Source: Leptolyngbya sp. BC1307 | GTDB taxonomy: Bacteria; Cyanobacteriota; Cyanobacteriia; Phormidesmidales; Phormidesmidaceae | Reading direction: 5' to 3' | Length of the DNA stretch: 64,000 nt | Assembly (NCBI RefSeq): GCF_002286735.1 | Contig: NZ_NRTA01000020.1 | Coordinates: 1 to 64,000 of the forward strand | Part shown: positions 1 to 64,000 of the stretch, piece by piece | Numbering within the stretch: the stretch's first letter is position 1 | Layout of the letters: every line of letters starts with the position of its first letter | The notes under the pieces: generated by a model | What the model was told of the DNA's origin: nothing | The model's database searches: none | What the model saw: the letters and a program-made list of their open reading frames with translations, nothing else | Translations under genes and position numbers: made by a program

Positions 1-178
1 CTTTTCATTCTTCTGTTACAACAGATTTCTCGCCCTTTGACCACTCATCGTTACTTTCCTCAATAATGCTACTTACCAGCGGTTATTGAGCTATTGCGGG
101 GGGCTTACGGAACTGCCGTCAGCTGAGTTTGATTGTTTTTTACTGGGGAAGCCTAGTGAATAACGTTAAGCAGGCGCT

Positions 179-560
179 ATGCAAACTCTTTCTACATCGT
201 CTTTCTTTAGCTCGCCGTCTAAGTCTCAGCCGCTGATTGTCCGCGCTCGCAGCATCGCGATCATGACGCTGGTCATTGGGACAATTCACTACGGGTTAGC
301 GACGCTGGCTCAGTCTGTTTCCTTTGAAAGCGGGGCATCTGCCATCTGGCCTTCCTCAGGCTTCTACCTGGGGGCAATCATGCTGTTTGGCCCGCGTCTG
401 TGGCTCCCTATTCTACTGAGCGAACTATTTGCTAATGCACTGCTGTTCTACCCAAACGCACCGGCTACAATCATTGGCATTTCTGCAATTAGTACCGTCG
501 AGCCACTGGTGACTGCCTGGCTGATCAGTCGATTTATCGGTAAGCGCGATTTGTTTGGGC
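179..560 (+). pseudogene. MASE1-domain sensor protein, N-terminal fragment
   Basis: The reading frame starts with ATG and encodes a hydrophobic stretch typical of the MASE1 membrane sensor domain: a long helix near residues 25-45 and a conserved IWPSSGFYLGAIMLFG-like segment. MASE1 normally precedes PAS, kinase or GGDEF domains, none of which is present here. At about position 560 the frame passes into antisense IS1 sequence, so roughly 125 residues of the original protein remain. The exact junction cannot be fixed by eye (about 555-570). The family call is good. Which output domain was lost is unknown. Confidence 0.7.
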
Positions 561-849
561 GAACGTTCACTTGGCGGGGCACCGAGGCGTATTTTTCATT
601 GACATACCCTTGCAGCCATGGCTCAGAAACATCAACGACGCTAGCAATGCCAGCCATCGGAATCTTCTCTAACAGAAGTTTATCAATCAGCGATTTCGTT
701 TCGTCGCTAATAACCTTGTTCTCAGGGTTCGCTACGAATTGCCGCCCGCAATCTTGACAACGATGATTCTGTTTACCGTTGTGAATAAAGCCATTTTTAA
801 CGACAGCTTCAGAATCGCAACTGGGACAAGCGGGCAAAAGGGAAAACAC
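560..849 (-). pseudogene. IS1-family InsA-like transposase fragment
   Basis: The minus-strand product begins with a zinc-ribbon (CPSCDSEAVVKNG and HRCQDCGRQFV), the N-terminal DNA-binding module of IS1 InsA/transposase, followed by a helix-turn-helix-like part ending near PRQVNV. The catalytic InsB half is absent: the frame runs into MASE1 sequence. It is therefore a 5' piece of an IS1 element inserted in, or recombined with, the sensor gene. The outer end of the element is probably near the GGTAAGGGGGGA motif at about 883-911. Confidence 0.75.
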
Positions 850-877
850 GGAGAAGGTTTGGATTGCTACGCCTACA

Positions 878-911
878 TTATCGGTAAGGGGGGATTATCG
901 GTAAGGGGGGA
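878..911. repeat. Perfect 17-bp tandem duplication at presumed IS1 end
   Basis: TTATCGGTAAGGGGGGA occurs twice head to tail (878-894 and 895-911). It lies at the outer side of the InsA fragment, where the IS1 inverted repeat is expected to begin with GGTAA. The duplication may come from an insertion or imprecise excision. Confidence 0.7.
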
Positions 912-1040
912 GCGATCACACATCCCCTAATTGACAGAAATATCCTTACTCGTTTAGGACTACCCATGATAGAAGGTGCGTTGAGTTTACAAAAGGTGAG
1001 TCGCCAGCACGCTTAGTGAACCTTAGTGCGCCGTAAACCA

Positions 1041-2021
1041 TTACTCTTTTTGTATCGAAAAATCGACTATGATCGGCAGGTGGTCTGATCCAATCTCAGG
1101 GCCTGTATGCATTCTGACCACATTGAGTGAAGGGCTTGCTAGACATTGATCAATGGGGATTTGAAACAGTTTAGTAAGGATGTTTAGCTTAGGTGTGGGG
1201 CGATATGACATATTAGCGGGCCAAGTGGGAAAGGTTCCGAGTCCTTTGCGCGTGTTCTTCAGACCCGTTTCGTGAGCGAGTGTTCGGTAAAAAGGCGACC
1301 ACATAGTAGTGTTAAAATCACCGATTAACAAAACGGGGTCGGTTTGCTGTTGTATATAGTCACTGACTGCCCCAAATACTTTGTTTCGACTGTGGAGAAA
1401 CTCTCTTGTAATTGGCGGTAACGGATGGATGGCAACGATTAATAGTTGTCGATTTATAGTTTGGACATGTGCGGTCAGATTGACCGCATTGTTGGTATCG
1501 AACTTTCTGACTTTAAGGTCTGTGATGGGGTCTTTGCTGTAAAGGACAGTACCGGGCTGATACGGCGTCAGTTGATTAGAGCTATAGGGTAAGAATGTTT
1601 TTAAGACTTCTAGCTGTTTTGCCATTGAATCGTTGACTTCCATGAACAATGCCAGGTCAGGCCGTTCCTTTTTAGTCAGTTTGATAACCTCGGTAGCATT
1701 GCTGTTAGCTACGTTTAGGTTAGTGCTCATCACTCGGTAGTTTGAGTTTGTATCGCTTTGAGCAGGCGGAAAATACCAGGGGATAACCTGAGCTGAGAGG
1801 AGCGCTGAGCAGAAGAGTGTGAATAGGATCAGGCGCGATCGCTTCAGCCAGACCGCGATCACACCTAGAAAAAGTACCATCCCAAAATACTGCATCTGAA
1901 AATGGCATAGCAGCTCGAATAACAGTGGGCCACTCATACGACTGCTGAGCATTGCCACGGTTGTGATACCTAGTACTAGCAAGGCACATCCAACGGACTC
2001 GACGGAAGCGGATCGTTTCAT
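1041..2021 (-). CDS. Membrane-anchored endonuclease/exonuclease/phosphatase-family protein
   Basis: About 326 residues from the ATG at 2021 (MKRSASVESVG). An in-frame start further upstream at 2150 would add an unlikely leader. The N-terminus holds about three hydrophobic segments. The rest has the EEP fold: an N-strand motif MSTNLNVANSN, the metal-binding glutamate in LALFMEVND, the histidine strand LLIVAIHPLPP, GDFNTTMWSPF, and the C-terminal GSDHLPIIVDF with the catalytic SDH. This arrangement resembles the YafD-type membrane-linked phosphodiesterases. The substrate cannot be inferred. It is an intact gene among mobile-element debris. A 10-bp inverted repeat (2139-2174) lies upstream and may be an operator. 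Confidence 0.85.
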   Translation of the reverse strand: MKRSASVESVGCALLVLGITTVAMLSSRMSGPLLFELLCHFQMQYFGMVLFLGVIAVWLKRSRLILFTLFCSALLSAQVIPWYFPPAQSDTNSNYRVMSTNLNVANSNATEVIKLTKKERPDLALFMEVNDSMAKQLEVLKTFLPYSSNQLTPYQPGTVLYSKDPITDLKVRKFDTNNAVNLTAHVQTINRQLLIVAIHPLPPITREFLHSRNKVFGAVSDYIQQQTDPVLLIGDFNTTMWSPFYRTLAHETGLKNTRKGLGTFPTWPANMSYRPTPKLNILTKLFQIPIDQCLASPSLNVVRMHTGPEIGSDHLPIIVDFSIQKE

Positions 2022-2092
2022 ATCTTTATGACTGTCTGGAATGGCACTGGCACGATATCTGAAAGGGTAGTTTTTCGGGAATAAACTTTGGA

Positions 2093-2111
2093 ACTGGACA
2101 GTGGGAAGTTT
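2093..2111. repeat. 19-bp repeat shared with 13123-13141
   Basis: ACTGGACAGTGGGAAGTTT is identical at 2093-2111 and 13123-13141. The second copy begins on the stop codon of the secreted-protein gene, just outside the ISKra4-type element. Possibly a leftover end of another insertion sequence. Confidence 0.5.
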
Positions 2112-2138
2112 CTCTTGAAGGGCGATCTCTGAAAGTAA

Positions 2139-2174
2139 CGAACATTCCAATACCGAAAAGGCAAGGAATGTTCG
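2139..2174. promoter_or_regulatory. Inverted repeat upstream of the EEP gene
   Basis: CGAACATTCC (2139-2148) and GGAATGTTCG (2165-2174) form a perfect 10-bp inverted repeat about 120 bp upstream of the start at 2021. It could be an operator or a hairpin in the leader. No regulator can be named. Confidence 0.35.
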
Positions 2175-2312
2175 AGACTGGTTGAATTACTACACTTAAC
2201 CAGTCCAATTATGGAACTTTACGCTCGGATTGAGCAAATTATCGTCACACGGCGTCCCGCCTTCAGTCGAGAGACGCCGTGTGACTGGTTTGTGCTGCTG
2301 TTGTAGGGCGTA

Positions 2313-2497
2313 CGAGAGCGGGGAAAACTGAGGGGAAGCCCGGAAATTCGTACCCTTCCCGCTCGGAGGCTTACCTTCTCAATCCTGCGATCGGCGATCT
2401 CAACCCACAATCAACGCCGGTATTCAGCATGAACCCTAATAAAATCGTTTGTACTATTCAACGAGTTTTCAATGTTTCCCCACCTTTTTTTCGCGCG
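2313..2497. mobile_element. Small non-coding element bounded by ISKra4-type inverted repeats
   Basis: The left end (2313-2350) and right end (about 2460-2497) are imperfect inverted copies of each other. Both resemble the terminal repeats of the intact ISKra4-type element at 13170-15301 (consensus GAGAGCGAAAAAAAGTGTGG, then a GGAAA..ACTCGT part). About 110 bp without a coding frame lie between them. This fits a MITE derived from that IS family, or two decayed solo ends. The right end abuts the decayed transposase gene. Confidence 0.5.
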
Positions 2498-3269
2498 CGC
2501 GCGCACCTTGATCACCTCATGCAAAAAGCACAGAATCCAGACAATCCCTGGGAATAGATGCTCCCAAGCCCAGCGCGTCGCCTCCTAACCGTCGGTCGTG
2601 ACCGTCTTCGGCGCATAGTCGGGGGCATGGTCATGGACTTCCTGTTGAAACCCGCCATAAGCCATTGCCAGCCCCTCATGGCCAGCATTACGACTCAGGC
2701 TATTGCCGAATAGACCGCCTTTAGCGGCGGTCACCGCCAAGTAGACTCGCTGTCCTTGCCAATCACAGTGTTTCTCGTCTGCAACTAGATGGGGGGGAGC
2801 GCTGCCTCAGTTTTCACTGTGCTACCGACAATTGACGCCCGCCCCAGGGCCTGACACAACCGGTACCAGTGCATCTCTGAACGCCCATCACATAGGCGAT
2901 GCCCTCATATGAGATGCCATGGTGCTTCAGATACAATGCTTTGGCTGCCGTCTCTGCCGTTTCGCTCATGTACGGGGTGACAAAGTCTGGCCGTAGTTGA
3001 TAGGCACTCTCACTGCTTGGCAGATAGATCCGCCGTATCTTCAGGTCTTGCCGCAGCGATTTCGTCCAGCCGTGGAACCGATAGCCTTGGCTAATCTCTA
3101 CCGGAAACAGTTCTGGATGCGCTGCTATTTGCTGATCTAGGTACTGCCGATACGCTACTCTATCATCTGCTAGCGTGGCGTAGTCGATATCATCCGCTAT
3201 CGGTAGGCAGATGGTCTTGTCTCCGGCAATGCCTCGTGGCTTCCGCTTGGCCATGTCCTTGGCCTCCAC
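2498..3269 (-). pseudogene. Decayed DDE transposase (family not assigned)
   Basis: The frame opens at 3269 (or ATG 3254, MAKRKPRGIAGDK) and reads an N-terminal domain to about 2880. It then breaks by at least two frameshifts. The pieces can be followed as GRASIVGSTVKTEAAL, then HLVADEKHCDWQGQRVYLAV, then TVTTDG, where the next codon, normally Trp in this motif, is TAG. The sequence continues as EATRWAWEHLFPG. D-containing motifs (VADEKH, TTDG) indicate a DDE nuclease. It is a clear pseudogene. The family is seen in cyanobacterial genomes, but I cannot give it an IS name. Confidence 0.75.
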
Positions 3270-3284
3270 TCGCTGGCAATACCT

Positions 3285-4326
3285 CTATTTTACGCCAAAC
3301 AAACTTGCTTGGAACCAGGAACGGTCGTGGCAAATTCTTGAACGCTATCATCGGAGCCTGGGCAGCCTGCTCAACTTCACGTTGAGCCTGGATGTGATGG
3401 GACTCTCGTTGAGGGACTTACAGGAAGCGCTGTATCATCTATTGGGCAGTGTTTTGTTCGTCAGTGCCATCAATCGGGTGACGATAGAAGCGCAGGTGCA
3501 TATGGACAGTCATCGCCAAGCCAAACTCGTCCAAACGCCGCCGATATTGATAGTCGATGGGGTATGGGTAGATATTCAGTACGCTTCAGCAGAGACAAAA
3601 GTAGACCGGGCTGGACATGTCCGTCAACTGCGCCAAGCTCAAGACCGTGTGGTCTTAACGGCGCTAGCAGTTTGGCCGGATGGGAATCACGAGGTTTTGC
3701 ACTATGAAATTGCCGAACAAGAAGACATTCAAGGCTGGGAAACCTTCTTTGCACACTTGATTGAGCGCGGACTCGACCCCGCTGCGGTGGAACTGGTCGT
3801 CAGTGATGGCAGCTTGGGCCTACCGGCGGCGATGACCAAACACCTACCCCAAGCTAAGCAACAGCGATGCATCACTCACAAAGTACGACGCATCCAAGAC
3901 TATCTGAGCTATGCTCAGTTGCCCACACAGACTGAGCAGGGCCAAGCGCTGAAGCCCTCTGAAGCGAAGTCACAACGCCGCTATCAAATCCAAAGTGACG
4001 CCTACGATATTTATAAAGCTGAGGATGAAGCGGCGGCTCAACAACGCTTAGCCGCCTTCGTCGAAAAGTGGCAGGCGCTCGAACCGAAGGCAGTTAAGAC
4101 CTTTGAGCGGGATATTAAACTGACCTTTAGCTTTTACTCGTTCGATGAACTGCTGCATCCTCGAATTCGCACTTCCAACCTAATCGAGCGCTTATTTGAA
4201 GAGTTTCGACGAAAATCTGATGAAATCGGGGCATTCCCTAATGAGCAAAGCTGTCTGACGATCTTTTTCCTCGTCGTTCAACGTGACCAGGCTAAACATG
4301 ACCGCTCAAGCATGGCGAAAAACTAA
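3285..4326 (+). pseudogene. IS256-family (mutator type) transposase, 5'-truncated
   Basis: The frame carries the hallmark parts of IS256/MuDR-type transposases: the first catalytic Asp in ILIVDGVWVDIQY, the second in VVSDGSLGLPAA, the CxxH-like QRCITHKVRRI, and the C-terminal RTSNLIERLFEEFRRK with the catalytic Glu. Normal sequence begins near 3285 (NKLAWNQERSW); upstream codons overlap the start of the oppositely oriented transposase remnant. The usual N-terminal domain is therefore missing. The remaining ~345 residues look undamaged, but the protein is probably inactive. Confidence 0.8.
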
Positions 4327-4367
4327 AGACACCAACGATAATCCAGTGGGCTATCGGGCAAAGGACT

Positions 4368-4769
4368 ATGCTTGCGGCGGCTTTGGTAAGCTTATGGGCA
4401 CACGAGACAGCTCGTGCTGACTTGGACGTTGATCTGATGTTTTTGGCTGAGCAGCCTTTGCTTTTCAGAAGAAGCGCAGATTGGTTGAATGATATCAGCT
4501 GGGGCGATCGCCGAATCGAAAGCTGGGAGGATAAGGACTACGGTGCTGTGTGGTCACGTCATGTATATTTAAATGGCGATAGTTGTGCCGAGAGCGAATT
4601 TAGTCTTGGGCGATCAGCTTGGGCGTCCATAGCTCCTCTAGATCTAGGTACTCAGCGAGTAGTGAGTGATGGTTGCCGTATTCTTTATGATCCTGAAGGA
4701 ATACTCATTCAGCTGATACGATTCGTATCGTACATGTTTAGCGTCTATGTACGGTTAGCCGTAAACTGA
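4368..4769 (+). pseudogene. Nucleotidyltransferase-domain protein, N-terminally damaged
   Basis: The frame contains a nucleotidyltransferase-fold segment, ARADLDVDLMFLAEQP, matching the [GS]..ARxDSDxDL..L metal-binding motif of minimal nucleotidyltransferases, followed by an RRIESWEDKDYGAVWS region and CRILYDPEG. In intact members the motif begins with Gly-Ser, but here it reads VSLWAHETA. The N-terminus is also cut by the end of the IS256 remnant. It is probably a decaying gene, not functional. Confidence 0.6.
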
Positions 4770-4842
4770 ATACCGGCGTTGATTGCGGGTTGAGATCGCT
4801 GGCTCCAGGATTCGGAAGGTAGGAATCTAAGAGGGAACCTCA

Positions 4843-4877
4843 ACAGTTTCCGGGCTTTCCCACATTTTTTGCTCTCG
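4843..4877. repeat. Solo ISKra4-type terminal repeat
   Basis: TTCCGGGCTTTCCCACATTTTT followed by GCTCTCG closely matches the right inverted repeat of the element at 13170-15301, in the same orientation. No transposase lies next to it. It marks a former insertion. Confidence 0.6.
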
Positions 4878-5708
4878 TAGCCACTCGCTGCAATCTTAGT
4901 TCTAGATAGCGGGGGACTTATCGGTTCGCCGAAACACGTAGGGGCAATGGTTAGCGCTGCCGCCAAACTACCCAACCACACCGCAGAGACTACCATCCTG
5001 GGGCAGTTCGACCGGCTCAGCAAGGCGTAGCTGCGTGCAGGGTATGCGCTCAGCCAAAATAGCGGTAGCCGCTTCGCTACTGTGAACCTCTAGCAGCGCT
5101 TCAGACAGGGCATGGAAAACGAGCTGCTATCGTGGGAAAACAATCCGTTCAAAATACCAGCTTGAAAGATTAGCGATACAGATGACTTGAAGTCTGCCCG
5201 TCTCGTTTTTATAGCAACAGGTGATGTGTCCAGAGGCACCAGTTGTCAACGAGTCTAAACGATCATTCACAATTTTACAGGTAGGTATGGGTTTAGAAAA
5301 GTGCTTACGCTCACTAGAGTAGAGCTGTGGATCTGAGTTGTGATGTAGGCAGCTCGAACCATAAAATAGTAGAGGCTGGCTTATTACATCTATCGTGTAC
5401 AGCAAACCAAATCGCGATTAATCTATCCGAGGGATGAGAAGAATGGAATCTTTGCTTATTCTCTCGAAAAGACATACTCCAGATTGAGACTCACTCATTT
5501 CAATCCACAGATTGCGCGGCCTTAACACTATCCAAATACCGAGATATCCAGGCACCTGTTTGTCCCTGTCATTCGACTATTTATTCTAGGAAATCTAGCA
5601 GAAACGGCTTTTGCTTGACCCGAGCTTTGTCTGCTCGTCAAGGAGCGCTCCTATGAACGCCTCAGGGCATTTTGGCTACCTGTTAAAGAAATCGAGCAGA
5701 GGCGTTGA
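4878..5708. other. 830 bp without a recognisable gene
   Basis: Short open frames occur on the minus strand, but none has recognisable motifs, a convincing ribosome-binding site or cyanobacterial codon usage. I see no RNA gene or repeat beyond the IS end at its left edge. Confidence 0.5.
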
Positions 5709-5957
5709 TTAATGCCTCTGCTGAGCGATTGTCCAGCGCTTGATGAAGGCGATCGCCTCTGCCCTTTGAAACAAAATCTGAGGAACGCCGTTAATGACCA
5801 ATAGCCACCGCTGGTAATCTTGCTGCAAATACCAGTGATCCGAATGGCCATGCGTGCGAATCTGCCAGTTTCCTTGCTCATCTTTTTCGCATAAAAAACC
5901 CAAAGCTGACGCGGAGCGAGGTAGTGCATCGGCTGCTGTATGCTGAAGGTCAGTCAT
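5709..5957 (-). CDS. Small hypothetical protein
   Basis: An 82-residue product (MTDLQHTAADALPR...) rich in Trp, His and Gln, with a central strand-rich segment (WYLQQDYQRWLLVINGVPQI) followed by a predicted helix (AEAIAFIKRW). There is no signal peptide or membrane segment. I do not recognise the family. The start lies about 75 bp from a perfect 9-bp palindrome (6032-6051) that also precedes the divergent small frame at 6065, so the two may share a control region. Confidence 0.5.
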   Translation of the reverse strand: MTDLQHTAADALPRSASALGFLCEKDEQGNWQIRTHGHSDHWYLQQDYQRWLLVINGVPQILFQRAEAIAFIKRWTIAQQRH

Positions 5958-6031
5958 GACCTAAGCGATAGACAAAAATATCAATTGATTTTTAATCACA
6001 CGTTAACCTAACAGCGACTAAAAGGTATTGT

Positions 6032-6051
6032 AATGTATTAAATAATACATT
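6032..6051. promoter_or_regulatory. Palindrome between divergent small genes
   Basis: AATGTATTA-AA-TAATACATT is a perfect 9-bp inverted repeat with a 2-bp centre, 14 bp before the ATG at 6065 and about 75 bp upstream of the start at 5957. This is a good size and position for a dimeric repressor site. The regulator is unknown. Confidence 0.45.
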
Positions 6052-6064
6052 CTAGATTCTTTTT

Positions 6065-6214
6065 ATGACCATTCGCTACGTTATTTTCGAAGTGGGCCTG
6101 CAAGATTCTGTCTCTCAGATGGAGGCCAGCATTATCGCTGAAGCTCAGACGTATGGCGCTCTGATTGGCTGGTTTACCATGGACGCCAATTACAGCGACA
6201 AACTATCGCTGTAA
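6065..6214 (+). CDS. Possible 49-residue small protein
   Basis: ATG at 6065 opens a 49-codon frame (MTIRYVIFEVGLQDSVSQ...) ending at TAA 6212-6214. It begins just after the palindrome at 6032-6051. No known family and no clear Shine-Dalgarno sequence. It could be a genuine small gene or the 5' remnant of a longer one. The next 400 bp (6215-6613) show no coding signal. Confidence 0.3.
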   Translation: MTIRYVIFEVGLQDSVSQMEASIIAEAQTYGALIGWFTMDANYSDKLSL

Positions 6215-6613
6215 TTGGCGCTTTTTCAGAAGCGTAGCCAGCTCGAAGTGATCGCCTACGCCTCGCTCTATATGCCTCGTTGTGTCTTAATCCATACACG
6301 TCAAAAGCCTGCGCTCCCTTGCGCCATTGACTGAGAGCCTAAACTGGCCATCCCTGGCGAGAGTTAAGCACAGTGGGAACGCCTTCTCAACTCGCCTGTG
6401 CTTGGGTATAGCTCACCCGGTCAATGCGTCACCCATTGTTATAGATTCGGAGTTGAGCCATCCAGTCATGCGTGCCAAAGGCACCGGCTAGCACTGTTTT
6501 GTTCCTTACGCCACCTCACCCAGCTGATTGACTGAGTGACATAAACCACATACTCAATGAGACCATTGGCAGTATGCTCCCTATGAACTTCACAGATTTT
6601 GCAGGAGCGCTCT

Positions 6614-7633
6614 ATGGCTAAACGAGGTGCGAAAAATATTAGCTTTGCCACCTTCAATCTGTACAACCTTCAACTGCCAGAGGTTGAATGGTACAAAAAG
6701 GTCTATTCCAAAGCAGAGTACGCTGAAAAAATTAAGTGGTCGGCGGCAACCTTGATTCGGCTAGATGCTGACGTGATTGCTTTTCAGGAGTTATGGTCTA
6801 AACAATGCCTCGTGGACTTGTTTGAAGCTGCCGGTCTGGCAAAGGACTATACCCTCTACTTCATCCAGGATGAGTGGTACAACATCGCGGTCGCAGCAGC
6901 CGTGCGGAAGCCCTGGCGGGTAGTTGATCGCAAGAACCATAAGGACTTTCCCTCAAACATCAACCTCAGTAAGCCGCGCAGTCGAGATGGTGAAGATGAT
7001 GAGCTGGACATCACCATTGACCGGTTCTCGCGCACGATTTTGCAGCTCTCCATCAACCACGAAGACGAGCAGACTGAGCTACCCACTATTGAAGTTTTGA
7101 TTACCCATCTCAAGTCAAAGCGTCCGACTGTCTTAGGTACTCGAAGCAAGGCGTTGAAGGTACATCAGGAGGCGATTGGCAGCGCCCTCTCGACCATCCG
7201 GCGGACAGCGGAGGCGGCAGCACTGCGGGTGTTGCTCACAACGCTTATGAAGCAGACCGATCAGCCAGTGGTCGTGTTAGGCGACCTAAACGACGGTGCG
7301 CTGAGCAACACGCTTTCGATTATCACTCAACAACCGCCGTGGCGGATGTATGCCTCTAGCCGGGTAGGTAATCGCAATGATGCAGGTCTCTATACGGCTA
7401 GTGTCTTGCAGCAAATGCGATCGCTCAAAGACGTGTATTACACCCACGAATTCAAGGGCATTCAGGAGGTGATTGACCATGTGTTGGTCTCAGAGCAGTT
7501 TTACGACCATTCGGATCGTCGCATTTGGTCATTTCGGGAAATGCGCGTTTGGAATGACTATATTGAGGATGATGACAGCAGTTCGTCAGATCATGGCGCG
7601 GTTAGTGCCTATTTTCTGTATGACCCGAGATAA
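6614..7633 (+). CDS. Endonuclease/exonuclease/phosphatase-family protein
   Basis: About 339 residues from ATG 6614, chosen because AGGAG sits 6 bp upstream; an in-frame TTG at 6599 is less likely. EEP-fold motifs are in order: ATFNLYNLQLP (N-terminal strand with Asn), VIAFQELW (metal-binding Glu), VLITHLKSKR, VVVLGDLNDG (GDxN), VIDHVLVS, and SSSDHGAVSAYF (catalytic Asp-His). No signal peptide, so probably cytoplasmic. Relatives act as nucleases or phosphodiesterases, but the substrate is not deducible. It stands alone, with no operon partner. Confidence 0.88.
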   Translation: MAKRGAKNISFATFNLYNLQLPEVEWYKKVYSKAEYAEKIKWSAATLIRLDADVIAFQELWSKQCLVDLFEAAGLAKDYTLYFIQDEWYNIAVAAAVRKPWRVVDRKNHKDFPSNINLSKPRSRDGEDDELDITIDRFSRTILQLSINHEDEQTELPTIEVLITHLKSKRPTVLGTRSKALKVHQEAIGSALSTIRRTAEAAALRVLLTTLMKQTDQPVVVLGDLNDGALSNTLSIITQQPPWRMYASSRVGNRNDAGLYTASVLQQMRSLKDVYYTHEFKGIQEVIDHVLVSEQFYDHSDRRIWSFREMRVWNDYIEDDDSSSSDHGAVSAYFLYDPR

Positions 7634-7653
7634 GCACAGAGTAACGGCCTAGG

Positions 7654-7711
7654 CTTGGCCTAAAATAGCCTCCGACACTAAGGCTCAAACGGCGAAAACT
7701 CGTGAGTCTCA
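7654..7711 (+). repeat. Interspersed ~58-bp repeat, copy 1
   Basis: This segment (CTTGGCCTAAAATAGC... ending CGTGAGTCTCA) matches the reverse complement of 32824-32881 at about 50 of 58 positions by eye. Both copies are intergenic, near the end of a gene. Function unknown. Confidence 0.7.
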
Positions 7712-7856
7712 TAGCCTGTCTGCTACCAACCGAAAAAATGGTTGTAAGTCAGTCATATCAGGTGATTTAGAGCATCAAAAGACGTAGGGTGATTGCTTTA
7801 CCCAGCAGAAAGTCAAGAAAGTAGGTTGTTTTTAAATCCTTTCTCTGAAAGGGTTT

Positions 7857-8876
7857 AAGGCAAAACCGTAGGTTTCTGGCCAAATGCCCCCGCTAGTCCT
7901 AAATCTGACATTGGCGGCGTACTCCAGCGCAACAATATCCATATAAAGGTTTGCTCTGAAGGGGAAGTCAGCGCCACGCTTACGGCCTTGCGAGATAGCC
8001 CAGCGACTGCTAAGCAAAAGGCCAAGCTTATCCTCGCTACCGATGGCAAAGGCTTTGAGGCTGAAAACCTTGTCGATGGCGAGACGATCGCCTGCGACTA
8101 CCCCGACTTTCATAACTACTTCGGTTTTTTCTTGCCGCTGGCGGGCATTACGACGATTAAGCAGATTCGTGAAAACGCCTTTGATACGGTTTAGTCTTTG
8201 ATGAGCCACTACAGGCTACAGATGATAGATCATCTATAAAGTCCTACTCTAGAGGGATACAGCGGTTACTCCTCATGTCGCTATCCGTAGCATCTCAAAA
8301 GCTAAACCGTATGATATCAAGGCTACGAGTCGTCTTAATCGTCTTTATATTGAGCTGCTGAAGGAGAACCCAGACTGGGATAAGGCGGAGCGACGAGAGG
8401 CGCTAAACCACTTTATGGCTCGGTTAATCTTTTGCTTCTTTGCAGAAGATACGAATATATTTCACAGTGATGGTCTATTCACGACCACTGTTGATCGGAT
8501 GAGTTCGAGCGACTCCTCCGATACTCATAAGATAATCTCTGAGCTATTTCAGGCAATGAGTACCGTGCTCGAAGCGCGAAAAGCTGCCAAGATCCGCAAT
8601 TGGGCAAATGAGTTTCCTTATGTAAACGGTGGACTCTTCTCGGGTGATGTAGAGGTACCCCGATTTAGCAAGATTGCTCGCTCCTATCTGCTTCACGTTG
8701 GCAATCTCGACTGGACGAAAATCAACCCTGATATTTTCGGCTCTATGATTCAGGCGGTAGCAGATGAGGAGGAACGCGGGGCGCTGGGGATGCATTACAC
8801 TAGCGTGCCAAACATCCTCAAGGTGCTGAACCCGCTGTTTCTTGATGACTTGCGATCGCATTGCCTACCTTGAAAT
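7857..8876 (+). pseudogene. Type IIG-like DNA methyltransferase/restriction protein remnant (N-terminal part)
   Basis: Two adjacent frames carry parts of one protein. The first (about 7857-8194) ends in ACDYPDFHNYFGFFLPLAGI and TTIKQIRENAFDT. The second (8253-8876) reads AIRSISKAKPYDIKATSRLNRLYIELL in register, then FMARLIFCFFAEDTNIF, and later GALGMHYTSVPNILKVLNPLF. These are N-terminal and spacer motifs of large class I SAM-dependent DNA methyltransferases of the YeeA/MmeI kind, about 900 residues long. A short insertion with stop codons separates the frames. The methyltransferase domain (NPPY) and everything after it are missing. It is a dead gene, probably of a restriction-modification system. 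Confidence 0.75.
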
Positions 8877-8888
8877 ACGTACTAAAGC

Positions 8889-9062
8889 CACGCTTTACTT
8901 TAATTGAATCGGCTTTAACCTGCTGAGGCAGTTTTAATCTTTACTTAAACAACTGTCGATAGATAGGATCTACGATTATCACTCGTACATTGAAGTCACG
9001 CTTTACTTTAATTGAATCGGCTTTAACCTGCTGAGGCAGTTTTAATCTTTACTTAAACAACT
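8889..9062. repeat. 66-bp direct repeat, two copies, upstream of phoX
   Basis: The segments 8889-8954 and 8997-9062 are identical or nearly so (CACGCTTTACTTTAATTGAA ... CTTAAACAACT), 108 bp apart. Each contains Pho-box-like octamers TTTAACCT, TTTAATCT and CTTAAACA. The repeat lies between the methylase remnant and phoX. Confidence 0.85.
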
Positions 9063-9070
9063 TTTCAACA
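9041..9070 (+). promoter_or_regulatory. Candidate Pho box for phoX
   Basis: Three octamers follow at an exact 11-bp period: TTTAATCT (9041-9048), CTTAAACA (9052-9059) and TTTCAACA (9063-9070). The cyanobacterial PhoB-type box is a set of PyTTAAPyPy(T/A) octamers at 11-bp spacing. The first unit fits perfectly and the others less well. It sits about 235 bp before the phoX start. A duplicated upstream copy (8933-8951) holds the first two units. Confidence 0.5.
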
Positions 9071-9302
9071 ATGTCCTCAATTAGCCCTTTTTCTAACCCT
9101 GGTTAAAGACAAGTCTTTTGCCAAAAAGTTTGGACTGAGATTAATCGTTGGTGGGCGATGGTGAACAGAAGTTGCTGTAAGAAAGCCAGCAAAATAAAGA
9201 GGTAATGATTGGAGATTTGAAAGGGTTGAGCTTTGGTTTATGCGAACCCCGGACTGAGATTTGATGTGCGAAAACGGTAATTTTGTAGAGAGGAGAGCAT
9301 CC

Positions 9303-11207
9303 GTGAATCACGATAATGACATTACCAATCAGTCAGGTAATCGTCCGTTTGAAAGCATACTGAAGACTAGAATGTCTCGGCGACATACACTAACGCGTGG
9401 GGCAGCTCTGTCAGCTACAGGCTTTTTAGCGGCGCTAGCGGGCAATAAGGCATTGATGCGGGGGGCGGTTGCGGCAGCAACGGCCCCTGCATCCGGTGCT
9501 GCGGCATCTGGAGGAGGTACTGCGATCGCACAGGCCCGCCGCTCCTCCCTGTTCAATTTTCCGGCTGTCCCCGCTGCCGTTTCGGGTGGCCCTGAGCCCG
9601 CCATTTCCTCTACCTACCAGTACGATGTGCTGATTCCTTGGGGCACCCCGATTCAGCCCGGTGGCCCTGAGTATACGGGCGATCCCAACAGCCGCCCCAC
9701 GGCTGCACAACAGGCTGAGCAGGTGGGCCTGGGTCACGACGGCATGTGGTTTTTCCCCATTGGCCGGGGCAATGACCATGGCATGTTGGCGGTCAACCTA
9801 GAGTTCGGCACCAACTCTCATCTGCTGGGCAAAGAAGCTCCTACCAGCCCGGAAGATGTGCTTCTGTCTCAGCACGCTCACGGAGTCGCCGTGGTTGAAA
9901 TCAAGCAGATCAACCGCAAGTGGCAAGTCGTCCGCAGCGATAAAGCCCGCCGCATCCACGTCAACACCCCCGTCACCTTCAGCGGCCCTGTGGCTAACAG
10001 CCCTCTCCTGCAAACGCCCTTCGGCAATGCGCCCCTAGGCACCGTCAACAACTGCGCCAATGGCTACACCCCCTGGGGTACCTACCTCACCTGTGAGGAA
10101 AACTTCAACGGCTACTTTGGGGCATCTGGCAGTTGGACCCCCACCGAAGCCCAGGCCCGCTATGGCTTATCTGAGAGCGGCTTTGGCTATGGCTGGCACC
10201 TATTTGACCCCCGCTTTGACCTGGCCAACTCCAGCTACCGCAACGAAGAAAACCGCTTCGGCTGGGTGGTCGAAATCGATCCGATGAATGCTTCTCAAAC
10301 GCCAGTCAAGCGCACTGCATTGGGCCGCGTCAAGCACGAAAATGCCCAACTGGTCGTGGGTAGCGGTGGCCGTGCGGTGGTCTACATGGGGGACGACGAG
10401 CGCTTTGACTATTGCTACAAATTTGTGAGTCGAGCTAACTGGCGATCTATGATTGCCCGTGGCATTAGCCCCTTAGATGAAGGCGATCTGTATGTGGCCA
10501 AGTTCAACGACGACGGCACTGGTGAATGGATACTGCTTGACTACGACGCTAATCCAGCTCTACAAAATTCTTCGGAGCTCTCAAGCCAGGAAGAGGTACT
10601 CACCTTTACCCGCGTCGCTGGTGACGCCGTAGGTGCCACGCCGATGGATCGGCCTGAGTGGACTACCGTGGCTCCTGATGGCAGCGTCTACTGGGCGCTT
10701 ACCAACAACAGCCGACGTGAGGAGCCCAATGCGCCTAACCCGCTGGCACCGAACCCGTTCGGCCACATCTTAGTCACTAAAGATAGTAACAATCAGGTCG
10801 GTACCACCTTTACCTGGGACATCTTCGTGCTGGCTAAAGATACCCACTCTATTGAGCAAAGCGCCTTTGGCAGCCCCGATGGCCTCTGGGCAGACGCCGA
10901 TGGCCGCCTGTTCATCCAGACTGATGGTGACCAGCCGATCGTTAATGGAGTCAAGCTCAATGACCAGATGCTGGTGGCTGATCCCGGAAGCGGCGAAATC
11001 CGCCGTATTTTTGCTGGGGTGGCAGGCTGTGAAGTGACTGGAGTTGCGGTTACCCCTGATCGCCGTACCATGTTCATTAACCTTCAACACCCCGGGGAGG
11101 GCGATCCTGCTTTGACCAACTTCCCGGCCCCTACCGGCAGTGGCCTCATCCCTCGTGACGCTACCGTGGTAATCACCAAAAAAGACGGCGGCATCATCGG
11201 TTCGTAA
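9303..11207 (+). CDS. phoX: PhoX-type alkaline phosphatase (DUF839 family), Tat-exported
   Basis: About 634 residues from GTG 9303, which has GAGAGGAGAG just upstream and gives the typical PhoX beginning NHDNDITNQSGNRPF. A twin-arginine signal (SRRHTLTRGAALSATGFLAA) predicts export of the folded metalloenzyme. Family motifs follow: WGTYLTCEENFNGYFG around residue 260 (in characterised PhoX this Cys/Glu region binds the Fe-Ca cofactor), GWVVEIDP, LGRVKHENAQ, VVYMGDDERFDYCYKFVS and PEWTTVAPDG. PhoX enzymes hydrolyse phosphomonoesters during phosphate starvation, and the Pho-box-like repeats upstream agree with that. A low-complexity Ala/Gly linker follows the signal. The gene appears complete. 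Confidence 0.9.
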   Translation: MNHDNDITNQSGNRPFESILKTRMSRRHTLTRGAALSATGFLAALAGNKALMRGAVAAATAPASGAAASGGGTAIAQARRSSLFNFPAVPAAVSGGPEPAISSTYQYDVLIPWGTPIQPGGPEYTGDPNSRPTAAQQAEQVGLGHDGMWFFPIGRGNDHGMLAVNLEFGTNSHLLGKEAPTSPEDVLLSQHAHGVAVVEIKQINRKWQVVRSDKARRIHVNTPVTFSGPVANSPLLQTPFGNAPLGTVNNCANGYTPWGTYLTCEENFNGYFGASGSWTPTEAQARYGLSESGFGYGWHLFDPRFDLANSSYRNEENRFGWVVEIDPMNASQTPVKRTALGRVKHENAQLVVGSGGRAVVYMGDDERFDYCYKFVSRANWRSMIARGISPLDEGDLYVAKFNDDGTGEWILLDYDANPALQNSSELSSQEEVLTFTRVAGDAVGATPMDRPEWTTVAPDGSVYWALTNNSRREEPNAPNPLAPNPFGHILVTKDSNNQVGTTFTWDIFVLAKDTHSIEQSAFGSPDGLWADADGRLFIQTDGDQPIVNGVKLNDQMLVADPGSGEIRRIFAGVAGCEVTGVAVTPDRRTMFINLQHPGEGDPALTNFPAPTGSGLIPRDATVVITKKDGGIIGS

Positions 11208-11224
11208 GCATCGCCTTCACTAGT

Positions 11225-11254
11225 AGGGACTCTGAGGTCAGGATTAGAGTCCCT
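11225..11254 (+). terminator. Hairpin after phoX
   Basis: AGGGACTCT (11225-11233) pairs perfectly with AGAGTCCCT (11246-11254), shortly after the phoX stop. There is no strong T-run, so it may be a weak terminator or an mRNA 3'-end stabiliser. Confidence 0.5.
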
Positions 11255-11314
11255 GCTGCTCTAAAAATTGTCTCCTTGTGCGTATTTTGCTTATCAAACA
11301 ATTAGGTAACTCTT

Positions 11315-11911
11315 ATGAAACATCTAGCTTGTTCGGCAGCTGCGGTCTTAGGTCTTTGTGCGATCTCAACCCCCGCTAGTGCGGTCGAGTTCAAATGGAA
11401 TGTTGAGTACACCGGCTGGTGGGAATCTGAGGGCGGTGGTTCGGTTGCTGGCTTTTTTACCGCTGATGCCGCCGATGCCGCCGATGGCGTTGTCTCCGCA
11501 TCTGAAATTCAGTCTTGGCTGTGGAGTTGGGCTGGTAACGATATTGTTCCAGCCTTTGAGATTCAAGGATCAAGGGGGGGAATTCAAACCTTTCCGGAAA
11601 TCGCCCCAGCTGGCTTTTTTGTAGACGGTACGCTCAACCTGCCCTTTCTAGTGGATGATCTTGATCAAGCAACTTATGTGGGTGGCGAAGCAGGCGAGCA
11701 AATCATTGACCTAGAGTTTCTCATCGTTCAAGGTAATGATCCCTTTCCCACTGGCGATTCCGTGGCGAGTAGCGGGAGCGCAAATGCTGAGGCTGGTCAA
11801 ATTGTCATTGGGGAGCCCACTCAAGTTCCTGAACCTGCTGCTGCCCTAGGGTTGATCGCTCTGGTGGGAGCCAGTGTGGTTACTCTAAAGCGACGCAGCC
11901 AGGAAGCATAG
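11315..11911 (+). CDS. PEP-CTERM sorted exported protein
   Basis: A 198-residue protein with an N-terminal signal peptide (MKHLACSAAAVLGLCAISTP, cleavage near ASA-VEF) and a C-terminal sorting tag: VPEP, a hydrophobic helix (AAALGLIALVGASVVTL) and a basic tail KRRSQEA. This is the PEP-CTERM signal recognised by exosortase, which anchors or secretes proteins with exopolysaccharide. The body is acidic with few cysteines and has no enzyme motif, so its function is unknown. It lies about 100 bp after phoX behind a hairpin, so it may be transcribed separately. Confidence 0.88.
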   Translation: MKHLACSAAAVLGLCAISTPASAVEFKWNVEYTGWWESEGGGSVAGFFTADAADAADGVVSASEIQSWLWSWAGNDIVPAFEIQGSRGGIQTFPEIAPAGFFVDGTLNLPFLVDDLDQATYVGGEAGEQIIDLEFLIVQGNDPFPTGDSVASSGSANAEAGQIVIGEPTQVPEPAAALGLIALVGASVVTLKRRSQEA

Positions 11912-11993
11912 GGAGCACATCATTCTCTGAGTAGAGAAAAAGTAAGCTAGAAGCAGTCGCTGTGAGTAAGAGGATAGAGTCAATGACGCCAGA

Positions 11994-12035
11994 GAACCAT
12001 GCCCTCACATGGATGCCCATGTGAGGGCATGGTTC
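11994..12035. terminator. Perfect 19-bp stem hairpin
   Basis: GAACCATGCCCTCACATGG (11994-12012) and its exact complement (12017-12035) enclose a 4-nt loop, followed by ATTTTTG. This would be a strong intrinsic terminator for the PEP-CTERM gene. The outer stem GAACCATGCC also equals the terminus of the 129-bp MITE found at 40158, 47219 and 56716. Confidence 0.65.
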
Positions 12036-12040
12036 ATTTT

Positions 12041-12135
12041 TGGGCGTTGCTGATTTCCGGGATGAATCGAGTTTTGGACGCCTTGCGTCGCTGACCTACG
12101 ATAGGAGCGTTCATCCCTTGATTCAGCAACGCCCA
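12041..12135. mobile_element. 95-bp MITE-like element
   Basis: Both ends carry an imperfect 26-bp inverted repeat starting TGGGCGTTGCTGA (12041-12066 and 12110-12135). The 43-bp interior has no coding capacity. Its size and termini fit a miniature inverted-repeat element mobilised by a transposase encoded elsewhere. No clear target duplication is visible. Confidence 0.6.
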
Positions 12136-12295
12136 AGAAACTAGTTCCAGCCGAAGCTCCACTGATTAGAGTAGATCTTATTTTTAGTATTTGATGGCAA
12201 TGAAGCAGCCGACAATAATAACGCAATGGCGACGCTAGCGACTCATCAATCAGCGTTTGAATAATAATAATTCAACTCGTCTCAATATCTCGATT

Positions 12296-13123
12296 ATGTT
12301 ATTGCGAATCTTATCAACGATTGCCCTCACTGCATTAGTCTTTAATCGGCTAACCCCTACAATATTTGCACAAGAACAACAATCAGAGACTCTTTATAAT
12401 TCGTTTTCTTACCCTGAAGAACCAAAGATCACGATTCCAAGACTCTCAGCGATTATAACGATGTTTTGTTTCAACCTAAATTTTAATCATGGGCAAGACT
12501 CCAGTTTTCCGGTAACCCTTTTTCTAGCACGACCGATTATAGATAGTAATGGCAATGTTATTGCCCCGATTAATTCTCTGGTCAATGCTATGGTTGAGGC
12601 CAATGGCAATGAAATTGAAATTCAGCTGAACGCCTTGGTGATTGGAGGAAGCTACATCCCGATTGAAACCCCGAAAGTTACACTGCCCGCATTGACTGAT
12701 ACGCAACGCAATTTTAATAATTTTTCCTCAAATTTTGACCGTGGTCCGCGGGGTATTGCTTTTCGAGTTACCGATAATTTAATTAATTGGCTTTCTTTAA
12801 GCCGAACTGACGCTGTCTTAGAACCAAGTACGAGTACAATGTTGGGGTTTGGCTTATCCGTTGCTACAGGAATCGCACAAGGACTTAACGAACCTGCTCC
12901 TCCTGATCCAGAAGAATCCAGAGTCATGGAAATTCAGGAGGGGATTGTTCTTATTTTTCCCCTAGAATCTTCTGTGGAATTGTCGCCGATGCCTAACTAT
13001 CAAAGTCCTTATTTCTCAGAGAGATCGTCTGCTCCAGTTTGTGAGGATGGAGAAGTGAATCCAAATCAGACTCAGTTGAATAATAATCCAGTTAGAAACG
13101 ATTTTTTAACTGATGTAGATTGA
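12296..13123 (+). CDS. Exported hypothetical protein, weakly TrbI/VirB10-like
   Basis: About 275 residues from ATG 12296, which gives a good signal peptide (MLLRILSTIALTALVFNRL, cleavage after IFAQ). A TTG at 12257 would add 13 residues. The middle part (SSFPVTLFLARPIIDSNGNV, then INSLVNAMVEANGNEIEIQL) resembles the strand pattern of TrbI/VirB10-like periplasmic proteins, but too weakly for a firm call. The gene is clearly richer in A/T (Asn- and Ile-rich product) than its neighbours, which suggests transfer. Its stop codon touches the 19-bp repeat next to the ISKra4-type element. Confidence 0.6.
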   Translation: MLLRILSTIALTALVFNRLTPTIFAQEQQSETLYNSFSYPEEPKITIPRLSAIITMFCFNLNFNHGQDSSFPVTLFLARPIIDSNGNVIAPINSLVNAMVEANGNEIEIQLNALVIGGSYIPIETPKVTLPALTDTQRNFNNFSSNFDRGPRGIAFRVTDNLINWLSLSRTDAVLEPSTSTMLGFGLSVATGIAQGLNEPAPPDPEESRVMEIQEGIVLIFPLESSVELSPMPNYQSPYFSERSSAPVCEDGEVNPNQTQLNNNPVRNDFLTDVD

Positions 13124-13224
13124 CTGGACAGTGGGAAGTTTTTCTCGTGCTTTGGTCGATTGAGAGCAACGAGAGCGAAAAAAAGTGTGGGAAAGCTTGG
13201 AAACTCGTGCGTTAGCATGAGGGC

Positions 13225-13845
13225 ATGCCTGACACAGCCTTCCCTGTTAAATACCAGCTAAAGGTTCACCTCGTCGGCATCAGTCCGATGATCTGGCGGC
13301 GCTTCCTGGTGAGCGGCGACAGTACGGTCTCAGATTTCCACTATATCCTGCAGCTGGTGATGGGCTGGAGCGACACCCATCTGAACCAGTTCATCATTCA
13401 CGGCAAACGCTACGGCGTCTATCACGACGGCGGCATGACCTTCACCGATGCCCCTACCACCGTGCGACTAATTGACTTGCAGCTGAGAGAACGAGAAAAG
13501 TTTCGCTACGACTACAACTTCATCGATAACTGGAGGCATCAGCTGCGGGTAGAAAAAATTCTGTATCCAGAGCAGCCGCTGGAGGTGCCTATCTGCGTCG
13601 CGGGTAAGCGCTCTGTACCACCCGAAAACTGTGGTGGTCCCTGGGCTTTTCAGCAGAAAAAGCAGGACTACTCTGTTGGCTACGCCTATGAAGTGATCGC
13701 CGATATCTTAGCCGGTGGGCCTGAGACTTTGGAAGAACGCTACAGCGAAGTGCGTTTGCTTCAGCAGTATCTGAGTCTAGAAGAATTCGACCGCAAGGCG
13801 GTGAATCGTCGCCTTCAACAATACGTTGAGGGTGATCGAAAATAG
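13225..13845 (+). CDS. pRiA4b ORF-3-like protein (IS passenger gene)
   Basis: A 206-residue protein with the pRiA4b ORF-3-like domain: a YQLKVHLVGISPMIWRRFLV start, HYILQLVMGWSDTHLNQFII, FRYDYNFIDNWRHQLRVEKI and CVAGKRSVPPENCGGPWAF. Such proteins accompany transposases of a subgroup of ISKra4 elements, and their role in transposition is unknown. The ATG at 13225 lies 17 bp after the left inverted repeat, and the gene is separated from the transposase by 23 bp, so the two are probably cotranscribed. Confidence 0.88.
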   Translation: MPDTAFPVKYQLKVHLVGISPMIWRRFLVSGDSTVSDFHYILQLVMGWSDTHLNQFIIHGKRYGVYHDGGMTFTDAPTTVRLIDLQLREREKFRYDYNFIDNWRHQLRVEKILYPEQPLEVPICVAGKRSVPPENCGGPWAFQQKKQDYSVGYAYEVIADILAGGPETLEERYSEVRLLQQYLSLEEFDRKAVNRRLQQYVEGDRK

Positions 13846-13868
13846 TTGTTTGCTGAGGTTCTAGGATA

Positions 13869-15254
13869 ATGCCACTCAAAGTTCAGATCGTCTTTGAAAA
13901 TGATGCCGGTGAGCCTGCGGTGGTGCAGGAAGTGGCTCAGATAGAGCGTGATGTATTCTCACCCGCCACGCTAGGACTGACGTTAGAAGACGCGAAGGGC
14001 ATCCTTCGTGGCCTTCAGCGCCATTTAGTTACTCAGCAGATTGAAGACTATCAACAGCAACAGCTGACCTGTCCTGATTGCCAACAGCCGCGCCGCATTA
14101 AGGACCGCCGTAAGCTGGTATACCGTAGCTTGTTTGGCAAGCTTCAGCTGCAATGCGATCGCCTTTTTCACTGCGACTGTCAGCCGCAGGAAAAGAAGAG
14201 CCTCAGCCCGCTATCAGACCTGCTTGCTGAGCGCACAGCTCCTGAGCTGCTGTATGTAGAGACGAAGTTTGCCGCGCTGATGTCTTTTGAGCAAAGTGCC
14301 CAGCTCTTAGCGGAAGTGCTGCCGGTTGACGAGCAGTTGAATGCGGCCACTGTCCGCAACCATACTCAGCAGATGGCAGAGCGACTAGAAGCTGAGTTAG
14401 GGGAAGAGCGGTTTATGTATATCGACAGCTGTGAATGGGACATCGCTGCGCTACCACAGCCTGATATGCCGCTAACGATGGGTATCGATGGTGGCTATGT
14501 CCGAGCGATTAAGTCCCAGTCCGATCCGAAACAGCCGCATCACTTTGAAATAATCACAGGCAAAAGTATTGCTGACGATGGCTCGTCTAAGTGCTTTGGT
14601 TTGGTCAACAGCTATGACCAGAAGCCTAAGCGCCGAGTGTTTGAGATGCTTCAGTCTCAGGGGATGCAGATGAATCAGCAGGTCACTTTTCTCTCTGATG
14701 GTGGCGATACGGTACGAGAGCTTCAGCTCTATCTCAATCCGCAGGCTGAGCATTTACTCGATTGGTTCCACATCACCATGCGCATTACGGTCATGACTCA
14801 GATAGCGAAGGGCGTCACTTTCCCAGATGACTGGCCGGATAAAGATATTGGGCTTACTCTGGAGAGCATTAAGTGGTATCTCTGGCACGGCAATGTCTTT
14901 CGGGCGCTGCAAGCAATAGATTGGTTGGCTGACTCGCTCTACACAGAGGATACACCTTCTAAGCATGGCAAGCTGTTTAAGAAGGTGGAGGAGTTCAAGA
15001 CCTATATTTCTAACAATCAGCCCTTTATCACAAACTATGGCGAGCGCTATCGCAATGGAGAAAGGATTGCGACCGGATTTGTCGAGTCTACGGTTAATCA
15101 GGTGATCAGTAAGCGCATGGTCAAAAGGCAGCAGATGCGATGGAGTCAGAAGGGAGCGCATCTCCTATTGCAAGTCAGAACGAAGGTGCTCGATGGCGAC
15201 TGGCGTGAAACCTTTGAACGATGGTATTCAGAACTGGCTGCTCAAGCAGCTTGA
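13869..15254 (+). CDS. ISKra4-family transposase
   Basis: A 461-residue transposase. A zinc-ribbon (CPDCQQPRRIKDRRK, later CDCQPQ) precedes a DDE-type core with MYIDSCEW, TMGIDGGYVRAIKS, FLSDGGDTVRELQLYL, HLLDWFHITMRI and, near the end, GFVESTVNQVISKRMVKRQQM. The length is normal for the family and the frame is unbroken. It ends 12 bp before the right inverted repeat. Confidence 0.9.
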   Translation: MPLKVQIVFENDAGEPAVVQEVAQIERDVFSPATLGLTLEDAKGILRGLQRHLVTQQIEDYQQQQLTCPDCQQPRRIKDRRKLVYRSLFGKLQLQCDRLFHCDCQPQEKKSLSPLSDLLAERTAPELLYVETKFAALMSFEQSAQLLAEVLPVDEQLNAATVRNHTQQMAERLEAELGEERFMYIDSCEWDIAALPQPDMPLTMGIDGGYVRAIKSQSDPKQPHHFEIITGKSIADDGSSKCFGLVNSYDQKPKRRVFEMLQSQGMQMNQQVTFLSDGGDTVRELQLYLNPQAEHLLDWFHITMRITVMTQIAKGVTFPDDWPDKDIGLTLESIKWYLWHGNVFRALQAIDWLADSLYTEDTPSKHGKLFKKVEEFKTYISNNQPFITNYGERYRNGERIATGFVESTVNQVISKRMVKRQQMRWSQKGAHLLLQVRTKVLDGDWRETFERWYSELAAQAA

Positions 15255-15301
15255 ACGGCTAATCAACGAGTTCCCGGGCTTTCCCACACTTTTTTCGCTC
15301 T

Positions 15302-15830
15302 CTTTTGCCTACTCTGACTTACATCAGAGAATCCATCGGGCTTATGCAGTTCCGAGTGTGTGAGATACATCCGGGTCGGGTTCCGTCTATACTCCGGTGG
15401 GATTGTGGCCCATCACCTAGCGGATTGGCGAGCCGCTAGGCTACCCACATACCTTTTGGTCTCAGTGTTTCAGCCTGATTTCACTGATTGACACATGGGC
15501 GTTGCTTCGTCAACGGTTCACTTGCGTTAACCCTTTCGGACTTCCCCTTGCTCCTTCCCGGTTTAGGCGACTAGGTCAGGATACGTTCGTGGTCTGCATT
15601 CCACTGACATCATTACTAATGTCAGCGTGACCGGAGTCGGTGACTCTGTTAGGTGGGGACAGCAGGACAGGTGCTGCTGAGAGATAATCTCCACTCTTAA
15701 TTTGGCTATTGCCTCCTTGTCACACTCGACTTATCTACATCGCACCGCCAACAGTGTCCTATACAAAGGCGAACTTCAGCTTACCTATCCTCCTTTTTTC
15801 TGGCTTTTCTTATCCCGAACTGACGCTGTA
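15302..15830. other. ~530 bp without a gene between the IS and the hybrid kinase
   Basis: No convincing coding frame or RNA family was recognised. Near the right edge, 15801-15834 matches 12788-12821 (inside the secreted-protein gene) at about 28 of 34 bases, sharing CCGAACTGACGCTGT exactly. Confidence 0.45.
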
Positions 15831-18800
15831 TTAGGGATTGCTCTGATTCAGAGACATATGCTGCTCAATCAAATTCTTGAGCTGATCGAGATTCACAGGC
15901 TTAGTGAAGTGCTTATCAAACCCGGCAGCCTTAGCTTTGGCTTTATCCTCTGGCTGGCCGTAGCCGCTATTGGCAATCAAATAAACCGCGTCCAGTGCCG
16001 GATCTGAGCGAATGGCGCGGGCGACGGCATAGCCATCCATCGCAGCGGTCAGGCCAATGTCGCTGATGATGACATCTGGCTGAAGCTGCCTGGCCAGTGA
16101 TAGGCCGTGCTCGCCATCGTTTGCTATGTCTATCTGGTAGCCCAAATCTTCTAAAAAAAGCTGTAGAAGAAAGGCCGAATCCTCGTTGTCTTCAATGATT
16201 AAAATATGTTTGGCCCCGCTTGCTGCCACAGATGAAGCGAAAACAGCATCTGACGGAGGAGGCAAAACCTCGGTGGCTCCTATCAACTGGGGTAGCCTGA
16301 TCATGACAGCAGTGCCTTGCCCTATCCCTGCACTCTCTGCCCAAATTTGCCCCTCATGAAGCTCGATAATGCCCTTCGCTAAGGGTAGTCCCAAGCCCAA
16401 TCCACCGCTGCGCGCCAAACTGCGATCTTCCTGGCTAAACGCTGTGAAAATGCGAGTGAGCGCTTCTACTTCCATGCCAATGCCCGTATCAGTCATTCGG
16501 GTGATGACATGCTCTGACTCCACTTGGGTAGAGATCTCAATATGTCCATCGAGATCAGAGAACTTAATCGCATTTTGTAAGACATTGGTGAAAGCCTGCA
16601 TCAGGCGAGCCGTGTCTCCATTAACCCAGACAACGGCCTCAGGCAGCACAGCATTGAGCGTAAGCCTTTTCTCTGATACAGCGCTCTCAGCATCTGTAAC
16701 CAGATCTCTGAGCAGCTGCGTCAGATCCATTTGCTGCCGGTGTAGCTGAATCTTCTGGTAGGCAACTCGCGAAACATCAAGCAAGTCATCTACCAGGCGA
16801 GTGAGCTGGGTGATCTGGCGACTGGCGACGGTGTAAAGCTGCCCGGCGCGTTGGTGAAGCTGCTCATGCGATGAATCGCGAGAGGCTGTCTCCGTAAAAT
16901 CTGCTGCTTTCAGGGTTTGCATCAGCGTAATGCTGTTGCTAAGCGCGTCGAGCGGATTGCGCAGTTCATGACCTAAAGCAGCTAAGAAGTCGTCCTTACG
17001 GCGGTCAGCGGCTTTTAGCTCCGCTTCATTTTGCCTGCGCTCAGTAATGTCTTCGATCAACAGCAAAATCATGTCGGCGTTGTCTTCTCGTTGCAGCCTG
17101 CAAGCATTCAGCAGCAGTGTTTTTTGCCCAATTTGCTCGAAATCATGATCCACCTCAAAATTTTGCACCGGATGATCATTCGTCAGAATTGCTTCGAGCA
17201 CCGATCGCAGTGGGGAGATATTCCACTGCCCGTTGCCGAGTTCAAACAAAGAGACCTGCTCGGTGGCTGGAGCGGATACCTGAAACGTTTTGTAGAAGGC
17301 TCGATTGGCGGTGTTGACTTGCAGATCGGCATCAAGCACCACCAGCGGGGTTTGCACGGTTTCGACGATCGCTTCGGCGTAGTTGCGGGCGGCTTCTAGG
17401 GTGGCAGCATGGCGTTTGAGCGCGTCAATATCGACAAACACCAGCGTCACGCCGTCGATTTGGTTTTCGGTGGTGCGATAGGGACGAATGCGGAGGCTGT
17501 ACCAGTGACCTGTTTTGGTTTGAATCTCCTGTTCCTGGGTGTTGAGGGTTTCCAGCACCTCCAAAATCATCGGTTCTAGCTGGGAAACATCGAAGTTGGC
17601 GTGGAGGTCGCTAAACGGTCGCCCGACATCGGTCGGAATGAAATTGAATAGTCGCTGGGCGGTGGGGGTAAAGCGGCGAATCCTTAAGTCGTTGGTCAGC
17701 ATGACAATCGGCACACTGATGCTGGCAACAAAGTTGTTCAGGTCGCTGTTGTCACGGTTTTGTTGCAGGTTGCGGCTGCGAAGTTCGTCGTTGGTAGTCG
17801 AGAGTTCTTCATTGGTGGCTTGAATCTCTTCCTTTGCCGTTTGCAGTTCTTCGTTGGTGCTTTGCAGTTTCTCATTGCTCGACAGAATTCTTTCGTTTGC
17901 CACCTGCAGGCTTTGGTTCAGTTGGTTTTGCTCCTGAACCACCGCTTGCAGGTGAGCTTGTGCCGAGAGTTCTCGTTGGGTAGCGGCGGCCAGCGCCTGC
18001 CGCAACTGCATAATTTCCCGCTCTAGATCGGCTGGCTCTTGGCTCGCAATCGGAGCGGGGTTGAGGGCAGCGGCAGGGGGTGAGATGGTTTCCAACACGA
18101 CCAAAAAATAGCGCGTGCGCGTCGTGGTTGGACGGAACGGCATCACTTCTAGATTGAGCCAGTGCGGTTGCTCCCCCGCTTCTAGCTGAATCTGTTCTTG
18201 GCGCACGACCGCGTTTTCGGCCTGGGCCTGATACAGGGCAGTGCGAAGGGTGAGCGACAAGCTTTCCCGCACCATCAGCAGCAGGTTTAGCTCGGTGGTT
18301 CCCGGTATCAATTTCAGGTACGGGTCGAGATCGCCGCGCATTTGTAAAATCTGCATCTGGTCATCCACCACGACGGATAGCGGCGCGTAGCGGTTGAAGA
18401 TCAGTTGGCTCACTTCTTGGACTAGATCAACCGGACTAACGAAGCTTTCAGAGATGCGTTGCGGACTGTTAGCGCTGGAGGCGGATTGAGTAGTCTGAAA
18501 CGAAAATAAGGGACGAGTTAAGGTCAATTTTCGGGCATAGAGCTTGCAGGCTTCATCCAGAGTCGCAAACAAATCTGAGGCAGTTTTGACGGTTTCAGAC
18601 GTGCCCAGCAGCAGCAGGCCGGTTAAGTTGAGGCTGTAATGAAACAGCGACATCAGGCGTTCTTGCAGCGGGTCTGATAGATAAATCAGCACGTTGCGAC
18701 AGCTAATTAAATCAAGATTAGTGAAGGGGGGGTCGCCCGCTAAGTTATGACGGGCAAACACGCACAGTCCGCGGACAGCGCTGCTGATTTGATACCCGCC

Positions 18801-20045
18801 GCTAGGCAAGGACACAAAGAAGCGGCGTTGACGCTCCGGTGAAACCCCTTTCATCTCGCTGTCTAAATAGAAGCCGGATCTGGCTTTGCTAATGGCCGTT
18901 TCGCTAATGTCGGTGGCAAAAATCTGAATCGGCGGCACGGTCGCCTGATCATCGAAAAACTCTAGCAGGCAAATGGCGATCGAGTAGACTTCTTCCCCGG
19001 TGGAACAACCCGTGACCCAAATCCGAATTGGGGTTTCTGCCGATTTGTTTTGGCTAATCGTGGGAAAAACCTGTGTTTTTAACTGTTCAAAAACTTCCGG
19101 GTCACGGAAGAAACTGGTGACGTGGATTAAAACTTCCTCATACAATGCCTGCACTTCCGCCGGATGCGCTTGCAGATATTCAGCGTAGTCTTCCAGGCTT
19201 TCGATTTGATACAACACCATCCGGCGCTGCATCCGGCGATTTAAAGTATTCGGTTTGTAGAGCGTGAAATCAACGCCAGTCGTTTTCCGCAAGAGCGCAA
19301 AGATTCTCGCCAACGCATCACCCGGCTCGGGCGGCACCTCCTTCACCACTTGGATTGGCTCTACGGCAACCAAAAAGGGACTGCGGCTCAGTTTGGCCAG
19401 TGATTCGGCAATTTGTTCCGGCGGCAGCACAAAATCCACGTTGCCCGTCGCCACAGCCGTATTCGGCATACTGTCAAAGGTGGCTGTCGCCTCACTTTGA
19501 GCAAAGGTTATACCGCCAGCCACTTTGACCGCTTTCAACCCCTGAGAACCATCGCCATCTGCACCAGATAGCACAATGGCGATCGCTTTAGTGCCGCGAT
19601 CAAGGGCTAACGACTCAAAAAACGCATCTCCCGGATGATATTTCCCATTAGTTTTCTGTCGCGGCCCTAGATGTAGCAGTCCGTCCTCCAGCGTCATCTG
19701 GCTGTTGGGCGGAATCACGTAGATCTCGTTTGGCTCAACTGTCATCCGGTCTGTCACCTGCTGCACAGGCATGGCGGTGACTCTGCCCAAAATTTCAGAC
19801 AGCAAGCTTTCGTGGTCAGGCGATAAATGCTGAATCAGCACAAATGCCATGCCCGTATCGGTGGGCAGGTGACGCAGCAGTTCCGTAAATGCCTCTAACC
19901 CTCCGGCGGAAGCGGCAATGCCGACCACCGGAAAGGGAGCGTCGGTTTTGGATGATTGCTCCAAATTCATGGTTTCAGCCGCGACTTCTTGTGAGTTACT
20001 CGCAGAGCGCACGTCAGATGAATTTTCTTCGGAGGGGGAAATCAT
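15831..20045 (-). CDS. CheB-CheR-PAS hybrid histidine kinase with C-terminal receiver
   Basis: A 1404-residue multidomain protein. Residues ~35-225 are a CheB methylesterase domain (GIAASAGGLEAF with the catalytic Ser, LIQHLSPDHES, VLSGADGDGSQG). Residues ~245-500 are CheR (VTSFFRDPEVF, WVTGCSTGEEVYSIA SAM site). A long coiled coil follows (EKLQSTNEELQTAKEEIQAT), then two PAS-type regions, a HisKA motif (FLAALGHELRNPLDAL), an HATPase (TGIGMEVEALTRIF, GGLGLGLPLAKGI) and a receiver (LIIEDNEDSA, VIISDIGL). Such proteins couple CheB/CheR-like parts to two-component output, and the signal is unknown. It lies 35 bp after an XRE regulator, probably in the same transcript. Confidence 0.92.
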   Translation of the reverse strand: MISPSEENSSDVRSASNSQEVAAETMNLEQSSKTDAPFPVVGIAASAGGLEAFTELLRHLPTDTGMAFVLIQHLSPDHESLLSEILGRVTAMPVQQVTDRMTVEPNEIYVIPPNSQMTLEDGLLHLGPRQKTNGKYHPGDAFFESLALDRGTKAIAIVLSGADGDGSQGLKAVKVAGGITFAQSEATATFDSMPNTAVATGNVDFVLPPEQIAESLAKLSRSPFLVAVEPIQVVKEVPPEPGDALARIFALLRKTTGVDFTLYKPNTLNRRMQRRMVLYQIESLEDYAEYLQAHPAEVQALYEEVLIHVTSFFRDPEVFEQLKTQVFPTISQNKSAETPIRIWVTGCSTGEEVYSIAICLLEFFDDQATVPPIQIFATDISETAISKARSGFYLDSEMKGVSPERQRRFFVSLPSGGYQISSAVRGLCVFARHNLAGDPPFTNLDLISCRNVLIYLSDPLQERLMSLFHYSLNLTGLLLLGTSETVKTASDLFATLDEACKLYARKLTLTRPLFSFQTTQSASSANSPQRISESFVSPVDLVQEVSQLIFNRYAPLSVVVDDQMQILQMRGDLDPYLKLIPGTTELNLLLMVRESLSLTLRTALYQAQAENAVVRQEQIQLEAGEQPHWLNLEVMPFRPTTTRTRYFLVVLETISPPAAALNPAPIASQEPADLEREIMQLRQALAAATQRELSAQAHLQAVVQEQNQLNQSLQVANERILSSNEKLQSTNEELQTAKEEIQATNEELSTTNDELRSRNLQQNRDNSDLNNFVASISVPIVMLTNDLRIRRFTPTAQRLFNFIPTDVGRPFSDLHANFDVSQLEPMILEVLETLNTQEQEIQTKTGHWYSLRIRPYRTTENQIDGVTLVFVDIDALKRHAATLEAARNYAEAIVETVQTPLVVLDADLQVNTANRAFYKTFQVSAPATEQVSLFELGNGQWNISPLRSVLEAILTNDHPVQNFEVDHDFEQIGQKTLLLNACRLQREDNADMILLLIEDITERRQNEAELKAADRRKDDFLAALGHELRNPLDALSNSITLMQTLKAADFTETASRDSSHEQLHQRAGQLYTVASRQITQLTRLVDDLLDVSRVAYQKIQLHRQQMDLTQLLRDLVTDAESAVSEKRLTLNAVLPEAVVWVNGDTARLMQAFTNVLQNAIKFSDLDGHIEISTQVESEHVITRMTDTGIGMEVEALTRIFTAFSQEDRSLARSGGLGLGLPLAKGIIELHEGQIWAESAGIGQGTAVMIRLPQLIGATEVLPPPSDAVFASSVAASGAKHILIIEDNEDSAFLLQLFLEDLGYQIDIANDGEHGLSLARQLQPDVIISDIGLTAAMDGYAVARAIRSDPALDAVYLIANSGYGQPEDKAKAKAAGFDKHFTKPVNLDQLKNLIEQHMSLNQSNP

Positions 20046-20080
20046 GAATTATGGGTGGTGATCGGCTCGGCAGGGTGAAT

Positions 20081-20362
20081 TCAACGGTCTTTTGGGAAAT
20101 ACTGCGCTAACAGACGCTGAGCGATCTCCTGGTCTGCCGTAGCCTGAGACTGGCTCAGTTCGAGCAGCAAGGTTCGCAATTGCCGCAGGGCGAGCGGCAT
20201 TGGTTTCGCGCGATAATTCTCCCAGCGGTTGACCGTGACAACGGTCACGCCTAATTTGGCAGCAAACTGCTCTTGCGTGAGTCCATACAGCGATCTCAGG
20301 GGCAAAATCAAGGCATTCATATCGATGGACTGGGAGTTGGCATGATTCGTCGCTGATTTCAT
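20081..20362 (-). CDS. XRE-family HTH regulator
   Basis: A 93-residue protein whose core LRSLYGLTQEQFAAKLGV followed by TVNRWENYRAKPMPLALRQL is a standard Cro/CI-type helix-turn-helix. The C-terminus is short and helical with no effector domain. It is the first gene of a two-gene minus-strand unit with the CheB-CheR kinase, so it may be an autoregulator or may control that kinase. Start at ATG 20362. Confidence 0.85.
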   Translation of the reverse strand: MKSATNHANSQSIDMNALILPLRSLYGLTQEQFAAKLGVTVVTVNRWENYRAKPMPLALRQLRTLLLELSQSQATADQEIAQRLLAQYFPKDR

Positions 20363-20501
20363 CTATACAGCTCCTCTGAAATTAAAGGATGATACATCAT
20401 TGTGATTTAATTTCCATCAGACCACCCAAAACATATGACGAGTCTACTAGAAGGCATACTCGCTTAACAGAATCGGAGTCGTCTCGGTTTTCAATCCCTT
20501 T

Positions 20502-20669
20502 CTAGATTGGGAGTAGAGGGGCGTTGTTGGATTGGGTAGGTAGGGCATAAGCAGGGTCGTCTGGCTCAAAGTCGAGCATCCCTTCACGGCCATTAGCCCG
20601 ACTGCTGAGGTGCATGCGAATCATAATGTAGGTCTGCACCACTAAGGGGAAGAGGGTTAGTTCCCGCTC
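20502..20669 (-). other. Possible C-terminal gene remnant
   Basis: An in-frame stretch of 55 codons without a start codon (ERELTLFPLVVQTYIMIRMH...) ends at TAG 20504-20502. It looks like the hydrophobic end and acidic tail of a membrane protein. I cannot name the family. The rest of 20363-20890 has no gene. Confidence 0.25.
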
Positions 20670-20698
20670 CTATGGGGACATGCGGCTATGGGAGCTTA

Positions 20699-20725
20699 CA
20701 CCGGCTGCTGCCCCAGCAGCCGGTG
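20699..20725. other. GC-rich 12-bp hairpin
   Basis: CACCGGCTGCTG, a CCC loop and CAGCAGCCGGTG form a perfect stem-loop about 170 bp upstream of the kinase gene at 20891. No T-run follows. It could be a leader structure or a terminator remnant. Confidence 0.4.
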
Positions 20726-20890
20726 CTGTAACACCTCCGGCTATGCCGATAACGTCTTGACCCATCAGGAGAGGGCCGGGGGCCGGGATACAATTGCTGC
20801 ACGAACCCTGCCAGCGGGCCGAGCTGACCCATAAAATCCGTCAAGCTCTCGCCAGAGGTTAACCATGGGATATTTTCTCGCCGTACCGTT

Positions 20891-23533
20891 ATGACCTGCC
20901 CAGTTCCCATTCCCTCCCCTCGCCTGGCCAAAGGGTTCGCCATCGCCGGGCTGGCGGTGGTGTTTGTCACTGATACCTGGACGTTCCTGGGATTTGGCCA
21001 CGCTAGCCTGTACCCGCTGTTTGTGGCGGTAGCGGGCTTCTCTCGCAGCGATCGCTGGGTGGTGATGGTTGCCGTCGCCAGTCTGGGGCTAACGGCGGCG
21101 GGCTTTTTTGTGTCACCGCCAGCTCCCGCCAATTTTGCCATCGCCTATGTGATTGCCAATCGGCTGCTGGCGGCTGTGGCGATCGCCACGACCGGCGGCC
21201 TTACCCTGGTCATTTTGCGGTACATCAAGCAGGTAAACGCCTCCCAGCGGGCGCTTAGCGACACCTACGAAACCCTCAGGTCGCAGCAGATCCTGCTGCA
21301 AATTGCCAGCGAAATTGGCCATCTGGGGGGCTGGCTGGTGCCTTTGCCCGAGGGCATCTGTATCTGGTCTGAGGAGGTGTGCCGCATCCACGAGGTCGAG
21401 CCGGGGTTTTCCCCTACCGTAGCCCAAGGCATTGAGTTCTATTCGCCCGAATACCGCGATCGCATTGACACCGTCTTTACCGCCTGTGCCGAAATTGGCC
21501 GGCCCTTCCACGAAGAGCTGCAAATTATCACCGCCCGCCAGCGCCGAGTGTGGGTGCGCACCATTGGTCAGGCCGTGCGCAACGACCAGGGGGTAATTGT
21601 GGCAGTGCAGGGGGCCTTCCAAGACATCACGGCCCAAAAGCAGGCCGAAGCATCCTTAGAGCGCAGCGAGCAGCGGTTTCGCCAGCTGGCTGACGCCATG
21701 CCCCTGATCGTGTGGACCGCCGACCCTGACGGCGTTGTTGACTATGCCAGCCACGCTCTGCGGGTCTACACCGGCATCTATGAACCCGAACCCCACCCCA
21801 GCCAGATCTGGATGACCCTGCTACACCCCGACGATTTTGACCCTTGCCTGACGGTGTGGGCTGCTGCGGTGCAAACCGCTAGCCCCTATCGGTTTGAGTT
21901 TCGTCTGCGGCGCTACGACGGCGACTACCGCTGGCACTTGGTGCAGGCCGTCCCCATTCAGGATAAGGACGGCACCACGGTCAAGTGGTACGGCACCGCG
22001 ATCGAAATTCACGAGCAAAAGCAGCTTGCCCATGAAGCTCGCCAGACTGCTGATCGCTTTAACACCACTCTAGAGAGCATCACCGACGCCTTTTTTACCC
22101 TCGATCACGAGTGGCGCTTCACCTTTCTCAACCGCCAGGCCGAGCGGCTTTTGCATCGCCAGCGGGCCGATCTGCTGGGTAACTGTCTGTGGGATGAGTT
22201 TCCAGAGGCGGTGGGCACCGTTTTTGAGCAGCAGTATAGACAGGCCATTAACGAGGGGCGATCGGTCGAATTTCGAGAATTTTATCCGACCCTCAACAGC
22301 TGGTTTGACGTGCGGGCCTACCCCTCCAGCGAGGGCCTGGCCGTGTATTTTCAAGACGTGAGCGATCGCATTGTCCTAGAAGAGCAGCTGCAACAGTCCC
22401 AGCGGCTAGAGTCGGTGGGCCAGCTCACCGGCGGCATTGCCCACGACTTTAACAATCTGCTGACCGTGATTTTGGGCAACGCCGAGTTGCTCAGCGAAAT
22501 GCTCAAATCCGACCCCAAACTCCAGCCCCTAGCGGAGATGATTGGCAGCGCCGCCCAGCGGGGGGCCGACCTCACCCAGCGGCTGCTGGCCTTTGCCCGT
22601 CGCCAGGCCCTCGACCCCGAGGCTGTAGAGGTCAACCAGCTGATTGCCACCATGGATGGGCTGCTGCGCCGCACCCTGGGAGAGCATATTGAGATTGAGA
22701 TCGTGCGCGGAGCCGGGCTGTGGCCCGCCCTGGTTGACCCTGCCCAGATCGAAAGCGCCCTGCTCAATCTCTGCCTCAACGCCCGCGATGCCATGGTTCA
22801 GGGCGGCCGACTGACGATTGAAACCGCCAATACCCGCCTCAGCCAAGACTACGCCGACCAGCATGTAGAGGTGGTGCCGGGGCAGTACGTCATGGTGGCG
22901 GTGTCAGACACGGGCCTAGGCATTGCCCCCGAAAATCTAGAGCGGGTGTTTGAGCCCTTTTTTACGACTAAAGAAACCGGCAAGGGTACTGGCCTGGGGT
23001 TGAGCATGGTTTACGGCTTTGTCAAGCAGTCGGGGGGCCACATTAAGCTCTATTCTGAGCTGGGTCAGGGCACCACCATTAAAATGTATCTACCCCGCTT
23101 TTGGGGCGACACCGAGCCTCAGCCCCGTCAGGTAGATAGATCCGTAGTGGGTGGCTCAGAGCTAATTTTACTGGTCGAAGACGACGAACTGGTGCGCCGC
23201 TACGCCCACGATCAGCTGGTAAATCTGGGCTACCGGGTGCTGGTGGCCACCAACGGCCCCACCGCCCTGATCCTGCTGCGTCAGCGAGACGACATTGACC
23301 TGCTATTTACCGATGTGGTCATGCCCGGCGGCATGAGCGGGCGCGAGCTAGCCTACCTGGCCCGGCGGTTCAGACCAGGTTTAAATGTGCTTTACACTTC
23401 GGGTTATACCGAAGATGCCATCGTCCATCATGGCCGATTAGACCCTGGGGTGCAGCTCTTGAGCAAGCCCTACAGCAGAGCCGAACTCTCGCAAAAAATT
23501 CGCGATGCGCTGGCCGCACCGCACCGCCCATGA
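20891..23533 (+). CDS. Membrane-linked PAS hybrid histidine kinase
   Basis: 880 residues. Four or so N-terminal hydrophobic segments (residues ~10-115) are followed by three PAS units, each preceded by QKQAEASLERSE-type linkers, then a histidine kinase of the SVGQLTGGIAHDFNNLLTV class with phospho-acceptor His ~518. The HATPase shows NLCLNARDAM and GKGTGLGLSMVYGF, and a C-terminal receiver has TDVVMPGGMSGREL with Asp ~808. Its last codons overlap the ATG of the next kinase (ATGA), so the two are translationally coupled. The kinase halves of the two proteins are very similar, pointing to tandem duplication. The signal is unknown. GC content and codon use are clearly higher in G+C than the iron island. 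Confidence 0.92.
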   Translation: MTCPVPIPSPRLAKGFAIAGLAVVFVTDTWTFLGFGHASLYPLFVAVAGFSRSDRWVVMVAVASLGLTAAGFFVSPPAPANFAIAYVIANRLLAAVAIATTGGLTLVILRYIKQVNASQRALSDTYETLRSQQILLQIASEIGHLGGWLVPLPEGICIWSEEVCRIHEVEPGFSPTVAQGIEFYSPEYRDRIDTVFTACAEIGRPFHEELQIITARQRRVWVRTIGQAVRNDQGVIVAVQGAFQDITAQKQAEASLERSEQRFRQLADAMPLIVWTADPDGVVDYASHALRVYTGIYEPEPHPSQIWMTLLHPDDFDPCLTVWAAAVQTASPYRFEFRLRRYDGDYRWHLVQAVPIQDKDGTTVKWYGTAIEIHEQKQLAHEARQTADRFNTTLESITDAFFTLDHEWRFTFLNRQAERLLHRQRADLLGNCLWDEFPEAVGTVFEQQYRQAINEGRSVEFREFYPTLNSWFDVRAYPSSEGLAVYFQDVSDRIVLEEQLQQSQRLESVGQLTGGIAHDFNNLLTVILGNAELLSEMLKSDPKLQPLAEMIGSAAQRGADLTQRLLAFARRQALDPEAVEVNQLIATMDGLLRRTLGEHIEIEIVRGAGLWPALVDPAQIESALLNLCLNARDAMVQGGRLTIETANTRLSQDYADQHVEVVPGQYVMVAVSDTGLGIAPENLERVFEPFFTTKETGKGTGLGLSMVYGFVKQSGGHIKLYSELGQGTTIKMYLPRFWGDTEPQPRQVDRSVVGGSELILLVEDDELVRRYAHDQLVNLGYRVLVATNGPTALILLRQRDDIDLLFTDVVMPGGMSGRELAYLARRFRPGLNVLYTSGYTEDAIVHHGRLDPGVQLLSKPYSRAELSQKIRDALAAPHRP

Positions 23534-26500
23534 CCCGACCCACCTCTCCCCGACCCATTTCAGAGCAGCTACGGCTGCAGGTGCTGCGATCGCACTACCT
23601 GCTCGACACCCCCGCCGAGGCGGCCTACGACAACCTGGTACGGCTGGCGGCCCACCTGTGCCAGGTGCCCATAGCTGTGGTCAACCTGATCGACGAGCAC
23701 CGCCAGTGGTCTAAGGCCGCCGTGGGCCTAGAGCGGTTTGAAAGCCCCCGCGACATCTCCTTTTGCACCCACGTGGTCGATAGCGATGCCCCCCTGGTGG
23801 TGGCCGACACCCACCAAGATGCCCGCTTTGCCGACAACCCCTTCGTGGTCGGCCCGCCCCACCTGCGCTTCTACGCAGGGCTGCCGCTCAGGTCGTCCCT
23901 GGGGGTGCCCCTGGGCACCCTGGCGGTGTTTGACCGGGTGCCCAGCACCCTCACCGCCGAACAAATGCGCCTGCTAGAGGCCCTGGCCCAGCAGGTCATG
24001 GCCCAGCTAGAGCTCCGGTTTGAGCGCATTCACCATCGCCTCACCGCCCTGCGCCTGTCCGTGGCCCAGCGGTTTAGCCAGATAAACACCTGGCAGCTCT
24101 ACATCGACGAGAACCGCCTGCTGTGGACCGAGGGCATCTACCAGCTGACCGGCCTGACCGCCGACAGCTTTGACGAAACTTTGGAGGCCTTTGTGGCGCT
24201 GGTGCACCCCGGAGATCGCGACGCGGTCATCGCCGCCCTGATCCAGGCGGTGCAGGGCCAGCCCCTCGACCTAGAGCACCGGCTGGTGCGCCCCGACGGC
24301 GAGGTGCGCCAGGTGTGGCTCCAGGGCCAGAGCTTTGCCGGCGACAGCGCCTTTCCCCCCATGCTGGTGGGCACCCTGCAAGACCTCACCGCCGACAAGC
24401 TGGCCCAGGCCCAGCAGCAGGCCCAGCAGCAAGAGCTGCGCTACGCCCACGACACCCTCAGCTTTCACATCGACAACTCCCCCCTGGCGGTGGTGGAGTG
24501 GGACGGGGCCTTTCGGGTCAGCCACTGGTCTCCCCAGGCCGCCGCCCTGTTTGGCTGGAGCGAAGCCGAGATGCGGGGGCAGCACCCCGGCGACTGGCCC
24601 TTTGTCTACCCCGACGACGCCCCCATCGTCGAGCCGGTGATGGCCCAGCTGCTCAACGGCGAAGCCCGGCGTAACGTCAGCCGCAACCGCAACCTAACCC
24701 GCAGCGGCGCGGTGGTGCACTGCGAGTGGTACAACTCGGCGCGGCTCGACGACGACGGCAACTTGATCTCAATTTTTTCGCTGGTGCTCGATGTCACCGA
24801 GCGGGTGCAGGCAGAGCAGGCGATCGCCGCCGGTCTGGCCCGCGAGCAGGCGACTGGAGCTGCCCTGCTGCTGCGCACCCGCGAGCTGCAGCGGATTAAC
24901 GAGCAGCTGCAAAAGAGCCGCGCCCTGGCCCGCATCGGCGGGCGGCTGGGGCGGCTGGGGGGCTGGGCCGCCGATATTGACCGCAACCAGGTGTACTGGT
25001 CAGAGGAAATCTTTCACATTTTAGAGTGGGCGAGCGACGATGCCCCCTCCCTAGAAAACGCCCTCAATCTCTACCCTCCAGAGCACCGACAGCGGTTGAG
25101 CGCCGCCATTGCCACCTGCGCCCAGGGGGGTACCCCCTTTGATCTGGATGTCGAGCTATACACCGCCACCGGGCGACGGTTTTGGGCCAGGGCCATAGGC
25201 GAAGCCGAGCGCAACGCCGAGGGCAACATTGTGCGAGTGATTGGGGCGTTGCAAGACATCTCGGCCCAGAAGCAGGCCGAGTCGGCCCTAGCGCGGTTTG
25301 CCACCCGGCTGCGCACTACCCTCGAAAGCATGACCGACGCCTTCTACCTGCTCGATGACCAGTGGCGCTTCACCTACCTCAATAGCGAGGCCGAGCGCGT
25401 GCTCCAGCGGCCGCCGGGAGAGCTAATTGGCCAGGTGGTGTGGGAAGCGTTTCCTGAGGCGCGACAGTCTCAGCTCTATGCTGAGTATCACGCGGCGGTG
25501 GACAAAAATCAGTCTCGACACTTTGAGCTGTACTACGCGCCGCTGCACGAGTGGTTCGACATCAATGCCTACTCCTCCACCGACGGTCTGGCGGTGTACT
25601 TTCGGGTGATTAGCGATCGCATTGCCCTCGAAGATCAGCTGCGCCAGGCCCAGCGTTTAGAGTCGCTGGGTCAGCTGACCGGCGGCATTGCCCACGACTT
25701 TAACAACCTGCTCACCGTGGTCGTGGGCAATGCCGATCTGCTGGCCGAAACCCTCGCCCCCGACTCGACCCTGCGCCCCCTGGCCGAGATGATCAGCAGC
25801 GCTGCCCAGCGTGGGGCCGAGCTCACCCAGCGGCTGCTGGCCTTTGCCCGTCGCCAGGCCCTCGACCCCAAGCCCGTTGAGGTCAACCAGCTGATTATCA
25901 CCATGACCAACCTGCTGTGCCGCACCCTAGGCGAGCACATCGAAGTGGTAAGACTGCCCGCAGACGATCTGTGGCCCGCTCTAGTAGATGCCGCCCAGCT
26001 GGAGAGCGCCCTGCTCAACCTCTGCCTCAATGCCCGCGATGCCATGGCCCAAGGCGGCAATCTGATGATCGAGACCAGCAATGTCTACCTCGATCCAGAC
26101 TACGCCGCTCAGCATGTCGAGGCCCAGGCGGGCCAGTACGTGCTGATCACTGTCTCAGACAGCGGCATAGGCATTGCCGTAGAGAATCTACCCCGTGTGT
26201 TTGAGCCCTTTTTTACCACTAAAGAAAGGGGCAAGGGCACTGGGCTTGGGCTTAGTATGGTGTACGGCTTTGCCAAGCAGTCGAACGGGCACATTACGAT
26301 TTATTCGGAATTGGGACATGGCACCACCATCAGGCTGTATGTACCTAGATATCGGGGGAGCCAAGGAGACCTTGCTGAGATGGTGGCTATGACAGCGCCG
26401 GCAGGTGGTGAAGAAAAGATACTTTTGGTCGAAGATGACGACCTAGTGCGTCACTATGTGCAAAATCAGTTAGAACAGTTGGGCTATCGAGTGACGGTGG

Positions 26501-26793
26501 CCAGCAGCGGCCCGGCGGCTTTAGAAATAATCCGGCAGCAGCCCGAGATCGACCTGCTGTTTACCGATGTGGTTATGCCCGGCGGCATGAGTGGCCGAGA
26601 GCTGGGCGATGCCGCCCGGCGACTGCGACCCGATCTCAAAATTCTCTACACCTCGGGCTATTCAGAGCAGGTAATCGTGCACCACGGGCGGCTCGACCCC
26701 GGCATCAAGCTGCTGAGCAAGCCCTATCGGCGCGCCGATCTGGCCCAAAAAGTTCGCGATGTGCTGGATGAAAGCGCTAATAAGCAGGCTTAA
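23530..26793 (+). CDS. GAF/PAS hybrid histidine kinase, paralogue of the preceding gene
   Basis: 1087 residues beginning with an LLDTPAEAAYDNLVRLAAHL GAF-like input domain. Several PAS/PAC units follow, then the kinase core SLGQLTGGIAHDFNNLLTV (acceptor His ~722), NLCLNARDAM, GKGTGLGLSMVYGF and a receiver with TDVVMPGGMSGREL (Asp ~1013). No membrane segment is seen, so this one is probably cytosolic. It overlaps the upstream gene by 4 bp. The C-terminal ~550 residues are close to those of the neighbour, while the input halves differ. Downstream lies a receiver-EAL protein, a plausible phosphorylation target. Confidence 0.92.
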   Translation: MTRPTSPRPISEQLRLQVLRSHYLLDTPAEAAYDNLVRLAAHLCQVPIAVVNLIDEHRQWSKAAVGLERFESPRDISFCTHVVDSDAPLVVADTHQDARFADNPFVVGPPHLRFYAGLPLRSSLGVPLGTLAVFDRVPSTLTAEQMRLLEALAQQVMAQLELRFERIHHRLTALRLSVAQRFSQINTWQLYIDENRLLWTEGIYQLTGLTADSFDETLEAFVALVHPGDRDAVIAALIQAVQGQPLDLEHRLVRPDGEVRQVWLQGQSFAGDSAFPPMLVGTLQDLTADKLAQAQQQAQQQELRYAHDTLSFHIDNSPLAVVEWDGAFRVSHWSPQAAALFGWSEAEMRGQHPGDWPFVYPDDAPIVEPVMAQLLNGEARRNVSRNRNLTRSGAVVHCEWYNSARLDDDGNLISIFSLVLDVTERVQAEQAIAAGLAREQATGAALLLRTRELQRINEQLQKSRALARIGGRLGRLGGWAADIDRNQVYWSEEIFHILEWASDDAPSLENALNLYPPEHRQRLSAAIATCAQGGTPFDLDVELYTATGRRFWARAIGEAERNAEGNIVRVIGALQDISAQKQAESALARFATRLRTTLESMTDAFYLLDDQWRFTYLNSEAERVLQRPPGELIGQVVWEAFPEARQSQLYAEYHAAVDKNQSRHFELYYAPLHEWFDINAYSSTDGLAVYFRVISDRIALEDQLRQAQRLESLGQLTGGIAHDFNNLLTVVVGNADLLAETLAPDSTLRPLAEMISSAAQRGAELTQRLLAFARRQALDPKPVEVNQLIITMTNLLCRTLGEHIEVVRLPADDLWPALVDAAQLESALLNLCLNARDAMAQGGNLMIETSNVYLDPDYAAQHVEAQAGQYVLITVSDSGIGIAVENLPRVFEPFFTTKERGKGTGLGLSMVYGFAKQSNGHITIYSELGHGTTIRLYVPRYRGSQGDLAEMVAMTAPAGGEEKILLVEDDDLVRHYVQNQLEQLGYRVTVASSGPAALEIIRQQPEIDLLFTDVVMPGGMSGRELGDAARRLRPDLKILYTSGYSEQVIVHHGRLDPGIKLLSKPYRRADLAQKVRDVLDESANKQA

Positions 26794-26865
26794 GCAGGGC
26801 GCGGATAGAGGATGGGGCAGTGACAGATCTATACACCACAGTCGCGTGGAGAGAGCGGTAAAGGG

Positions 26866-28092
26866 ATGGGCGATCGCCGACTGTTGATTTTGGATGACGA
26901 CCCCATGACCGGGGAAACCATTCAGCGGATTGCTGAATTTGCCGGTTTGGAGGTGTACTTTACCCCCGACCCCGACCGATTTTTTGCTCTGCTCCACGAC
27001 TGGCAACCCACCCACATTGCCCTCGACCTGGTAATGCCCACCATGGACGGCATGGAGGTGATGGCCCGGCTGGCCAAGCTGTCGTGCCGGGCCAAAATTA
27101 TCATCACCAGCGGTGTGGGCAGCCGGGTGCTCGACGCCGCCGGGCGCTCGGCTGCCGAACACGGCCTCGACATTGCCGGGGTGCTGGCCAAACCCTTCTC
27201 GCCCCCCCAGCTGCGAGAGATGCTGCTCGGCCAGATTAGCACTGCGCCGCCGCCGCCGACCGTTGCGATCGCCCCATCTGAGCCACCCGAGATTACCCTG
27301 ACCGACCTGCACCGGGCCCTTGATCGCCAGGAGTTTGTGTTGGCCTACCAGCCCAAGGTGCTCTGCACCACGGGCGAACTGGCCGGGGTTGAGGCTCTGG
27401 TGCGGTGGGCTCACCCCAGCTACGGCCTGCTGCCGCCGGGGCGGTTTATTCCCCTGGCGGAGAGCTGCGATCTGATCGATCCCATCACCGACCAGGTGAT
27501 CGATCAGGCGCTGGCCTGGTTTGGGTCGCTTTGCGTCGGGGCCACTCAGCTGTCGCCCACCACCCGCGATCGCCTGATGCTGTCGGTGAATATTTCGGCC
27601 CGCACCCTGACTAACAGTGCCCTGTTTGAGCGCGTGCGCGAGCGCTGCGAGGCCCACCGCGTTGACCCCACCCGGCTGATCTTTGAACTCACCGAAACCA
27701 GCGCCATGGATGACCCCGTGGCCTCCCTCGATCTGCTCACCCGGCTGCGGATGATTGGCTTTCACCTGTCGATCGACGACTTTGGCACCGGGTTTTCGTC
27801 GATGCTACAGCTGGTGCGGCTGCCCTTTTCCGAAATTAAGGTCGACAAGTCCTTTGTGATGACGGCCATGACATCCCCCGAGTCGCGCACGGTGGTCAAA
27901 TTTATCGTTGATCTGGGCCACAGCCTAGGTTTGCGCTGCACCGCCGAAGGGGTTGAAGACGCCGAGATCCTCGACTACCTGAATCATATTGGCTGCGACC
28001 TGGCCCAGGGGTACCACATTGCCCGGCCCCTGTCCGGCCAAGATTTCTGGCCCTGGCTGGCCTCGCGCACCTACACGATCATCCGCCCCTGA
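26866..28092 (+). CDS. Response regulator with EAL domain (c-di-GMP phosphodiesterase)
   Basis: 408 residues: receiver domain (LILDDDPMTGETI, phospho-acceptor Asp ~54 in IALDLVMPTMDG, AKPF) joined by a Pro-rich linker to an EAL domain. All catalytic motifs are intact: VEALVRW (E ~176), NISART, FELTETSAM, IDDFGTGFSSM, IKVDKSFV, AEGVEDAEI and AQGYHIARP. The enzyme should hydrolyse c-di-GMP under control of phosphorylation. It starts 72 bp after the second hybrid kinase, which with its partner is the likely phosphodonor. Start ATG 26866. Confidence 0.92.
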   Translation: MGDRRLLILDDDPMTGETIQRIAEFAGLEVYFTPDPDRFFALLHDWQPTHIALDLVMPTMDGMEVMARLAKLSCRAKIIITSGVGSRVLDAAGRSAAEHGLDIAGVLAKPFSPPQLREMLLGQISTAPPPPTVAIAPSEPPEITLTDLHRALDRQEFVLAYQPKVLCTTGELAGVEALVRWAHPSYGLLPPGRFIPLAESCDLIDPITDQVIDQALAWFGSLCVGATQLSPTTRDRLMLSVNISARTLTNSALFERVRERCEAHRVDPTRLIFELTETSAMDDPVASLDLLTRLRMIGFHLSIDDFGTGFSSMLQLVRLPFSEIKVDKSFVMTAMTSPESRTVVKFIVDLGHSLGLRCTAEGVEDAEILDYLNHIGCDLAQGYHIARPLSGQDFWPWLASRTYTIIRP

Positions 28093-28297
28093 GAGGATGA
28101 TCGGGCCACATACGTGGGTTTGAAGTTCGGGCAGGGAATGTCCCCACGCTGTTTTCCCCGTGCCCGTTAACCGCAGCCCGTAAAATTACAGCCTGTGAAG
28201 CTGTAGGTAGCATTGATCGCCCCCTAGTTTGTAAGGGAACTATAAAGAAACAGTGCAAACGCACACATTTGCAAACAAGTCGTCATGCAGGCCCAGA

Positions 28298-31200
28298 ATG
28301 AATGACTCACCCGACGACGCTGAAAGGCTGGCGGCGGTGCAGCGATACCACATTTTAGATACGCCGCCGGATGGGGCCTTTGACCGCATTACAGCGATCG
28401 CCGCCCGCTTGTTTCAGGTGCCGATTGCGTTGGTTACGGTGGTTGATAGCGATCGCATATGGTTTAAGTCGCGCCACGGGTTGGCCGTAGAACAGATTGA
28501 TCGAGAGCCAGGGCTGTGCGCCTCGGCAATTTTGCAGGGCGAGGTCTACGCCATTGCCGACGCCCTGCAAGACCCGCGCACGCTGACGAATTCCCTGGTG
28601 CGGGGCGAGTTTGGCCTCAGGTTTTACGCCGCCGCCCCCCTCACCACCCAGGATGGCTATAACCTCGGCACCCTGTGCATTATTGATCGCCAGCCCCGCC
28701 AGCTCACCGCTGACGAAGCCCAAACCCTGGTCGATCTGGCCGCCGTGGTGATGGATGAACTGGAGATGCGCCTGTCGGCCCGCCAGCTGGTGGCCACCAC
28801 CGCCGCCCAGCGGGTGGCCATCGACAACCTCTACCACGGGGCTCCCTGCGGCTATCACTCCCTGGATGCCGACGGGATAATTATTGAAATCAACGACACC
28901 GAGCTGGGGTGGCTGGGCTACAGCCGCGAGGCGGTGGTGGGCCAGCTGCGCTTCTCGGATGTGATTACCCCCGCTGGTCAAGCCACCTTTGCCGCCAGCT
29001 TCCCCCAGTTCAAACGGCAGGGTCGCATCGACGATCTGGAGTTTGAGCTGGTGCGGGCCGATGGCACTACCCAGTGGATTTTGATCAGCGAGATCGCCGA
29101 GTACGACGAGCAGGGCAACTACGTAAGCAGCCGATCAACGGCCTACAACATTAGCGATCGCAAACGCACCGAGCTTGCCCTGCGACAGCTCAACCAGTCT
29201 TTAGAAGCCAAGGTGACCGATCGCACCGCCGAACTGGCCTATCGCAACGCCGAGCTAGAGGCCAGCAACCAGGCCCTACACCTGAGCAACCTGCGCTTTC
29301 GCAGCGCCTTTGACTATGCCGGCATTGGCATGGCTCTAGTCAGCCTAGAGGGCCACTGGCTAGAGGTGAATCGCTCGCTGTGTGAAATCACGGGCTATGG
29401 CGAAGCCGAACTGCTCGCCACCACATTTCAGGCCATCACCCACCCCGATGACCTAGATACCGATCTAGACCTGGTGAGGCAGCTGCTCAGTCAAGACATT
29501 CGCCACTACCACCTCGAAAAACGCTATCGCCACCAGCAGGGCCACTGGATTTGGGTCATGCTCAGCGTGTCGATTGTGACTGACGAGAGACAGGTGCCGC
29601 TCTATTTTGTGGCTCAAATTCAGGATATCAACGAGCGCAAGCAGTCAGAGCTTGCCCTGCACAAGAGCCAGACCATGCTGCTAGAGGCCCAGAAGATCGG
29701 CCACATTGGCAGCTGGGAGTACGAGGTCGCCACCCAAAAAGTGACCTGGTCCGCCGAAAAATTTCGCATTTTGGGGCGCGACCCCGCCCTAGGCGAACCC
29801 AGCTTTGACGAGCTGCTGCAGCTCTACCATCCCGAGGATGGCGACCGACTGCGCCAGGCGGTGGAGCGCACCCTGACTACTGGCGAGCCTTACAGCATCG
29901 GGCTAAAATGTACCCGCAGCGACGGGGTAATTCGCTACCTCGAAGACCGGGGCCAGGCCGAACGCAGTGCCCAGGGCAATATCGTTCGCCTGTTTGGCAT
30001 CGCCCAAGATGTTACCGATCGCGTACAGGCCGAGCGCGAGCTGCGGGAAATGAGCACCGCTTTAGCCCACGCCGTCGAAGGTATTTCTCGGTTAGACCAC
30101 ACCGGGCGCTACCTCAGCGTCAACCAGGCCTACGCGGCCATGGTGGGCTACACCCCAGACGAACTGGTGGGCCAAAACTGGCAAATGACCGTTCACCCTG
30201 ACGATCTAGAACGAGTCACCCTGGCCTACGAGCAGATGCTGGCCGAGGGCAAGGTAAATGTCGAAGCTCGGGGAGTCCGTAAAGATGGCTCAATTTTCCA
30301 CAAGCAGTTGTTCATGGTAGTGGCCTACGACGACCAGCAGCAGAGCCACGGCCACTACTGCTTTATGAAAGACATCAGCGAACGCGCCCAGCTCGAAGCT
30401 GAGCGTAGGCAGGCCGAGATTGCTCTGCAACAAGAATTAGAACGCCTATCTGAGGTGGTGGATACCCAGCAAAAGGTCGCCCTGGTCAATCCTCGCCTAG
30501 AGCAGGTGATGACGGTGATCGCGGAGAGCGCTCTGTCGTTGACCCAAGCCGATGGGGCCGCCGTTGAGCTATTAGAAGGCACCGAGCTTGTGTGCCAGGC
30601 CGGCAGCGGTATCGCCCAAGCCCATTTGGGCTGGCGATTGCCCTTGACCAACAGTCTGGGCGGGCAGTGCCTTACCGAGGGTCGAGCGCTGTACTGTGCA
30701 GATGTGGATAGCGATGGGTATGGCAATCTTCCTATTGTTCAGGCCCTCGGCCTGCGATCGGTGGTAGTAGTACCTCTGACATACCAGGCAGAACGGGTCG
30801 GTGTAATTAGAGTCTTCTCACTCCAGCCCCACGCCTTTACGGGGGCTGACCGGCAAACCCTACAGTTAATGGCTGGTTTCCTGGCGGCCAGCCTGCACCT
30901 GGCTAAAGAATTTGAGGCTAAAACGACCCTGCTGCAAGACCTGCAAGACAGCGAAGAGCGCTATCGTTCGGTGGTGGCAGCTCTGTCTGAGGGGGTAGCC
31001 GTGGTGCAGGCCGATGGCACCTTGGTCACCTGCAATGCCAGCGCCGCCAAGATCGTGGGCCTGCAAAGCGGGCAGATCGTGGGGCGATCGCTGGCTGATA
31101 TGGCCCTAACCTTCATTCAAGACGATGGTTCTCCCTGCCCTGACGACGACCACCCGGCCTGGATCACCCTGCGCACCGGGCAGCCGGTCAACAATCGGGT

Positions 31201-32395
31201 GCTGGGCCTAGTCGAACCCCAAGGCACCACCTGGATTTCTTGCAACACTCGCCCCTTGCAGCACCCAAATGCCCCCCTGCCCTACGCGGTGGTGCTATCG
31301 TTCACGGATATTACCGAACTCAGGCGCTCGGAGGTGGCGGCCCTGCGGCGGCGGGCCGAGCAGGAGCGTCTGCTCAGCGAGATTGCCCAGCGCATTCGCC
31401 AGACCCTCGACCTAGAGGCAATTCTCACCACCACCGTCACCGAGGTGCAGCAGTTTTTACGCACTGACCGGGTGATGATCTATCGGTTCGAGGTCGATGG
31501 TAGCGGCACGGTGATTGCCGAGGCGGTCACGGCGGGGCTGCCCTCCTTGCTGGGTCAAAGAATCCAAACCACCGTCGACGAAAGCCGCCTGGCGAGTTAT
31601 CAACGGGGCGAGGTCAGAGCCTATGCCGACATCCAGACAGAAGAGACAATTGCCTGCCCTGTGGATCGCCTCACCCAGGCTCAGGCCAAGGTGATTGTGC
31701 CCATTGTGCAGGGCAATAGCCTGTGGGGTATGCTGCTGGCCTACCACGGCCAGAGCCCCCACCCCTGGGAAGCCTCTGAGCTTGACGTGCTCAAGCGACT
31801 AGCCATCCAGCTGGCGATCGCAATTCAGCAGTCGCAGCTGTACCAGCACATTCAGACCGTGAACCGCCAGCTCGAACACCTGGCCACCCACGACGGCCTC
31901 ACCCAGCTGGCCAACCGCCGCAGCTTTGATACTCACCTTCAGCAGGAGTGGAGCCGCCTGCTGCGGGTTCAGGCTCCCCTGAGCCTGATTTTGTGCGACA
32001 TCGACTACTTCAAACCCTACAACGACACCTACGGCCACCCTGCCGGGGATGTGTGTTTGCAGCAGGTGGCCCAGGCTCTAGATCAGGTGGCCCAGCGCCC
32101 CGCCGACCTAGTGGCCCGCTACGGCGGCGAAGAGTTTGCCCTGGTGCTGCCCGACACCGGTCGCGCTGGGGCCGAGGCGATCGCCTGCGCCATTCAGCAG
32201 GCCCTTGCAAAGCTGGGGCTGTACCACGGGGCCTCGCCCTTGGGCCAGCGCATTACCCTCAGTCTGGGCATTGCCAGCGTCATTCCAACGGCGGGGCAGA
32301 AAGCTCAAATCTTGATCGACCAGGCCGATGCTGCTCTCTACACCGCCAAGCAGCAGGGGCGCGATCGCTACTGCCTAGCGCCTACCGCCCTGTAG
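28298..32395 (+). CDS. Multi-GAF/PAS diguanylate cyclase (GGDEF)
   Basis: About 1365 residues from ATG 28298 (MNDSPDDAERL); a GTG at 28253 would add 15 residues. Order: GAF-like domain (YHILDTPPDGAFDRIT), five or so PAS/PAC units, a GAF (~750-900), another PAS, a phytochrome-type GAF (~1030-1180, FLRTDRVMIYRFEVDG to WGMLLAYH), then a GGDEF domain (DIDYFKPYNDTYGH, RYGGEEFALVLP ~1276). GGEEF is active-type, and RPAD five residues upstream fits the inhibitory I-site. The phytochrome-type GAF keeps a Cys (~1120) where bilin-binding Cys lies, but followed by Pro, not His. With the adjacent EAL protein it completes a c-di-GMP pair. Confidence 0.9.
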   Translation: MNDSPDDAERLAAVQRYHILDTPPDGAFDRITAIAARLFQVPIALVTVVDSDRIWFKSRHGLAVEQIDREPGLCASAILQGEVYAIADALQDPRTLTNSLVRGEFGLRFYAAAPLTTQDGYNLGTLCIIDRQPRQLTADEAQTLVDLAAVVMDELEMRLSARQLVATTAAQRVAIDNLYHGAPCGYHSLDADGIIIEINDTELGWLGYSREAVVGQLRFSDVITPAGQATFAASFPQFKRQGRIDDLEFELVRADGTTQWILISEIAEYDEQGNYVSSRSTAYNISDRKRTELALRQLNQSLEAKVTDRTAELAYRNAELEASNQALHLSNLRFRSAFDYAGIGMALVSLEGHWLEVNRSLCEITGYGEAELLATTFQAITHPDDLDTDLDLVRQLLSQDIRHYHLEKRYRHQQGHWIWVMLSVSIVTDERQVPLYFVAQIQDINERKQSELALHKSQTMLLEAQKIGHIGSWEYEVATQKVTWSAEKFRILGRDPALGEPSFDELLQLYHPEDGDRLRQAVERTLTTGEPYSIGLKCTRSDGVIRYLEDRGQAERSAQGNIVRLFGIAQDVTDRVQAERELREMSTALAHAVEGISRLDHTGRYLSVNQAYAAMVGYTPDELVGQNWQMTVHPDDLERVTLAYEQMLAEGKVNVEARGVRKDGSIFHKQLFMVVAYDDQQQSHGHYCFMKDISERAQLEAERRQAEIALQQELERLSEVVDTQQKVALVNPRLEQVMTVIAESALSLTQADGAAVELLEGTELVCQAGSGIAQAHLGWRLPLTNSLGGQCLTEGRALYCADVDSDGYGNLPIVQALGLRSVVVVPLTYQAERVGVIRVFSLQPHAFTGADRQTLQLMAGFLAASLHLAKEFEAKTTLLQDLQDSEERYRSVVAALSEGVAVVQADGTLVTCNASAAKIVGLQSGQIVGRSLADMALTFIQDDGSPCPDDDHPAWITLRTGQPVNNRVLGLVEPQGTTWISCNTRPLQHPNAPLPYAVVLSFTDITELRRSEVAALRRRAEQERLLSEIAQRIRQTLDLEAILTTTVTEVQQFLRTDRVMIYRFEVDGSGTVIAEAVTAGLPSLLGQRIQTTVDESRLASYQRGEVRAYADIQTEETIACPVDRLTQAQAKVIVPIVQGNSLWGMLLAYHGQSPHPWEASELDVLKRLAIQLAIAIQQSQLYQHIQTVNRQLEHLATHDGLTQLANRRSFDTHLQQEWSRLLRVQAPLSLILCDIDYFKPYNDTYGHPAGDVCLQQVAQALDQVAQRPADLVARYGGEEFALVLPDTGRAGAEAIACAIQQALAKLGLYHGASPLGQRITLSLGIASVIPTAGQKAQILIDQADAALYTAKQQGRDRYCLAPTAL

Positions 32396-32420
32396 CGGGC
32401 AGCCACATAAACCTTGTTCA

Positions 32421-32681
32421 AAGAAGCTAGAACTGTGGTGCGCCTATCTGGAAGGGGCTAACCTGGAGGAAGCCCAGCTCCAAGGGGCTGAACTGAAGGG
32501 CGCCAACCGGCAAGAGGCTAAACTGCTGAACACCAATCTGCAAGAGGCTCAAAACTTAACCGACGAACAACTCACATCGGCAAAGCTCTGCCGCACCACC
32601 CTCCCCGACAGCATCACCCTAGACCCAAACCGCGAATGCGAAGAACTGGGCATCGATCCGGAGACTGGAAGATATATTTGA
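32421..32681 (+). pseudogene. Pentapeptide-repeat protein, C-terminal fragment
   Basis: An 86-codon frame with A(N/E/K)L-type pentapeptides (YLEGANLEEAQLQGAELKGA) followed by a tail LTDEQLTSAKLCRTTLPD typical of the C-terminal end of cyanobacterial pentapeptide proteins. No start codon precedes it before the GGDEF gene's stop, so it is probably a 5'-truncated remnant. Confidence 0.6.
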
Positions 32682-32823
32682 GACACCCCTGAGACAGCAA
32701 AATAGGCTAGTCCACGGGGCAGGTTAGCTGCTCGATCAGGCAACTACTCAACATATCTTCATGAGCTAAATACACTGCTGAGGCTGGCTTGCAGCCGTTT
32801 CCCAACCAGTGATAGCTAGACCG

Positions 32824-32881
32824 TGAGACTCACGATTTTTCGCCGTTTGAGCTCTAGTGTCGGGATCTGTTTTAGGCCAAG
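32824..32881 (-). repeat. Interspersed ~58-bp repeat, copy 2
   Basis: Reverse-complement match to 7654-7711 (shared blocks CTCAAACGGCGAAAA, CCGACACTA, CTTGGCCTAAAA). See copy 1. Confidence 0.7.
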
Positions 32882-33007
32882 TTCAGCCCTGCCTACTGAG
32901 CGATCATGAGACTCATATTGAGATTTAGATTAGCTTAGAGGACGATAAGTTATTGGCTAAAAGTATTGAAGTTAGTGGGTTTTAACCGAAACCATCTTGA
33001 GCTTAGT

Positions 33008-33035
33008 CAGATTGAGACTTAAAAGTCTCAATCTG
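33008..33035 (-). terminator. Hairpin downstream of tonB
   Basis: CAGATTGAGACT and AGTCTCAATCTG form a perfect 12-bp stem with a TAAA loop, about 165 bp beyond the tonB stop codon on its transcript. There is no T-run, so this is a weak terminator call. Confidence 0.4.
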
Positions 33036-33198
33036 GAATATGCCTTTCCGGGGGGTTATGCAAATAATCCCAGGTTCCTCCATGCTTAACTGTCGCTAAG
33101 CATATCAGGGCTGAAGTATTGCGCTAACAAGGTACAAATGAACTAAATTGCCCCATTTCGCAGCTTCGCTACTTTAGGGCCAAATAGCCCCTGCTAAA

Positions 33199-34683
33199 CT
33201 ATCCTGGCGGACTGATATCGGGAACCGGGGCGGAGGGGGCAGGTTGTTGTGGCACAGGTTGCGGTGCAGGTTGTGGCGCAGGCTCTGGTGCAGAAGGTGC
33301 AGGTTGCGGTGCAGGCTCTGGTGCAGAAGGTGCAGGTGTAGGCTCTGAGATAGAAGGACTGGGCTCTGGAGTGTTTGCAGGTGTGGGAGAGGCTGTTTCT
33401 GGGGCAGCGGGTGTGATAGGGGTGTCTTCAGGGCGATTGGCGGGTGGGTTGTTTGCAGGGGGCGGATTAGTTGCAGCTTCTGGGGCGGGAGAGCTTTGCT
33501 CGCGCTCAGGATCTCTGACAACTTCTCTTTCGGGTACCGTTACAGATTCTCGCTCACCTCTCTGGCGGGCACGGCGAGATCGCTCTGATCCCTCAATGCC
33601 AAAATCGATTTCCACTGACACCGACCCGCTACGCCCACCGCTGTCTAGCTCATAGTTACGGGCAGCATTCATCGCCGCTGCATCTAGGGCTGCATTGCCA
33701 CTCGACTGTTCTAGTACTACACCCACGACCCTACCGTTTTCGTCATACTCCAGGCTGACTGAGGGCGATCCTTCCACCTCTGCTTGTAAGGCTTCTTCAG
33801 GGTATTCAGGGCGATCGCACCGACGACACCTCACAGTACTAGACCCGCTGCCATCGCCATCGCCATCACTATCCGCCGTACCTGATCCCGATCCCTCTGA
33901 CGGGCCAGTACGCCGCGCAGTCTCCGTCCCCGTTCCAGTCGGCGCTGAGGATGGCTCGCTCGTTCCCGTAGCAGTCTCACCTGCGCCTTCTCTTGCACGA
34001 GCCCGCCTCAATCGATCTCTCAAGGTGTTAACATCAGGCGCATCAGAATCGGCATCTTCCGTATCACCGGCATTATTAGCAGCGGTTTCAATCGGTTCTG
34101 AATCATCCTCGGCACCGTCTGATTCTGTCTCGTCGGCCTCTGTCTCGCTAGTCTCTAATTCATTCGTTTCTTCAGGGTCCTCGGCCTCCAGCTCTGAAGC
34201 GGGATCATCGGATTCAACGATATCTTCTGTCTCAGGCTCAGCAGAAGGCTCTTCGTCTTCGGGTTCCGATACTTCAGCCTCCTCAATGGGGTCAGCGTTG
34301 ACGGGTTCGGGATCGTCCAAGGCAGCGGGCTGAGGCTCAGGTTGAAAAGAGGAAATTGATGGAGGTGGCGCTGATGATCCGCCTGAAATTTGCACTTCAG
34401 CCGCTAGTTCTGCTTGGGCTAATGCTTCTGTCAGCGCTTCCACACTCTCTTCAGGCGGCACTTCTTCGATCACTTCCTCAGGCGTTTCAGCCGGATCGGT
34501 AGGGCCAGTGACCACCAGGGCAATCCGCTCAGGCAGATCGATTGCATCCGGTGGAATTAGAGCCATTAGGGGAATCAGTCCTAAGTGGGCACCTGCTGCC
34601 ACTAAAAGACCTCGCAATAGCCATTTTTTAGCGATCGCATTTTCCTTAGCATGTTGCTTCAAGCAAGTGGCAGAAAGACTCAT
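33199..34683 (-). CDS. tonB: TonB-family protein with long C-terminal proline-rich tail
   Basis: 494 residues. A cytoplasmic N-terminus and one membrane anchor (WLLRGLLVAAGAHLGLIPLM, ~20-42) lead to a long acidic Glu/Asp/Pro spacer, then CRRCDRPEYPEEALQAEVEG, VSLEYDENGRVVGVVLEQSS and GNAALDAAAMNAARNYEL, the TonB C-terminal domain with the Cys pair usual in cyanobacteria. TonB transmits proton-motive force from ExbB/ExbD to outer-membrane receptors. The unusual part is a ~135-residue extension after the domain, first Arg-rich, then Pro/Ala-rich with APSAPEPAPQP repeats; TonB normally ends at the domain. It heads the iron island, which also has exbB/exbD (55.4 kb) and three receptors. Confidence 0.87.
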   Translation of the reverse strand: MSLSATCLKQHAKENAIAKKWLLRGLLVAAGAHLGLIPLMALIPPDAIDLPERIALVVTGPTDPAETPEEVIEEVPPEESVEALTEALAQAELAAEVQISGGSSAPPPSISSFQPEPQPAALDDPEPVNADPIEEAEVSEPEDEEPSAEPETEDIVESDDPASELEAEDPEETNELETSETEADETESDGAEDDSEPIETAANNAGDTEDADSDAPDVNTLRDRLRRARAREGAGETATGTSEPSSAPTGTGTETARRTGPSEGSGSGTADSDGDGDGSGSSTVRCRRCDRPEYPEEALQAEVEGSPSVSLEYDENGRVVGVVLEQSSGNAALDAAAMNAARNYELDSGGRSGSVSVEIDFGIEGSERSRRARQRGERESVTVPEREVVRDPEREQSSPAPEAATNPPPANNPPANRPEDTPITPAAPETASPTPANTPEPSPSISEPTPAPSAPEPAPQPAPSAPEPAPQPAPQPVPQQPAPSAPVPDISPPG

Positions 34684-34764
34684 AGCGGCAAATACAAGGG
34701 CAGAGAGTTAGAAATGCTGAAAAAAGCATCTCTAACAGGATCAGTTCCCATTAATACTACAGTA

Positions 34765-34941
34765 ATGTACTTCCTATTTGATATAAGCCTTGACCTGACT
34801 TGGCAAGATTTTGCTGCATTATGGGCAGAAACTGAGCGGCAGTATGCGCCTGTGACTTCGATTGACCATTTTCTGTGTCGGAGCCTGGGTGATTCTTATC
34901 TGGCCTTCTACAATAGTAAGCTGGGCCATCGTCGTCGATAG
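34765..34941 (+). CDS. Small hypothetical protein divergent from tonB
   Basis: A possible 58-residue product from ATG 34765 (MYFLFDISLDLTWQDFAALW...); an ATG at 34714 is also in frame. It has an aromatic-rich helix and a C-terminal SLGDSYLAFYNSKLGH. There is no known family. Its position, divergent from tonB, and a protein-like composition support it, but only weakly. Confidence 0.35.
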   Translation: MYFLFDISLDLTWQDFAALWAETERQYAPVTSIDHFLCRSLGDSYLAFYNSKLGHRRR

Positions 34942-35028
34942 CCTAATTTAAGCTGCGAGTGTTACTCAAAACCAGCCAACTTTAAACCACGCCAGGCGAT
35001 CGCGTCATGGGCTGACAACTCTAATGGC

Positions 35029-35043
35029 ATTAATTATCATTGG
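35029..35043. promoter_or_regulatory. Possible Fur half-site
   Basis: ATTAATTATCATTGG contains the half-site ATTATCA of the Fur box in the region between tonB and the ABC gene. The other half is poorly conserved. Confidence 0.25.
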
Positions 35044-35231
35044 TATAGGCTACCTGTGTATTTACGCAGGCAACGAGTCCTAGTGCCTGTTTCAGGGCTG
35101 TTCTGACAGGTAAGCAGCTTTTTGGGTCTACTTTCTCCGAGTAGGGGCCAAAAAACTCCGTGTAAGCGTCCTTTAAATCATCAGACTTGGCTACACTACT
35201 GCTCTGAGTTTTGTGAAGTTAAATCTGGTGC

Positions 35232-36971
35232 ATGAGTAAGTCGGGGCGGGTCTATAACAAATTTCTCGTCACCTATCTCTCACCCCAGCGGGGTCGAGTT
35301 GCTGGCATTGCGATCGCACTATTCGCCAGCATTGGCTTGCAGGTACTCAATCCTCAGATTTTGCGCTATTTCATTGATACGGCAGTTGCTGGCGGGCCGC
35401 AGCGTTTGTTAGTGCAGGCAGCTTTGGGGTTTATGGCGATCGCCCTCATTCGTCAAAGCTTAGCTGTCGCCGCTACCTACTTCAGCGAAACCGTTGCCTG
35501 GAGTGCGACTAACAACCTTCGTCTGGATCTAGTTCAGCACTGCCTTCAGCTCGATTTGGCCTTTCACAAAGCCCATACGCCCGGTGAACTGGTAGAAAAG
35601 GTCGATGGAGATGTCGATGCGCTCTCTCGCTTTTTCTCTCAGTTTGTGCTGCAGGTCGTGGGAAATGGGCTGCTGGTGGCGGGTGTGCTGGGCGTGCTGT
35701 GGTGGGAAGACTGGCGAGCGGGATTGGCCTTGAGTCTGTTTGCTGTCATAGCGCTAGGTATTTTAAGCCGGTTGCAGGCTCTGGCTGTTGGCCCCTGGCG
35801 GTTGTATCGCCAAATTAGTGCTGAATTTTATGGCTTTGTGGGAGAGTATTTGAGTGGACTAGAAGATATTCGGGCGAATGGAGCAACGGGCTATGTGATG
35901 GATCGCTTCTACCGCATTTTACGGCAATGGCTGAAGGCTTTTCACCGGGCTAGGCTGACGAGCACGCTGCTGTGGGGAACGACGGTGGGATTGTTTTCGG
36001 TAGGGACGGCGATCGCCCTTGCCCTAGGTGCCTACCTCTGGAGCCGCAATGCTATCACCATCGGCACCGTTTATCTGCTGTATTACTATGCGACGCTGCT
36101 AGAAGAACCTATAGAGAAAATCCGTGAAGAACTCGAACAGTTCCAACAAGCCACTGCTAGCTTTCAGCGTATTCAAGATCTTTTGCAGCAACAAAGCCAC
36201 CTACATCCAGCGGGACGGGCGGTATTGCCGCAGGGAGCGCTGGATGTAAAGTTTGAAGCAGTTTGCTTTGGGTATGACGCTGCGCCGACGCTGGAGAATG
36301 TAACCTTTGACCTACCTGCTGGACAAACGCTAGGACTGTTGGGTCGCACGGGCAGCGGCAAAAGTACGCTGGCTCGTCTGCTGTTGCGACTGTACGATAT
36401 TCAGCATGGAGAGATATGTTTGGGCGGGATAAATGTGGCTGAGGTGCCGCTGAGTATACTGCCGCACCGGATCGGCCTTGTGACTCAGGATGTGCAGCTT
36501 TTTCAAACGACGGTACGCAACAATCTGACGTTTTTTAATCCGCGCATTTTAGATGAACAAATTTTGAAAACGTTGGCGGATTTGGGCCTAATGCCCTGGC
36601 TAGAGCGTTTGCCGCAGGGACTAGATACGCAGCTAGGGGCAGACAGCAGTGGGCTTTCGGCAGGGCAGGCACAGCTTTTGGCCTTTGCACGGGTGTTCTT
36701 GAAAGATCCGGGGCTGGTGATACTCGATGAAGCCTCTTCTCGGCTCGACCCGACGACGGAGGCGCTGATTGAGCGAGCGGTGGATCGGCTGCTAGGAAAG
36801 CGTACGGGCATTATTATTGCTCATCGGCTAGAGACGGTGAGACGGGCGGATCAGATTTTGATTTTGGAGCAGGGACGGGTGGTAGAGTATGGCGATCGCA
36901 TCGGTCTCGCCTGTGATGCTCGCTCCAACTTCTCTCGATTACTGCAAGCAGGTACAGTTCAAAAGGTTTAG
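35232..36971 (+). CDS. Exporter-fold ABC half-transporter (siderophore locus)
   Basis: 579 residues: six-helix type IV membrane domain (~20-310) fused to a nucleotide-binding domain with Walker A GRTGSGKST, Q-loop VTQDVQLFQ, signature LSAGQAQ (third position altered from LSGGQ), Walker B LVILDEASSRLD with catalytic Glu, and H-loop IIIAHRLETV. It most likely pairs with the similar half-transporter at 52831-54639, whose catalytic Glu is replaced. Exporter-fold pairs near siderophore genes either export siderophore or, as in YbtPQ/IrtAB, import the iron complex; the presence of YbtA-like regulators and an MFS protein makes the import option worth noting. It lies upstream of the FecCD genes. Confidence 0.85.
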   Translation: MSKSGRVYNKFLVTYLSPQRGRVAGIAIALFASIGLQVLNPQILRYFIDTAVAGGPQRLLVQAALGFMAIALIRQSLAVAATYFSETVAWSATNNLRLDLVQHCLQLDLAFHKAHTPGELVEKVDGDVDALSRFFSQFVLQVVGNGLLVAGVLGVLWWEDWRAGLALSLFAVIALGILSRLQALAVGPWRLYRQISAEFYGFVGEYLSGLEDIRANGATGYVMDRFYRILRQWLKAFHRARLTSTLLWGTTVGLFSVGTAIALALGAYLWSRNAITIGTVYLLYYYATLLEEPIEKIREELEQFQQATASFQRIQDLLQQQSHLHPAGRAVLPQGALDVKFEAVCFGYDAAPTLENVTFDLPAGQTLGLLGRTGSGKSTLARLLLRLYDIQHGEICLGGINVAEVPLSILPHRIGLVTQDVQLFQTTVRNNLTFFNPRILDEQILKTLADLGLMPWLERLPQGLDTQLGADSSGLSAGQAQLLAFARVFLKDPGLVILDEASSRLDPTTEALIERAVDRLLGKRTGIIIAHRLETVRRADQILILEQGRVVEYGDRIGLACDARSNFSRLLQAGTVQKV

Positions 36972-36983
36972 ATAGCCAACTTG

Positions 36984-36997
36984 GGCGTGGTTCAAGC
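36984..36997 (+). repeat. Solo MITE terminus
   Basis: GGCGTGGTTCAAGC equals the left end of the 129-bp MITE (40158, 56716) but without the rest of the element. A similar GGCGTGGTTTAA lies at 56621. Confidence 0.5.
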
Positions 36998-37051
36998 CTG
37001 AAATACAACCCATGAGCTTGCTAAGGTAGACCCATAGAGCGTATTATTAGC

Positions 37052-37066
37052 GAGAATATTTCTCAT
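37052..37066 (+). promoter_or_regulatory. Candidate Fur box upstream of the FecCD operon
   Basis: GAGAATATTTCTCAT, read from the preceding C, matches the 7-1-7 Fur box TGATAATnATTATCA at about 11 of 15 positions. It lies 20 bp before the start at 37086, where repressor binding would block transcription. Confidence 0.5.
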
Positions 37067-37085
37067 TAGCTAAGGTAACGCTCTT

Positions 37086-38111
37086 TTGTCCGCTCAAGCC
37101 ATTCAGCCCCAACCTGCTAAATCCGAAACGCTGCTAGTTACCGGCATTATCCTAAGCTGCCTGCTGTTGCTAGGTTGCTTTGTCGCCAGCATTGCGCTAG
37201 GCGTTGCCGATATTGGGCCAGCAGCGGTTTATCAGGCCATGGTTGCGCCAAATGGCTCTACCGAGCACTTGATTATTCGCACGGTGCGGGTGCCCAGGTC
37301 GCTGACAGCCCTGCTTGTGGGTTCAGCCGTGGCCACTGCCGGGGCGATTATGCAGGGGCTCACTCGCAATCCGCTGGCCGATCCGGGTATTTTGGGCATT
37401 AATGCGGGGGCTGCTTTTGCTGTGGTACTCGCTGTCTTTTGGCTGAAGGCTGCTTCGCTGAGTGTATATGCCGGGTTTGCGATGGTGGGGGCAGCGATCG
37501 CAGCGATCACCGTCTACAGCTTAGGCTCCCTCGGACGGGGCGGCTTGACTCCCTTAAATCTTACGATTGCAGGCGCGGCACTGACGGCCTTAGTCTCCTC
37601 GCTAACGACAGGCATTCTCATCCTGAGTCAGCGCACTTTAGAAGAAATTCGCTTTTGGTTAGCGGGCTCGGTGGCAGGGCGAGATATGGCGCTGGTGGTG
37701 CAGGTGTTGCCTTATTTGGCAGTGGGATTGTTGTTGGGCTTAGCACTGGGGAAGCAGCTAACGACGCTGAGTTTGGGAGAGGCGATCGCCCAAGGTCTCG
37801 GGCAAAACACACTTTGGACTAAAGGGATTGCGGCGGTGAGCGTGGTTCTGTTGGCGGGCGGGTCGGTGGCGATCGCCGGACCTATCGGGTTCGTCGGCCT
37901 GATTGTCCCCCACATTGTCCGCTTTTGGGCCGGAGCCGACTACCGTTGGATTTTGCCTTATTCGGCAATTGTCGGGGCAATTTTGTTGCTGTTGGCAGAT
38001 ATTGTCGCTAGGCTGATCATTCAACCTCAAGAACTACCGGTAGGCATTATGATGCCGCTGCTGGGTGCGCCGTTTTTTATTCAGCTCACACGTTTACAGG
38101 TGAGGCGCTGA
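37086..38111 (+). CDS. FecCD-family iron-siderophore permease subunit
   Basis: 341 residues, about nine to ten membrane helices, with the conserved [20 protein letters not shown] and [20 protein letters not shown] segments, [19 protein letters not shown]-like region, and the cytoplasmic [16 protein letters not shown] loop that contacts the ATPase. It forms the BtuC-type channel for ferric siderophores. The start is TTG at 37086, since no ATG or GTG lies nearby in frame. It is followed after 1 bp by a second permease gene, and then by the ATPase. Confidence 0.9.
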
Positions 38112-38112
38112 G

Positions 38113-39186
38113 ATGGACTATCTAACAAAATCATCGGTGACAAAGGAACCCTTTCAGTGGCTGGTGTTTCGCACAGCCCGTCTATCTTTTAGGTTAGATA
38201 GGCGGGTGCCTAAGATTTTGCTGGGCCTGATACTGGCAACGATAGCAGCAATGATTTGGAGCGTTGGCCAAGGTGAATACCCGGTGCCGCCGCTGGATGT
38301 GGTTCGGACAATTCTTGGCCTACCGACGGACAATCCTGACTACGAATTTGTTGTAAATACGCTGCGATTGCCGCGTACGCTGGTGGCTTGGGGGGTAGGG
38401 ATGGCGCTGGCAATCGCAGGCACCCTCACCCAGGGCATCACCCGCAATCCCTTGGCCTCTCCTGGCATCATTGGTGTTAACGCAGGCGCAGCCCTTGCGG
38501 CTGTCACGTTGATTGTTGTTTTTCCTTCAGTTCCGATTGCGATACTTCCTTTAGCAGCCTTTGGCGGAGCGCTGACCGTAGCTATCTTAATTTATCTTTT
38601 AGCGTGGCAAGGCGGTAGCTCTCCGGTACGCTTGATCTTAGTCGGCATTGGCTTTAGCTTGATTGCGGGCGCACTGACGGACATCATGGTCACTTTTGGC
38701 AATATCAATAATGTGAGTCAGGCGCTGGTGTGGCTGGCGGGCAGTGTGTATGGACGAAGTTGGGAACAGGCCATTGCATTCACACCCTGGCTGATTGTTT
38801 TCGGCTTATTATCTTTGTTGTTGAGCCGTGAACTGAATGCGTTGCAGTTGGGGGATGATGTGGCGCGATCGCTCGGCAGTCGGCTGGAATGGCAGCGCGG
38901 CTGGCTACTGCTCAGTGCGGTAGCGCTATCAGGTTCAGCGGTCGCCACCGCAGGCAGCATCGGCTTTGTGGGGCTGATGTCACCGCACATTGCGCGACAG
39001 CTCGTTGGCCCCTCACATGAAGGGCTCGTACCCGTAGCGGCGCTAACGGGTGGGCTGGTTGTCGTCGCCGCTGACCTCATTGGCAGACTGTTGTTTGCCC
39101 CGATTGAGCTGCCCTGTGGAATTGTCACGGCGGTCATTGGTGCGCCTTATTTTCTGTGTCTGTTAGTGCGTGATCGCGGTCTTTGA
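38113..39186 (+). CDS. FecCD-family iron-siderophore permease subunit
   Basis: 357 residues, paralogous to the preceding permease: [40 protein letters not shown], and the coupling loop [19 protein letters not shown] near the C-terminus. ATG 38113 follows the previous stop by 1 bp, so the two are cotranslated and should form a heterodimeric channel. No substrate-binding protein is encoded in this operon. Candidates are at 51232 and 56945. Confidence 0.92.
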
Positions 39187-39241
39187 CCCATGCTCAGTTC
39201 TGCAGACGAGCCTGTAGTCGTACAAGTAGACTGTAGTCCCA

Positions 39242-40108
39242 ATGAATTACTTTGATTATAGCGCTTACCCTATGCACCCAATAGATATGCCCAACCCTGT
39301 TAGTGCCGTTGCCCTGACTACCCGTCAGCTCACGTTGGCCTATGATCGCAGCGTAATTATTACCGATCTTAGTCTTGCTATTCCCGCTGGCAAAGTGACA
39401 GTGCTAGTAGGGCCAAATGGCTGCGGCAAATCTACCCTGCTCAAAGGCTTAGGAAGATTGCTCAAGCCCAAACATGGCGTTGTCTATCTAGATGGCACGT
39501 CGATTTTCAAGCTGCCTACTAAAGCGGTCGCCAAGCAAATGGGACTGTTGCCACAAGGGCCATCTGCTCCCGAAGGATTGACTGTAAGAGAGTTAGTAGC
39601 TCAGGGGCGCTATCCTCATCAGGGTTGGTTACAGCAGTGGAGTGAGGAAGATGAACAACAGGTCGAGAGTGCGATCGCCATTACCGCACTCCAAGATTTA
39701 TCCGAGCGGCCGGTAGATAGCCTTTCGGGCGGGCAGCGTCAACGAGCCTGGATTGCTATGACCCTGGCTCAAAACACTCAGATTCTCCTATTAGATGAAC
39801 CCACGACCTTTCTCGATTTAGCCCATCAAATTGAAGTATTAGATTTACTTTACGATCTCAATCAGCAAGAAAGACGAACAATTGTTATTGTGCTACACGA
39901 ACTCAATCACGCCTGTCGGTACGCAGATCATCTGGTCGCGATGAAAGCTGGGCAAGTGTTCGCGCAAGGGACACCTCGCGCGGTTATGACCGAAGCACTG
40001 GTGAAAGAAGTCTTTGACTTGGACTGTCGAATCATTGATGATCCGGTTGCAGGGACGCCGCTGTGTATTCCAATTGGACGCAAGGTGGCAATAGGTACCG
40101 CCACATGA
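39242..40108 (+). CDS. Iron-siderophore ABC transporter ATPase (FecE/FhuC type)
   Basis: 288 residues with Walker [16 protein letters not shown] (~57-70), Q-loop [20 protein letters not shown] region, signature [13 protein letters not shown], Walker [17 protein letters not shown] and H-loop [15 protein letters not shown]. This matches FecE/FhuC closely. It energises the permease pair just upstream (55 bp gap). ATG 39242 is used; M at 39290 is an alternative. An MITE copy starts 49 bp after the stop. Confidence 0.93.
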
Positions 40109-40157
40109 TGAATTTTGAAGCCTGCATATTAAGTACATAGGCATAGCCCTCTAAAGG

Positions 40158-40286
40158 GGCGTGGTTCAAGCGAGGATAACACTTTGGATTGGAAATTAAA
40201 ACCTCAAAGTCCGGCTAAATAGACTTCTGAAGGATCTATCCCTGACTCAGACTGTCACGCTGGCGGAACCTGGGTTGAACCATGCC
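40158..40286 (+). mobile_element. 129-bp MITE-like repeat, copy A
   Basis: Begins GGCGTGGTTCAAGCGAGG and ends GGGTTGAACCATGCC, with termini that are inverted copies of each other (GGCRTGGTTCAA) and an inner pair AGGGTAACAC/GTGTCACCCT in the best copy, so the transcript could fold into a long hairpin. Nearly identical to 56716-56844 and to the left-truncated copy at 47219-47324. It has no coding capacity. Its right end is exactly where the entA-like remnant stops. Confidence 0.8.
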
Positions 40287-40448
40287 CGGGCTTGCACTTG
40301 AGAATGCCGGCCACATTCACCAGCCCCGCAATAGATCCCAGACTTTGTTCAATATGTTGAATTTGCTTGTCTACCGCCAGAGCGTCACTGACATCGACCT
40401 CGTAGGGATTAAATCGCTGCGGGCTCAGATCTGCTTTTACGGATGCTA

Positions 40449-41591
40449 TACTCTAGACGTCTAAGATATGGACATTTTCAAAGGACTGAAAGTTCAGAGA
40501 CAACAACGTCTCTAGCGACTGTTGATGGGTGCTGTTCGCCTGTTGAATACAGGCGTCAATCGCCGCCTTAAAATCGTCGAATTCAGCGTAATACTTAGAG
40601 TATAGGCATTCGTTTCTGACAAACTTCCACAGTCGCTCAATCACATTCAAGTGCGGTGAGTAGGACGGTAGATACAGCAACTCGATGTTGAGCGCGGCGG
40701 CGAGGGCAAAGACGAGCCGACACTTCTGATAGCGGGCGTTGTCTAAGACCACTGTAATCGGCATATTCAGATTCAGCGCGGCTAGTTTGACCAGCATCAG
40801 GCAGATGCTCTCGGCATTGATATAGCTCTCATTGGTGACGGTAATCACCTCATGAGTAATGGCATTGACGGCACCTAAGACGTTGAAGCGCTTACGGCCT
40901 GACGGCGAGGCTATAAAGATGCGCGTAAAGCACCAGAGAAAACCCAGGTAAGCCCGGTGGACAAAATGGGCAGCATCGATAAAAAAAGGGCACGTTCTCC
41001 CGCTCGTGCTTCAGCGATGCGCGGTTCAAGTTCATCCCTGCGAAACTGCTCCTGCTCTGAGATCTTCTCGGGGGTCGCGGCTTTTCCAGGTAGGTAGCCG
41101 ACTTTTCGCGACTGCATCCCGATGCGCTTAAGAAAGGCTTTGATTTGGGTCGGGCTGCGCTTGATCCCGGTCAAGCGTTCGATCTCTGCTTGGGCTTCAG
41201 CGGCTGTTCGGGGCGGATGGGCTTCAAAGTGAGCTTTGAGACTCGCAATATGGGCGTTGAGCTGGCTCGATTGGCCTTTGTAGTGCAGTTGCTTGAGCGC
41301 TTCTATGCCGCCTTCCTCGTACTGCCGCAAGTAAGTCACTAACGTCGTTCTACTCTGGATGCGGCACAACTGCCGAATTTGATGATGAGGCAATCCCTGG
41401 CTTTTGAGATAGAGCACCTCCATTTTGCGTTGCACTTGCGGATGCGGGTGATGGTAGCGCTCGTAGTCAAGCGCTGCTATCGCTGCGTCGCTGAACTCTA
41501 GATTGATCATGACCGCGTTATAGGCTATGCACGACTCACTTTATTTCACCACAACAATCCTGAATAGTTCAACCCTTAACCGTCGGCAGTA
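40449..41591 (-). mobile_element. IS630-family insertion sequence in the entA-like gene
   Basis: 1143 bp flanked by the TA duplication expected for IS630/Tc1 elements (40447-40448 and 41592-41593). Terminal repeats are TACTCTAGACGTCTAAG and, on the other strand, TACTGCCGACGGTTAAG. Deleting the element plus one TA restores the host reading frame, which confirms the boundaries. Confidence 0.85.
40453..41510 (-). CDS. IS630-family transposase, probably made by -1 frameshifting
   Basis: The first frame (41510-40911) has the helix-turn-helix part (YERYHHPHPQVQRKMEVLYL, LPHHQIRQLCRI) and a linker. The DDE core continues in the -1 frame as IDAAHFVHRAYLGFLW, RKRFNVLGAVNA, VVLDNARYQKC and YLPSYSPHLNVIERLWKFV, ending at 40453. 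The frames overlap at T_TTT_TTA on the coding strand (seven T's, + strand about 40981-40987), a classical slippery site. Several IS630 elements are expressed by such programmed frameshifting. Without it the transposase would be dead. Confidence 0.8.
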
Positions 41592-41732
41592 TATCTTGTC
41601 TGATTGAATGTCGAAGCCTGCAACCGTCGCGCCAGCCAGCACCAGCGATCGCGCCACGGCTGCACCAATTCCCTGAGCGGCCCCTATGACCACAATAAGC
41701 TTGTCAGCAAAATTAAAAGACTGCATCTTCTT

Positions 41733-42068
41733 TTACTCGTCGTCCCTCGCAATAGGCCAACCGAGCTGGGCTCGGCTTTCAGTAATCATATCGCTCAGCA
41801 ACCGCCGCAGTGATAGCACGCCCCTCGCCGGTTCTGGAAAGTCAATTCGCAAAGACTGCACGTTGTTGTAACCCCTGACCTCAATATTCATTCCAGCCGC
41901 ATCTAAGTGGATAAGGCTGGCTTGCTCTGCCCAGTCGATAGCGGCGGTGGCCCGAGCGCAGGCGAGGATGTCTTTAAGATGATCCTGGTTCAAATGTCGG
42001 GCGATGGCGGCCAGTAGTTTATCGCTCAGCGGCGCGCCATCCCGCTGGCGGGTGGGCTCAGAATTCAC
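41733..42068 (-). CDS. DUF2470-domain protein
   Basis: 111 residues. The core LAAIARHLNQDHLKDILACA followed by LIHLDAAGMNIEV and DFPEPARGVLSLRRLL is the DUF2470 domain, which often occurs C-terminal to split-barrel flavin/heme proteins (HugZ-like) and in iron-related loci. Here it stands alone. It lies between the MFS permease gene (49 bp upstream on this strand) and the entA-like remnant (6 bp downstream), so it belonged to a receptor-MFS-DUF2470-entA operon. Function in siderophore handling is an inference. Confidence 0.8.
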   Translation of the reverse strand: MNSEPTRQRDGAPLSDKLLAAIARHLNQDHLKDILACARATAAIDWAEQASLIHLDAAGMNIEVRGYNNVQSLRIDFPEPARGVLSLRRLLSDMITESRAQLGWPIARDDE

Positions 42069-42117
42069 TTGCGGTTACCCTCATAGTCTTGTTGTGCTTG
42101 TTGTTTCCTAATCTTGT

Positions 42118-43401
42118 TTAGCGCTCGATTCCAGGCAGCGGGGTGGGCTCGCAGATGACTTTGGTCGCTAGCCAGGCACCTGCCAGGCAGACGACAAAGC
42201 CAATGATAAAGACGCCGGTATAGCCGAGCGCTGCGGCAATGAAGCCACTCAGGGCGGGCACCCCCACCTGATGTCCCAGCACGTAGACCGACGACTGCAA
42301 GGTGTAGTCGCTGCCTGCTGTCTCAGGACGGCTTTTGTCCATCATCACGGTGAATAGCGCGGTGCTAGCGACGCTGCGGGCAAAGACTTCACCCGTGCTG
42401 ACAGCATAGAGAATGAGCGGATCGCGGATGCCAATGGCAGGCAAGGTGAGCGCAGCCACGGCGATCGCCTGCAACAGCCCAAATAAAATCAGCGATCGCT
42501 GCCGCCCCAAGGGTTGAATAAACCCGCCCGCCAGCAGGGAACCGATAATGGCCGCTGATGAGCCGACAATGCCTGTCATCCAACCAATGTCGGCCATCGA
42601 AAGGCCGAGATCTACCAGCAGAGGCCGAAACATGGTCGCGGCCATACTGCTACCGGTCGCATAGATCAAGATAAAAAACAGCCAGATTAACGCCTGCGGT
42701 TGTCGCCCAAAGCTCAGCAGTGTCTCAAAATAGTTAGAGACTGGTGAACTGTTGCTAAAAGTGCGATTTATCCGCATCCTGCTGGCGGGTCTCTCCGCTT
42801 CCCGATACCAGAGCAACGGCAGCAGCGCCAGCAAAACGCCGCCCGCCAGAAACCACACGCTCACCTGCCAGCCTAGCTGATTCAAAACCAGGAGCATTAC
42901 CCCACCGCCCAAAAGCCCTCCCACCGCCCGTGCTGCGCTCTGAATGCCGTTTCCCCAGCCACGCTCGTGGGGAGCCAGCAGCCTGACGGCGATCGCATCG
43001 GTGGCAATGTCCTGAGTAGCGGCCATCGTCACAACCAGGAACACGCCCGAGAACAACAGCCCCTCATTGCCTTGGAAGGTGTCAATAGAAGCGCAGGCAA
43101 TGAGTGTGAGGGCCAGGAGAAACTGAGTGACGACAATCCAGGACTTGTAATGGCCCCATTTTCTCGAACCATAGCGATCAACCAGGGGAGCCCAGAGAAA
43201 CTTTAAGATCCAGGGCAATGTCAGCAGCCCCATCAGGCCAATAACTTGCAGCGATGCGCCCTGCTGTCGCAAGAAAATAGGCAAGGCTTGAAAGAAAAAA
43301 GCAGCCGGTAAAAACTGAGACGTGTAGAGACTGCCCAGCAGCACAAATTTGGTGCGAGGTCGAAGGTGCGCTTGCGCTTTTGATGGAGCCTGGGGAATCA
43401 T
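42118..43401 (-). CDS. MFS permease, RhtX/FptX (AmpG-like) siderophore transporter type
   Basis: About 427 residues from ATG 43401 (MIPQAPSKAQAH); an in-frame ATG at 43512 would overlap the receptor gene by 53 bp. About twelve helices are seen. Conserved parts: LPIFLRQQGASLQVIGLMGL, LPWILKFLWAPLVDRYGSRK, AATQDIATDAIAVRLL, RGWGNGIQSAARAVGGLLGG and DYTLQSSVYVLGHQVG. The AmpG-like DxxAV(R) pattern is typical of the RhtX/FptX group, which moves intact siderophores across the inner membrane after TonB-dependent entry. Position directly after a TonB-dependent receptor supports the same role. Confidence 0.85.
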   Translation of the reverse strand: MIPQAPSKAQAHLRPRTKFVLLGSLYTSQFLPAAFFFQALPIFLRQQGASLQVIGLMGLLTLPWILKFLWAPLVDRYGSRKWGHYKSWIVVTQFLLALTLIACASIDTFQGNEGLLFSGVFLVVTMAATQDIATDAIAVRLLAPHERGWGNGIQSAARAVGGLLGGGVMLLVLNQLGWQVSVWFLAGGVLLALLPLLWYREAERPASRMRINRTFSNSSPVSNYFETLLSFGRQPQALIWLFFILIYATGSSMAATMFRPLLVDLGLSMADIGWMTGIVGSSAAIIGSLLAGGFIQPLGRQRSLILFGLLQAIAVAALTLPAIGIRDPLILYAVSTGEVFARSVASTALFTVMMDKSRPETAGSDYTLQSSVYVLGHQVGVPALSGFIAAALGYTGVFIIGFVVCLAGAWLATKVICEPTPLPGIER

Positions 43402-43459
43402 GAGCGAAGAGGGGATAAGTTTTTTATGGGGCTTTTCTGGCCCATCTTGAGAACTCTCT

Positions 43460-46057
43460 TTAGAATTTGTAGCTGATAGAGCCCAGCACTGTAAAAGGCT
43501 CTCCAGGTTCAATGCCTCGGGTGCGAGTACGCGGTGAGCCCTCGATGAAATTCACGTCGAACAGGTTCTGAAAATTGAGGCCAAACCGCCAACTGTCTCG
43601 CTGATAAGAAACAGCCGCATTGGTCAGAAAGTAGCTGCCTAGATCAAAGCTGTTCTGCAAGTCGCCCTGGCGATCGCCCACCCAATTAACGCCTAATCCA
43701 AAGCCCAGCCCTGCAAAATCACCCGACTGAATTTCGTATTTTGTCCACAGGCTGGCACTGTGCTCAGGTACTCCCGGCAGGCGGTTGCCGGTTTCAAAGC
43801 GATTGTCCGCTGCGATCGCCGCGTCAATATAGGCATACGAGGCGATCAGATTCCATCCAGGTGAAAGTTCACCGACCACATCCAGCTCAATTCCCTGACT
43901 CTGCTGCTCTCCGGTCGCCACCGAAAATCGAGGATCGCTTGGGTCAGCGGTGGCGACATTTCGTTTAGTAAGATTGAAGTAAGCCAGTGTTGCGAGCAGG
44001 CGGCGATCCAACAGTTCCGTTTTGATACCCACTTCAAACCCTTCTCCCGCTTCAGGTTCTAGTGGCTCACCCTCGACCGTTAAAGCCGCGCTGGGATAGA
44101 ACGAGCGAGAATAGTTGGCATACAGAGAGAGATTTTCAGCAGGCTGATAGATCAACCCTACTCTCGGACTGAACGCATCTTCACTGCGATCTGTCTCAAT
44201 TGTTCTACCGCCACGGATCGTGGTTGTTGTTTGGTTAACTGTTTCGTAATTAAAGCCCGCCACCAGGATGAGATTGTCTAACAGCGAAATTTGATCTTGC
44301 GCATAGAGTTGCAGACTGCTGGTGCCGATACTCTCCTGGCTAGTGGGAGTATCGCCTCGCTCGGGCCTGGGCAGCGCGCCATAGATCGGGTCGAAAATGT
44401 TGAGCGGGGTGCGCTGCGCAAAGTCCGTGAAAGAATCTGAGTATAGTCGGTAGCGAGCTAGATCCAAGCCTAAGAGCAGGGTGTGGTCAATTGAACCGGT
44501 GGAAAATTCACCGACGACATTAGTTTGCAGGGCTAGCGTTTCATTGCTGACGGTTTGCTCTGCAAAGACACGATTGAGATCACCTGTGGCCTCGTTAAGC
44601 CCGCCAATGAACGGAAAACTCAGAGTGGCGCTAATGTCGTCAATTTTAGAGAGATAGCGAAGCGCATTGCGAATTGTCCAACTATCGCTGACGCGATGTT
44701 CTAGATCGTAGCCAATGCTGACAAACTCACTGTCGATGGTGTCGTCGGGTTCACCCAAGATGCGACTACGAGGAATATCGGCCACTTCATCACCCAAAGC
44801 GACCAGTCCGGGGTCAAGGGGGCGCTGATCGTTTAGATACTCTAATTGAAGATTGAGATCGGTGCGATCGCCCAGCTTCCAGGCCAACGCAGGCGCAACG
44901 AAAAACCGATCAGCCGCCCCCTCAAAATCTCGAAAACTGTCATCTCGCTGATACAGAGCGTTGAGGCGATAGAGCGCCCGACCGTCTTCGGTAAGCGGCC
45001 CAGAGATGTCTACCTGCGGTCGTACTAGCCCGCGACTGTCCGTTTGGAGGGCCACTTCATAAAAGGGGCTATCCAATGGCCGCTTAGAGACCACATTCAC
45101 CGCCCCGCCCGGTTCAATCTGGCCAAATAAAATTGAACTGGGGCCTCTCAATACTTCAATGCGCTCAATATTGGCAATTTCTGGGAAGCCCTGTCCGGCG
45201 GCGTCTCCGTTGTCGTTAGGACTATACAGGCGAAAGCCATCCCGAAATATCGAGGCCCCTTCAAATCCTCGCAGGCTCACCTGAAAGCCTCTGCCTTCAG
45301 TCGAATTGACCGCGACCCCGCTGACATTGCGCAACGCCTCTCCCAGATCGGTAACCTGCTGATCTTCCAGCACCTGCTGAGGAATCACCTGAATGGCGGC
45401 AGGCGTATCCAAAATAGGCGTATCGGTACGGGTGGCGGTATTGGCTGCCGGGACGAAGTAGCCCTCTTCTATTGCCTGATCGCCGGTGACAACAAGCTGG
45501 AGTGAGTCGTTGGGCAGCGCGCTGTCAGGAGCGGCGGGGTCACCCACAACTGTCCGAATGGTCAACCTAGTCGCATCCGCAGCAAATGCCAGAGTCGGGG
45601 GCGCATCAACGCCCGTAATCGCAATCCGTACCTGATTATCAGGCCGGTTCGTAATTTCCACCAGCGCAATTCCGCCCGTGGGGGTGCTGGCAAAAAAGCT
45701 GTCGTCTGCTGACAGACTGAGCAGGGCGTTAGGGATATCTGCGATCGCCGCATTCCCGATCACAGCGGTTACCGGTTCAGCTAATTCACCCGCCGTTTCC
45801 AGCCGCAGCGTCAATCCTTCTGGGGTTTCCTCCAATCGGACACCGGTGATTTCGATCAGCTCAGTGGGGTCGAGCTGAGATAGCCAGCTATCCGCTGCTG
45901 CCTCGGTCGCTAGCGAGTTCGCCGTCACGGCTGCTTTTTCCAGGAAGGGCTCACGAGCGATCGCCCCCTGCCCCGTCAACAGCCACAAACCCACTATCAA
46001 TGGAGCTGACCAACCCTCCCACCTCATCCACGTCACAATCATGCCTACTCTCATCAC
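43460..46057 (-). CDS. TonB-dependent siderophore receptor with AMIN domain
   Basis: 865 residues. A signal peptide (MRWEGWSAPLIVGLWLLTGQ) is followed by an AMIN domain (~60-180: ITGVRLEETPEGLTLRLETA), a TonB-box-like LQLVVTG, and the plug (TPAAIQVIPQQVLEDQQVTD, then IERIEVLRGPSSILFGQIEP, GGAVNVVSKRPL). The 22-strand barrel ends in GSISYKF with the terminal Phe. The plug is of the FhuA/FpvA ferric-siderophore class. The AMIN domain at the N-terminus is typical of cyanobacterial receptors. It is the first gene of an operon with the MFS permease, DUF2470 and entA-like remnant, and lies 123 bp after an AraC regulator with a direct-repeat operator candidate between. Confidence 0.92.
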   Translation of the reverse strand: MMRVGMIVTWMRWEGWSAPLIVGLWLLTGQGAIAREPFLEKAAVTANSLATEAAADSWLSQLDPTELIEITGVRLEETPEGLTLRLETAGELAEPVTAVIGNAAIADIPNALLSLSADDSFFASTPTGGIALVEITNRPDNQVRIAITGVDAPPTLAFAADATRLTIRTVVGDPAAPDSALPNDSLQLVVTGDQAIEEGYFVPAANTATRTDTPILDTPAAIQVIPQQVLEDQQVTDLGEALRNVSGVAVNSTEGRGFQVSLRGFEGASIFRDGFRLYSPNDNGDAAGQGFPEIANIERIEVLRGPSSILFGQIEPGGAVNVVSKRPLDSPFYEVALQTDSRGLVRPQVDISGPLTEDGRALYRLNALYQRDDSFRDFEGAADRFFVAPALAWKLGDRTDLNLQLEYLNDQRPLDPGLVALGDEVADIPRSRILGEPDDTIDSEFVSIGYDLEHRVSDSWTIRNALRYLSKIDDISATLSFPFIGGLNEATGDLNRVFAEQTVSNETLALQTNVVGEFSTGSIDHTLLLGLDLARYRLYSDSFTDFAQRTPLNIFDPIYGALPRPERGDTPTSQESIGTSSLQLYAQDQISLLDNLILVAGFNYETVNQTTTTIRGGRTIETDRSEDAFSPRVGLIYQPAENLSLYANYSRSFYPSAALTVEGEPLEPEAGEGFEVGIKTELLDRRLLATLAYFNLTKRNVATADPSDPRFSVATGEQQSQGIELDVVGELSPGWNLIASYAYIDAAIAADNRFETGNRLPGVPEHSASLWTKYEIQSGDFAGLGFGLGVNWVGDRQGDLQNSFDLGSYFLTNAAVSYQRDSWRFGLNFQNLFDVNFIEGSPRTRTRGIEPGEPFTVLGSISYKF

Positions 46058-46132
46058 ACTAAATGGGAAAAATTCTTAATAACTTCATTGCGTTGATGAT
46101 AGTGGTCTGGCCTTACGCTTTTCTTTGTTAGC

Positions 46133-46163
46133 CGGACTTTTTTTCTGTCTCAAACGGACTTTT
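46133..46163 (-). promoter_or_regulatory. Direct repeat, candidate AraC-type operator 1
   Basis: On the minus strand AAAAGTCCG occurs twice with a 22-bp period (+ strand CGGACTTTT at 46133-46141 and 46155-46163), 76 bp upstream of the receptor start and just after the AraC gene stop. Similar pairs precede the other two receptors. Confidence 0.55.
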
Positions 46164-46180
46164 CGGTTTGCAACTGGGCG

Positions 46181-47122
46181 CTAGCGCTGCTGCATCTGGT
46201 AGGCTTTTGGCCCAATTTCAAAAGTGCGGCGAAAGGCCACGCTAAACGCTTCGGGGTTTCTGTAGCCGATAGTTTGAGCGACGCTCGCGATCGTGGCGCT
46301 GGGCATGAGCAGTAATCGCTGGGCCTGCTGCATTCGATAGCGGTGCAGGTAGCCAAACACCGTCGTCCCAAACACCTGACGAAACCCTTGTTTTAGCTTG
46401 CGGTCATTCAGTCCAATTTGATGAGCGAGATCTAGCAGGGTAGGCGGATTGGCAACCTGAGCGAGCAAAATATCTCGGGCATTAAAAATTCGATCAACTT
46501 CATCAGCTTTCAAGTCAGAGGAAGGCTGCTGCGAACCATTACTCGCCGATATTTGATCGAAATACAGGCTCATCAGTTCAATCGCCTTGCTCTCCAAATA
46601 CAGGCGTTGAGATAGCCCGCGATATGGACAGTTCAGCAGTTGTTGAACGGTTGAATTCATCACGGCGCTCATGCTGTGCGACTGAAAATAATCCGTCTGA
46701 TCGCACTGTGTCATCGCTACCTTCAGCGAATCCGGCAACTGTTCAATACTCTCCTGATTGCCGAGACCGATAGCATCAGGTTGAATATGCAGGTGGACTA
46801 ACCGCAGCGGTTTGGCGGCGTATTCTATGACTTGGCCCTGGCCCTTTGATATCCCCAGGCTTGCCTGCCTAGGCAGAAGCTGGACTGTCTGCTCAGCATG
46901 AACACTGCGCCTTTGAACTTGCCCTTCCAGGCAAAAACTCATTCCCAGCGTGGTTGTGTCATTCGAGCAGCCCTTCGTGATCACAGCCTTTTCGCGAAAA
47001 TTTAGCGTCTGAACTATCAGGCTTAGGCCGGGACGCAGCGGCCACCGCTGGCTAGACCCGTCATATTGTCTGAGCGCCGCGAGGGGCCCCTCGATCAGCG
47101 GAGCGACATGATTCGACAGCAT
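46181..47122 (-). CDS. AraC-family regulator (PchR/YbtA-like)
   Basis: 313 residues. The N-terminal ~190 residues are the siderophore-sensing type seen in PchR (CLEGQVQRRSVHAEQTVQLL, LPRQASLGISKGQG). The C-terminal ~100 carry two helix-turn-helix units: PPTLLDLAHQIGLNDRKLKQ, GFRQVFGTTVFGYLHRYRM, and TIASVAQTIGYRNPEAFSVA with FRRTFEIGPKAY. It should activate the adjacent receptor gene when bound to ferric siderophore. It is transcribed in the same direction as, and upstream of, the receptor at 46057. Confidence 0.9.
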   Translation of the reverse strand: MLSNHVAPLIEGPLAALRQYDGSSQRWPLRPGLSLIVQTLNFREKAVITKGCSNDTTTLGMSFCLEGQVQRRSVHAEQTVQLLPRQASLGISKGQGQVIEYAAKPLRLVHLHIQPDAIGLGNQESIEQLPDSLKVAMTQCDQTDYFQSHSMSAVMNSTVQQLLNCPYRGLSQRLYLESKAIELMSLYFDQISASNGSQQPSSDLKADEVDRIFNARDILLAQVANPPTLLDLAHQIGLNDRKLKQGFRQVFGTTVFGYLHRYRMQQAQRLLLMPSATIASVAQTIGYRNPEAFSVAFRRTFEIGPKAYQMQQR

Positions 47123-47218
47123 AAGCTAAACAAAGGTGTTTACCTCACTCTATTGCAATTAATTCCCAATATCAATCCTTTTCAATAGCTGCTGAACCAT
47201 CTGTTTGCAGCAGAATGA

Positions 47219-47324
47219 CCTTTTGATTGGGAATTAAACCCTCAAAGTCCGGCCAAATAGACTTCTGAAGGATCTATCCCTGACTCAGACTGTCACCCTG
47301 GCGGAACCTGGGTTGAACCATGCC
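47219..47324 (+). mobile_element. 129-bp MITE-like repeat, copy B (left end missing)
   Basis: From CTTTTGATTGGGAATTAAAC to GGGTTGAACCATGCC it matches copies at 40158 and 56716 almost base for base. The first ~24 bp with the left terminus are absent. It lies between the divergent AraC genes at 47122 and 47554. Confidence 0.75.
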
Positions 47325-47454
47325 TATATGCCTCTCAATATAGCTCAGTCGTTTAGCCAGATCCACCATCTCTGAATTAGCTTAACCATAAGCCTGGCTG
47401 ATTTTTAGAACTATTTTTAGAACTACTAGCTCTCGGCTGACCCATCATCATCAA

Positions 47455-47471
47455 TTGAGAAATGTTCTCAA
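47455..47471. promoter_or_regulatory. Palindrome upstream of AraC gene, Fur-like
   Basis: TTGAGAA-ATG-TTCTCAA is a perfect 7-bp inverted repeat, 83 bp before the start at 47554. It resembles the sites at 37052 and 61839 and scores about 11 of 15 against the Fur 7-1-7 box. It could be a Fur box or a regulator palindrome. Confidence 0.45.
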
Positions 47472-47553
47472 CTAAGGTAATATCCAGTCACGTCCTGATT
47501 GGCACAGCGCTCACAGATCTCACTAGCGCTGCCAAAACATTATCAAACGCATC

Positions 47554-48522
47554 ATGCCCATTACACTTTCGCAAGCAGACTATTGGGAACTCATCGACAC
47601 CTCTCCTGAGGCCGCGATCGCCCCTAACGGTGACTCAATTTGTCCGTTTCCTGCCCGCTTAGGCGAAGGCTATTATCGCTCGGTGCCGCTGAGCGACGGT
47701 CTAGACCTGGAGATTGTAGACTATCGCCTACAAGATGATGTAGCGGTGAGGTGTGGCGATCGCACCCACCCTCTGGAATATACCTTCGAGCAAACCAGCA
47801 CGGCTAGCAAAAGCACTCACCGCTATCACGTTTGCGGTAGTGGCTTAGCCCCTGAGGAGCTGTGGCATACGGCTGGTAGAGCGCGCATCGTCAGCGTCAA
47901 CGTTCATATTGAGCCGACGGCATTTCGGCAGTGGATTGGGGATACAGACGCCTTGCCTGCTGCGCTGAAGCCTTTACTGCGATCGCCCAAACAAGAATAT
48001 TACCAGCAGTCGAGTGTGCCCTCAGCGCCTATGCAGACGGTATTTCAGCAGATCTTGCACTGTCCCTATCAGGGATTCACCCGGCGGCTGTATTTGGAAG
48101 GCAAGCTTTGGGAAATGATGACGCTGATTTTAGCGGACATGGAAGAGGATGCGCCGCTGCTAGCCCCTGTGCTTAAGCCCGACGATGTGGAGCGAATTCA
48201 CTACGCGGGAGAAATTTTGCGATCGCAGCTGACTAATCCCCCTTCACTACTCGGACTGGCCCGGCAGGTACAGATCAATGATCACAAGCTAAAAGTCGGG
48301 TTTCGGCAGGTGTTTGGAACGACGGTGTTTGGCTACCTGCACGATTGTCGGATGGAGAAGTCGCGCCAGCTACTTGAATCGGGTTCAATCAGCGTAGGCG
48401 GGGCGGCACAGTCCGTCGGCTTTGCGAACCGCAGTCATTTTGCGACCGCCTTTCGCAAAAAATTTGGCATGAACCCTAGCCTTTATCGCAAGTGCAAACC
48501 CCCTGTTTTTCGGGCGAGCTAA
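47554..48522 (+). CDS. AraC-family regulator (PchR/YbtA-like)
   Basis: 322 residues starting MPITLSQADYWELID, very similar to the start of the regulator at 61792, which supports both starts. The C-terminal DNA-binding half reads PPSLLGLARQVQINDHKLKV, GFRQVFGTTVFGYLHDCRM, VGGAAQSVGFANRSHFATA and FRKKFGMNPSLYRK. The three AraC proteins of the window share the GFRQVFGTTVFG(Y/C)LH core and are paralogues. It lies 160 bp upstream of a receptor gene in the same direction, which it probably activates through the repeats at 48526-48567. Confidence 0.9.
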   Translation: MPITLSQADYWELIDTSPEAAIAPNGDSICPFPARLGEGYYRSVPLSDGLDLEIVDYRLQDDVAVRCGDRTHPLEYTFEQTSTASKSTHRYHVCGSGLAPEELWHTAGRARIVSVNVHIEPTAFRQWIGDTDALPAALKPLLRSPKQEYYQQSSVPSAPMQTVFQQILHCPYQGFTRRLYLEGKLWEMMTLILADMEEDAPLLAPVLKPDDVERIHYAGEILRSQLTNPPSLLGLARQVQINDHKLKVGFRQVFGTTVFGYLHDCRMEKSRQLLESGSISVGGAAQSVGFANRSHFATAFRKKFGMNPSLYRKCKPPVFRAS

Positions 48523-48525
48523 GGA

Positions 48526-48567
48526 AAAAGATCCGCCCGCCGTTCGCAAAAGATCCGCCCGCCGTTC
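48526..48567 (+). promoter_or_regulatory. 20-bp direct repeat, candidate AraC-type operator 2
   Basis: AAAAGATCCGCCCGCCGTTC occurs twice, identically, at 48526-48545 and 48548-48567 (22-bp period). It starts 3 bp after the AraC stop codon and ends 115 bp before the receptor start. A Fur box lies between it and the gene. Confidence 0.65.
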
Positions 48568-48607
48568 AAGCGTGGCTTCCGGAGTGTAAGGCCTTTCGGT
48601 AGATTTA

Positions 48608-48624
48608 TTGATAATCATTCTAAC
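48608..48624 (+). promoter_or_regulatory. Fur box upstream of receptor gene
   Basis: TTGATAATCATTCTAAC matches the 7-1-7 Fur consensus TGATAATnATTATCA at 13 of 15 positions and is 58 bp upstream of the receptor start at 48682. Confidence 0.65.
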
Positions 48625-48681
48625 TAACAAGCTGCTGTTGGCTGGTTTAGATGAGTGCCAAAACGTGTGTGGATGTGAATC

Positions 48682-51213
48682 ATGGCTCAGTTGAGAAGAG
48701 TATTCTGGTTAGGGAGTTTGTTTTCCGGGCTGCTGACTGTGGCGGCAGGTGCTGAATTAGTAAGTGCTGAATTAGTAAGTGCTGAATTAGTAAGTGCTGA
48801 ATCAGTAAGTGCTGAATCAGGACAGCGTCAGGGTAGCCTGATGCCTGTCACTTCTGTTTTGGCGCAGGGACTGAAGCAGATTACGGGTGTTCAAATAAAT
48901 GCGGTTGAAGGCAGTTTGACACTCACGCTAGAGACAATAGAGCCACTAGAAACTCCCGAAACCTCAGTGGTAGGCAACGCTCTGATAGTGGATATCCCCA
49001 ATGCGGTGCTGGTCTTGCCAGACGAGGATTCATTTGAGGAATTTGCACCAGCAGCAGGCATCGCCTTGGTGCAAGTCTCGGCGCTGTCTGGAGATCGGGT
49101 GCGGGTGGCCATTACCGGCACCGACACAGCGCCGACAGCCGAAGTCGCGAGTGGGACTGCGGGGCTAACGCTGAGCGTAGTGCCAGGAATTGCTCAAGCA
49201 AGTGAGGCTGACGATGCCCTGAGAATTGTGGTGACAGGTAATGAGGATGAAGGCTATAACCCTTCTAGCGCTAGCACAGCCACGGGCACGGATACGCCGC
49301 TGCGAGATATTCCTTTTTCAGTTCAAGTCATTCCGCGAGCAGTGATTGAAGATCGCAATGTCACTGAGCTAGGCGATGCTCTGGAAACGGCCGGAGGCGT
49401 TGTCGATGCTGGTGGCAGAGGAACCAGCATATTTGGCCCAGGTCTTCTACTCCGAGGATTTCCAGTCAATGATGGCATTTTTCGAGATGGCATTTCTACC
49501 TTTTCTCTGTCGCCTTTAAGTACTAATGATATTGAACAGGTTGAAGTTCTTAGAGGCCCAGCCTCTGTATTGTTCGGTCAAGGCGAACCGGGCGGTATTA
49601 TCAATTTAGTTTCTAAACAGCCTTTGAGTGAGCCCTTTTACTCGGCTGAGGTGACTGTTGGCAGCTTTGACACTTATCGCGGTGCGCTCGATTTATCTGG
49701 GCCGTTAGACGAGGCTGGAGACGTAAAATACCGGCTGAATTTATCTTATGAAAACGAAGGGAGCTTTCGAGATATCGTCAATGGTGAGAGATTGCTGATT
49801 TCTCCGATTGTTAGCTGGGACATTAGCCCCAGCACCTCATTAGACGTTTACGGGCAATATGCTTATGACCGCGAAACCATTGACGAGGGCATCCCGGCTT
49901 TAGGCGAGGGTATTGTTGATGTTCCTCGCAGTCGGTTTTTAGGCGAAAGATTTGGAGAATTTTCGCAAAATCAGTTTAGCCTTGGCTACCGGCTAGATCA
50001 TGAATTTGACGAAGACTGGTCAGTAAGACATGCCTTGCAGTACTTACAATATTCGCCCAGACGGTATGCGCCGTTGATAGACTCTTTTGATGAAGAAACG
50101 GGAGATGTAGAGCGCCTTGAGTATTTTGCTGGAGGCGAATATCAGCGAATTTTTACGAATGCCGAAGCGATTGGCCGGTTTGATACGGGTTCTGTTGAGC
50201 ATCAGCTTTTATTTGGAATCGAATATCGTCGTGATTCAGAGTCACCCGAGTTTCAGTTCTCCGATCTTTACACACCGATCAATGTGTTTGATCCGGTTTA
50301 TACAGGGATTCCTTATGAAATTGCGCCCACCTTCTTCCGCGATGATAACATCAACACCATCAGTCTCTATCTTCAAGATCAAATTGAAATTATCCCCGAG
50401 CTAAAACTTCTGGCGGGCATTCGCTATGACTCTGTAGACCAGTTCCGCACGACCCAAGAGTTAGACGGCCCTAGAAAAGAATTTGATCTGACTGACGAAG
50501 CCTTCACGCCCAGATTTGGGATTGTTTATCAGCCGATTGAACCTGTGTCACTTTATGCTTCTTACACCACTTCGTTTAATCCTGCTTTCGGGGCTAGTCT
50601 CAATAGTGACGGTTCATCGTTTGAGCCCGAGCGGGGGCGACAGTTTGAAGTCGGCATTAAAACAGATTTGTCAGAGCAGCTGAGCTTAAATGTCGCTGCG
50701 TTTGATATTCGCAGACAAAATGTACGAACTCCCGATCCGGACAATCCCCGCTTTTCTCTGCAAACCGGAGAAGTCGCCAGTCGCGGCATTGAGCTGAATT
50801 TGGGCGGAGAGATATTACCCGGTTGGAATATGACGGCGGCTTACACCTATTTAGATGCTTTTGTCAGTGAAGATACAAGAGACACTGTCGGTAACAAACT
50901 GGCGAATGTGCCGGACAATCAGTTCAGCCTATTCACAACCTATGAGGTTCAAGAGGGTGATCTAGCCGGACTAGGAGCCGGGTTAGGGCTTTTTTACGTG
51001 AGCGATCGCCAAGGAGATTTAGGCAATACCTTTACCCTGCCAAGCTACTTCCGTACCGATGCCTCCCTATTTTACAAGCGCGATAACTGGCGCACTCAGC
51101 TCAATATTGAAAACCTGTTCAACACCGAATATTTTGCCTCATCTGGCGGCAGGACAAGTGTTAATCCGGGAGCACCTTTTGGCATTTCGGCCTCTTTCTC
51201 AATCGATTTTTAA
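48682..51213 (+). CDS. TonB-dependent siderophore receptor with AMIN domain
   Basis: 843 residues. Signal peptide (VFWLGSLFSGLLTVAAGAEL), then a run of SAELV repeats, an AMIN domain (ITGVQINAVEGSLTLTLETI), the TonB-box-like LRIVVTGNEDE, plug motifs PFSVQVIPRAVIEDRNVTEL and IEQVEVLRGPASVLFGQGEP with GGIINLVSKQPL, and a barrel ending in ISASFSIDF. It is paralogous to the receptor at 43460. It is first in a plus-strand operon with the binding protein (19 bp later), DUF1636 and ABC genes, and is preceded by both a Fur box and AraC-type repeats. Confidence 0.92.
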   Translation: MAQLRRVFWLGSLFSGLLTVAAGAELVSAELVSAELVSAESVSAESGQRQGSLMPVTSVLAQGLKQITGVQINAVEGSLTLTLETIEPLETPETSVVGNALIVDIPNAVLVLPDEDSFEEFAPAAGIALVQVSALSGDRVRVAITGTDTAPTAEVASGTAGLTLSVVPGIAQASEADDALRIVVTGNEDEGYNPSSASTATGTDTPLRDIPFSVQVIPRAVIEDRNVTELGDALETAGGVVDAGGRGTSIFGPGLLLRGFPVNDGIFRDGISTFSLSPLSTNDIEQVEVLRGPASVLFGQGEPGGIINLVSKQPLSEPFYSAEVTVGSFDTYRGALDLSGPLDEAGDVKYRLNLSYENEGSFRDIVNGERLLISPIVSWDISPSTSLDVYGQYAYDRETIDEGIPALGEGIVDVPRSRFLGERFGEFSQNQFSLGYRLDHEFDEDWSVRHALQYLQYSPRRYAPLIDSFDEETGDVERLEYFAGGEYQRIFTNAEAIGRFDTGSVEHQLLFGIEYRRDSESPEFQFSDLYTPINVFDPVYTGIPYEIAPTFFRDDNINTISLYLQDQIEIIPELKLLAGIRYDSVDQFRTTQELDGPRKEFDLTDEAFTPRFGIVYQPIEPVSLYASYTTSFNPAFGASLNSDGSSFEPERGRQFEVGIKTDLSEQLSLNVAAFDIRRQNVRTPDPDNPRFSLQTGEVASRGIELNLGGEILPGWNMTAAYTYLDAFVSEDTRDTVGNKLANVPDNQFSLFTTYEVQEGDLAGLGAGLGLFYVSDRQGDLGNTFTLPSYFRTDASLFYKRDNWRTQLNIENLFNTEYFASSGGRTSVNPGAPFGISASFSIDF
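48751..48820 (+). repeat. 15-bp in-frame tandem repeat in receptor gene
   Basis: GCTGAATTAGTAAGT is repeated exactly three times, a fourth copy has one change and a fifth is partial. It encodes (AELVS)n right after the signal peptide. The copy number can change by slippage without breaking the frame. Confidence 0.85.
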
Positions 51214-51231
51214 AAACAACCTCTTCAAAGC

Positions 51232-52245
51232 ATGATGCATCTTTGGTTCAAACCTTTTCGGCTCATTCTCTTTTTTCTGCTAGGCACACTGATTTTCGGT
51301 AGCCTGTCTGCCTGCCAGCGTCAGAGTGCTGAGCCTATCTCTAGCAGACAGCCTACTGACTGTCATTGGGTAGATCATACAGCGGGAAGAACCTGCGTTC
51401 CCGACCAGATAGAGCGATTGGTGACTTTGGACTCAACATCTTTTGAGGCTGCGATCGCGCTTGGCCTAAAGCCTATGGGCACTGTAGCCTTCCAGGGGCT
51501 CGATACTTACCTAGCAGATCAGCTAGCTGATGTAGCAGACATTGGCCAGGCCGGCGAACCCAATATAGAAAGTATAGTAGCGCTCAAACCCGATTTTATC
51601 TTGGGGCTCGACCATCAGCAGTCAGCGTATGAACAGCTGTCTCAAATTGCCCCAACCGTACTTCTTCCATTTGACCACAGCGGCCAGTGGAAAGAAGTAT
51701 TCGCCAACTATAGCCAGGTGTTGAACCAGGAGACAATAGGGCAGCAGGTGATGGATGATTATCAGCGGCGAGCCCAAGCCTTTCAACAACAGCTAGCCAG
51801 TCAGTTGCCTTCAGATTTAGCCTCTTCTTTGCAGGTATCAGTCGTCCGCATGTATCCAGACAGCATCAATCTCTACTTCCGCGAGTCTTTTCCGGGCACC
51901 GTTTTAGACGATGTCTTGCTCGCTAGACCCACCGAGCAAGACATCAGTGCCGCAGAAGCAAAGAGCCGTTATCAAAATCCAATTCAAGCCTCCATCAGCT
52001 TAGAGCGGCTTGACTATGCCGATGGGGACGCTATATTTGTTTGGACGGCAGAAAACACCGCAGCCGCGAATCAAACCGCTCAAGAAAAATTGGCAGAACT
52101 TCAGGCCAATCCCCTGTGGCAAAGCTTAAAAGCTGTACAGGCAGACCGCGTTTATTTCGTTCCCAGCTATTGGATTGGCAGTGGCCCAATAGCCGCCAAT
52201 GCAATTTTAGATGATCTCTTCAAATATCTAATCAAAGAATCGTAA
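51232..52245 (+). CDS. Iron-siderophore substrate-binding lipoprotein
   Basis: 337 residues with a lipoprotein signal (LILFFLLGTLIFGSLSAC, lipobox LSAC). Class III binding-protein motifs follow: IERLVTLDSTSFEAAIALGL, DIGQAGEPNIESIVALKPDF and ILGLDHQQSAYEQLSQIAPT, later NPLWQSLKAVQADRVYFVPS. It would deliver ferric siderophore to a FecCD-type permease. The only permease pair in the window is at 37086-39186. It follows the receptor gene by 18 bp, so it is cotranscribed. Confidence 0.92.
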   Translation: MMHLWFKPFRLILFFLLGTLIFGSLSACQRQSAEPISSRQPTDCHWVDHTAGRTCVPDQIERLVTLDSTSFEAAIALGLKPMGTVAFQGLDTYLADQLADVADIGQAGEPNIESIVALKPDFILGLDHQQSAYEQLSQIAPTVLLPFDHSGQWKEVFANYSQVLNQETIGQQVMDDYQRRAQAFQQQLASQLPSDLASSLQVSVVRMYPDSINLYFRESFPGTVLDDVLLARPTEQDISAAEAKSRYQNPIQASISLERLDYADGDAIFVWTAENTAAANQTAQEKLAELQANPLWQSLKAVQADRVYFVPSYWIGSGPIAANAILDDLFKYLIKES

Positions 52246-52250
52246 CCACT

Positions 52251-52631
52251 ATGACTGAGAACGTTCTGTTTGTCTGCAAATCCTGTCAAATTAAACCTGA
52301 CAAAGACGCTGCCGAAGCGTCTTCAAAAACTGATCGCGAAGGCATTCAGCTATTGAACCAACTCCTAGCCTTATATCAAAATTGGGCACACCAGACAAAG
52401 CTTGAAATTCGTGAAGTGGGCTGTCTGTGGACTTGCGATCAGCCTTGCGCCGTTGCTTTTGCCAATCGCCACAAAGCCACTTACCTCTTCACCCAAGTTC
52501 TCCCATCCGAAGCCAGGGCCCTGCTTCACTTTGGAGAACTTTACATCGACAGCAAAGACGGCTCAATTCCCTGGAAACAGCTTCCAGAAGTACTCCAATC
52601 AGCAGAAATCGCTAGAATCCCACAGGTGTGA
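52251..52631 (+). CDS. DUF1636 metal-binding-like protein
   Basis: 126 residues with paired cysteines: LFVCKSCQIK near the N-terminus and EVGCLWTCDQPCAVAF in the middle, the pattern of the DUF1636 family, often described as predicted metal-binding and often found with cobalamin or siderophore genes. No signal peptide, so cytoplasmic. It starts 5 bp after the binding-protein stop. A role in iron release or cofactor handling is only inferred. Confidence 0.82.
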   Translation: MTENVLFVCKSCQIKPDKDAAEASSKTDREGIQLLNQLLALYQNWAHQTKLEIREVGCLWTCDQPCAVAFANRHKATYLFTQVLPSEARALLHFGELYIDSKDGSIPWKQLPEVLQSAEIARIPQV

Positions 52632-52830
52632 ATAGGGGCGATCGCTAAACCAAATTAAGGGACGTGCGGTAAAGTGCAGTACCGTTAGCGGCAAGAACTA
52701 CCCGCAAGTGATAAATGCGATCGCCTCATTAATTCCGTTGAGCGGTCAAGAAAATCCCTATAGGGCTCCTTTTAGTCCGGGCGCTGAGATAAAGTATCGG
52801 ACGTTGTGCTTCTATGGGCTGTTGTACGCT

Positions 52831-54639
52831 ATGGCGTCTGAATCTATCTGGCAGATTTTGGGACGACTGATTCGCTATGCGCCAAAGCTGTACTGCGCAG
52901 ATACCTTGCTGTGGCTCTTTATTGCCGGGCTGCCGGTTGTACCGGGTGTGCTCATCCGCGAATTTTTTAACAGTCTTGCTCAAGATGCTGAGCGATTCTC
53001 TTTTTCAGAATCACCCTGGATTTGGATCGCGCTGCTCCTGGCCGTCGGCCTTGCCAGAGTCGTTGCGATTTTTGCCGGACGCATTACCAAAACCCAACAC
53101 CGCTTTCTCATGAGCGCTCTGACTCGTCATAATCTGCTGTTAGCGCTGCTAAAGCGGCCCGGCGCAGAGCTTTCGACGAGTCAAAAAAGCTCTCCCGGTG
53201 AAGTTCTCAACTATTTTCGTGACGATGCCAGCCAGATAGAAGACACGGTTGCCAGTACCAATGAGATTTTTGCAGAGGCCGTATTTGCCATCGTTTCTAT
53301 GGCTCTCCTGCTGAGCGTAAACGCTACGATGACCTGGCTGGTCTTTACGCCGCTGTGTGCGATCGCCCTTCTCGTTCACCGGGCCGAATACCGCATCAAA
53401 CGCTACCGCCGCGCCAGCCGCCAAGCCACCGCGCAAGTCACCGGCCTGATTGCCGAAATGTTCACCGCAGTGCAGGCGATTAAAGTAGCCGGGACCGAAC
53501 GAGGAATGCTGCATGAGCTGAAAAGAAGAGGCGATCGCCGCCAGCAGTTGACTATCCGCGATCGTCTCTTTACCGCCCTTCTCAACTCAGGCTTTGAAGG
53601 CATTGTCAGCATTGGCACCGCCCTCATTCTGCTCCTCGCGGCCCAAAACCTACAGCCCTTAGACACTCAGAGTGGCCTCACTGTCGGCGACTTCGCCCTA
53701 TTTGTTTACTACCTCTCTTTCATCACCTACTTTCTGGCCTTTGCCGGTAGCTTTCTAGCCGTTACGCAGCAAAGTGAAGTCTCCTTCGAGCGCATGGCCG
53801 ATCTCACTAGCAGCGGTTCTTTTCATCAACCCGCACAAGATAAAGCACTTCACGCGCTTACGTCCTCGCACCCCCTCTACCTCCAACCTTTAGTAGGGTC
53901 TCTCCCACCGCTGCCGATCTCTGCTCAAACCATAACAGCTGATTCTCTCAGGGAACTGCGCGCGACGGGGCTGACTTATTGCTATCCTGACAGCGATTCT
54001 CTACAAGACGGCAAAGCCGAACGCGGCATTCACAATATCAGTTTCACCCTGAAAAAAGGCACCCTAACTGTGATCACAGGGGACGTAGGCGCAGGCAAAA
54101 CAACCTTACTGCGAGTACTCCTCGGCCTCCTATCTATGCAATCAGGCCACCTGTTTTGGAATGATCAACCTATTCACGATCCGGCTCTCTTTTTAGTGCC
54201 GCCCCGAGCCGCCTACACGCCACAAATTCCGCAGCTGTTCAGTGTGTCTTTGCGAGAAAATATGTTGTTGGGTTCGCCAGAGAAGGGAAGGTTAAAGAGG
54301 GCAATTGCTGCTGCCGCGTTTGACCGAGATCTCGCTGCCATGCCTGACGGCCTCGAAACCCTCATTGGCACCCGTGGCTTTCGGCTTTCAGGCGGGCAAA
54401 AGCAGCGGGTTGCCGCCGCTCGAATGCTGCTGCGTCAGCCTGAGCTACTGGTTTTTGACGATCTCTCCAGTGCCCTGGATATCAAAACCGAACAGCGACT
54501 GTGGGAAAGACTGTTTGATAGCCCGCTCACTCCTGGCTATTCGCCTACCTGCTTAGTGGTCTCTCACCGTCCGGCGCTGCTGGCGCGAGCCGACCAAATC
54601 ATAGCGCTAAAAGCAGGCCGAATGGTTTCATCCGGTTAG
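52831..54639 (+). CDS. Exporter-fold ABC half-transporter with degenerate Walker B
   Basis: About 602 residues from ATG 52831 (MASESIWQILGRLIRYAPKL); a GTG at 52708 would add a non-homologous leader. Six-helix membrane domain (~15-320), a loose linker, then Walker A GDVGAGKTT, canonical signature LSGGQKQR, Walker B LLVFDDLSSALD where Asp replaces the catalytic Glu, and H-loop LVVSHRPALL. Together with the half-transporter at 35232 (Glu present, signature LSAGQ) this gives one canonical and one degenerate ATP site, the usual asymmetry of heterodimers. It ends the receptor-SBP-DUF1636 operon. Role: siderophore export, or YbtPQ/IrtAB-like import. Confidence 0.85.
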   Translation: MASESIWQILGRLIRYAPKLYCADTLLWLFIAGLPVVPGVLIREFFNSLAQDAERFSFSESPWIWIALLLAVGLARVVAIFAGRITKTQHRFLMSALTRHNLLLALLKRPGAELSTSQKSSPGEVLNYFRDDASQIEDTVASTNEIFAEAVFAIVSMALLLSVNATMTWLVFTPLCAIALLVHRAEYRIKRYRRASRQATAQVTGLIAEMFTAVQAIKVAGTERGMLHELKRRGDRRQQLTIRDRLFTALLNSGFEGIVSIGTALILLLAAQNLQPLDTQSGLTVGDFALFVYYLSFITYFLAFAGSFLAVTQQSEVSFERMADLTSSGSFHQPAQDKALHALTSSHPLYLQPLVGSLPPLPISAQTITADSLRELRATGLTYCYPDSDSLQDGKAERGIHNISFTLKKGTLTVITGDVGAGKTTLLRVLLGLLSMQSGHLFWNDQPIHDPALFLVPPRAAYTPQIPQLFSVSLRENMLLGSPEKGRLKRAIAAAAFDRDLAAMPDGLETLIGTRGFRLSGGQKQRVAAARMLLRQPELLVFDDLSSALDIKTEQRLWERLFDSPLTPGYSPTCLVVSHRPALLARADQIIALKAGRMVSSG

Positions 54640-54738
54640 TAGCGATCATGGACATACTCAACTGAGTAAAATTATTTTTGTTAGATTCATAGGAAATAAA
54701 TTAAAAATCATGCTGACTCTTATTTGCACAGTGTTCGG

Positions 54739-55174
54739 ATGAGAGACATTGATCCGAGCTGGTGGATTTTTGCCTTGCTGTCGGCTTTTTTTGCGGCGCT
54801 AACCACTGTTTTTGCCAAGGTTGGCGTGGAGTCTGTTAACTCCAATCTGGCGACGGCGATTCGGACGGTGGTGATTTTAGCCGTGGCCTGGGGGATTGTG
54901 TGGGTCAAGGGCGAGTGGCAAGGATGGGCAGATATTTCTCACAGGTCAATGCTGTTTTTGGTGCTGTCAGGACTGGCAACAGGGCTATCCTGGCTGTGTT
55001 ATTTCAGAGCTTTGCAGCTTGGCCCTGCATCGCTAGTCGCGCCGATTGATAAGTCGGGACTGGTTTTAATTTTATTTAATTTTCTCGGCTGTGTTTTTAG
55101 GTGAGCCGTTTGGCGCAAAAGCTGTTTTAGGAACCGTCTTGATGCTTGCTGGAACGCTGGTTTTATTACAGTAG
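54739..55174 (+). pseudogene. EamA/DMT-family small membrane transporter, frameshifted
   Basis: From ATG 54739 (MRDIDPSWWIFALLSAFFAA) the product is a four- to five-helix EamA protein with the conserved WLCYFRALQLGPASLVAPID motif. The frame ends at TGA near 55104, but the C-terminus (VFLGEPFGAKAVLGTVLMLA, GTLVLLQ) continues in another frame to TAG 55172-55174. A one-base change near 55080 explains both. Intact members are ~140 residues. Either a pseudogene or a sequencing error. Confidence 0.8.
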
Positions 55175-55418
55175 GTCGGTCGGCTATGCGCGAAGATGCC
55201 GACACTCTCGCCGACACTCTCTAAGAGGTTTGTTTTACTATTCACCTAAAAACTATCAGGATTATTTATCATTTGTTTTTGAGGCGATGATAGCACAAGC
55301 GCTAAAATAAAAGGCTCTTCTCACACAAGATTCTCAATACGCCTGTGTTTATATATTTCTATTGATATTTGTTCCCAATTAGGATTAAATAATTAAAGAC
55401 ACTTCTGAATTGGTTTGT

Positions 55419-56108
55419 ATGTCTTTAACCGAAATTTTCTCGGCAGGCGGCGTGGTCATGTGGCCGCTGCTACTGTTTTCTGTGTGCGCGATCGCCGTCA
55501 CCGTCGAGCGCAGCTTATTCTGGTTTCGCATCAAAAAGCAAGAGCGCAAAATCGTTAAAGACGTTTTGCAAATTTACCAGGCCAATCCGCCTGCGGTTTT
55601 CCCGAAGCTCAAGCAAAATATCAATCTGCCTATCTCTCGCATCTTTTTAGAAGCGTTGGAGCTAGAAGGGGCCTCGCCTAATCAGTTCCGATTGGCCTTA
55701 GAGAGCGCGACGCAAGCTGAATTGCCTCTTTTAAAACGCTTCAATACCGTGTTTGAAACGATTGTTGCCGTCGCTCCTTTATTAGGCTTGCTCGGCACTA
55801 TTTTGGGGCTCATTCGTTCATTTGCCTCACTGAACTTGGGTGGATTGAATGGGGCGAATACGGGCCTAGTCACGGGCGGCATCAGTGAAGCGCTTGTCTC
55901 AACAGCAGCAGGCATGGTAGTCGCTATCTTTACGTTGTTATTTGCCAATTTGTTCCGGGGCTTTTACAAGCGGCAGATCGCTCTACTCCAGGAATACGGC
56001 GGTCAGCTAGAGATTTTGTACGAATGGCATCACCAGTCTACTTATCAATCTACTGATCAATATCAATCTACTGATCAAAAGGAGAAAGCATATGCAGATA
56101 ATCGATAA
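55419..56108 (+). CDS. exbB: ExbB-type proton channel (MotA/TolQ/ExbB family)
   Basis: About 229 residues from ATG 55419. Three membrane helices: VVMWPLLLFSVCAIAVTVER, AVAPLLGLLGTILGLIRSFA and GGISEALVSTAAGMVVAIFT with the conserved Thr/Ala-rich channel lining. It forms the proton channel that energises TonB. The C-terminal tail has a repeat encoded by TCTACTGATCAATATCAA-like units (QSTYQSTDQYQSTDQ). It overlaps exbD by 17 bp. The tonB partner is 20 kb away at 33199. AT-rich leader with loose Fur-like half-sites near 55261. Confidence 0.92.
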   Translation: MSLTEIFSAGGVVMWPLLLFSVCAIAVTVERSLFWFRIKKQERKIVKDVLQIYQANPPAVFPKLKQNINLPISRIFLEALELEGASPNQFRLALESATQAELPLLKRFNTVFETIVAVAPLLGLLGTILGLIRSFASLNLGGLNGANTGLVTGGISEALVSTAAGMVVAIFTLLFANLFRGFYKRQIALLQEYGGQLEILYEWHHQSTYQSTDQYQSTDQKEKAYADNR

Positions 56109-56541
56109 CGAAGCCGATGAGCCATTGGTAATTAATATTTTGCCAATGATTGATGTGATCTTCGCGATTTTGGCATTTTTCATTATTTCAACGTTGTTCT
56201 TAACCCGCGCAGAAGGCTTCTCGGTAGATTTGCCCGAGGCCGAAACTGCTCAGTCTCAGCAGGAAGCTTTCATTACCGTCACCATTGAGGGCAATGGCAA
56301 TATCTCAATCGATAAAAAGCCGGTTGCTTTGAACGAGTTGACCAAAACGGTGCAGGCGCAAGTCGGCGATCCTCCTGCGGAGGGGCTGCGCCATCGCACA
56401 GAAGCCTTATTGACCGTACAGGCCGATGAAACCATCGACTACGGCCAAGTGATTGCTGTGATGGATCAGCTACGGCGGGTGAAAGGCGCGAGCTTAGGGA
56501 TGGCAACGCAGCAGCCCGCTCAGGCAGGGGACTCTAAATAA
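56092..56541 (+). CDS. exbD: ExbD-type protein (biopolymer transport)
   Basis: 149 residues, ATG 56092 preceded by AAAGGAGAAAG inside the exbB end. One N-terminal membrane helix (INILPMIDVIFAILAFFIIS) carries the proton-accepting Asp of ExbD/TolR (MIDV). The periplasmic part has LLTVQADETIDYGQVIAVMD and LRRVKGASLGMATQ. Works with ExbB and TonB in the inner membrane. Confidence 0.93.
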   Translation: MQIIDNEADEPLVINILPMIDVIFAILAFFIISTLFLTRAEGFSVDLPEAETAQSQQEAFITVTIEGNGNISIDKKPVALNELTKTVQAQVGDPPAEGLRHRTEALLTVQADETIDYGQVIAVMDQLRRVKGASLGMATQQPAQAGDSK

Positions 56542-56715
56542 TCTCAATGAGGCGACAGTTCGAAACTGTTATAGTTTTCAGTCAAAGGTCAATCGCGATG
56601 GGTCATTCCCCGGTAAAACAGGCGTGGTTTAAAAACCGCCGATTTTGGGTAACACTCGCAGCACAAATTAGACCATCGTCGTTGAGGATCTAGCCTACTG
56701 ATTGCGTCAATTCCT

Positions 56716-56844
56716 GGCGTGGTTCAAGCGAGGGTAACACTTTTGATTGGGAATTAAAACCTCAAAGTCCGGCCAAATAGACTTCTGAAGGATCTATCCC
56801 TGACTCAGAGTGTCACCCTGGCGGAACCTGGGTTGAACCATGCC
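56716..56844 (+). mobile_element. 129-bp MITE-like repeat, copy C
   Basis: Complete copy from GGCGTGGTTCAAGCGAGGGT to GGGTTGAACCATGCC, nearly identical to copy A (40158-40286) and in the same orientation. It lies between exbD and the 3' end of the binding-protein gene at 56945, directly against an ISKra4-type end (56844-56873). Confidence 0.85.
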
Positions 56845-56873
56845 GGATTTCCCACACTTTTTTTCGCTCTCGA
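56844..56873 (+). repeat. Solo ISKra4-type terminal repeat
   Basis: GGATTTCCCACACTTTTTTT followed by CGCTCTCG matches the right end of the element at 13170-15301. It joins the MITE end without spacer. Confidence 0.6.
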
Positions 56874-56944
56874 TCATCAGGAAGCCAACAGTGCTGCCCC
56901 CCAGCAGCGTGCTAATGAAGCGAGCAGTACTAGGAGTTTTGTGC

Positions 56945-57907
56945 CTAGCTGGAAGCCTGTAGCAAATACTGCTCTACGTCGTCTAGCACCCAGTCTGCTG
57001 CCAAGGGACTATTGCCCGCCCCCCAGTAGTGGCCCACCGGATACACCTGGTTCTGTTGCACGGCCTTAAGTGACTGCCAAAGGGGGTCGGTTTTCAGGCG
57101 ATCTAACTCGGCCTCGGCGGCGGCGGCAATTTCTGGGGTCGCGCCAAAGGTGAAGAGCAAAATCACGTCTCCATCGGCCTGGGGCAGGGCCTCTTGGCTA
57201 ACCAGCTTTGAAAACGGCGGCTGATCTGGAGTACCTTCATTCTGAGATAGGGGTCGGGCAAATCCTAGATCGGCCAGAATAGAACCACCGAAGCAGTTCT
57301 TCAGATATAAACTGATCTGGCCCGACTGGTCCAGAACCCGTACCAGAGAGACCTGCATGGGCGAGGCGCTCACCTGTGCGTTCAGCGCCTCTACGCGCCG
57401 TTGGTACTGCTCTAGCACCGCCTCCGCCTGGGCCTCCAGGCCCAGCACCTGACCATGGAAGCGAAACGGGCGCTGCCAGTCGGCGGTGGTCTGCATATCA
57501 AAGGCAACAGTGGGGGCGATCGCCGACAGCTGGTCATAGGTGCCCTCTATGTCCCAGGAGGCCCCGATAATCAAATCGGGCTGTAGAACGGCCAGGGCCT
57601 CTAAATTGATCTGATCACTCTGCCCGAGTCGGGGTACTCCCGGCAGTCGCTCGGCCATCTGAGGTAGCAGATTGCTGGCTACCCCAGCGGGCGTCACCCC
57701 CAACGACAGCAGATTGCCCGCAGCGGTACCATCTAGCGCAACCACCCGGCTGGGCTGCATCGGCACACAGGTTTCCCCCAGCGGATGCGACACCATGCGA
57801 CAGTCAGAGGGCGCAGAATTGACTACGGGGGAGGGATAACATGCGATCGCACCGATCGCCACCAGTCCCGCGAGCAGTCCATGGAGTAGCCAGGTTTTGA
57901 GGGTCAT
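56945..57907 (-). CDS. Iron-siderophore substrate-binding lipoprotein
   Basis: 320 residues, lipoprotein signal (LLHGLLAGLVAIGAIAC). Class III binding-protein motifs: RVVALDGTAAGNLLSLGVTP, RLGQSDQINLEALAVLQPDL, IIGASWDIEGTYDQLSAIAP, and DPLWQSLKAVQQNQVYPVGH. It is paralogous to the protein at 51232 (shared DPLWQSLKAVQ.(N/D)(Q/R)VY). It follows the receptor at 57998-60649 by 90 bp on the minus strand, forming an AraC-receptor-binding protein unit. Higher G+C than the neighbours at 35-56 kb. Confidence 0.92.
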   Translation of the reverse strand: MTLKTWLLHGLLAGLVAIGAIACYPSPVVNSAPSDCRMVSHPLGETCVPMQPSRVVALDGTAAGNLLSLGVTPAGVASNLLPQMAERLPGVPRLGQSDQINLEALAVLQPDLIIGASWDIEGTYDQLSAIAPTVAFDMQTTADWQRPFRFHGQVLGLEAQAEAVLEQYQRRVEALNAQVSASPMQVSLVRVLDQSGQISLYLKNCFGGSILADLGFARPLSQNEGTPDQPPFSKLVSQEALPQADGDVILLFTFGATPEIAAAAEAELDRLKTDPLWQSLKAVQQNQVYPVGHYWGAGNSPLAADWVLDDVEQYLLQASS

Positions 57908-57997
57908 AAGTTATTTGGGAGAGTGGGTTTTTAGTTTTTAGTTCTGAGTGCTCAAGATAGCGGCTCGATTTGAAACTCAACATTCAAGACTCGCCTT

Positions 57998-60649
57998 CTA
58001 AAACGTCACCCGATACCCCACCGATACCCGTCGCCCAGAGCCAGCACTGTTGAAAGTGTTAGAAAACCCGGCAGTGCGTTGGGCATAGGCTGGGAAATAG
58101 AGGGTGTCGAAGAGGTTGTTTATCCCAATATCTAAGGTGCCCGGGCCGACATCAACGCTGCTGATCAAATCCACCACGACGTAGCTGTTAATCGGGCTGG
58201 GGTCAACCTCGGCCTCGAAGGCGGCGCTGCGGCTGCCCACGTACAGCAGTTGCAGGCGGTTGCGCCAGCCAGGCTGGGTTTCATTTTCTACATAGGCGGT
58301 GAGCTTGAGGGGTTGAATGCGGGCACTGCTGATGGCGGTAAATTGGCCAGTGTCCTCCAAATCTGCTTCGCCGCCAATCAGGCTAAGGGTGGTGCCTAGT
58401 TGCCAGGTGGGGCTGGGCTGCGCATCTAGGGTGGCCTCTAGGCCGTAGACCCGCTCCGGTGCCCGGACAAGAGCGTAGAGGCCGGTGTCGTCGAGGCCAG
58501 CGGCGTCATCAAACACAAGGCTAGAGCCTAGATCAGAAGTGTTATAAAATCCCGAAATCGAGGCCTGCACTGTATTCCAGTTGCCGCGAATGCCGACCTC
58601 GTATTCGTTGACTTTCTGGGGCTGGTTGACTTGGATGTCTGAATTTACTGTGAAGCCTGGGTCGGCAAAGCCCAGCACTACGCCAAAGTCGGGCACAGAA
58701 AAGCCCTGGGAAAAGTTGGCAAACAGGCTAATGTCGGGGGTGACATCGGCCACCGCACCCACGTTGAAAGCGGTGTCGCTGAAGTCGCGATCGCCCCCGG
58801 TAATTGGGTCGCCAAAAAAGGTGGCATAGTCCCCCACCGAAAAGCCAATGCGTTCGTGGCGTACGCCGCCCGATAGCTGCAACCAGTCAGTGCTCTGCCA
58901 CTGGAGCTGGGAGAATAGGCCCAGGCTGCTGAGGGTATAGGGCGGCACCAGCGGGCGCTGTTCAATCAGGCGGTTGACCCGGCCATTACTGGCGTCAAAG
59001 CTATCGGGGTCAAACAGATTGAAGGTATTGGCGGTGGTTTCGTGGTTGTAGTCTGCGCCCCACAGCAGGCTCAGGGAGTCGGATAGGGGGGTATTTAAAC
59101 CCAGGCGGCCACCCCAATTTTGCGAGTCTAGCTCCCCTTGGAAAATGCTAAAGGCGCGGGGGCGGCGATCGCGCGGATCGCTGCGGGTCACGTTGTCGCG
59201 GTAGTAGAGCTGGCTATCGAGGCTGCCGTTCAGCACATTGTTGTGGCGATAGCTGAGGTTTAGGATCAAATTGCGGTCGGCCTGGGGGCCACCTCCGTCC
59301 GGAAAGCTGAGCTGCCCGACCCTGAGGGCGCGGGCCTTGGGCTCTCCCGGTTCATCATCGACGCTAGGGTCAGAGATCACGTCGCTGTTGCGGCTTTCGC
59401 GATAGTAGTTGAGGGAGAACTGGAGTCGCTGGTTGTCATCAGGGCTGTAGCCCAGACGGGTGAGCAGCGCGAAATTTTCATTCTCATCGGTGCCCTGAAC
59501 AGTGGGAACGCGATCGCCCTCGCCATCAAACAGCGCCCCTGTATCAGACCGCGACAGCGAAGCCAGAATGTCAAACTGCTCATTCCTAGCCGAAACGGTT
59601 TGGCTGGCAAAATAGCCAAAACTCTCACTCTGCAAACTCCCCAAGGCAGCATTGACGCCGACTTCAGACGTGGCTGTAAAGCTCGCTTCATCAGGCTGCC
59701 GCGTAATGATGTTGATAATGCCGCCGGTGGCTCCACCCCCATAAATGGCGCTAGACCCTCGCACCACTTCAATGCGCTCAATCACGCTGGGGTCGAGGGT
59801 GCGTAGCTCGCGATCAAAGTCGCGGCTATTGACATTCTGGGGCACTCCATCGATTAAGATAGCCGCATCCCGGCCCCGCAGAGAAGCCGCCGTAAAGGCC
59901 CGATCCGACGACGGCGCGAGACCCGGCACTAATGCCCCCAAAACATCGTTCAAATCTCGACTGAGAGAAGTCTGCTGCTGAATCTCTTCTTGAGTAATCA
60001 CCGTGACTGACCGGGGAATCGTGGTCGTCTCCTCCTCACTACGGGTTGCCGTCACCACCACCTGAATGGCATCTTCGTTAGAGACTGCCGTTGCTGTGCC
60101 CCTAGCGACAGACAAAACTAAGCTCTGCGCCGCTGCATTAATTGCCGCAGTCGGGGGAGCCTCTGAGCCCGTGATCGCCACTCGCACGCCATCCCCTCGC
60201 GGTGCAACGCTCACCAGCGCAATGCCCTCAGCCGGGTTGGCGACCTGAAACTCACCGCCCTCTGGCAGCGCCAGCGTTGCATTGGCGATATCCACAATCA
60301 GCGCATTGCCCACCACCGACGACGACGCGGCTAGCTCTGCCGACGTTTCTAAAATTACCTCCACGCCATCGGCGGCGGCATTGAGCCTGACAGCCGTAAT
60401 TTGGGCGATCGCTGGGGCGATTTCAGCCAACCCTTCATCTACCGGGGTGGCCGGTTGCTCAACTTGACTGAGCAGAGAGGGTTTTGCCGCCCTTTCATTC
60501 TCCTGCGCTGTAGCTTCGCCACGGGGCACTTCGGTAACAATGCTTACCCCCTGACCTTCAAGAGCTGGCGCTGTCTCGGCCCAAGCTGGGCCCGCCATCA
60601 GCATGAGTACCCCTCCCGCTACCCAAGTCGAACGCTGTAGTTGATTCAT
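57998..60649 (-). CDS. TonB-dependent receptor with AMIN domain (FepA/BtuB-like plug)
   Basis: About 883 residues from ATG 60649 (MNQLQRSTWVAGGVLMLMAG signal peptide); a GTG at 60739 is less likely. AMIN domain (ITAVRLNAAADGVEVILETS), TonB box IQVVVTATRSEEE, plug SVTVITQEEIQQQTSLSRDL, SLRGRDAAILIDGVPQNVNS, IERIEVVRGSSAIYGGGATG, GIINIITRQPDE, and a barrel ending SVGYRVTF. The plug is of the FepA/CirA class, unlike the other two receptors, so it may prefer a different (catecholate) siderophore. It is preceded by an AraC gene and the repeat at 60772-60801. Confidence 0.92.
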   Translation of the reverse strand: MNQLQRSTWVAGGVLMLMAGPAWAETAPALEGQGVSIVTEVPRGEATAQENERAAKPSLLSQVEQPATPVDEGLAEIAPAIAQITAVRLNAAADGVEVILETSAELAASSSVVGNALIVDIANATLALPEGGEFQVANPAEGIALVSVAPRGDGVRVAITGSEAPPTAAINAAAQSLVLSVARGTATAVSNEDAIQVVVTATRSEEETTTIPRSVTVITQEEIQQQTSLSRDLNDVLGALVPGLAPSSDRAFTAASLRGRDAAILIDGVPQNVNSRDFDRELRTLDPSVIERIEVVRGSSAIYGGGATGGIINIITRQPDEASFTATSEVGVNAALGSLQSESFGYFASQTVSARNEQFDILASLSRSDTGALFDGEGDRVPTVQGTDENENFALLTRLGYSPDDNQRLQFSLNYYRESRNSDVISDPSVDDEPGEPKARALRVGQLSFPDGGGPQADRNLILNLSYRHNNVLNGSLDSQLYYRDNVTRSDPRDRRPRAFSIFQGELDSQNWGGRLGLNTPLSDSLSLLWGADYNHETTANTFNLFDPDSFDASNGRVNRLIEQRPLVPPYTLSSLGLFSQLQWQSTDWLQLSGGVRHERIGFSVGDYATFFGDPITGGDRDFSDTAFNVGAVADVTPDISLFANFSQGFSVPDFGVVLGFADPGFTVNSDIQVNQPQKVNEYEVGIRGNWNTVQASISGFYNTSDLGSSLVFDDAAGLDDTGLYALVRAPERVYGLEATLDAQPSPTWQLGTTLSLIGGEADLEDTGQFTAISSARIQPLKLTAYVENETQPGWRNRLQLLYVGSRSAAFEAEVDPSPINSYVVVDLISSVDVGPGTLDIGINNLFDTLYFPAYAQRTAGFSNTFNSAGSGRRVSVGYRVTF

Positions 60650-60771
60650 CACTCCACCCACCAAAATATTAGGGCTAGCAGGCGTTTTGCCTGCATACCC
60701 CAATTGCAACTCACTTGCAAGAAGCTTACTGGATGGCACTAGCCTATAGACAATCGCTTTGGTCAGCAGCA

Positions 60772-60801
60772 GGAATTTTTTGATCCAAACCCGGAATTTT
60801 T
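60772..60801 (-). promoter_or_regulatory. Direct repeat, candidate AraC-type operator 3
   Basis: On the minus strand AAAAATTCC occurs twice with a 21-bp period (+ strand GGAATTTTT at 60772-60780 and 60793-60801). It overlaps the stop codon of the AraC gene and lies 123 bp upstream of the receptor start. Confidence 0.5.
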
Positions 60802-61792
60802 AGCCCGCCTGCTCTCTCGCCATCAGGGAGTAGGTTTTGGGGTTAACGCCAAATTTTTTGCGAAAGGCAGCGGCGAAATGCCCCCGGCTTGTAAACCCTA
60901 CATCACGGGCAACTTCGGTGACATTGAGGTGGCCATCGGCCAATAATGTCTTGGCGCGTTCCATGCGGTAGTGGTGTAGGCAACCAAATACCGTAGTGCC
61001 AAACAGATGGCGAAACCCCTGCTTCAGGGTAAATTCATTTAAACCAACCTGACGGGCTAACCCATTCAGCGAGGGGGGATCGTTTAGCTGCAGCTTCAAG
61101 ATCTCTCGGACGTAGTGAAGGCGCTGAATATCGTCAGGTTTGAGGGTCTGCTTAGGAGGCTGATCAAGCTGGTGCTGCAACATCTGCTCTAGGTGCAGAG
61201 CCATGAGTTCCCAGACTTTGCTCTCCAGGTAAATTTGCTGGGTCAGGCCCGTATAGGGGCAGTTCAAGATCTGCTGTATGGTCGCCTGCATCGCCACGGT
61301 GGGAGAGGAGGCGTAGGTATAGCGAGCCTGGCTGGGGGCGTTGACCAATGCTTTAACTGGGGTTGTCGATTGCTCTAGGCGATCGCCCATCCAGGTACAA
61401 AATAGCTCAGGTTCCAGATGAAAACTCACGTCCAGCACTTGCAGATCTCGTTCACAGTGGCACACATCACGCTCTGCTAGACCACTGCCAGAAAAGAAAT
61501 AATACTCCGATTCAAAGCTGGCCTTTGACTGCTCTCGAACCAAGCTGAATTCGTATTCTAGAGGGTGCTCCCGGTCCGGTGCTTCAATGATTACATCTTG
61601 ATTAGGTTGATAGTTTGCGATCGCAAGGTCTAACCCCTGACGCGGGTGAATCTTACGGATAAACCCCTTACCTAACTGGGCTGGATAGCTCCAGGTGGTG
61701 TCGAAGCCGCTTGCGCCTGATTCAGTCGGCTTCACAGTTGGATTGGCTTGAATTAGATCCCAGTAGTCGGCCTGAGACAGAGCGATCGTCAT
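60800..61792 (-). CDS. AraC-family regulator (PchR/YbtA-like)
   Basis: About 330 residues from ATG 61792 (MTIALSQADYWDLIQAN), matching the start of the paralogue at 47554; an upstream start at 61825 is unlikely. N-terminal sensing part, then PPSLNGLARQVGLNEFTLKQ, GFRHLFGTTVFGCLHHYRM and LNVTEVARDVGFTSRGHFAA with FRKKFGVNPKTY, the double helix-turn-helix of AraC proteins. It should activate the receptor and binding-protein genes downstream. A Fur-box match lies 47 bp upstream. Confidence 0.9.
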   Translation of the reverse strand: MTIALSQADYWDLIQANPTVKPTESGASGFDTTWSYPAQLGKGFIRKIHPRQGLDLAIANYQPNQDVIIEAPDREHPLEYEFSLVREQSKASFESEYYFFSGSGLAERDVCHCERDLQVLDVSFHLEPELFCTWMGDRLEQSTTPVKALVNAPSQARYTYASSPTVAMQATIQQILNCPYTGLTQQIYLESKVWELMALHLEQMLQHQLDQPPKQTLKPDDIQRLHYVREILKLQLNDPPSLNGLARQVGLNEFTLKQGFRHLFGTTVFGCLHHYRMERAKTLLADGHLNVTEVARDVGFTSRGHFAAAFRKKFGVNPKTYSLMAREQAG

Positions 61793-61838
61793 GGTTGCAA
61801 GAATGTTAATGTCTTTGAATCCCAATTCTGAACCTTAT

Positions 61839-61853
61839 GAGAATTATTGTCAA
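61839..61853 (-). promoter_or_regulatory. Fur box upstream of AraC gene
   Basis: TGAGAATTATTGTCA matches TGATAATnATTATCA at about 12-13 of 15 positions and lies 47 bp before the start at 61792. Confidence 0.65.
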
Positions 61854-61933
61854 CAAGCTAGGACAGGTCTACCAACCCAGCACGTTACGATGAAGGGGTT
61901 TTTTGCACTAACCCCCAAAAAGGTATAGTCCAC

Positions 61934-63245
61934 GTGCGATTCGTTGAGGCCCAGAAGCTATGACATAATCCTTATAGACAAAGGCTTCCAGCCTACTATC
62001 CCCTCGGATGTTAAGGCTGAACTCTCAGTTGGATGTAGGTGAAAGTCCTACTCATCAGACTCGGATGTAACTCCTGAACTGCCCACACCGACCAGACTCG
62101 GGATTCTGGAGAGTGAAGCTGGGAGCAGGGCGCAATCAGACATCAATTGTGGGATGACACTGGCGCTAATAGGGCGTCCTCATGGTGAAATAGAACCTAA
62201 GAAAGCAGCTTAATACCAAGCAGGGACACAACTTGCCCATCCCGACTTTACTGATGCTTATCCCCGCAGCCTTCACTGGATGAGAGCTGTTAGAGTCCTG
62301 GGGAATCAGTGGCTGAAAGGGTTCCACCTAAAAGGACATAGCAATCTGACAGAGGGAACGAACAAAAACGAACCAGGGGTTCCAGGGGAAGGTCGAAAAC
62401 CTGGATAGGCTAGACGAGCAGCAGAAGCCCTCTGACTCGGGTAGGACAGGTCGTAACTGACCTAAGGTGTTCAGAAAACACAACTCAGAGTAGAGCATGG
62501 TTAGACACAGCCCATCGGCCAGTGAACTTTGGCAAAGGCTGCCGTGGAAGAAATTCCGCCGCGCCCTTTTCCGCCTGCAAAGACGAGTGTTCAAAGCTGT
62601 TCGAGCAGGAGACAGGCGCAAAGCGCGGTCGCTCCAGAAGCTGATTCTCAAATCCACCTCGGCAAGACTACTGGCCATCCGTCAAGTGACACAGCTCAAT
62701 GCTGGTAAAAGGACACCCGGCGTAGATGGGAAATCATCCTTGAGTTTCAAGGAAAGATTTGAACTGAATGAAACCCTCAGAACCCATGTCAACGCCTGGA
62801 AACATCAGGGATTACGTGAAATTCCAATTCCTAAAAAGAATGGAAAAATTCGTATTCTCAAAGTCCCCACCATCGCCGATAGAGCTTGGCAGTGCCTCGC
62901 GAAATATGCAATGGAACCAGCACACGAAGCTACTTTTCACGCTCGGAGCTACGGATTCAGACCAGGACGTTCGGCGCATGATGCGCAAAAGTTTCTGTTC
63001 TTGAACCTAAACTCTCGGGTGAACGGAATCAATAAACGAGTCATCGAACTCGATATTGAAAAATGCTTCGATAGGATACGACACTCAGCCATCATGGACG
63101 AACTCATTGCGCCTAGCTCCTTGAAGCTCGGAATTTTTCGATGTCTTAAGGCAGGCGTCAGTGCAGACTTTCCAGAGCAAGGCACCCCGCAAGGGGGAGT
63201 CGTCAGTCCACTGTTAGCAAATGTGGCCCTCAACGGCATAGAGAT
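61934..63245 (+). mobile_element. Group II intron, 3'-truncated
   Basis: GTGCG at 61934 fits the 5' boundary of a group II intron. About 560 nt of structured non-coding sequence (domains I-III region) precede the maturase frame at 62497. The RT is cut at about 63245 by a transposase gene in the other direction, and the 3' part with domains V/VI is not visible. The element is therefore inactive in cis. The 5' boundary is judged only from the GTGCG motif. Confidence 0.65.
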
Positions 63246-63248
63246 GTG
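62497..63248 (+). pseudogene. Group II intron reverse transcriptase/maturase, truncated
   Basis: About 250 residues. N-terminal RT0 region (FRRALFRLQRRVFKAVRAGD, LLAIRQVTQLNAGKRTPGVD) followed by palm motifs IPIPKKNGKIRILKVPTIAD, HARSYGFRPGRSAHDA, IELDIEKCFDRI and GTPQGGVVSPLLANVALNGI. The frame then enters antisense transposase sequence; the YADD catalytic block, domain X and endonuclease are missing. Typical of cyanobacterial group II intron proteins, which are ~550-600 residues. Confidence 0.88.
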
Positions 63249-63998
63249 CCAGCCATAGGCTTCAACCACCTGCGCTCCGGTGAGCGTGGTGTCACTAGAG
63301 AGCAAAATAATCTGTTTGCCATTCGGCAGTTGCGTGAGCACAAACAACACGGGCGTATCGGGGCTATCCCAATAGAATTCAAAGCACTGATAGTAGACCC
63401 GTTGACGTTGGCCATAGAGCCAAACCGTTGCCTGGGTACATTGCTCAATCGGGGCAAACAGCGCTCGTAGCTTCACATCTGAGCCCCACTGTCTCGGTCG
63501 ACCTGGCCCCCGGACGCTGGGATTAGCTGAAAAGGCAGCATGGCCAACCGTCGAAATCGGGACGCGGCTAATCAGGTGTAGACCAGCAGCTCTGAAAGGT
63601 TTTAAGATTTTGGCTGAGGCATAGTAAGCATCTAGGGGGCCATAGCTGCCAGTGACCATAAAGGCGACACAAACGGCTGCCATCTTGTCGACTAGCGTCA
63701 GCCCTCTATCCGCCTCAACTGGCTCAATCCCATCATGTAGCTTCAGTCCTAGGGGAACAGCGAATAGCGCCGAACCACTGCCCAGCAACAGGCTAAGGGC
63801 GCTGAAGTAGTGACCCCGAATCCACTCAGGCTTACTGACATCTTCGGATTCCTGGTGCAAGCCTTTGATACCTGGCATCTTGCGCCCTTCTTTACTCACT
63901 TTGATGCCGTCTCCGGCATAGACTCGCTGCCCTTTTAAGGTCTTGATGCTGGAATGGCTTGATAACCAGCGGCCCCACCGCAAACACACCTCATCCAT
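63245..63998 (-). pseudogene. DDE transposase fragment running off the window
   Basis: The minus-strand product is an internal and C-proximal part of a DDE transposase (RVYAGDGIKVSKEGRKMPGI, HDGIEPVEADRGLTLVDKMA, GPLDAYYASAKILKPF, ILLSSDTTLTGAQVVEAYGW). The N-terminus lies beyond 63998. At about 63245 the frame passes into intron RT sequence, so it is 3'-truncated at the junction. It resembles IS4/IS701-type endonucleases (GD...D...E pattern), but the exact family is not certain. Confidence 0.65.
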
Positions 63999-64000
63999 CG

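Follow-up and report, generated by a model that had tools for sequence, protein, structure and literature searches.

The tandem repeats that stand between AraC-family regulator genes and TonB-dependent receptor genes in the window, i.e., the whole 64,000-nucleotide stretch of DNA analysed, can with high confidence be read as operators of cyanobacterial PchR-like (IutR-like) activators of the AraC family, one DNA-binding domain fitting each 20-bp unit. The partner regulator very probably grips the repeat beside a siderophore-receptor gene and switches that gene on. The repeat, its conservation, the promoter geometry and the covariation with the regulator were computed here, and the strongest evidence for the operator reading is the covariation of operator bases with recognition-helix residues. 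All three regulators (Table 1) matched PF12833 and PF00165 above cut-off (AraC/XylS C-terminal domain, two HTH motifs, HTH_18), and none of their NCBIfam matches was to a model named PchR. A receptor gene adjoins and is in line with the regulator in 3/3 cases of the window, which contains every strong regulator match and every TonB receptor of the genome, three of each; one genome of comparison had 21 strong regulator matches.

Table 1. Regulators, receptors, exporters, putative operators and promoter elements of the window; residues 265, 314 and others are numbered throughout in the frame of regulator 60800..61825
Feature	Position	Strand	Remarks
AraC-family regulator 1	46181..47122	minus	R and P at positions aligned with 265 and 314
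AraC-family regulator 2	47554..48522	plus	H and R at positions aligned with 265 and 314
AraC-family regulator 3	60800..61825	minus	F265, R314
TonB-dependent receptor 1	43460..46057	minus	AMIN, Plug and barrel; TonB-siderophor above cut-off
TonB-dependent receptor 2	48682..51213	plus	AMIN, Plug and barrel; TonB-siderophor above cut-off
TonB-dependent receptor 3	57998..60739	minus	AMIN, Plug and barrel; best NCBIfam match RhtA, below cut-off; probable ATG at 60649
Site 1, putative operator of receptor 43460-46057	46123..46164	minus	unit 1 46145-46164 GAAAAGTCCGTTTGAGACAG; unit 2 46123-46142 AAAAAGTCCGGCTAACAAAG; period 22
Site 2, putative operator of receptor 48682-51213	48526..48567	plus	identical 20-bp units AAAAGATCCGCCCGCCGTTC at 48526-48545 and 48548-48567; period 22
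Site 3, putative operator of receptor 57998-60739	60761..60801	minus	unit 1 60782-60801; unit 2 60761-60780; period 21
Putative fourth operator, ahead of ABC exporter 52831-54639	52728..52768	plus	units 52728-52747 and 52749-52768; period 21
Candidate fifth operator (weak), ahead of ABC exporter 35232-36971	35130..35170	plus	ACTTTCTCCGAGTAGGGGCC / AAAAACTCCGTGTAAGCGTC; period 21
-10 box TATCAT of site 1	46096..46101	minus	21 bp past unit 2
-10 box TAGATT of site 2	48600..48605	plus	32 bp past unit 2
-35-like CTTCCG of site 2 promoter	48576-48581	plus	
-10 box TAAGCT of site 3	60723..60728	minus	32 bp past unit 2
-10 box TAAAGT of fourth operator	52790-52795	plus	21 bp past unit 2
TACACT of candidate fifth operator	35192-35197	plus	21 bp past unit 2
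ABC exporter-type transporter behind operator four	52831..54639	plus	
ABC exporter-type transporter behind candidate operator five	35232..36971	plus	80% and 65% identical to two relatives

The repeat unit was a bipartite 20-bp site, AAAAAnTCCGTTTnnnRAAn, present in two copies with a period of 21-22, and sites 1, 2 and 3 each lie between their own AraC gene and receptor, on the same strand as both. A sequence-only reading had claimed three repeats in these gaps, running in the direction of the receptors, and they were found where it had placed them. The AAAA 9-mer that it took as the unit marks a real repeat, but the unit is about 20 bp long with a second variable box, and the range given for site 1 (46133-46163) is only the core of the full site. 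It had also likened the copies to classical AraC half-sites, which holds for the two direct units and their period, whereas each "half-site" is a two-box site fitting one DNA-binding domain with two HTH motifs.

The regulator-proximal copy of site 1, set in the AAAAnnTCC register, is GAAAAGTCC, and hence the exact pattern AAAANNTCC-N9-16-AAAANNTCC matches only two of the three sites. By exact search this pattern occurred twice in the window (0.00 expected). The 4.92-Mb genome had three matches, against one for the reversed control pattern; its third match, on contig C36, was rejected as an operator, being a short tandem repeat. With profiles omitting the window sites, the four top distinct places in the window were site 1 (34.4), the 52728 site, site 3 (21.3) and site 2 (14.4), each of these scores coming from that site's own left-out profile. 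A genome-wide model of 54 sites from other genomes, under which 150 of 1,207 first-look candidates were scored, gave seven hits; among the matches listed, 46124-46163 ranked first (E 2.5e-6) and 60768-60801 second (E 0.012), and site 48526 was absent from the seven hits obtained from these 150/1,207 candidates. A match on contig C30 (E 0.038, third among the matches listed) was not accepted as an operator; with the paired profile, its loci L191 and L245 had no score over 14.

The arrangement is conserved among relatives. From 181 regulator frames above 140 bits, 9 were dropped because their last 200 residues duplicated those of another frame; of the remaining 172, one had too little downstream DNA, so that 171 were counted. 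An operator pair was found directly downstream on the coding strand of 118/171 distinct PchR-like regulators (three from the window), as against 1/171 in the reverse-strand control, and for 38/171 no site in the fetched DNA exceeded the score cut. When periods of 19-23 were searched, the period was 21 or 22 in 108/118 sites, 20 in 9 and 23 in 1. The 80 loci of relatives held 61 regulator-receptor gaps shorter than 600 bp, and a pair scoring above 15 was present in 56/61 under a profile fitted to those 61 gaps and the three window gaps. When both strands of the whole locus were scanned with left-out profiles, the top hit fell in the gap in 54/61 cases, where 1.1 were expected, and shuffled loci with a site above 18 numbered 0/80. 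Motif enrichment upstream of related receptors, which the sequence-only reading had proposed as a check, was thus borne out. A new set of 76 regulators, filtered by identity of the last 120 residues only, was reduced to 73 by dropping three with short downstream DNA; 44 had a downstream site and 29/73 had none.

The sites also keep a fixed relation to a promoter. A TAnnnT -10 box lay 21/22 or 31-33 bp past unit 2 in 113/118 sites, 53 of them with the box at 21/22 only, 56 one turn further out and 4 with both, leaving 5 with neither. These two spacings differ by one helical turn, and the downstream unit takes the -35 position in the near class only. The same two spacings recurred in 37/44 sites of the new set.

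Covariation was computed for 135 columns x 20 positions over the 118 regulator-site pairs whose site scored above 15. The highest z values were those of residue 265 with base 6 (18.5), 314 with base 20 (13.4) and 266 with base 6 (12.1), and the top eight residue-base pairs all involved recognition-helix residues of the adjacent regulator. A single-sequence structure model placed residues 265/266 in a helix at 264-275 and residue 314 in one at 314-325; its mean pLDDT was 46.2 (about 58-88 by block over 261-330), and it was used only for the C-terminal helix boundaries. R265 was paired with G/G in 30/36 cases, C265 with T/T in 40/43, R314 with C/C in 43/45 and L314 with A/A in 14/14. F265 went with A/A in 6/9 and with T/T in 2/9, and site 60761, whose own regulator carries F265, has T at base 6. 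In tree-independent pairs R265 was matched by G6 in 10/10 (unit 1) and 9/10 (unit 2), and R314 by C20 in an average of 7.8/8 (unit 2) and 7.0/8 (unit 1). Both links, 265 with base 6 and 314 with base 20, survived the tree-controlled tests, which comprised 10 + 10 residue-base tests, each judged singly and uncorrected for their number; the crossed controls were not significant, and Y265-A, H265-C, P314-G20, A316-A19 and S318-G20 went in the right direction without reaching significance.

The rules were then applied to the 44 new regulator-site pairs (site above 15, 88 units). Base 6 was predicted right in 63/88 units (permuted mean 29.0, maximum 48) and base 20 in 65/88 (permuted mean 38.9, maximum 56), under a permutation that ignores relatedness. 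Where no rule existed (K, N, S or a gap at 265; A, C, F or a gap at 314), the unit was scored wrong in the totals over 88; among the 76 units with a rule, 63 and 65 were right. Ten of the 44 pairs were at least 80% identical to a first-set domain, and in the 34 pairs below 80% the rules were right in 43/68 and 45/68. Poor predictors in the new set were P314 (G 4, A 4), Q314 (A 7, C 5) and Y265 (A 10, T 4, C 2). A modular two-helix code, in which residue 265 would set base 6 and residue 314 would set base 20 independently, is probable; such a code would keep paralogous siderophore regulators of one genome apart and make their targets predictable with no more than the protein sequence. The earlier proposal that the repeats would be operators of the adjacent AraC regulators is strongly supported by conservation, the fixed -10 distance and base-residue covariation taken together.

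As to binding, activation, the inducer and Fur control, we infer the following scheme. The 5' box AAAAAnTCCG, whose base 6 varies, would be read by the first recognition helix and the 3' box at bases 16-20 by the second, and the tandem units, 21-22 bp apart, would seat two regulator subunits on one DNA face, directly before the promoter. For promoters of the near class, unit 2 would overlap the -35 position with its end, and the -10 box would lie 21-22 bp past that end; for those of the far class, the operator would sit one helical turn higher, with a -35-like element between operator and -10 box. Under iron need the regulator would activate the receptor and, in this cluster, ABC exporters, and the inducer is probably a ferric siderophore bound to the regulator's N-terminal domain. 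With iron in plenty, Fur-like repression would shut the promoter through a box just downstream of it; the stretch at about 48606-48624, after the -10 box of site 2, is Fur-box-like.

A Fur-box-like motif, TGA[GTC]AA[TAG], follows the -10 box in 50/113 stretches as against 9.0 in shuffles, which could suggest that the repeat itself serves another factor, Fur or a global iron regulator, with the AraC gene a mere neighbour. However, the Fur-like element lies apart from the repeat, on the far side of the -10 box, on which ground Fur was rejected as reader of the repeat, and the concentration of the top residue-base pairs in the adjacent AraC protein, with the crossed controls not significant, makes this explanation highly improbable. 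The two identical 20-bp units of site 48526 might instead point to neutral tandem duplication or slippage, the copies being intergenic by chance, and unit-to-unit agreement is indeed above chance, though weaker, at several other bases (9, 11-15). Yet agreement peaks at bases 6 and 16-20 and is absent at 1, 2, 3, 4 and 10, a pattern unlike that of plain duplication, for which reason neutral duplication was rejected; in the new set the agreement at bases 16-19 was only 0.64-0.73. Duplication would also leave the covariation, the -10 spacing and the empty shuffled loci unexplained, and we give it next to no weight.

Many siderophore receptors are found per cyanobacterium, and the matching of each receptor to its own regulator is a natural question. 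The repeats might be operators of the regulator family and still form an interchangeable pool with full cross-talk rather than locus-specific pairs. Gel shifts in Synechocystis, which showed IutR1 binding to three receptor promoters and IutR2 binding to two (PMC11221513, in the part of the text available), fit such a pool, and the code fails to separate window regulators 47554 and 60800. On the other side, operator bases and specificity residues co-change along the tree, and by prediction both other window sites suit regulator 46181 poorly; we consider a full pool unlikely. The sequence-only reading had described the recognition helices as very similar and cross-talk as possible. The key position is R, H and F in the first helix and P, R and R in the second (regulators 46181, 47554 and 60800), contrary to that similarity, and the prediction is therefore that 46181 is unlikely to share binding with the other two, while sharing may occur between 47554 and 60800. 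The code score of regulator 60800 was 7.5 for the 48526 site and 3.4 for its own, with code positions picked on the full first set, which makes the left-out percentile somewhat flattering.

Escherichia coli AraC binds araI1-I2 as direct half-sites about 21 bp apart, reading each with two HTH motifs, the downstream one at -35, and it loops to a distant O2 site. The near class resembles this arrangement in its paired direct units, putative two-HTH reading and downstream unit at -35; it differs from E. coli AraC in bases, ligand and regulon, and about half of the promoters here are one turn further out. Pseudomonas aeruginosa PchR, whose effector is pyochelin, is an AraC-family siderophore regulator encoded beside its TonB receptor gene and has a PchR box; the window regulators are like it by description, being AraC-family proteins beside TonB receptor genes. 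Closer at hand, IutR1-3 of Synechocystis sp. PCC 6803 (Sll1205, Sll1408, Slr1489, formerly PchR-like) have been published as receptor-promoter binders, and the available part of that text describes neither operator architecture nor a residue-base code, three ChIP motifs being given in a figure (PMC11221513). Anabaena PCC 7120, like the window, has repeated pairs of an AraC-family and a ferrichrome-type receptor gene within one genome (Alr2587/2588, Alr2591/2592, Alr2595/2596); the available part of that report names the genes and mentions no binding site (PMC3610870). Covariation codes published for factors of the MerR family and others rest on mutual-information evidence of the same kind, the hits falling mostly in the recognition helix, as far as the accessible text goes (PMC5045206); here two helices would read two boxes. 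AraC is absent from the main text of PMC5045206, and the present code would add AraC to those bacterial families for which recognition codes have been drawn from covariation. An operator recognisable from sequence, together with the promoter geometry and the code, would allow regulators to be assigned to receptors and exporters across genomes, and operator and code would let insulation between paralogues be tested directly.

Two ABC exporter genes of the window are preceded by similar sites. The putative fourth operator, at 52728, is the good one of the two and had an E of 0.045 in the genome-wide model search, among the matches listed. The candidate fifth, at 35130, scored 12.9 and 6.7 in two scans, inside the range of shuffled windows; this site alone is a weak candidate, not beyond chance. 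The two relatives of the exporter behind it have strong operators.

The repeats between the AraC genes and the receptor genes are a real and conserved operator of a known kind, predicted with high confidence to be read by the adjacent regulator; we would liken the arrangement to AraC on I1-I2. The sequence-only reading had described three such repeats, and the window contained them as described. The spaced pattern AAAANNTCC-N9-16-AAAANNTCC occurred twice in the window versus 0.00 expected from shuffles and three times in the whole 4.92-Mb genome, where a reversed control pattern occurred once, and site 1 was one base off the exact pattern (GAAAAGTCC). The third genomic match, on contig C36, was a short tandem repeat and was discarded. 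The genome held three strong regulator matches (next best E 1.8e-13) and three TonB-dependent receptors, each paired with a regulator, and all of them were inside the window. An operator model built from 54 sites outside the window was searched against the genome with 150 of the 1,207 first-look candidates scored, and four of its matches are included in the table.

Features of the window and matches of the operator model in the genome
Feature	Position	Remark
Site 1 (-)	46123-46164	regulator 46181-47122; receptor 43460-46057
Site 2 (+)	48526-48567	regulator 47554-48522; receptor 48682-51213
Site 3 (-)	60761-60801	regulator 60800-61825; receptor 57998-60739
Model match	46124-46163	E 2.5e-6
Model match	60768-60801	E 0.012
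Model match	place on contig C30	E 0.038
Model match	52731-52765	E 0.045
TonB	33199-34683	
Two permeases and ATPase	37086-40108	FecCDE-like by eye
MFS transporter	42118-43512	closest models AmpG and RhtX/FptX, both under the cut-off
Short frame, 126 aa	54724-55104	looks like a truncated EamA-type transporter (by eye); between ABC exporter and ExbB
ExbB, ExbD	55410-56541	

The loci of relatives (the best 80 of at least 512 matches) contained 61 regulator-into-receptor gaps shorter than 600 bp. An iterative two-unit profile, seeded with typed units and fitted to these 61 gaps plus the three window gaps, yielded a unit of 20 bp, AAAAAnTCCGTTTnnnRAAn, with a period of 21 or 22, and scored above 15 in 56/61 relatives' gaps and 3/3 window sites, the gaps to which it was fitted. 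In a leave-one-out scan, which also excluded similar sites from the profile, the gap outscored its own opposite strand in 59/61 cases and held the best match of the whole locus on both strands in 54/61 versus 1.1 expected, which bears out the proposed enrichment upstream of related receptors. Of 386 genomes sampled across the phylum, 36 (own genome included) matched at E 1e-40, with up to five candidates scored per listed genome, and regions with matches were fetched. Added to the 80 loci above and to the window, these fetches brought the set to 172 distinct regulators, 171 with enough downstream DNA. The stretch searched ran from 60 bp ahead of the stop codon to 800 bp beyond. It contained a pair above 15 for 118/171 regulators, the three of the window included, and for 1/171 on the reverse strand, the profile having been fitted partly on the same loci. 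Fifteen of the other 53 had a pair above 18 in another part of the fetched locus; for the remaining 38 the locus had none above 18 (shuffled loci, 0/80). The PchR-like regulators lacking a recognisable operator in the DNA fetched may use a different motif. Many of the 38 (e.g. at fetched loci L060, L088, L114 and L171) were more distant ones.

Certain bases of the two units varied together. In the first set, units 1 and 2 agreed at base 6 in 0.93 of sites versus 0.29 in permuted pairs and at bases 16-20 in 0.69-0.93 versus 0.32-0.48; bases 9 and 11-15 agreed more weakly, though still above permuted pairs, and bases 1-4 and 10 did not exceed them. Corrected mutual information was calculated for 118 regulator-site pairs, taking 135 columns from the last 150 residues of the regulator (numbered as in regulator 60800) against the 20 operator positions. 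Base 6 covaried with residues 265 (z 18.5), 266 (12.1) and 269 (6.2), base 19 with 316 (8.2) and 318 (6.2), and base 20 with 314 (13.4), 318 (7.8) and 315 (7.5). The ninth pair was base 20 with residue 311 (z 4.7), just ahead of the second helix; z values of 3.0-3.6 were also reached by some non-helix columns. Structure prediction from a single sequence, with low overall confidence but better in the C-terminal domain, placed helices at 264-275 and 314-325 after short helices at 253-260 and 302-308, so the covarying residues would lie early in both recognition helices. The order fits, since the first HTH covaries with the 5' box and the second with the 3' box. In the first set, R265 went with G in both units in 30/36 cases, C265 with T in 40/43, Y265 with A in 18/24 and F265 with A in 6/9, while R314 went with C in 43/45, P314 with G in 26/37 and L314 with A in 14/14.

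To allow for common descent, phylogenetically independent pairs were compared on a tree built without the recognition-helix columns. R265 and G6 changed together in 10/10 pairs for unit 1 (p 0.002) and 9/10 for unit 2 (p 0.004), R314 and C20 on average in 7.0/8 (median p 0.016) and 7.8/8 (0.008), respectively, and C265 and T6 in about 6/8 (median p 0.03, up to 0.22). The crossed controls were not significant in this test (median p 0.25 for R265 and base 20, 1 for R314 and base 6), and the same held for two column pairs outside the helices; Y265-A6, H265-C6, P314-G20, A316-A19 and S318-G20 also stayed below significance. With regulators of at least 65% domain identity excluded, the code placed a regulator's own site at a mean percentile of 0.929 (median 0.974), its scoring positions being picked on the full set. 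Two new samples, in which 52/291 and 14/42 genomes matched at E 1e-60 and part of the listed matches was fetched, yielded 86 loci; 76 of their regulators were new to the analysis, 73 with enough DNA. A site above 15 was found for 44/73, and none on the reverse strand. Rules written from the first set, with ruleless residues scored as wrong, predicted base 6 in 63/88 units (29.0 on average and at most 48 over 5000 permutations) and base 20 in 65/88 (38.9 and 56), the permutations ignoring kinship; for the 34 new pairs less than 80% identical to the first set, 43/68 and 45/68 were correct. R314 went with C in 50/50 units, C265 with T in 39/44, R265 with G in 9/10, Y265 with A in 10/16, P314 with G in 4/8, Q314 with A in 7/12 and L314 with A in 4/6, and K265, for which no rule was written, with G in 6/6. 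Unit agreement was 0.86 at base 6, 0.93 at base 20 and lower, 0.64-0.73, at bases 16-19.

Cross-talk among the three paralogues, which the sequence-only reading had considered possible, is predicted to be possible between two of them. Regulators 60800 and 47554 did not tell each other's sites apart by code, 60800 even scoring site 2 at 7.5 versus 3.4 for its own. Regulator 46181, on the other hand, scored its own site at 7.2 and strongly disfavoured the other two (-27 and -32), and 60800 and 47554 scored -19 and -20 on site 1. Some sharing among paralogues is reported from gel shifts in Synechocystis (PMC11221513). The cyanobacterial genome G289, with 21 strong regulator matches and 17 matches to the operator model (E up to 0.1), offers a natural test of paralogue insulation.

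The operator is set at two distances from the promoter. In 60 sites (56 of relatives, three of the window and the 52728 site), 36 starts of the -10 box TAnnnT were counted 21 or 22 bp past unit 2 and 24 at 32 or 33 bp, versus a mean of 1.8 per offset. TAnnnT at 21/22 or 31-33 bp was present in 113/118 sites of the larger set, most of the 60 being among them, and in 37/44 of the new set. Site 1 and both exporter sites of the window belong to the near class, where unit 2 overlaps the -35 position with its end. Sites 2 and 3 belong to the far class, where a CTTCA-like element takes that position, so the operator lies one helical turn further up. Downstream of the -10 box, TGA[GTC]AA[TAG] occurred in 50/113 stretches versus 9.0 in shuffles, an element which we take to be Fur-box-like.

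A fourth operator, absent from the sequence-only reading, was found at 52728, its 3' end 62 bp ahead of the ATG at which an ABC exporter (52831-54639) probably starts; it scored 24.8, above all 40 shuffled windows (largest 16.2). A weak pair at 35130-35170 precedes exporter 35232-36971, with the -10 box likewise at 21 bp. Its score of 12.9 or 6.7 is within the shuffled-window range (mean maximum 6.3, largest 16.2), so this candidate operator rests on geometry and on relatives, two of whose exporters behind such sites share 80% and 65% identity with the window exporter. Most sites of other genomes precede receptor-like frames (N termini, by eye), and four precede ABC exporters checked with Pfam (fetched loci L084:1020, L226:1526, L229:1512 on the minus strand and L231:1555), which points to a regulon that includes siderophore export or a related export function.

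Earlier papers describe Synechocystis IutR1-3 as activators binding receptor promoters (PMC11221513), give the older names of their genes and mention them as Fur-controlled regulators (PMC5318462, PMC12282138), and report AraC-receptor pairs in Anabaena, a metallophore cluster that includes an AraC gene (PMC3610870, PMC12210259) and covariation codes for other families (PMC5045206). In the passages of these papers that were compared we did not find an earlier description of the operator, its residue-base code or the two-class promoter geometry, the ChIP motifs in a figure of PMC11221513 lying outside this comparison.

The receptors sit within an uptake cluster (33199-43512 and 51232-57907), which besides the genes in the table includes two substrate-binding proteins and DUF1636. 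In two of two sampled genomes of the same family no regulator match was found at E 1e-40. Transposase-like fragments (by eye) within the cluster at 40453-41510, and a reverse transcriptase with a transposase-like frame beside it at 62497-63998, suggest a mobile history of the cluster.
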